Below, piece after piece: positions 1-14,441 of a DNA stretch of 14,441 nt. The stretch comes from an uncultured Bacteroidales bacterium (lineage in GTDB: Bacteria; Bacteroidota; Bacteroidia; Bacteroidales; Paludibacteraceae), in contig CALZHO010000007.1 of assembly GCA_945787425.1 (NCBI GenBank), positions 1-14,441 on the forward strand, written 5' to 3'. The number at the start of each line of letters is the position of its first letter. Position 1 is the first letter of the stretch. The notes below the pieces were generated by a model. That model saw only the letters and a list, made by a program, of their open reading frames with translations. It did not search any database and was not told where the DNA came from. The position numbers and the translations under genes were made by a program.

Positions 1-615
1 ATCCAGCACACGTGCATCCATATCTTTCTTCTCGCTATTGCAGATATAAGGAGGATTGCTGACAATAATATCGGGTATCGGGAATGGGGTATCGGATATA
101 GGCGATAGGATGTCGGTCTGCCACCAATCTACATGTAAGTGATTTCGCTGGGCGTTCTCTTTTGCGACCTCCAATGCCTTTTGACTAATATCCAATCCTG
201 TTATTTGCCAAAGAGGAGCGCCCCTCTTTAATGCCAGCGCAATACAACCGCTACCAGTACCGATATCCCATACGCGCAATGGTTGGTGGGTATCGCAAAC
301 GGACAAGACCCACTCCACCAACTCTGCTGTTTCTGGACGGGGAATAAGGGTCGCAGGAGTAACACGCAAGTCAAGTCCCATCCACTCTGTATGACCAAAA
401 ATATATTGTATCGGTTCGTGCGTGCGAAGTTTTTGCAAAATAACTTCTAATTCTTGCAAATGTGCAAATTTTGTTGTACCTTTGCAGTCGGTTAGAAGTT
501 GCGTGCGGGTCATACCAGTGGTTTCCTCAAGAATCCAATATGCCAGTTCACGCAATTCTTCTTCAGGATAGAATCCTCGTAACTCAGAAATAATATAGTT
601 AATCAATTGTTTCAC
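1..615 (-). CDS. prmC: Peptide chain release factor N5-glutamine methyltransferase PrmC (HemK), N-terminal part, cut by window edge
   Basis: PrmC methylates the glutamine of the GGQ motif in release factors RF1 and RF2, using S-adenosylmethionine, in the cytoplasm. The frame is open for 205 codons from a GTG at 615-613 to the window edge; family members are about 280 residues, so roughly 75 are missing. An N-terminal helical domain (residues 1-75) precedes the Rossmann methyltransferase domain. That domain has the SAM loop VWDIGTGSGC at 115-124 and the diagnostic NPPY motif at 187-190, which binds the substrate glutamine. The GTG start is chosen because the protein then begins as family members do, and because no ATG occurs before residue 35. 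Residues 167-183, just before NPPY, are encoded by a 7-bp tandem repeat. The gene is divergent from ribD. A promoter lies almost on the start codon, which suggests a leaderless mRNA. Confidence 0.93.
   Translation of the reverse strand, partial: MKQLINYIISELRGFYPEEELRELAYWILEETTGMTRTQLLTDCKGTTKFAHLQELEVILQKLRTHEPIQYIFGHTEWMGLDLRVTPATLIPRPETAELVEWVLSVCDTHQPLRVWDIGTGSGCIALALKRGAPLWQITGLDISQKALEVAKENAQRNHLHVDWWQTDILSPISDTPFPIPDIIVSNPPYICNSEKKDMDARVLD
68..116 (-). repeat. Heptanucleotide tandem repeat inside prmC (7 units)
   Basis: Seven consecutive 7-bp units fill exactly 49 bp. On the plus strand every unit ends in GG, for example ATATCGG, GTATCGG (twice) and CGATAGG; read on the prmC sense strand, CC recurs every 7 bp. 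The array encodes PrmC residues 167-183, rich in Pro, Ile, Ser and Asp, in the variable loop before the NPPY motif. The period is seen directly; the origin by tandem expansion is inferred. Confidence 0.85.
453..484 (+). promoter_or_regulatory. Candidate ribD promoter inside prmC
   Basis: On the plus strand CTTG at 453-456 is followed, after 20 bp, by TACCTTTG at 477-484. This matches the Bacteroidota -33/-7 pattern (TTG, then TAnnTTTG). Transcription would start near 488-490, about 147 nt before the ribD ATG at 637, giving a leader antisense to the first codons of prmC. It is the best plus-strand match ahead of ribD, but chance occurrence inside a gene cannot be excluded. Confidence 0.45.
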
Positions 616-619
616 GCTG

Positions 620-650
620 CAAAGGTACGAAAAAAAATGGAAAGTGCAAA
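620..650 (-). promoter_or_regulatory. Promoter of prmC, nearly overlapping its start codon
   Basis: On the minus strand TTTG (650-647) and TACCTTTG (627-620) are separated by 19 bp, a full match to the Bacteroidota -33/-7 consensus. The -7 box ends only 4 nt before the GTG at 615-613, so the transcript would begin within a few nucleotides of the start codon. The -33 box lies inside the first codons of ribD. Confidence 0.65.
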
Positions 651-1692
651 ATTATATATCAATCGTTGTTTACAATTAGCGCGATTAGGCGAGTACTCTG
701 TTGCTCCCAACCCCATGGTAGGAGCCGTATTGGTGCACCATAGTGCCCATGGCGATGTGATTCTTGGCGAAGGTTGGCATATGCAATATGGAGGTCCACA
801 TGCGGAACCTAACTGCATACACAATGCAGAAGAAGCACACCCAGAAGGGATTGATTATAAGCAATGTACTCTATATGTCAGTTTGGAGCCCTGCAGCCAC
901 TATGGCAAAACGCCCCCATGCGCAGAACTGATTATCCGTAAAGGTATAGGTCGTGTGGTAGTGGGCACATTAGACCCTAATCCCAAAGTGGCAGGTCGAG
1001 GCGTGAGCATGATGCAAGAGGCAGGCATAGAGGTGATAGTAGGCGTATTGGAGGCAGAATGTCGCGAACTCAACAAACGTTTCTTTTGCCTGCAAGAGAA
1101 ACATAGACCCTATGTCATCTTGAAATGGGCACAAACAGCAGATGGGTATATAGATAGGCAAAGAGGCGAAAAGCAAGAGGCGAAAGGCAAGGAGATGGAG
1201 GGTCCATTGGTGATTTCTACGCCACTTACCAAACAATTAGTACATCAGCAACGCGCTGAGAATATGGCCATTATGGTAGGCACACGCACGGTGTTATTAG
1301 ACAATCCCCGTTTGCTAACCACCCATTGGAGCGGCAGAAATCCTATACGCATTACTTTGGACAGGCATGGCGTATTGCCTCAAGAGAGCCGAATTTTCTC
1401 CAACGAAGCACCTACCATTGTGTATCGCGACAACACCGATTGGCAATATATCTGTTCCGATTTAGCGAAACGCAACATCCACTCCGTATTGGTAGAAGGA
1501 GGCACAACGCTGCTGCAACATATTTTGGATAGTGGCATCTATGATGAAGTGCATATTGAGGTGAGCTACACCCTTTTGCCCCGCACTGCCAACGAAGAAC
1601 CCAATGGAGTGAAAGCACCCGTATATAAGCCAGTCACACAACCAAAGGTTGTGGATAATCAGCAAATTTACATAGAAAATTTGCATAAATAG
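637..1692 (+). CDS. ribD: Bifunctional riboflavin biosynthesis protein RibD (pyrimidine deaminase/reductase)
   Basis: RibD carries out two successive cytoplasmic steps of riboflavin synthesis: deamination of the diaminopyrimidine made from GTP, then NADPH-dependent reduction of its ribosyl group. The product is 351 residues, normal for the family. The N-terminal deaminase domain (about 1-150) has the zinc site: H55 and E57 in HAE, then C86 and C95 in a PC-x8-C arrangement. The reductase domain starts near residue 158 (KWAQTADGYID) and includes the VLVEGG motif near 284-289. The ATG at 637 is preferred over the in-frame TTG at 607, because the TTG would add ten residues not usual in RibD. Residues 173-189, rich in Lys, Glu and Gly, come from a 7-bp tandem repeat early in the reductase domain. 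No other rib gene and no FMN riboswitch is visible. The gene is divergent from prmC. Confidence 0.95.
   Translation: MESAKLYINRCLQLARLGEYSVAPNPMVGAVLVHHSAHGDVILGEGWHMQYGGPHAEPNCIHNAEEAHPEGIDYKQCTLYVSLEPCSHYGKTPPCAELIIRKGIGRVVVGTLDPNPKVAGRGVSMMQEAGIEVIVGVLEAECRELNKRFFCLQEKHRPYVILKWAQTADGYIDRQRGEKQEAKGKEMEGPLVISTPLTKQLVHQQRAENMAIMVGTRTVLLDNPRLLTTHWSGRNPIRITLDRHGVLPQESRIFSNEAPTIVYRDNTDWQYICSDLAKRNIHSVLVEGGTTLLQHILDSGIYDEVHIEVSYTLLPRTANEEPNGVKAPVYKPVTQPKVVDNQQIYIENLHK
1153..1201 (+). repeat. Heptanucleotide tandem repeat inside ribD (about 7 units)
   Basis: The stretch reads as seven 7-bp units over 49 bp, including AAAGAGG, CAAGAGG and CGAAAGG. Its core is a 14-bp direct repeat (1163-1176 and 1177-1190, 13 of 14 bases identical). 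It encodes RibD residues 173-189, a charged insertion after the conserved TADGYID segment. The minus strand carries the CC phase, as in prmC. Confidence 0.75.
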
Positions 1693-1711
1693 AAAAAAAT
1701 GCGTATCTTTG
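1680..1711 (+). promoter_or_regulatory. Promoter of the SurA-like/OstA-like gene block
   Basis: TTTG at 1680-1683 and TATCTTTG at 1704-1711 are separated by 20 bp, matching the Bacteroidota -33/-7 consensus. The -33 box lies in the last codons of ribD. Transcription would start near 1715-1717, giving a leader of about 24 nt before the ATG at 1740. No comparable promoter is visible in the short gaps before the next three genes, so this probably drives the block through 6415 or further. Confidence 0.7.
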
Positions 1712-1739
1712 CAGGTTGAAAAGTTTATTGGCTCGAGAT

Positions 1740-2582
1740 ATGAAAAAAATTATCATCATACTTCTTGGCATTTTTACACTCCATAGTTGCCATCTTTTCG
1801 AAGAAAGGCGACTGAGTGGTAGTGCCGCAGAATACAATGGCAAGACCATCACACTCAAAGAATTACAGTTGCTCACCGCTGGGCTTACTCCTGAAGATAG
1901 CACCCGCGTAGCTGAGCAATATATTCGTCAATGGGCTATCAACCTCATTGAATATGATATTGCCAAAGATCAATCCAATAAGACCATAGAATTGCTTGTT
2001 GAAGACTATCGTCGCTCCCTATATCTGCATGAATACGAAGAACGACTGGTCGCGCAGTATATGCCTCGCATCATAGAGGACTCGGTGATTCAGTCTTTCT
2101 ATGACATGCACCGCAATCATTTTATTCTGCCCGAAACGATTATCCAAGGCATGCTGCTCGTTATACCTCATGATGCGCCTAACATGGCAGAATTGCGAAA
2201 GAGGATTCAGCACCCAGAAGTGGAGGAAAACATAGAGTGGCTGGAGAAATTTGCTTATCAATATGGCGTGGGCTACGAACTCTTCTTGGAAGAATGGAAA
2301 AGTACCAACGAAGTCATTGTATATCTGCCGTTTAATAAAAACGATTTCGACAAACAGTTGCGCAGCAAACGCCAGATTGAATTGCAAGACTCTATTAACA
2401 CTTTTCTTCTGCAAGTTACGGATATACATCCAGAGGGTACGCACATGCCGCTGGCATATGCACGCAAAGAGATTGAAAACATACTTTTGCATGAGCGTCA
2501 AATAGAATTTCTGCAACGCGAACGAGAAGCATTGTACAACCAAGCGATTAAAGAAGGAAAATTGAAATTATATGAAAAGTAA
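1740..2582 (+). CDS. SurA-like lipoprotein, divergent peptidyl-prolyl isomerase family
   Basis: This is probably a periplasmic, membrane-anchored folding factor for outer-membrane proteins. The 280-residue product opens with a lipoprotein signal: a KK-containing start, a hydrophobic core and the lipobox LHSC with Cys17 as lipidation site. The rest resembles SurA-type chaperones: a helical N-terminal part, a degenerate parvulin-like segment starting near FYDMHRNHFILPE, and a long charged C-terminal helix ending in KLYEK. No clear parvulin catalytic motif is visible, so enzymatic activity is doubtful. The ATG at 1740 is chosen over an in-frame TTG at 1716, because that TTG would fall at the predicted transcription start and would put eight extra residues before the signal peptide. 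The last 11 bases overlap the start of the next SurA-like gene, which implies coupled translation and related roles. Confidence 0.75.
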   Translation: MKKIIIILLGIFTLHSCHLFEERRLSGSAAEYNGKTITLKELQLLTAGLTPEDSTRVAEQYIRQWAINLIEYDIAKDQSNKTIELLVEDYRRSLYLHEYEERLVAQYMPRIIEDSVIQSFYDMHRNHFILPETIIQGMLLVIPHDAPNMAELRKRIQHPEVEENIEWLEKFAYQYGVGYELFLEEWKSTNEVIVYLPFNKNDFDKQLRSKRQIELQDSINTFLLQVTDIHPEGTHMPLAYARKEIENILLHERQIEFLQREREALYNQAIKEGKLKLYEK

Positions 2583-3918
2583 AATTTTGGTTATTGGTTA
2601 TTGGCTATTGGCTATTGGGTGTTTAGCTCAAGATAATATCATTGATGAGGTAATATGGATAGTCGGAGAAGAGGCCATCTTGCGCAGCGAGGTGGAAGAG
2701 GAGCGACTCCGTGCGCAATACGAAGGGCAGCCCATACCAGGTGATCCATATTGCGTTATCCCAGAGCAATTGGCCATCCAAAAACTATTCTTGCACCAGG
2801 CAGAATTGGACTCTATAGAGGCCAACGAGTCTTCTGTTAGCAGTCAAGTGGATATGCGTATGAACTACTATATCTCGCAGATTGGCAGCAAAGAGAAAAT
2901 GGAAGAATACTTCCGCAAAACCAGTAGCGAGATTCGCGAAGAGATGATGACGTCGGTGCGCAACCAGATGACTATTCAGCAGATGCAAAGCAAACTGACC
3001 AAGGGCATCCAGCCCACTCCTGCTGAAGTGCGTCGCTATTTCAATTCGCTGAGCATTGATTCACTTCCCACCATACCCGCGCAGGTGGAAGTACAGATAT
3101 TGAGTATTCAGCCCCCTGTTCCTATAGAGGAAACGGAGCGTATCAAGTCGCAACTGCGCGAGTTCACCGAGCGCGTGACCAGCGGGAATGCTGATTTCAG
3201 CATGTTGGCTCGTCTATACTCTGAAGATACCGAATCTGCCAAACGTGGTGGCGAATTAGGGTTTGTGGGCAAAGGACAATTGGTAAGCGAGTTTGCCGAT
3301 GTGGCGTTTAACCTCACCGATCCCAAACGCGTATCGCGTGTTGTAGAAACGGAATATGGTTTTCATATCATTCAACTCATTGAACGCAAAGGTGAACGTA
3401 TCAATTGTCGCCATATCTTGCTCAAACCTCGCGTATCCTATATGGATAAGCAAAATGCCATCACACGCCTGGATTCTATTCGATCGCTGATTATGGCAGA
3501 CAGTTTGTCATTCGAACTGGCTGTAGCACGATTCTCCGAAGACAAATCTACCATGATGAGCGGTGGCACTATGACCAACCCTAATACCGGAGCCAGCAAG
3601 TTTGAGTACCAAGAACTGCCTCCTGAGATTGCTCGTCAAATATACAACATGAAGGAGGGCGACATCAGCACGCCATTCACCATGATTGACCGCACAAAGA
3701 ACAAAGAAGTGTGTGCCATTGTACGCCTAAAAACAAAACGTGACTCCCACAAGGCCAATCTCACGGATGACTTCCAAACAATCCGTGACATGCTGACCCA
3801 CAAACTCAGCGCCGAAACCATCGACAAATGGATTCGCCAAAAGCAAAAAGAGATATACGTACATATTGATCCTAATTGGCGAGGATGCGATTTCCAATAC
3901 CCTAACTGGGTGCATTGA
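2572..3918 (+). CDS. Periplasmic SurA-like peptidyl-prolyl cis-trans isomerase with two parvulin domains
   Basis: This is likely a SurA-type chaperone and isomerase that escorts unfolded outer-membrane proteins across the periplasm. The 448-residue product has a signal peptide (residues 1-19, cleavage expected after CLA) and a SurA N-terminal helical domain (about 20-165). Parvulin domain 1 (about 172-272) carries ARLYSED, KRGGELGFV and a YGFHII motif. Parvulin domain 2 (about 277-388) starts with NCRHILLK and carries ARFSEDKS and SGGTM. Length and domain order fit the family. The hydrophobic core of the signal peptide (residues 6-17) is encoded by five tandem 7-bp units, which is unusual. 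The ATG overlaps the previous stop codon by 11 bp. The next gene, encoding an OstA-like protein, supports a role in outer-membrane assembly. Confidence 0.9.
   Translation: MKSKILVIGYWLLAIGCLAQDNIIDEVIWIVGEEAILRSEVEEERLRAQYEGQPIPGDPYCVIPEQLAIQKLFLHQAELDSIEANESSVSSQVDMRMNYYISQIGSKEKMEEYFRKTSSEIREEMMTSVRNQMTIQQMQSKLTKGIQPTPAEVRRYFNSLSIDSLPTIPAQVEVQILSIQPPVPIEETERIKSQLREFTERVTSGNADFSMLARLYSEDTESAKRGGELGFVGKGQLVSEFADVAFNLTDPKRVSRVVETEYGFHIIQLIERKGERINCRHILLKPRVSYMDKQNAITRLDSIRSLIMADSLSFELAVARFSEDKSTMMSGGTMTNPNTGASKFEYQELPPEIARQIYNMKEGDISTPFTMIDRTKNKEVCAIVRLKTKRDSHKANLTDDFQTIRDMLTHKLSAETIDKWIRQKQKEIYVHIDPNWRGCDFQYPNWVH
2587..2621 (+). repeat. Heptanucleotide tandem repeat encoding a signal-peptide core (5 units)
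   Basis: Five consecutive 7-bp units: TTGGTTA twice, TTGGCTA twice, then TTGGGTG. Together they encode residues 6-17 (LVIGYWLLAIGC) of the SurA-like protein. The minus strand carries CC every 7 bp. The first four units differ at one position only, so this is among the cleanest arrays in the window. Confidence 0.93.
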
Positions 3919-3944
3919 GAAAAGTGAAAACTGACAGGTGAGAA
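3917..3944 (+). repeat. Weak heptamer array across the SurA-like stop and the ostA start
   Basis: Four 7-bp units fit in register: GAGAAAA, GTGAAAA, CTGACAG and GTGAGAA. The array begins within the TGA stop of the SurA-like gene (3916-3918), and its fourth unit begins with the GTG start codon of the OstA-like gene (3938). The units are degenerate, so this is less certain than the other arrays. Confidence 0.45.
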
Positions 3945-5692
3945 TATTCAAGAGATACATATTATCCATTTTGGGGCTATTGGCGATGGGCAATGGGCTT
4001 TGCAGCGTGTCCGCTGTTGCACAAGACACCACGAAGACCTCTCTCGTTTATCTGGAACATTCGCGAACACTCTCTTTTGATGAGAAACGTCTGCCCGATG
4101 CTCAAATCTTGCGCGGTGATGTATGCTTTCGCCATGACTCCGTGCTGATGTATTGCGATTCTGCCTATTTCTTTGAGAAAGAAAACTCGCTGCATGCTTT
4201 TGGTCGTGTGCATATGGTACAAGGCGACAGTCTGGAAGGCTTTAGCGATGTACTGTATTACAACGGCAATACCAAATTAGCACGCATGCGTCGGCATGTT
4301 CGCCTCATCCACCAAGAAACCGTTTTGACCACTGATAGTCTCAACTACAACCGCGCAAAGAATATAGCATACTATTTCTCGGGCGGTATGATTAAAGACA
4401 GTTTGAACACCCTCACATCGCGCTGGGGACAATATACGCCAGACAATCACCAAGCGCTGTTCCGAGATGATGTGAAACTGGTCAATCCCAAGTTTGTGCT
4501 CACTGCCGACACACTGGGGTATAATACGGAGAGTTATCAGTCGGATTTAGTGGGCCCCACTCAAATCCTGTACGAAGAGGAAACGACTATCCTCTCGACC
4601 AACGGGTGGTACAACACCCAAACCGAAAAATCGCTGTTGCTCGACCGCTCGCAAATCATTCATGCCGATGGTATGACCCTGACGGGAGATACCATCTATT
4701 ACGACAAGTTAAACGGCTATGGTCGCACGATTGGTAATATTGAATCCACCGACTCTGCCAACCAAATGACCCTTTACGGACAGTATAGCGAGGTATGGGA
4801 AGAGACCAACAGAGCGTATGTCACAGACAGTGCAATGCTACTGGATTGGTCGGACTCGACCATGTTTACCTATATGCACGCCGACACGCTATGGACCGAA
4901 GAGATTCCGTATCAAACCTACTCGCTGCTACCGCAAGATAGTGTATGGGTAGATTCCGTACGAACAGCGTTGCCGCCAGACACACTGTGGCAAGACACTG
5001 CCTATCAACAGTTGCGCGCTTTCCACCATGTCCGCATTTACCGCGAGGACATACAAGCTGTCTGTGACTCGGCACGCTATCATGGCAAGGACTCGCTACT
5101 CACCCTCTTTGGATTACCCATCTGCTGGAATGAAGACAACCAGATTTCTGCCGACCAGATTGATATCTATATCAAAGACGAAACGGTGGATTATATGCAC
5201 GGCACCAATAATGCCTTGGCCATTAAGCGCGAAGGAATAGATGAGTTCAATCAGATGGCGGGCAAGGAGATGATTGCCTATGTGCGCGATGGCGATGTCT
5301 ATCAGGTGGACGTGAAGGGTAATGCCGAAACGGTTTTCTATCCACGCGAAAGCGACGGCTCATATATTGGTGTCAATCGCACACAAAGCAGTTTTGTACG
5401 CCTCTACCTCACAGACCGCAAAATTGACCATGTAGTGTTTACCACAGCAACTACGGGTGTTATGATTCCACTGGACCAAGCGCTGCCCGCAGAAAAAACA
5501 TTAGGCGGATTCTTCTGGGCTATTGATGAAAGACCTCTCCAACCGAGCGATATTTTCCTACATCCAGAGCGAACCAAACGACCAGAAAAGACCATCACAT
5601 CCGCTACGGCTGAGGAAAAAGAGGAAGAGGAGGAAGAGGATTCCCCAAAAAAGAATCGAAGAAGAAGAAATACGAATCAAACAAATAGATAA
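3938..5692 (+). CDS. OstA-like (LptA/LptD N-terminal-like) protein, probable lipopolysaccharide transport factor
   Basis: The 584-residue product probably belongs to the OstA-like family of Bacteroidota, related to the lipopolysaccharide bridge protein LptA and the periplasmic domain of LptD. A signal peptide (residues 1-28, cleavage expected near VSAVAQD) precedes many short beta-strand repeats of the OstA type, such as ILRGDVCFRHDSVLMYCDSAYFF, cited here only by its start ILRGDVCF, AFGRVHMVQGDSL and LTTDSLNYNRAKNIAYY, which suggest stacked beta-jellyroll folds. The C-terminal tail (about 554-584) is low in complexity: an acidic run of Glu followed by basic KKNRRRR. The start is a GTG at 3938, the only start that leaves a normal signal peptide. 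Part of that peptide (residues 11-22) is encoded by 7-bp repeat units. The gap to the previous gene is 19 bp. Export of lipopolysaccharide is inferred from family and neighbours. Confidence 0.82.
   Translation: MRIFKRYILSILGLLAMGNGLCSVSAVAQDTTKTSLVYLEHSRTLSFDEKRLPDAQILRGDVCFRHDSVLMYCDSAYFFEKENSLHAFGRVHMVQGDSLEGFSDVLYYNGNTKLARMRRHVRLIHQETVLTTDSLNYNRAKNIAYYFSGGMIKDSLNTLTSRWGQYTPDNHQALFRDDVKLVNPKFVLTADTLGYNTESYQSDLVGPTQILYEEETTILSTNGWYNTQTEKSLLLDRSQIIHADGMTLTGDTIYYDKLNGYGRTIGNIESTDSANQMTLYGQYSEVWEETNRAYVTDSAMLLDWSDSTMFTYMHADTLWTEEIPYQTYSLLPQDSVWVDSVRTALPPDTLWQDTAYQQLRAFHHVRIYREDIQAVCDSARYHGKDSLLTLFGLPICWNEDNQISADQIDIYIKDETVDYMHGTNNALAIKREGIDEFNQMAGKEMIAYVRDGDVYQVDVKGNAETVFYPRESDGSYIGVNRTQSSFVRLYLTDRKIDHVVFTTATTGVMIPLDQALPAEKTLGGFFWAIDERPLQPSDIFLHPERTKRPEKTITSATAEEKEEEEEEDSPKKNRRRRNTNQTNR
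3968..4002 (+). repeat. Heptanucleotide tandem repeat encoding the ostA signal-peptide core (4-5 units)
   Basis: Four clean 7-bp units, GGCTATT, GGCGATG, GGCAATG and GGCTTTG (3975-4002), with a fifth weaker unit before them. GG recurs every 7 bp on the plus strand. They encode residues 11-22 (ILGLLAMGNGLC) of the OstA-like protein, in the same relative position as the repeat in the preceding SurA-like gene. Confidence 0.8.
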
Positions 5693-5695
5693 ACG

Positions 5696-6415
5696 ATGAA
5701 GAAAATTCTATTATGTGTTATTCTTGCATGTTGCAATATATGGATCATGCAAGCAGAAGAGAAACAATATTTGGGTGTACAATTGGGCTATACCCAACCT
5801 ATCACACGCCTGAACGCAGCCATAGTAGGCAAAGAGACAACGCTGAATGCTACCGTGTATAATGGTTTGAAAGTAGGTGTGGTATATGATGCTACCATTG
5901 TAAAAGGGTTTGGTTTTAATATGGGACTTAACTACACCTTTGGTGGCAATCATACCGACTGGGCTTCTAAGCACACTGCTTCTGTATATCCCAAAGTGCG
6001 TTCGCGCGGGCAATATCATCAAATGGAATTGGTAGTGGACTGGCAATACAAGTTTGAAATTGCGCAGAACACTTGGTTGATGCTATACACTGGACCTACT
6101 CTGCAATGCGGTTTGGCGTTAGCAGACAAATGGTATATTCAGACTACCCCTAATAACGAAAGCTACGATTACACAGAAAATTACTATGACGCACAATCTG
6201 TAGGCAACTATGCGCTCTCTCGCCTCAACGTCACATGGGGTATTGGTGCGGGACTGCAATACGAGCGTTATTTCTTGCGCGGAGGATATGATTTTGGATT
6301 AATCAACCCCTACAAAGCAAAAACCTTTAATATCAGCGAGAATTACCAACCTTACACCCGCGGTCGCTTTGATCAATGGCAAATCAAGTTAGGTATCTAC
6401 CTCTGGGAAAAATAA
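5696..6415 (+). CDS. Predicted outer-membrane beta-barrel protein
   Basis: The 239-residue product begins with a signal peptide (residues 1-20, cleavage expected after MQA). It then shows alternating amphipathic strands rich in Tyr, Trp and Gly, for example QYLGVQLGYTQP, FGFNMGLNYTFGG and WGIGAGLQYERYF, ending in IKLGIYLWEK. The strands and spacing suit an eight- to ten-stranded porin-like barrel of the kind often annotated as PorT or OmpW-like. I cannot assign a specific family or substrate. The ATG lies 3 bp after the stop codon of the OstA-like gene, so co-translation is expected. Its position after two chaperone genes and an OstA-like gene suits an outer-membrane role. The C-terminus is not the classical Phe; the last aromatic is Trp, three residues from the end. 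Confidence 0.75.
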   Translation: MKKILLCVILACCNIWIMQAEEKQYLGVQLGYTQPITRLNAAIVGKETTLNATVYNGLKVGVVYDATIVKGFGFNMGLNYTFGGNHTDWASKHTASVYPKVRSRGQYHQMELVVDWQYKFEIAQNTWLMLYTGPTLQCGLALADKWYIQTTPNNESYDYTENYYDAQSVGNYALSRLNVTWGIGAGLQYERYFLRGGYDFGLINPYKAKTFNISENYQPYTRGRFDQWQIKLGIYLWEK

Positions 6416-6424
6416 TATTCGAGA

Positions 6425-6456
6425 CTTTAACCTTTGGCCTTTAAACTATAAACTTT
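6425..6456 (+). repeat. Heptamer array abutting the dnaG start codon
   Basis: The gap before dnaG reads as 7-bp units CTTTAAC, CTTTGGC, CTTTAAA and CTATAAA, with a final CTTT running directly into the ATG at 6457. It is pyrimidine-rich on the coding strand. TAACCTTTG (6429-6437) resembles a -7 box, but with three bases instead of two in the spacer, so a promoter here is not supported. Confidence 0.75.
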
Positions 6457-8475
6457 ATGATACCTCGCGAAACCATTGATAGAATATTCTCCGCAGCTCG
6501 CATCGAAGATGTGGTAGGCGACTATGTATCGCTCAAGAAACGCGGTGCCAATCTGATTGGCCTCTGCCCCTTCCACGATGAGAAGACGGGCTCTTTCACC
6601 GTCTCGCCCAGCAAAGGTATCTTCAAATGTTTTGGTTGCGGCAAGGCAGGCCACTCCGTGGGTTTCATCATGGAGATTGAGCAATGCTCCTATATAGAGG
6701 CTATTCGCCAACTGGCAAAGAAATACCATATTGAGATAGAAGAACGCGAGCTCACCGCTGAAGAAAAGCAGAAGCAAGACGATCGCGAGTCGATGTTCAT
6801 TGTCAATGAGTTTGCCAACAAATGGTTTCACGAGCAACTGTGGAACACCCCCGAAGGCACAGCCGTGGCGATGAGCTACCTGCGCCAACGCGGACTGCGT
6901 GAGGATATTATTCGCAAGTTCCAAATAGGGTATTCCCCCGAAAAAGCCGCCCTCTGGGATGTGGCTAAGAAGAAAGGTTTCCAAGAGAAATACCTGCTCA
7001 ACGACTCGCAAAATGCACCATACATTGGCACAGGTGTCTGCGGCAAGAGCGAGAACGGTAAACTCTATGACCGCTTCCGCGGACGCGTGATGTTCCCATT
7101 CTTGTCGGTCAGTGGCAAAGTGGTGGGTTTCTCAGGTCGCTTGATGGTCAAGAACGACAAGGTGGGTAAGTATGTCAATTCGCCAACCTCGCTCATCTAC
7201 GAGAAGCATAACGAACTCTTTGGACTCTATCAAGCCAAGCAAGCCATATCCAAAAACAACAGTTGCTACCTCGTGGAGGGACAGATGGATGTTATTCAAC
7301 TGGTGCAATCGGGCATAGAGAACGTCGTAGCATCTGGCGGTACGGCTCTGACCATTAACCAGATACGCCTCATTCATCGTTTCACAGAGAACATCATTCT
7401 GCTCTACGATGGCGACAAAGCAGGTATCAAAGCTGCCTTGCGCGGTATAGATATGATGCTGGAGGAAGGTATCAATGTGCGCATCATATTACTCCCTGAG
7501 GGAGAGGACCCCGACAGCTTCGCTAAGAGCCATAACGCCTCCGACCTCAAGGAGTTCTTGGACAATAACCAACATGATTTTATCCGCTTCAAGACCCAAC
7601 TGCTGATGGAGGACGCGCAAAACGACCCCTCTAAACGCTCGGAGATGATTCTGCAAATCGTGCGCTCGATAGCCGTTATTCCTGATATTATCAAACGACA
7701 AGTATATATCAAAGATACAGCCACTCTGCTCTCCATGCCCGAAGATGTACTGACGCGCAAAGTGAATGAGATACGCAAGAAGGAGGCAGAAGAACGCAAG
7801 AAACGAAAAGAAACAGAGCAACGCCAAACAGACAATAGTCAGGCAGAGACACAGCCAGACACGCCTACTATCACTGCCGCCATGGAGCAACGCGAAGAGC
7901 AACACCTTACACACAAAGAGCGCAATATTCTCAATCTCATACAGGTGCTCATACGCTATGGCGAACGAGTACTCTATCAAACGGAAGACCAAATCATCAC
8001 TACGGGGGAATACATCATCTCCGAGATGAAGAATGATAGCATCGATATTGCCAACCCGCTATTTCAGCAGGTGATTGATGAATATATCGCCAACTACCAG
8101 ACGCCTAACTTCGTGGCTTCGGTGTTTTTCCAGCACCACCCTGACACCCATATTAGCCAACTGGCGGTGGACATGATTGCCGACAAATACCAACTCAGCC
8201 GTATGTATAGCAAACGTAGTATCTCTGAGAATGTGGTTCAAGAAGTGCAGCAAGACGAAACTACCATTCTGCCCGAATTGGTACAGCGCCTGCTATTGGA
8301 ACTTAAATACACCGTTGTGGATGAACGTATTGATAGCATGCAACGTCTTCTCAAAGAGGCGCAAAACAATAATGATTGGCAACTCATCACAGCCATTCTG
8401 GAGCAGCAACCCCAACTGATGGAAATTCGCCAACAACTCTGTCGCGCACTTGGCAACCGTGTTATCGTCAGATAA
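6457..8475 (+). CDS. dnaG: DNA primase DnaG
   Basis: DnaG makes the RNA primers for lagging-strand synthesis and works with the replicative helicase DnaB. The 672-residue product has the three expected parts. The zinc-binding domain has C37, H40, C58 and C61. The catalytic core has the RFRGRVMFP motif (206-214) and a TOPRIM fold with VEGQMD (E274 as the conserved acidic residue), YDGDKAG (D318, D320) and DPDSF (351-355). A charged linker rich in Lys, Glu and Gln (about 430-480) leads to the C-terminal helicase-binding domain. The protein is complete and all key residues are present. The start at 6457 gives the usual MIPRETIDRI opening. The 41-bp gap upstream is mostly a heptamer array, with no Shine-Dalgarno sequence. 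No rpoD or rpsU neighbour is present. Confidence 0.97.
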   Translation: MIPRETIDRIFSAARIEDVVGDYVSLKKRGANLIGLCPFHDEKTGSFTVSPSKGIFKCFGCGKAGHSVGFIMEIEQCSYIEAIRQLAKKYHIEIEERELTAEEKQKQDDRESMFIVNEFANKWFHEQLWNTPEGTAVAMSYLRQRGLREDIIRKFQIGYSPEKAALWDVAKKKGFQEKYLLNDSQNAPYIGTGVCGKSENGKLYDRFRGRVMFPFLSVSGKVVGFSGRLMVKNDKVGKYVNSPTSLIYEKHNELFGLYQAKQAISKNNSCYLVEGQMDVIQLVQSGIENVVASGGTALTINQIRLIHRFTENIILLYDGDKAGIKAALRGIDMMLEEGINVRIILLPEGEDPDSFAKSHNASDLKEFLDNNQHDFIRFKTQLLMEDAQNDPSKRSEMILQIVRSIAVIPDIIKRQVYIKDTATLLSMPEDVLTRKVNEIRKKEAEERKKRKETEQRQTDNSQAETQPDTPTITAAMEQREEQHLTHKERNILNLIQVLIRYGERVLYQTEDQIITTGEYIISEMKNDSIDIANPLFQQVIDEYIANYQTPNFVASVFFQHHPDTHISQLAVDMIADKYQLSRMYSKRSISENVVQEVQQDETTILPELVQRLLLELKYTVVDERIDSMQRLLKEAQNNNDWQLITAILEQQPQLMEIRQQLCRALGNRVIVR

Positions 8476-8490
8476 CCCATTCCTTTACCA

Positions 8491-8553
8491 TCTACACCAC
8501 TCTAAACAATTCTACACCACTCTAAACAACTCTAAACAACTCTACCCCACTCT
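8491..8553 (+). repeat. Decanucleotide tandem repeat running into the radical SAM gene start (6 units)
   Basis: Six consecutive 10-bp units occupy 8491-8550: TCTACACCAC twice, TCTAAACAAC twice, TCTAAACAAT, and TCTACCCCAC. A seventh begins TCTATG, so the ATG start codon at 8554 is formed at the position where other units read TCTA. The array takes up nearly the whole gap after dnaG (8476-8553). The same unit family recurs at 10271 and 14313. Confidence 0.95.
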
Positions 8554-9315
8554 ATGCTCTTCGACTCTATCGTATATGGCCCTATCCGTTCGCGCCGCTT
8601 GGGCGTGTCCTTGGGAATGAACCTCATGCCCACCACTGCCAAACTCTGCACGTTTGATTGCGTGTATTGCGAATGTGGATGGAATCAGCCCATCTCGCAT
8701 CCTATCCTTCCCACCCGCGAACAAGTGCGCGAGGCACTCGCCTCTCGCCTTATCGCCTTATCGCCTAATAGTCTTGATGTCATCACTTTCAGTGGCAATG
8801 GCGAACCCACCCTGCACCCTGATTTCTTGGGTATCATTGAGGACACTTGCGCCCTGCGCGACCAATACCATCCACAAGCCAAGATTTCGGTACTCAGCAA
8901 CTCTACCCAACTCGGGCGACCAGATGTGCTGGAAGCCTTGCACCTATGCGATAATCGCATCTTGAAACTGGACTCTGCCATCGATGCCACCATGCGCCTG
9001 ATTGACAAGCCCGTCAATCCCAATCTAACCGTAGAGCAGATTGCACAATGGTTGGCATTGTTTGATGGCGATTTCACGTTGCAGACCTGCTTCCTGCGTG
9101 GTGAATACTGTGGGCAAACAATCGACAACACCACCAGCGAAGAACTCAACGCTTGGTACGCTATGGTGGACCGATTACACCCCAAGCAGGTCATGATCTA
9201 TGTCATTGACCGCGCTACACCGCTACAAACATTATCCAAAGTGCCTGCCCACGAGATGGAAGCCATAGCTGCTCCTCTGCGAGAAAAAGGTATAGATGTT
9301 ATTGTCAGCGCATGA
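8554..9315 (+). CDS. Radical SAM protein, COG0731-type (Fe-S oxidoreductase related to TYW1)
   Basis: The 253-residue product is a radical SAM enzyme. C32, C36 and C39 form the CxxxCxxC site for the 4Fe-4S cluster that cleaves S-adenosylmethionine, and GNGEP (81-85) is the GGE-like SAM-binding motif. The opening GPIRSRRLGVSLGMN fits the COG0731 group, known members of which resemble the wybutosine enzyme TYW1. The substrate here is unknown, and tRNA modification is only a possibility. C41 follows the cluster motif closely and is an extra cysteine. Residues 63-72 (ASRLIALSPN) are encoded by 7/8-bp repeat units. The start codon sits in the last unit of a 10-bp tandem repeat. The TGA stop overlaps the next ATG by four bases (ATGA), so translation is probably coupled to the glycosyltransferase. 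Confidence 0.88.
   Translation: MLFDSIVYGPIRSRRLGVSLGMNLMPTTAKLCTFDCVYCECGWNQPISHPILPTREQVREALASRLIALSPNSLDVITFSGNGEPTLHPDFLGIIEDTCALRDQYHPQAKISVLSNSTQLGRPDVLEALHLCDNRILKLDSAIDATMRLIDKPVNPNLTVEQIAQWLALFDGDFTLQTCFLRGEYCGQTIDNTTSEELNAWYAMVDRLHPKQVMIYVIDRATPLQTLSKVPAHEMEAIAAPLREKGIDVIVSA
8741..8769 (+). repeat. Heptamer/octamer repeat inside the radical SAM gene
   Basis: CC recurs at 8741, 8748, 8756 and 8764 (spacing 7, 8, 8), with the unit CCTTATCG twice. It encodes residues 63-72, between the cluster-binding region and the GNGEP motif. The 15 bp GCCTCTCGCCTTATC (8740-8754) recur exactly at 12690-12704, in the gap between deoC and the NfnAB fusion. Confidence 0.7.
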
Positions 9316-10295
9316 AAATTCTGATTGCACCGCTCAACTGGGGACTGGGTCATGCCACCCGTTGTATCCCGCTTATCCGCCACTATCTGGCAGCAGGCGA
9401 TGAAGTAGTGTTGGGTGGAGATGGTGAGAGTATTCTGTTGCTTCGCCAAACTTTTCCCACGTTGCGTGTCATAGATCTACCTTCGCTGGAACTGCGCTAT
9501 ACCGATAATGCTCAGCAGCGCGGTTTTTATCTGCGCGCCATACCCGCACTCATACGCTTCACTATAGCCGATTACTACTACCTTCGCCAGCAGTTGGCGA
9601 TCGAACACTTCGATTTGGTCATCTCCGATAATCGCTTTGGGCTCTTCTCGCGCCAGACGCGCTGTGTGTATATGACGCACCAGCTCTATGTGCAATTGCC
9701 TAAGCGCTTGAGGGTATTCCAACCCCTCGCGCGCGCATTGCACGCGTGTATATATAAGAGGTATAACGAAGTATGGGTACCCGATTATGCTGACCCTATA
9801 AATAACCTTGCAGGTGCATTGGCACATGGTCATCGCTTTGACCAACAAGCCAAGTATATTGGTCCGCTATCGCGGTTCAGCCATTTGGAAGCCAAAAGCC
9901 AGAATCCGGAAGAATGGACTGGTGTCCAGAAACCAGAAGCCAGTGCTCCAATCATCGCCATTCTGTCGGGATTAGAGCCCCAGCGCACACTGTTTGAGCA
10001 ATCGCTCATCGCCCGTTTTAAGGAGAGCACTGAGCCTGTCTTCATCGTGCGAGGCAAGATAGGTGGTCCAGCTACTGCTACGCAGATAGGTGCAGTCACG
10101 CTGGTGCCACATATGAACGATGAGCAGCTAATGCCGCTCATGCAGCAAGCAAAAAAAATAATCGTGCGTAGTGGCTACAGCACGATTATGGATTTATCTG
10201 TATTGGGATTGCTATGCAAAGCAGAGTTCCACCCTACTCCTGGGCAAAGCGAACAAGAATATCTCGCCACGCTACACCACTCTACACCACTCTAA
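9312..10295 (+). CDS. GT28/MurG-like glycosyltransferase, C-terminus replaced by repeat sequence
   Basis: The 327-residue product resembles the MurG-like glycosyltransferases (GT-B fold) found across Bacteroidota. The N-terminal lobe starts with APLNWGLGHATRCIPLI, with the glycine-rich loop that binds the donor or acceptor, and includes LVISDNRFG (102-110). The C-terminal lobe starts near IIAILSGLEPQRT and has the VRSGYSTIMDL and HPTPGQSEQEYLA motifs (near 285-319). Donor and acceptor are unknown. Right after QEYLA the protein ends in TLHHSTPL (320-327), encoded by a 10-bp repeat. Relatives normally continue with a further helix, so the C-terminus looks clipped. A 7-bp repeat encodes the linker between lobes (residues about 193-212). 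The ATG overlaps the stop of the radical SAM gene. The gene is convergent with the NfnAB fusion, 6 bp away. Confidence 0.82.
   Translation: MKILIAPLNWGLGHATRCIPLIRHYLAAGDEVVLGGDGESILLLRQTFPTLRVIDLPSLELRYTDNAQQRGFYLRAIPALIRFTIADYYYLRQQLAIEHFDLVISDNRFGLFSRQTRCVYMTHQLYVQLPKRLRVFQPLARALHACIYKRYNEVWVPDYADPINNLAGALAHGHRFDQQAKYIGPLSRFSHLEAKSQNPEEWTGVQKPEASAPIIAILSGLEPQRTLFEQSLIARFKESTEPVFIVRGKIGGPATATQIGAVTLVPHMNDEQLMPLMQQAKKIIVRSGYSTIMDLSVLGLLCKAEFHPTPGQSEQEYLATLHHSTPL
9892..9946 (+). repeat. Heptanucleotide repeat in the interdomain linker of the glycosyltransferase
   Basis: CC recurs at 9892, 9899 and 9906, and again at 9926, 9933 and 9940, with units such as CCAAAAG, CCAGAAA and CCAGAAG. The two groups are 20 bp apart, one base short of three units. 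It encodes residues 194-212 (KSQNPEEWTGVQKPEASAP), between the N- and C-terminal lobes of the GT-B fold. Confidence 0.75.
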
Positions 10296-10310
10296 ACACT
10301 TCTACACCAC
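10271..10310 (+). repeat. Decanucleotide repeat spanning the convergent gene ends (4 units)
   Basis: Four 10-bp units: GCTACACCAC, TCTACACCAC, TCTAAACACT and TCTACACCAC. The plus-strand TAA stop of the glycosyltransferase (10293-10295) lies in the third unit. The minus-strand TAG stop of the NfnAB fusion (10304-10302) lies in the fourth. The array also encodes the last residues of both proteins. No stem-loop terminator is visible here. Confidence 0.92.
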
Positions 10311-12668
10311 CCCACTCTCAATCAGGTACTCATCCATTGCCTTTGCTGCTTTGCGACCATCCGACATAGCAAGGATGACAGTTGCACCTCCACGAACAAT
10401 ATCGCCTCCTGCAAAAAGCATTGGCAATGATGACTGCATCTGCTCATTGACTACTATCGTTCCTTTCTTTGATATTTCTAATCCTGCCACCGTGGATGGA
10501 ATCAATGGGTTTGGACTCACGCCCACGCTCACGATAACCAGGTCCACAGGCAGTGTCACCGTCTTTCCTTCCACCGCTACAGGGCTTCTGCGTCCTGACT
10601 CATCGGGCTCGCCCAAGGTCATTACTTGCAGTACGGCTTCTGCTACGCGTCCTTGTTCAGAAGCGTGATACTCGATTGGGTTGTGCAGGGTCATAAACTC
10701 TACGCCCTCTTCTTTGGCATGTCGCACCTCTTCCACGCGGGCAGGCATCTCCTCTTCGCTACGGCGATACACGATGATAGCACGCTGTGCACCCAATCGT
10801 TTGGCTGTACGCACGGCATCCATAGCGGTATTTCCGCCACCCACCACCATCACGGTTTTCGCACGTAGCAATGGCGTATCATTATCTTGTGCAGCAGCCC
10901 CCATGAGGTTCACACGCGTGAGGTACTCATTGCAGGACATCACGCCATTGAGGTTCTCGCCAGGGATATTCATGAAGCGTGGCAATCCAGCACCACTGCC
11001 TACAAAGATACCTTTGAATCCTTGTGCCTGCAGGTCCTCTATGGTCAGTGTCTTACCAATAATCGTATCGCACTGGAACGTCACACCCAATCGGCGCAAG
11101 CCCTCTATCTCGCGATCTACGACAGCGTTAGGCAAACGGAATTCTGGAATACCATAGCGTAATACGCCACCCACTTCGTGTAGAGCCTCGAAGACGGTCA
11201 CTTGGTAACCCAACTTAGCCATATCGCCTGCAAAAGCCAATCCCGCAGGACCACTACCCACCACCGCTATTTTGTTCTCTTCGCTCACGTTAACGGCTTC
11301 GCGTGGGTGGTTGGCTTCGCTCACGTTGGTGGCAGAGGCGTTAGCAGCCGTATAATCCGCCACAAAACGTTCCAGATAACCAATAGCCACAGGTTCGTGT
11401 CCCATCTTCACATGGATACATTGCGCCTCGCATTGTTTCTCTTGTGGGCACACGCGTCCGCATACAGCAGGCAGCGTGCTGCTTTGTTGAATCACTTCCG
11501 CAGCACCTACCAGATTGCCCACCTCTACTTGCTTGATAAAACCAGGTATATTGATATTCACTGGGCAACCTGTCACGCAGGTGGGGTTTTTGCAATCCAA
11601 GCAGCGATGTGCCTCTGTGATGGCTTGCTCAAAGGTCAGACCTTGATTCACCTCTTTGTATAGCGATTGCACACGTACCTCAGGTGCCAGTTCTGGCATC
11701 TTCACACGTGGTATAGCCACACGCTCTTTGGCCTTGAGGTTCGCTTCGCTCACGTTGGTGGCTAAAGCGTTATGGGCTTCGCGTGGGCGATTCGCTTCGC
11801 TCGCGTCGGGGGCGGAAGCGTTATGAGTAGAGTCGTTGGTAGTAGAATCGTGGTGCTGATATACTTCGTAGGCATTTTTCTCCTCTGCGGTGTACTGGCG
11901 AAGACGGGAGAGCATCTCATCGAAATCCACTGCGTGGGCATCAAACTCTGGACCGTCCACACAAACGAATTTCGTTTTGCCACCCACCGTCACGCGACAC
12001 GCGCCGCACATGCCTGTACCGTCCACCATGATGGTGTTCAGACTGGCTTCGGTAGGAATATTGTATTTCTTGGTGGTCAGTGCCACAAACTTCATCATGA
12101 TAGCAGGACCGATAGTGATGCACTTGTCCACTTTCTCGCGTTGTATCACTTGCTCCACGCCCATAGTAACCAAGCCCTTCTGACCCATCGAACCATCATC
12201 GGTCATGATAATCAGTTCATCCGACACCGCAGCCAACTGCTCGCGTAGAATGATGAGTTCCGCTGTGCGGGCTGCCAGTACGGTGATAACGCGATTGCCA
12301 GCCTCCTTGAGTGCGCGTGCGATAGGCAACATCGGTGCGGCACCCACGCCACCGCAGGCACAGACCACTGTGCCGAAGTGCTTGATGGTGGTAGCTTTGC
12401 CCAATGGTCCTACCAAGTTTGCCACTTCATCGCCTGGCTCCAGTGCCACCAGTTTGGAACTACTCACACCCATGCGTTGCACCACCAGTGTGATGGTGCC
12501 GCGTTCCTTGTCGGCATCTGCAATAGTGAGTGGCATGCGCTCGCTATGTTTGTCCACGCGCACCATCACAAAGTGACCTGCGCGACGACTATTCGCAATC
12601 AGCGGAGCTTCTAATACCAGCTCCGCCACATTCTCAGAGAAGAATCGTTTTGATATAATCTTAGCCAT
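10302..12668 (-). CDS. Fused NfnA/NfnB-type flavoprotein (ferredoxin-NADP reductase-like subunit plus GltD-like subunit)
   Basis: The 788-residue fusion joins two subunits that are often separate. Residues 1-270 are the NfnA/SudB/PyrK-like part: an FAD site (RMPLTIAD, 44-51), an NAD site (CACGGVGAAPMLP) and a 2Fe-2S site with D216, C221, C224 and C236. Residues about 316-788 are the NfnB/GltD/SudA-like part: two 4Fe-4S sites (C356, C359, C364, C368 and C403, C407, C413, C417), an FAD Rossmann loop (VVGSGPAG, 469-476) and an NADPH Rossmann loop (VVGGGNTAMD, 608-617). The architecture fits NADH-dependent ferredoxin:NADP oxidoreductase, which balances NADH, NADPH and ferredoxin by electron bifurcation. 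Automated annotation often calls it DHOD subunit/glutamate synthase. Two linkers (283-315 and 443-464) hold copies of a 51-bp repeat module. The stop codon lies in a decamer repeat. The upstream neighbour is deoC. Confidence 0.93.
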   Translation of the reverse strand: MAKIISKRFFSENVAELVLEAPLIANSRRAGHFVMVRVDKHSERMPLTIADADKERGTITLVVQRMGVSSSKLVALEPGDEVANLVGPLGKATTIKHFGTVVCACGGVGAAPMLPIARALKEAGNRVITVLAARTAELIILREQLAAVSDELIIMTDDGSMGQKGLVTMGVEQVIQREKVDKCITIGPAIMMKFVALTTKKYNIPTEASLNTIMVDGTGMCGACRVTVGGKTKFVCVDGPEFDAHAVDFDEMLSRLRQYTAEEKNAYEVYQHHDSTTNDSTHNASAPDASEANRPREAHNALATNVSEANLKAKERVAIPRVKMPELAPEVRVQSLYKEVNQGLTFEQAITEAHRCLDCKNPTCVTGCPVNINIPGFIKQVEVGNLVGAAEVIQQSSTLPAVCGRVCPQEKQCEAQCIHVKMGHEPVAIGYLERFVADYTAANASATNVSEANHPREAVNVSEENKIAVVGSGPAGLAFAGDMAKLGYQVTVFEALHEVGGVLRYGIPEFRLPNAVVDREIEGLRRLGVTFQCDTIIGKTLTIEDLQAQGFKGIFVGSGAGLPRFMNIPGENLNGVMSCNEYLTRVNLMGAAAQDNDTPLLRAKTVMVVGGGNTAMDAVRTAKRLGAQRAIIVYRRSEEEMPARVEEVRHAKEEGVEFMTLHNPIEYHASEQGRVAEAVLQVMTLGEPDESGRRSPVAVEGKTVTLPVDLVIVSVGVSPNPLIPSTVAGLEISKKGTIVVNEQMQSSLPMLFAGGDIVRGGATVILAMSDGRKAAKAMDEYLIESGVV
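11277..11342 (-). repeat. 51-bp/17-residue module copy in the second linker of the NfnAB fusion
   Basis: Residues 443-459 read NASATNVSEANHPREAV, followed by a partial second copy NVSEE (460-464). They sit between the 4Fe-4S domain and the FAD Rossmann loop that starts with KIAVVG at 466. The module matches the two copies in the first linker (11724-11822) in protein and DNA; CGCTTCGCTCACGTTGGTGG occurs in both linkers apart from its first base. Confidence 0.8.
11724..11822 (-). repeat. Two tandem 51-bp/17-residue modules in the fusion linker of the NfnAB protein
   Basis: Residues 283-299 (NASAPDASEANRPREAH) and 300-315 (NALATNVSEANLKAKE) are two copies of one module with a 51-bp period, shown by TTCGCTTCGCT at 11740 and again at 11791. 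They fill the joint between the NfnA-like and NfnB-like parts. The stretch is richer in G+C than the genes around it. Confidence 0.82.
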
Positions 12669-12676
12669 AATCCGTG

Positions 12677-12710
12677 CCTATAACCTTTAGCCTCTCGCCT
12701 TATCTCCTAA
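12677..12710 (+). repeat. Heptamer array between deoC and the NfnAB fusion
   Basis: CC recurs on the plus strand at 12677, 12684, 12691, 12698 and 12706 (spacing 7, 7, 7, 8), with units CCTATAA, CCTTTAG, CCTCTCG and CCTTATC. It fills most of the 38-bp gap and reaches into the deoC stop codon (12709-12707). On the coding strand of the fusion it is purine-rich, the opposite sense to the arrays before dnaG and deoC. Confidence 0.75.
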
Positions 12711-13585
12711 AAGTATTTCACCTCCTCGCCCATGATACTCGTGAGCAAGTTGTTTGCCAAGCGACTTGCGCCGAAGCGGAAGGACTGATTATTGAGCCAT
12801 TCTTCGCCCAAAATCTCTTTGACCAAGGTATAGTGTTGCACTGCCTCATCGGTGGTGCTGACGCCCCCCGCTGGCTTGTAGCAAACCTTTTGTCCGGTCT
12901 TAGCTTGCCAATCCTTGATGGCATGGCACATGATATAGGTAGCTTCGGGTGTTGCATTCACGGCAATCTTGCCTGTAGATGTCTTAATGAAGTCTGCTCC
13001 CGCAGCCATCGCCAAGATACTGGCTTTGTAGATGTTCTCTGCTGTTTTCAATGCGCCTGTTTCGAGGATTACTTTCAGGTGTGCATCGCGAATAGCGGCT
13101 TTGATTTCGGAGATCTCATCAACTACTTCTTGGTAGTTTCCTTCGAGGAATTTGCCGATAGAGATGACGATGTCAATCTCTGTTGCGCCTGCGGCCACAG
13201 CCATAGCGGCTTCTGCCACTTTCACCTCGAGGAATGTTTGTGATGCAGGGAATCCCGCAGCCACTGCGGCGATACCGATAGGTTCGGTCAGCACCTCGCG
13301 CACTGTTTCTACCAAAGCGGGATACACGCAGATCGCTGCCACGTTGGGTACGCCAGGGAAGTGACCATCAAAGTCATTCACTTTTTGCGCCATTGTAGCC
13401 ACTTTCTCGGTGGTGTCATCGCCATTGAGGGTGGTGAGATCTATCTGATGAAGGCATTGCATCCACACTTCGCGGGTATTGTTTTCCTCTGTATGTTTTG
13501 CCAGTATGTCGGCAGTATTCTTCTTGACTAACTCATCAGTGAGTACGCAGGGATATTCTGCGAATAGTGATTCAAATTTATCCAT
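12707..13585 (-). CDS. deoC: Deoxyribose-phosphate aldolase
   Basis: DeoC splits 2-deoxyribose 5-phosphate into glyceraldehyde 3-phosphate and acetaldehyde, allowing growth on deoxynucleosides. The 292-residue product is a class I TIM-barrel aldolase with the expected residues: K201 in FIKTSTGK forms the Schiff base, K237 in CYKPAGG is the second lysine, and D138 in EIDIVIS matches the catalytic aspartate. A C-terminal tyrosine (Y291), which reaches the active site in relatives, is kept. The N-terminal region is longer than in E. coli DeoC, which I believe is common in Bacteroidota. The ATG at 13585 gives a natural start. No other deo gene lies in the window, so its grouping with psd and the NfnAB fusion seems to reflect chromosomal position rather than a pathway. 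Confidence 0.96.
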   Translation of the reverse strand: MDKFESLFAEYPCVLTDELVKKNTADILAKHTEENNTREVWMQCLHQIDLTTLNGDDTTEKVATMAQKVNDFDGHFPGVPNVAAICVYPALVETVREVLTEPIGIAAVAAGFPASQTFLEVKVAEAAMAVAAGATEIDIVISIGKFLEGNYQEVVDEISEIKAAIRDAHLKVILETGALKTAENIYKASILAMAAGADFIKTSTGKIAVNATPEATYIMCHAIKDWQAKTGQKVCYKPAGGVSTTDEAVQHYTLVKEILGEEWLNNQSFRFGASRLANNLLTSIMGEEVKYF

Positions 13586-13623
13586 AGTTCGTTTGTTTTA
13601 CGTGTAAAGTTTATCGTGTAAAG
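13586..13623 (-). repeat. Heptamer array (14-bp direct repeat) before the deoC start
   Basis: On the minus strand CTTTACACG occurs at 13623-13615 and 13609-13601, a 14-bp period equal to two 7-bp units. Units read CTTTACA, CGATAAA, CTTTACA, CGTAAAA and CAAACGA, then ACT and the ATG of deoC. It resembles the array before dnaG, which also contains CTTTA and ATAAACTTTA. Confidence 0.7.
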
Positions 13624-13631
13624 GCAGGGAT

Positions 13632-14312
13632 TTACTTCAACCTACCAATAATCGTTTCGTTTCCGCGAACAGGTTCGCCCACTTTTACGAATATTTCTGT
13701 GTCCAGTGGCAGGTACATATCCACGCGCGAGCCAAATTTGATGAAGCCAAAGTGTTCGTTACGGTGTGCGTGGTATCCTGGTTTGGAATAAGTCACGATG
13801 CGTCGTGCCATGGCACCTGCGATTTGACGTACTGCGATTTGCACTTTTGACATGGTTTCGATTACGACCAGCGAGCGTTCGTTTTCTGTGCTTGATTTAG
13901 GCAACCAAGCTCCTTGGTGACGACCTTTTTGGTGTTCGGATACTAACACTGTTCCCTCTATTCGATACCAATTAGCGTGCACATTAAATGGCGACATGAA
14001 GATGCTTACCTGCAATCGCTGTTCGTGGAAATATTCATTTTCTTCAGTTGGTTCAATCACCACCACACGTCCGTCGGCAGGTGCAATCAAGAAATTCTCA
14101 TCGCCCACTTCCAGCACACGAGTGGGGTTGCGGAAGAAGTAGGTAACAAATACCAGTAGCGTAGCGCTCAGAATTAGCCCAATGGCGAACGCCCAATGAG
14201 GCACATACAAAAACATCAATACATTGAATGTAAAGATAAGCATAGTCAGTGTGAAGATGATGCCATATCCTTCACGGTGAATACGAATTTTTCTTTTTTT
14301 CTTATGTCCCAT
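13632..14312 (-). CDS. psd: Phosphatidylserine decarboxylase proenzyme (short, archaeal/Bacteroidota type)
   Basis: This enzyme decarboxylates phosphatidylserine to phosphatidylethanolamine at the inner membrane and cleaves itself to form a pyruvoyl cofactor. The 226-residue product has two hydrophobic helices (about 17-36 and 41-60), then RNP (61-63) and the catalytic core. D80 (PADGRV) and H112 (FNVHANW) fit the self-cleavage triad, and G194-S195 in KFGSRVDMYLP is the cleavage site, with S195 becoming the pyruvoyl group. The length fits the short class rather than the roughly 300-residue proteobacterial class. The N-terminus is strongly basic (MGHKKKRKIRIHR). The ATG at 14312 directly follows a 10-bp tandem repeat, with no Shine-Dalgarno sequence. 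A phosphatidylserine synthase gene would be expected nearby but is not in the window. Confidence 0.94.
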   Translation of the reverse strand: MGHKKKRKIRIHREGYGIIFTLTMLIFTFNVLMFLYVPHWAFAIGLILSATLLVFVTYFFRNPTRVLEVGDENFLIAPADGRVVVIEPTEENEYFHEQRLQVSIFMSPFNVHANWYRIEGTVLVSEHQKGRHQGAWLPKSSTENERSLVVIETMSKVQIAVRQIAGAMARRIVTYSKPGYHAHRNEHFGFIKFGSRVDMYLPLDTEIFVKVGEPVRGNETIIGRLK

Positions 14313-14400
14313 AGTGTGGTGGAGAGTGGTGGAGAGTTGTTTAGAATTGTTTAGAGTTGTGTAGAGTTGTTTAGAATGGTTTAGAGTGGTGTAGAATGGT
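14313..14400 (-). repeat. Decanucleotide tandem repeat filling the gap before psd (about 8.8 units)
   Basis: Eight 10-bp units occupy 14321-14400 and a shortened one abuts the psd ATG. On the minus strand units include CTCTAAACAA-type and CTCTACACAA-type decamers, of the same family as at 8491 and 10271. The first base of the array (14400) lies in the stop codon of the upstream gene, so repeat sequence forms the whole gap. No -7 box is visible in it. Confidence 0.93.
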
Positions 14401-14441
14401 TATGCCCACGATGCATATGGCACTTGACAAAGCATATCTAC
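14400..14441 (-). CDS. C-terminal end of an unidentified gene, cut by window edge
   Basis: On the minus strand 13 codons enter from the window edge and end at a TAA (14402-14400), giving VDMLCQVPYASWA as the last residues. The frame is plausible because it is open, follows the direction of psd, and stops exactly where the decamer repeat begins, as at the other repeat-bordered gene ends here. Too little is visible to name a family. Chance is also possible, since 13 codons are easily open. Confidence 0.35.
   Translation of the reverse strand, partial: VDMLCQVPYASWA

Follow-up and report, generated by a model that had tools for sequence, protein, structure and literature searches.

Heptanucleotide STRR sequences are known from filamentous cyanobacteria. 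Three heptanucleotide repeat units have been reported in Calothrix, and repeats of GGGAATC and GGGGA(C/T)T in Xanthomonas and Nostoc (PMC4692102). Heptanucleotides are also the commonest members of the long simple sequence repeats of 5-11 bp (Mrazek et al. 2007, as summarised in PMC4679880 and PMC4692102); the bacterial excess of 7-bp repeats has been on record since 2007, its cause being only proposed (as cited in PMC4679880). Arrays of TAACTGA have been described in marine Beggiatoaceae, Cyanobacteria and five Bacteroidetes, and two sets of them in Paludibacter propionicigenes (PMC4679880), a member of the Paludibacteraceae; an earlier note on the DNA studied here knew of no equivalent in Bacteroidales. 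The DNA in question (the window) is a stretch of 14,441 nucleotides from an uncultured Bacteroidales bacterium of the Paludibacteraceae, in which that note had listed nine sites of tandem 7-bp units and a possible further one.

Results

The window was scanned at lag 7 with permissive scoring (match +1, mismatch -1) against 200 dinucleotide shuffles: Seven segments reached a score of at least 9 versus 0.42 in the shuffles, and between lags 4 and 15 any other lag yielded 0 to 5 such segments. Among the listed sites, 68, 2587, 3968, 6425, 9892 and 12677 scored at least 9 at lag 7, whereas 8741 proved to be an 8-bp array, 1153 a 14-bp and 13586 a 13-14 bp repeat. Under stricter scoring, lag-7 values above 10 were confined to 69-109 (14.0) and 2587-2618 (22.5), and three 10-bp arrays outside the original list emerged at 8491-8554 (26.5), 10267-10297 (16.0) and 14313-14400 (45.5). 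A comparison of the window with Rfam gave no match; the folding z-scores of 11270-11345 and 11735-11830 were -0.93 and -2.46, respectively.

The degenerate array of about six TATCGGG units at 69-109 (minus strand; TRF and lag-7 scoring; score 18, expectation 0.000 per shuffled window) is located in prmC (PrmC_N and MTS matches), where it forms residues 167-183 of the fragment, directly ahead of the NPPY motif. All further arrays are on the plus strand unless indicated. At the 1153 site the window scan revealed no lag-7 segment of 7 or more and TRF only a 14-bp (2x7) repeat, AAGAGGCGAAAAGC in 2.2 copies (1161-1191), within the RibD_C match span of ribD; the length of the ribD stretch with this array is 76 in the window and L055, 64 in L054, and 49 each in L057, L059 and L060. 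A SurA/PPIC-type protein with Rotamase domains has an apparent signal peptide (LVIGYWLLAIGCL) that is encoded by the TTGGTTA/TTGGCTA array (4.6 copies; 2587-2623; TRF and lag-7 scoring; score 24, expectation 0.000). In the following surA-ostA spacer, the weak 7-bp array GAAAAGTGAAAACTGACAGGTGA (3919-3941), the possible site of the earlier note, does not rise above chance level (lag-7 score 8, 0.96 expected in the window); the same spacer contains longer 7-bp arrays of different units in L056, L065 and L070. The array GGCTATTGGCGATGGGCAATGGGC (3975-3998; lag-7 scan; score 11, expectation 0.045) lies where the OstA-like gene encodes its N-terminus, apparently a signal peptide, and CTTTAACCTTTGGCCTTTAAACTATAAACTTTA (6425-6457; lag-7 scan; score 12, expectation 0.005) extends to the dnaG start codon, the spacer ending there having lag-7 arrays in eight congener loci.

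The spacer between dnaG and the radical SAM gene harbors a 10-bp array of TCTACACCAC-like units (8491-8554; TRF and stricter scoring) and, in nine congener loci, lag-7 arrays; the 8-bp array TCGCCTTA (2.8 copies; 8745-8766; TRF) is situated within the radical SAM gene. Two short 7-bp arrays (AAGCCAA... and CCAGAAA...; 9889-9943; lag-7 scan), scoring 10 at 9889-9911 (0.10 expected) and 9 at 9926-9943 (0.355 expected), fall into a variable stretch of a 327-aa ORF without Pfam match; at the end of this ORF a 10-bp array (10267-10310; TRF and stricter scoring) is found, at the site of which L054 has 7-bp units. An insert of 18-bp repeats (11279-11340, minus strand; TRF) separates the Fer4_20 (337-443) and Pyr_redox_2 (466-771) matches, and 7-bp arrays, GCCTTTC-type and TGTCAAC, occupy its site in L054 and L055. 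The oxidoreductase gene and deoC are separated by a spacer with the 7-bp array CCTATAACCTTTAGCCTCTCGCCT (12677-12700; lag-7 scan; score 9, expectation 0.355), where L054, L055 and L057 also have 7-bp arrays; in the deoC-psd spacer there are 2.0 copies of a 13-14 bp repeat (13597-13623; TRF) and, in L057 and L058, lag-7 arrays. Upstream of psd lies the 10-bp array TAGAGTGGTG (8.9 copies; 14312-14400; TRF and stricter scoring). The coding arrays of the window lie in signal-peptide-like N-termini, variable stretches and one domain border; according to the Pfam matches, the array-bearing genes are housekeeping-like.

The genome-wide period-7 process postulated in the earlier note is supported by a 289 kb sample of this genome: 38 lag-7 arrays were counted versus 0.3 in shuffles, the enrichment being period-specific (0-4 at lags 3-6 and 13). 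In the genome sample, arrays were 16- to over 100-fold more numerous than in shuffles of dinucleotides, of codons or of synonymous codons, so that the density is far above that of codon- and dinucleotide-matched sequence; for ORF-internal lag-7 arrays of this genome, 23 were found versus 1.4 after synonymous-codon permutation and 0.2 after codon shuffling. Seven is the main but not the sole step, since arrays of 8 to 11 bp are enriched as well: Another count, by lag, gave 28 at lag 7, 18 at lag 11, 11 at lag 9, 8 at lag 10, 5 at lag 8 and at most 2 at lags 3-6. Arrays were 4.6-6 times denser outside than inside ORFs (0.44/0.096, 1.50/0.252 and 1.32/0.275 per kb in three genomes); genes in the density, synonymous-permutation, autocorrelation and flank-similarity tests were longest-ORF calls of at least 100 aa, so some of the "coding" arrays may sit in false ORFs. 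Short spacers carried an array in 7 of 101 cases in this genome and in 26/77 and 19/76 in two rich genomes. When intergenic DNA was pooled, its autocorrelation did not peak at lag 7 (match fraction 0.282 versus 0.281-0.283 at lags 8, 9 and 11).

The CC/GG phase claimed for the arrays is a property of this genome, in which 23 of 38 consensus units contain the dinucleotide versus 13.8 when letters are shuffled within units (none of 500 shuffles reached 23) and 13 of 38 arrays have it in every unit. A genus-wide rule was rejected: The excess was weak in G035 (31/78 versus 24.4) and absent in G015 (24/83 versus 25.6). Likewise, a single conserved motif was rejected, the 290 arrays of the genus samples comprising 118 distinct units; the 38 arrays of this genome comprise 25.

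Across congeners, five orthologous spacers (69 sequences kept, those below 25 letters being excluded) had a lag-7 array in 27 of 69 cases versus an expectation of 0.3, a lag-8 array in 5 and any remaining lag in at most 1. The units themselves turned over at these fixed sites, since units of the same orthologous site were no closer (10/78 within distance 1) than those of different sites (29/257). Of 17 arrays compared with the nearest relative, 10 had a counterpart within two substitutions. The change of unit number in 7-bp steps, for which the earlier note proposed to look, received no clear support: Against this one related species, 7 of 39 length-difference clusters of at least 4 bp were multiples of 7 (chance approximately 5.6), so that ongoing slippage is not seen. 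A replacement was noted at L015:5919, where G456 has CAGTTGA units, a family with nine matches in G456 and three in the partial genome of the window. Similarity was higher between adjacent units (0.866) than at distances of 4-8 units (0.79-0.81), variants were nearly evenly distributed over the unit columns (319 variable columns versus 328 +- 4.5), and transitions made up 0.53 of the differences between units.

The genus consists of uncultured gut bacteria. Some of its species have between about 100 and 335 arrays per Mb, whilst the sampled stretches of others show few or none; G035 and G015 (313-335 lag-7 arrays per Mb) were chosen for having the most arrays in syntenic stretches and are therefore not typical of the genus. 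Array density followed the SurA tree (7 state changes versus a shuffled-label mean of 10.23 and minimum of 8; 0/200; 33 of 39 rows, loci below 14 kb being excluded). L061, a duplicate of L057, was left out of the genus counts, the orthologous-spacer comparison and this label count. Counts free of N were 91 for the genus (93 with runs of N) and 8 (9 with runs of N) for 20 comparison stretches selected by identifier number among the entries of the same class in the phylum list (19 of the same class, one of the same order). The lineage-specific character suggested earlier is supported insofar as the arrays are clade-restricted within the order (3 lag-7 arrays in 379 kb of 24 other families); relative to the phylum it is not supported, since a 4-unit period-7 pattern occurred in 197 of 395 genomes drawn across it and TAACTGA arrays are on record in Bacteroidetes. 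The reversed-pattern control also matched in many genomes of this survey; it provides no null, since reversal leaves the period of 7 intact. The period-8 version matched in 99 of 395 genomes and was most frequent in families f31 and f49; among six stretches from genomes rich in the pattern, several of them chosen at known matches, no clear general 8-step was displayed by the three f31 genomes.

Units and degenerate strings recur at unrelated loci. Within genomes, 2.6-4.3% of array pairs shared a unit versus 0.2-0.5% under a circular Markov null (0/300); exact sharing amounted to 198 of 6474 pairs between G015 and G035 and to 144/3378 and 103/2982 inside each of them. With pairs having similar flanks or lying within 2 kb excluded, 34 array pairs had an imperfect 26-mer in common versus 16.6 after unit-order shuffling (maximum 23 in 20 runs), which retains 43-74% of shared strings. 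Flank matches between arrays numbered 9, 36 and 82 in three genomes. One 76-bp array of CACCTTT type had 35 matches in this genome, itself included. As expected of short mobile repeats of the REP/SDR kind, copies at unrelated loci share sequence above composition nulls.

Discussion

The arrays are interpreted, with a probability of about one half, as footprints of a mutational process of the clade, in which unconstrained DNA would be duplicated in tandem, 7 nt at a step, with some copying between arrays. Spacers, signal peptides, linkers and domain borders, where change is tolerated, would serve as substrate, and the duplication step would preferentially measure 7 nt, less often 8-11; the seven would probably originate in replication, most likely through slippage of the nascent strand or a local switch of template at the fork. 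New units would then be inherited and diverge through ordinary point mutation, an array occasionally being overwritten or seeded by a copy from another array of related unit, from which the recurring unit families may have arisen; the array DNA would be tolerated as spacer and at times used as protein sequence. Slippage alone does not account for unit families common to unrelated loci and different species, and a footprint fixed at 7 nt is too narrow a rule for the enrichment at 8-11 bp. Against the mutational reading stand the few short spacers with an array in this genome, the pooled autocorrelation without lag-7 peak and the missing excess of 7-bp length changes; no polymerase or repair gene has been tied to the process. 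Loss of MutS was rejected as a cause, the MutS_V matches of the two richest genomes sampled, G035 and G015, being of full strength (E 4.6e-83 and 2.0e-83); a match of some kind was present in 60 of 61 genomes, a count that includes a weaker, possibly MutS2-like class, and the partial genome of the window, with a weak match only (3.5e-32), may or may not have MutS.

The recurrence of units and degenerate strings at loci without similar flanks, across species too, the numerous matches of the CACCTTT-type array and the replacement at L015:5919 by units of the CAGTTGA family would also be expected if dispersal came first, i.e. if very short mobile repeats spread between arrays, or to new sites, through recombination or an enzyme and owed their period to old founder arrays. 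This is possible, if on the doubtful side: 118 distinct units are many for few founders, a large part of the shared strings survives unit-order shuffling, unit sharing between G015 and G035 almost equals that within the genomes and also fits a common heptamer preference, and the similarity gradient between neighboring units fits local growth. Rather unlikely is an activity dedicated to DNA writing and peculiar to the clade, for example that of an error-prone polymerase, reverse transcriptase or recombinase, that lays 7-nt periodic DNA at unconstrained sites and rewrites them from a genome-wide heptamer vocabulary; if it existed, spacers, signal peptides and linkers would be repeatedly remade, the step fixed and the letters free.

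Selection for a nucleic-acid-binding protein or regulator reading sites spaced by 7 bp, the protein-binding option of the earlier note, would agree with the constant spacing, the higher intergenic density and the several arrays adjoining start codons, and binding of a post-transcriptional regulator has been proposed for the TAACTGA arrays (PMC4679880); it is nevertheless improbable in view of the multitude of units without common motif, the unrelated units at orthologous sites, the arrays within genes and the nearly random distribution of variants over columns. Units of 7 bp within genes would shift the frame, which would suit phase-variation (contingency) repeats that switch genes through their copy number, yet the arrays are degenerate, the array-bearing genes of the window are housekeeping-like and no 7-bp length steps were seen in the comparison with one related species; this explanation is highly improbable. 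Chance, base composition or codon bias may explain individual listed sites (3917, 8741 and 13586 are at chance level or not 7-bp); for the genome sample they are refuted by the shuffle and synonymous-permutation counts and hardly deserve credence.

A genus with array-rich and array-poor species and conserved gene order makes the cause of the 7-bp excess testable: The same spacers can be traced through birth, inheritance and replacement of units, and the replication and repair genes of array-rich branches can be set against those of array-poor ones. The genus also shows repeat units as raw material of spacers, signal peptides and linkers.

Among the known systems, the 5-11 bp long simple sequence repeats resemble the present arrays in their excess over expectation and the predominance of 7-bp units, and slippage related to polymerase contacts has already been proposed for them; as far as the summaries cited above describe them, the arrays studied here differ in being degenerate and of many units, and in keeping the period at orthologous sites while the unit changes. 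The cyanobacterial STRR sequences are likewise tandem heptanucleotides dispersed over the genome; compared with the three units reported for Calothrix (PMC4692102), the 25 units that a single genome shows in 289 kb, together with 8-11 bp arrays, do not amount to a few fixed units per genome. The TAACTGA arrays are, as here, intergenic heptamer arrays near start codons, but in the account of PMC4679880 they consist of one unit, related heptamers being seldom repeated; TAACTGA was the unit of none of the 290 arrays of the genus samples. The Xanthomonas and Nostoc repeats also lie between the same genes in related species and vary in length and sequence, but are described in PMC4692102 as a single G-quadruplex-forming unit; neither GGGAATC nor GGGGA(C/T)T was found as unit in the 290 arrays. 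The arrays of the genus are best read as a dense, many-unit variant of the known heptanucleotide repeats, in which the letters vary by place and species and the seven-step is constant, perhaps owing to a quirk of DNA copying.

Heptanucleotide arrays in the window and in the genome

The window, an entire contig (contig 7 of 268) from a fragmented assembly of 1.34 Mb and 62% completeness, was scanned for segments matching themselves at a 7-bp offset (match +1, mismatch −1); seven such lag-7 segments scored at least 9, versus 0.42 in dinucleotide shuffles, with the strongest at 69-109, 2587-2623, 6425-6457 and 3975-3998. The list of 7-bp sites in the earlier note was confirmed by this excess only in part: site 8741 is an 8-bp array, sites 1153 and 13586 were detectable only as a 14-bp and a 13-14 bp repeat, respectively, and the lag-7 signal at site 3917 was no better than chance. 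Three 10-bp arrays absent from that list (8491-8554, 10267-10310 and 14312-14400) constitute one family, TCTACACCAC / TAGAGTGGTG, which is also present at the sampled loci L012:8321, L017:4940 and L023:650.

A sample of 21 contigs of this genome, the window among them (289,037 bp in total), contained 38 lag-7 segments with a score of at least 10, versus 0.3 in shuffles; lags 3-6 yielded 0 to 4 segments, lags 8, 9, 10 and 11 yielded 10, 17, 13 and 20, respectively, and lag 13 none. Within ORFs of at least 100 aa, 23 coding arrays were counted, versus 1.4 after permutation of synonymous codons with the protein kept and 0.2 after shuffling of codons; the postulated genome-wide excess of period 7 thus held against dinucleotide as well as codon shuffles. 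At threshold 12, this genome had 28 lag-7 segments in 289 kb, and the array-rich congeners G035 and G015, both selected for having the most array-rich syntenic stretches, had 63 in 201 kb and 73 in 218 kb. Neighbouring 11-bp arrays with a unit differing from array to array occurred in clusters (L116:1123-2580, L011:13553-13690, L012:85-245). The commonest 14-mer of the 289 kb was CGCTGCAAAGGTAC (7 copies); it or GTACCTTTG was located at L008:14209-14265, L012:235-335 and 13285-13405, and in the window near 475 and 615, and stretches with GTACCTTTG or its complement recurred at many places in the genomes scanned. These stretches look like putative promoter elements of the Bacteroidota TAnnTTTG type.

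Arrays per kb were 4.6 to 6 times denser outside than inside ORFs in the three genomes, and short spacers carried an array in 7 of 101 cases in this genome, 26 of 77 in G035 and 19 of 76 in G015. When the intergenic DNA of this genome was pooled, no lag-7 peak appeared; the majority of its spacers are therefore ordinary. The in-gene arrays of the window seem to occupy protein regions tolerant of change. In the SurA-like and OstA-like proteins this region is the N-terminus (an apparent signal peptide, as read by eye from the sequence), in RibD a stretch that is shorter in four relatives, in PrmC a stretch ahead of the active-site motif, and in an oxidoreductase the border between its Fer4_20 and Pyr_redox_2 matches. 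The oxidoreductase inserts at 11279-11340 and 11740-11830 have a common motif, read as NVSEANHPREA, and relatives possess other repeats or other linkers at the insert sites; the DNA motif TTCGCTCACGTT is present in three copies in the window and in none elsewhere in the 289 kb sampled.

Persistence of the step and replacement of the unit

Five orthologous spacers were compared across as many as 38 congener loci; 69 sequences had the required 25 letters or more, a length that takes in 6 letters from the gene on either side. A lag-7 segment scoring at least 8 was found in 27 of the 69, versus 0.3 in shuffles; lag 8 was represented in five and every other lag in at most one. Between species, units (compared in any rotation and on either strand) were within one substitution of each other in 10 of 78 pairs from the same site versus 29 of 257 pairs in which both site and genome differed. 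At orthologous spacers the 7-bp step persists and the unit changes, and this persistence of the step while the letters get replaced is the informative part of the phenomenon. The spacer after dnaG contains 10-bp units in the window, CTTTACA in L054 and L056, CTTTCAA in L057, AATTAAA in L070, TTTAGAG in L071 and CTGAATA in L072; the 10-bp type is also present in L055. Of seven dnaG loci located in named genomes, six are labelled Paludibacteraceae and one Bacteroidales, and six of the seven labels give a herbivore hindgut as the sample. Adjoining a 7-bp array of L054, at about 13795-13855, are three small hairpins in a row (stems GGCGC..GCGCC, GCCAC..GTGGC and GCCC..GGGC, spacer AATCTTCA; fold z-score −3.67).

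The nearest relative found, G456 (genome of L055), could be aligned in pieces of 75-93% identity (57.7 kb of columns). Among 17 lag-7 arrays of this genome, the unit was identical in four, one substitution away in four, two away in two and wholly different in one (TCCTTGC here, TTGACAG in G456); the remaining six had no above-threshold counterpart, two of them being >90% identical and just falling below the threshold. Changes of length in steps of 7 bp, a check proposed in the earlier note, showed no excess against this one related species: 7 of 39 length-difference clusters of at least 4 bp were multiples of 7, about chance level. Since counterparts were mostly kept and no 7-bp length excess appeared, the arrays are largely inherited like other DNA and are not hypervariable at this distance, at which occasional loss or replacement of an array occurs.

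Composition, build-up and sharing of units

The proposed CC phase applies to this genome, in which 23 of 38 consensus units contained CC/GG versus 13.8 expected from the letters (0 of 500 replicates), and is not a rule: the values were 31 of 78 versus 24.4 in G035 (8 of 500) and 24 of 83 versus 25.6 in G015 (377 of 500). CC/GG is a trait of the common unit families of this genome. In all three genomes the units had a higher AA/TT content, with a G+C content of 30-37% versus 46-51% for the genomes.

In 172 arrays, identity was 86.6% between adjacent units and fell to ~80% between units 4 to 8 apart; transitions accounted for 0.53 of the unit differences. The seven columns carried variants in nearly equal measure, with a slight concentration (319 variable columns versus 328 ± 4.5 expected). 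This pattern is compatible with arrays that grew stepwise by local duplication and then mutated in the ordinary way, and is not compatible with a fixed core under selection. Of the pairs of loci within a genome, 2.6 to 4.3% had the same unit, versus 0.2 to 0.5% under a circular Markov null (0 of 300). Array pairs without similar flanks had a common imperfect 24-mer in 52 cases versus 34.0 (maximum 43) with the unit order shuffled, and a 26-mer in 34 versus 16.6 (maximum 23); with deviations re-placed as the null, 6.6 and 3.4 pairs were obtained. One 29-base string was present at three G035 loci (L070:11623, L135:2928, L139:11289) and one G015 locus (L145:10931), and one CACCTTT-type array had 35 matches in this genome, itself counted. 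Because units and imperfect strings recur at unrelated loci, some copying between arrays is likely. Exact unit sharing between G015 and G035 (198 of 6474 pairs) was nearly as high as within each genome, which counts against copying and is compatible also with both genomes favouring certain heptamers; this genome had few units in common with either (16 of 2964 and 22 of 3154 pairs).

Distribution and comparison with known repeats

Part of the genus is rich in heptamer arrays: its 41 sampled stretches (681 kb), of which 38 surround the genes found in the window, contained 91 N-free lag-7 segments. In the order outside the family (24 stretches, 24 other families, 379 kb) there were three, all in one genome, a count not exceeding those of lags 6, 9 and 12. 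In the class (20 stretches chosen by handle number, 20 genomes, 368 kb) there were eight, lag 7 being the commonest among lags 3-13. Heptamer arrays are spread over the phylum, as a four-unit period-7 pattern was present in 197 of 395 genomes at a chance level of ~0.1 matches per genome by our own arithmetic (period 8: 99 of 395). Within the genus, array density tracked the SurA-like tree, built with the signal peptide omitted (7 state changes, where 200 shufflings of the labels averaged 10.23 and never went below 8); outside a 30-row clade (SH-aLRT 80, drawn open), eight of nine rows lacked a lag-7 array in the sampled stretch, and L067 has one. Family f31 (G384, G282 and other genomes) has arrays with an 8-bp spacing, in which a CTTTG core recurs and the bases in between change (e.g. 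L211:2607); judged by eye, they do not resemble the 7-bp arrays with their even mutation, and in places they form head-to-head pairs. In genome G026, a MutS_V match (C17:38161-38726) is split into two pieces in different open frames, which suggests a frame break or an assembly error in that one genome.

The arrays most likely arise by mutation with a preferred 7-nt step in unconstrained DNA, with some array-to-array copying in addition. According to PMC4679880, Mrazek proposed in 2007 that 7 nt is perhaps the length contacting the polymerase. Mismatch repair, as described in PMC4060949, copes well with loops of 1-3 bp and less well with longer ones, which is compatible with the lack of short units without pointing to 7 in particular. 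In the open-licence literature searched, no account was encountered of heptamer arrays that draw on many units and exchange them at fixed sites. Many bacterial genomes have an excess of heptameric repeats; Xanthomonas and Nostoc carry arrays of a single unit, and in two Xanthomonas species the arrays lying between the same genes vary (PMC4692102). TAACTGA arrays occur also in five Bacteroidetes, among them Paludibacter propionicigenes (PMC4679880). The phenomenon is real and a member of this known class, unusually dense in part of this genus.
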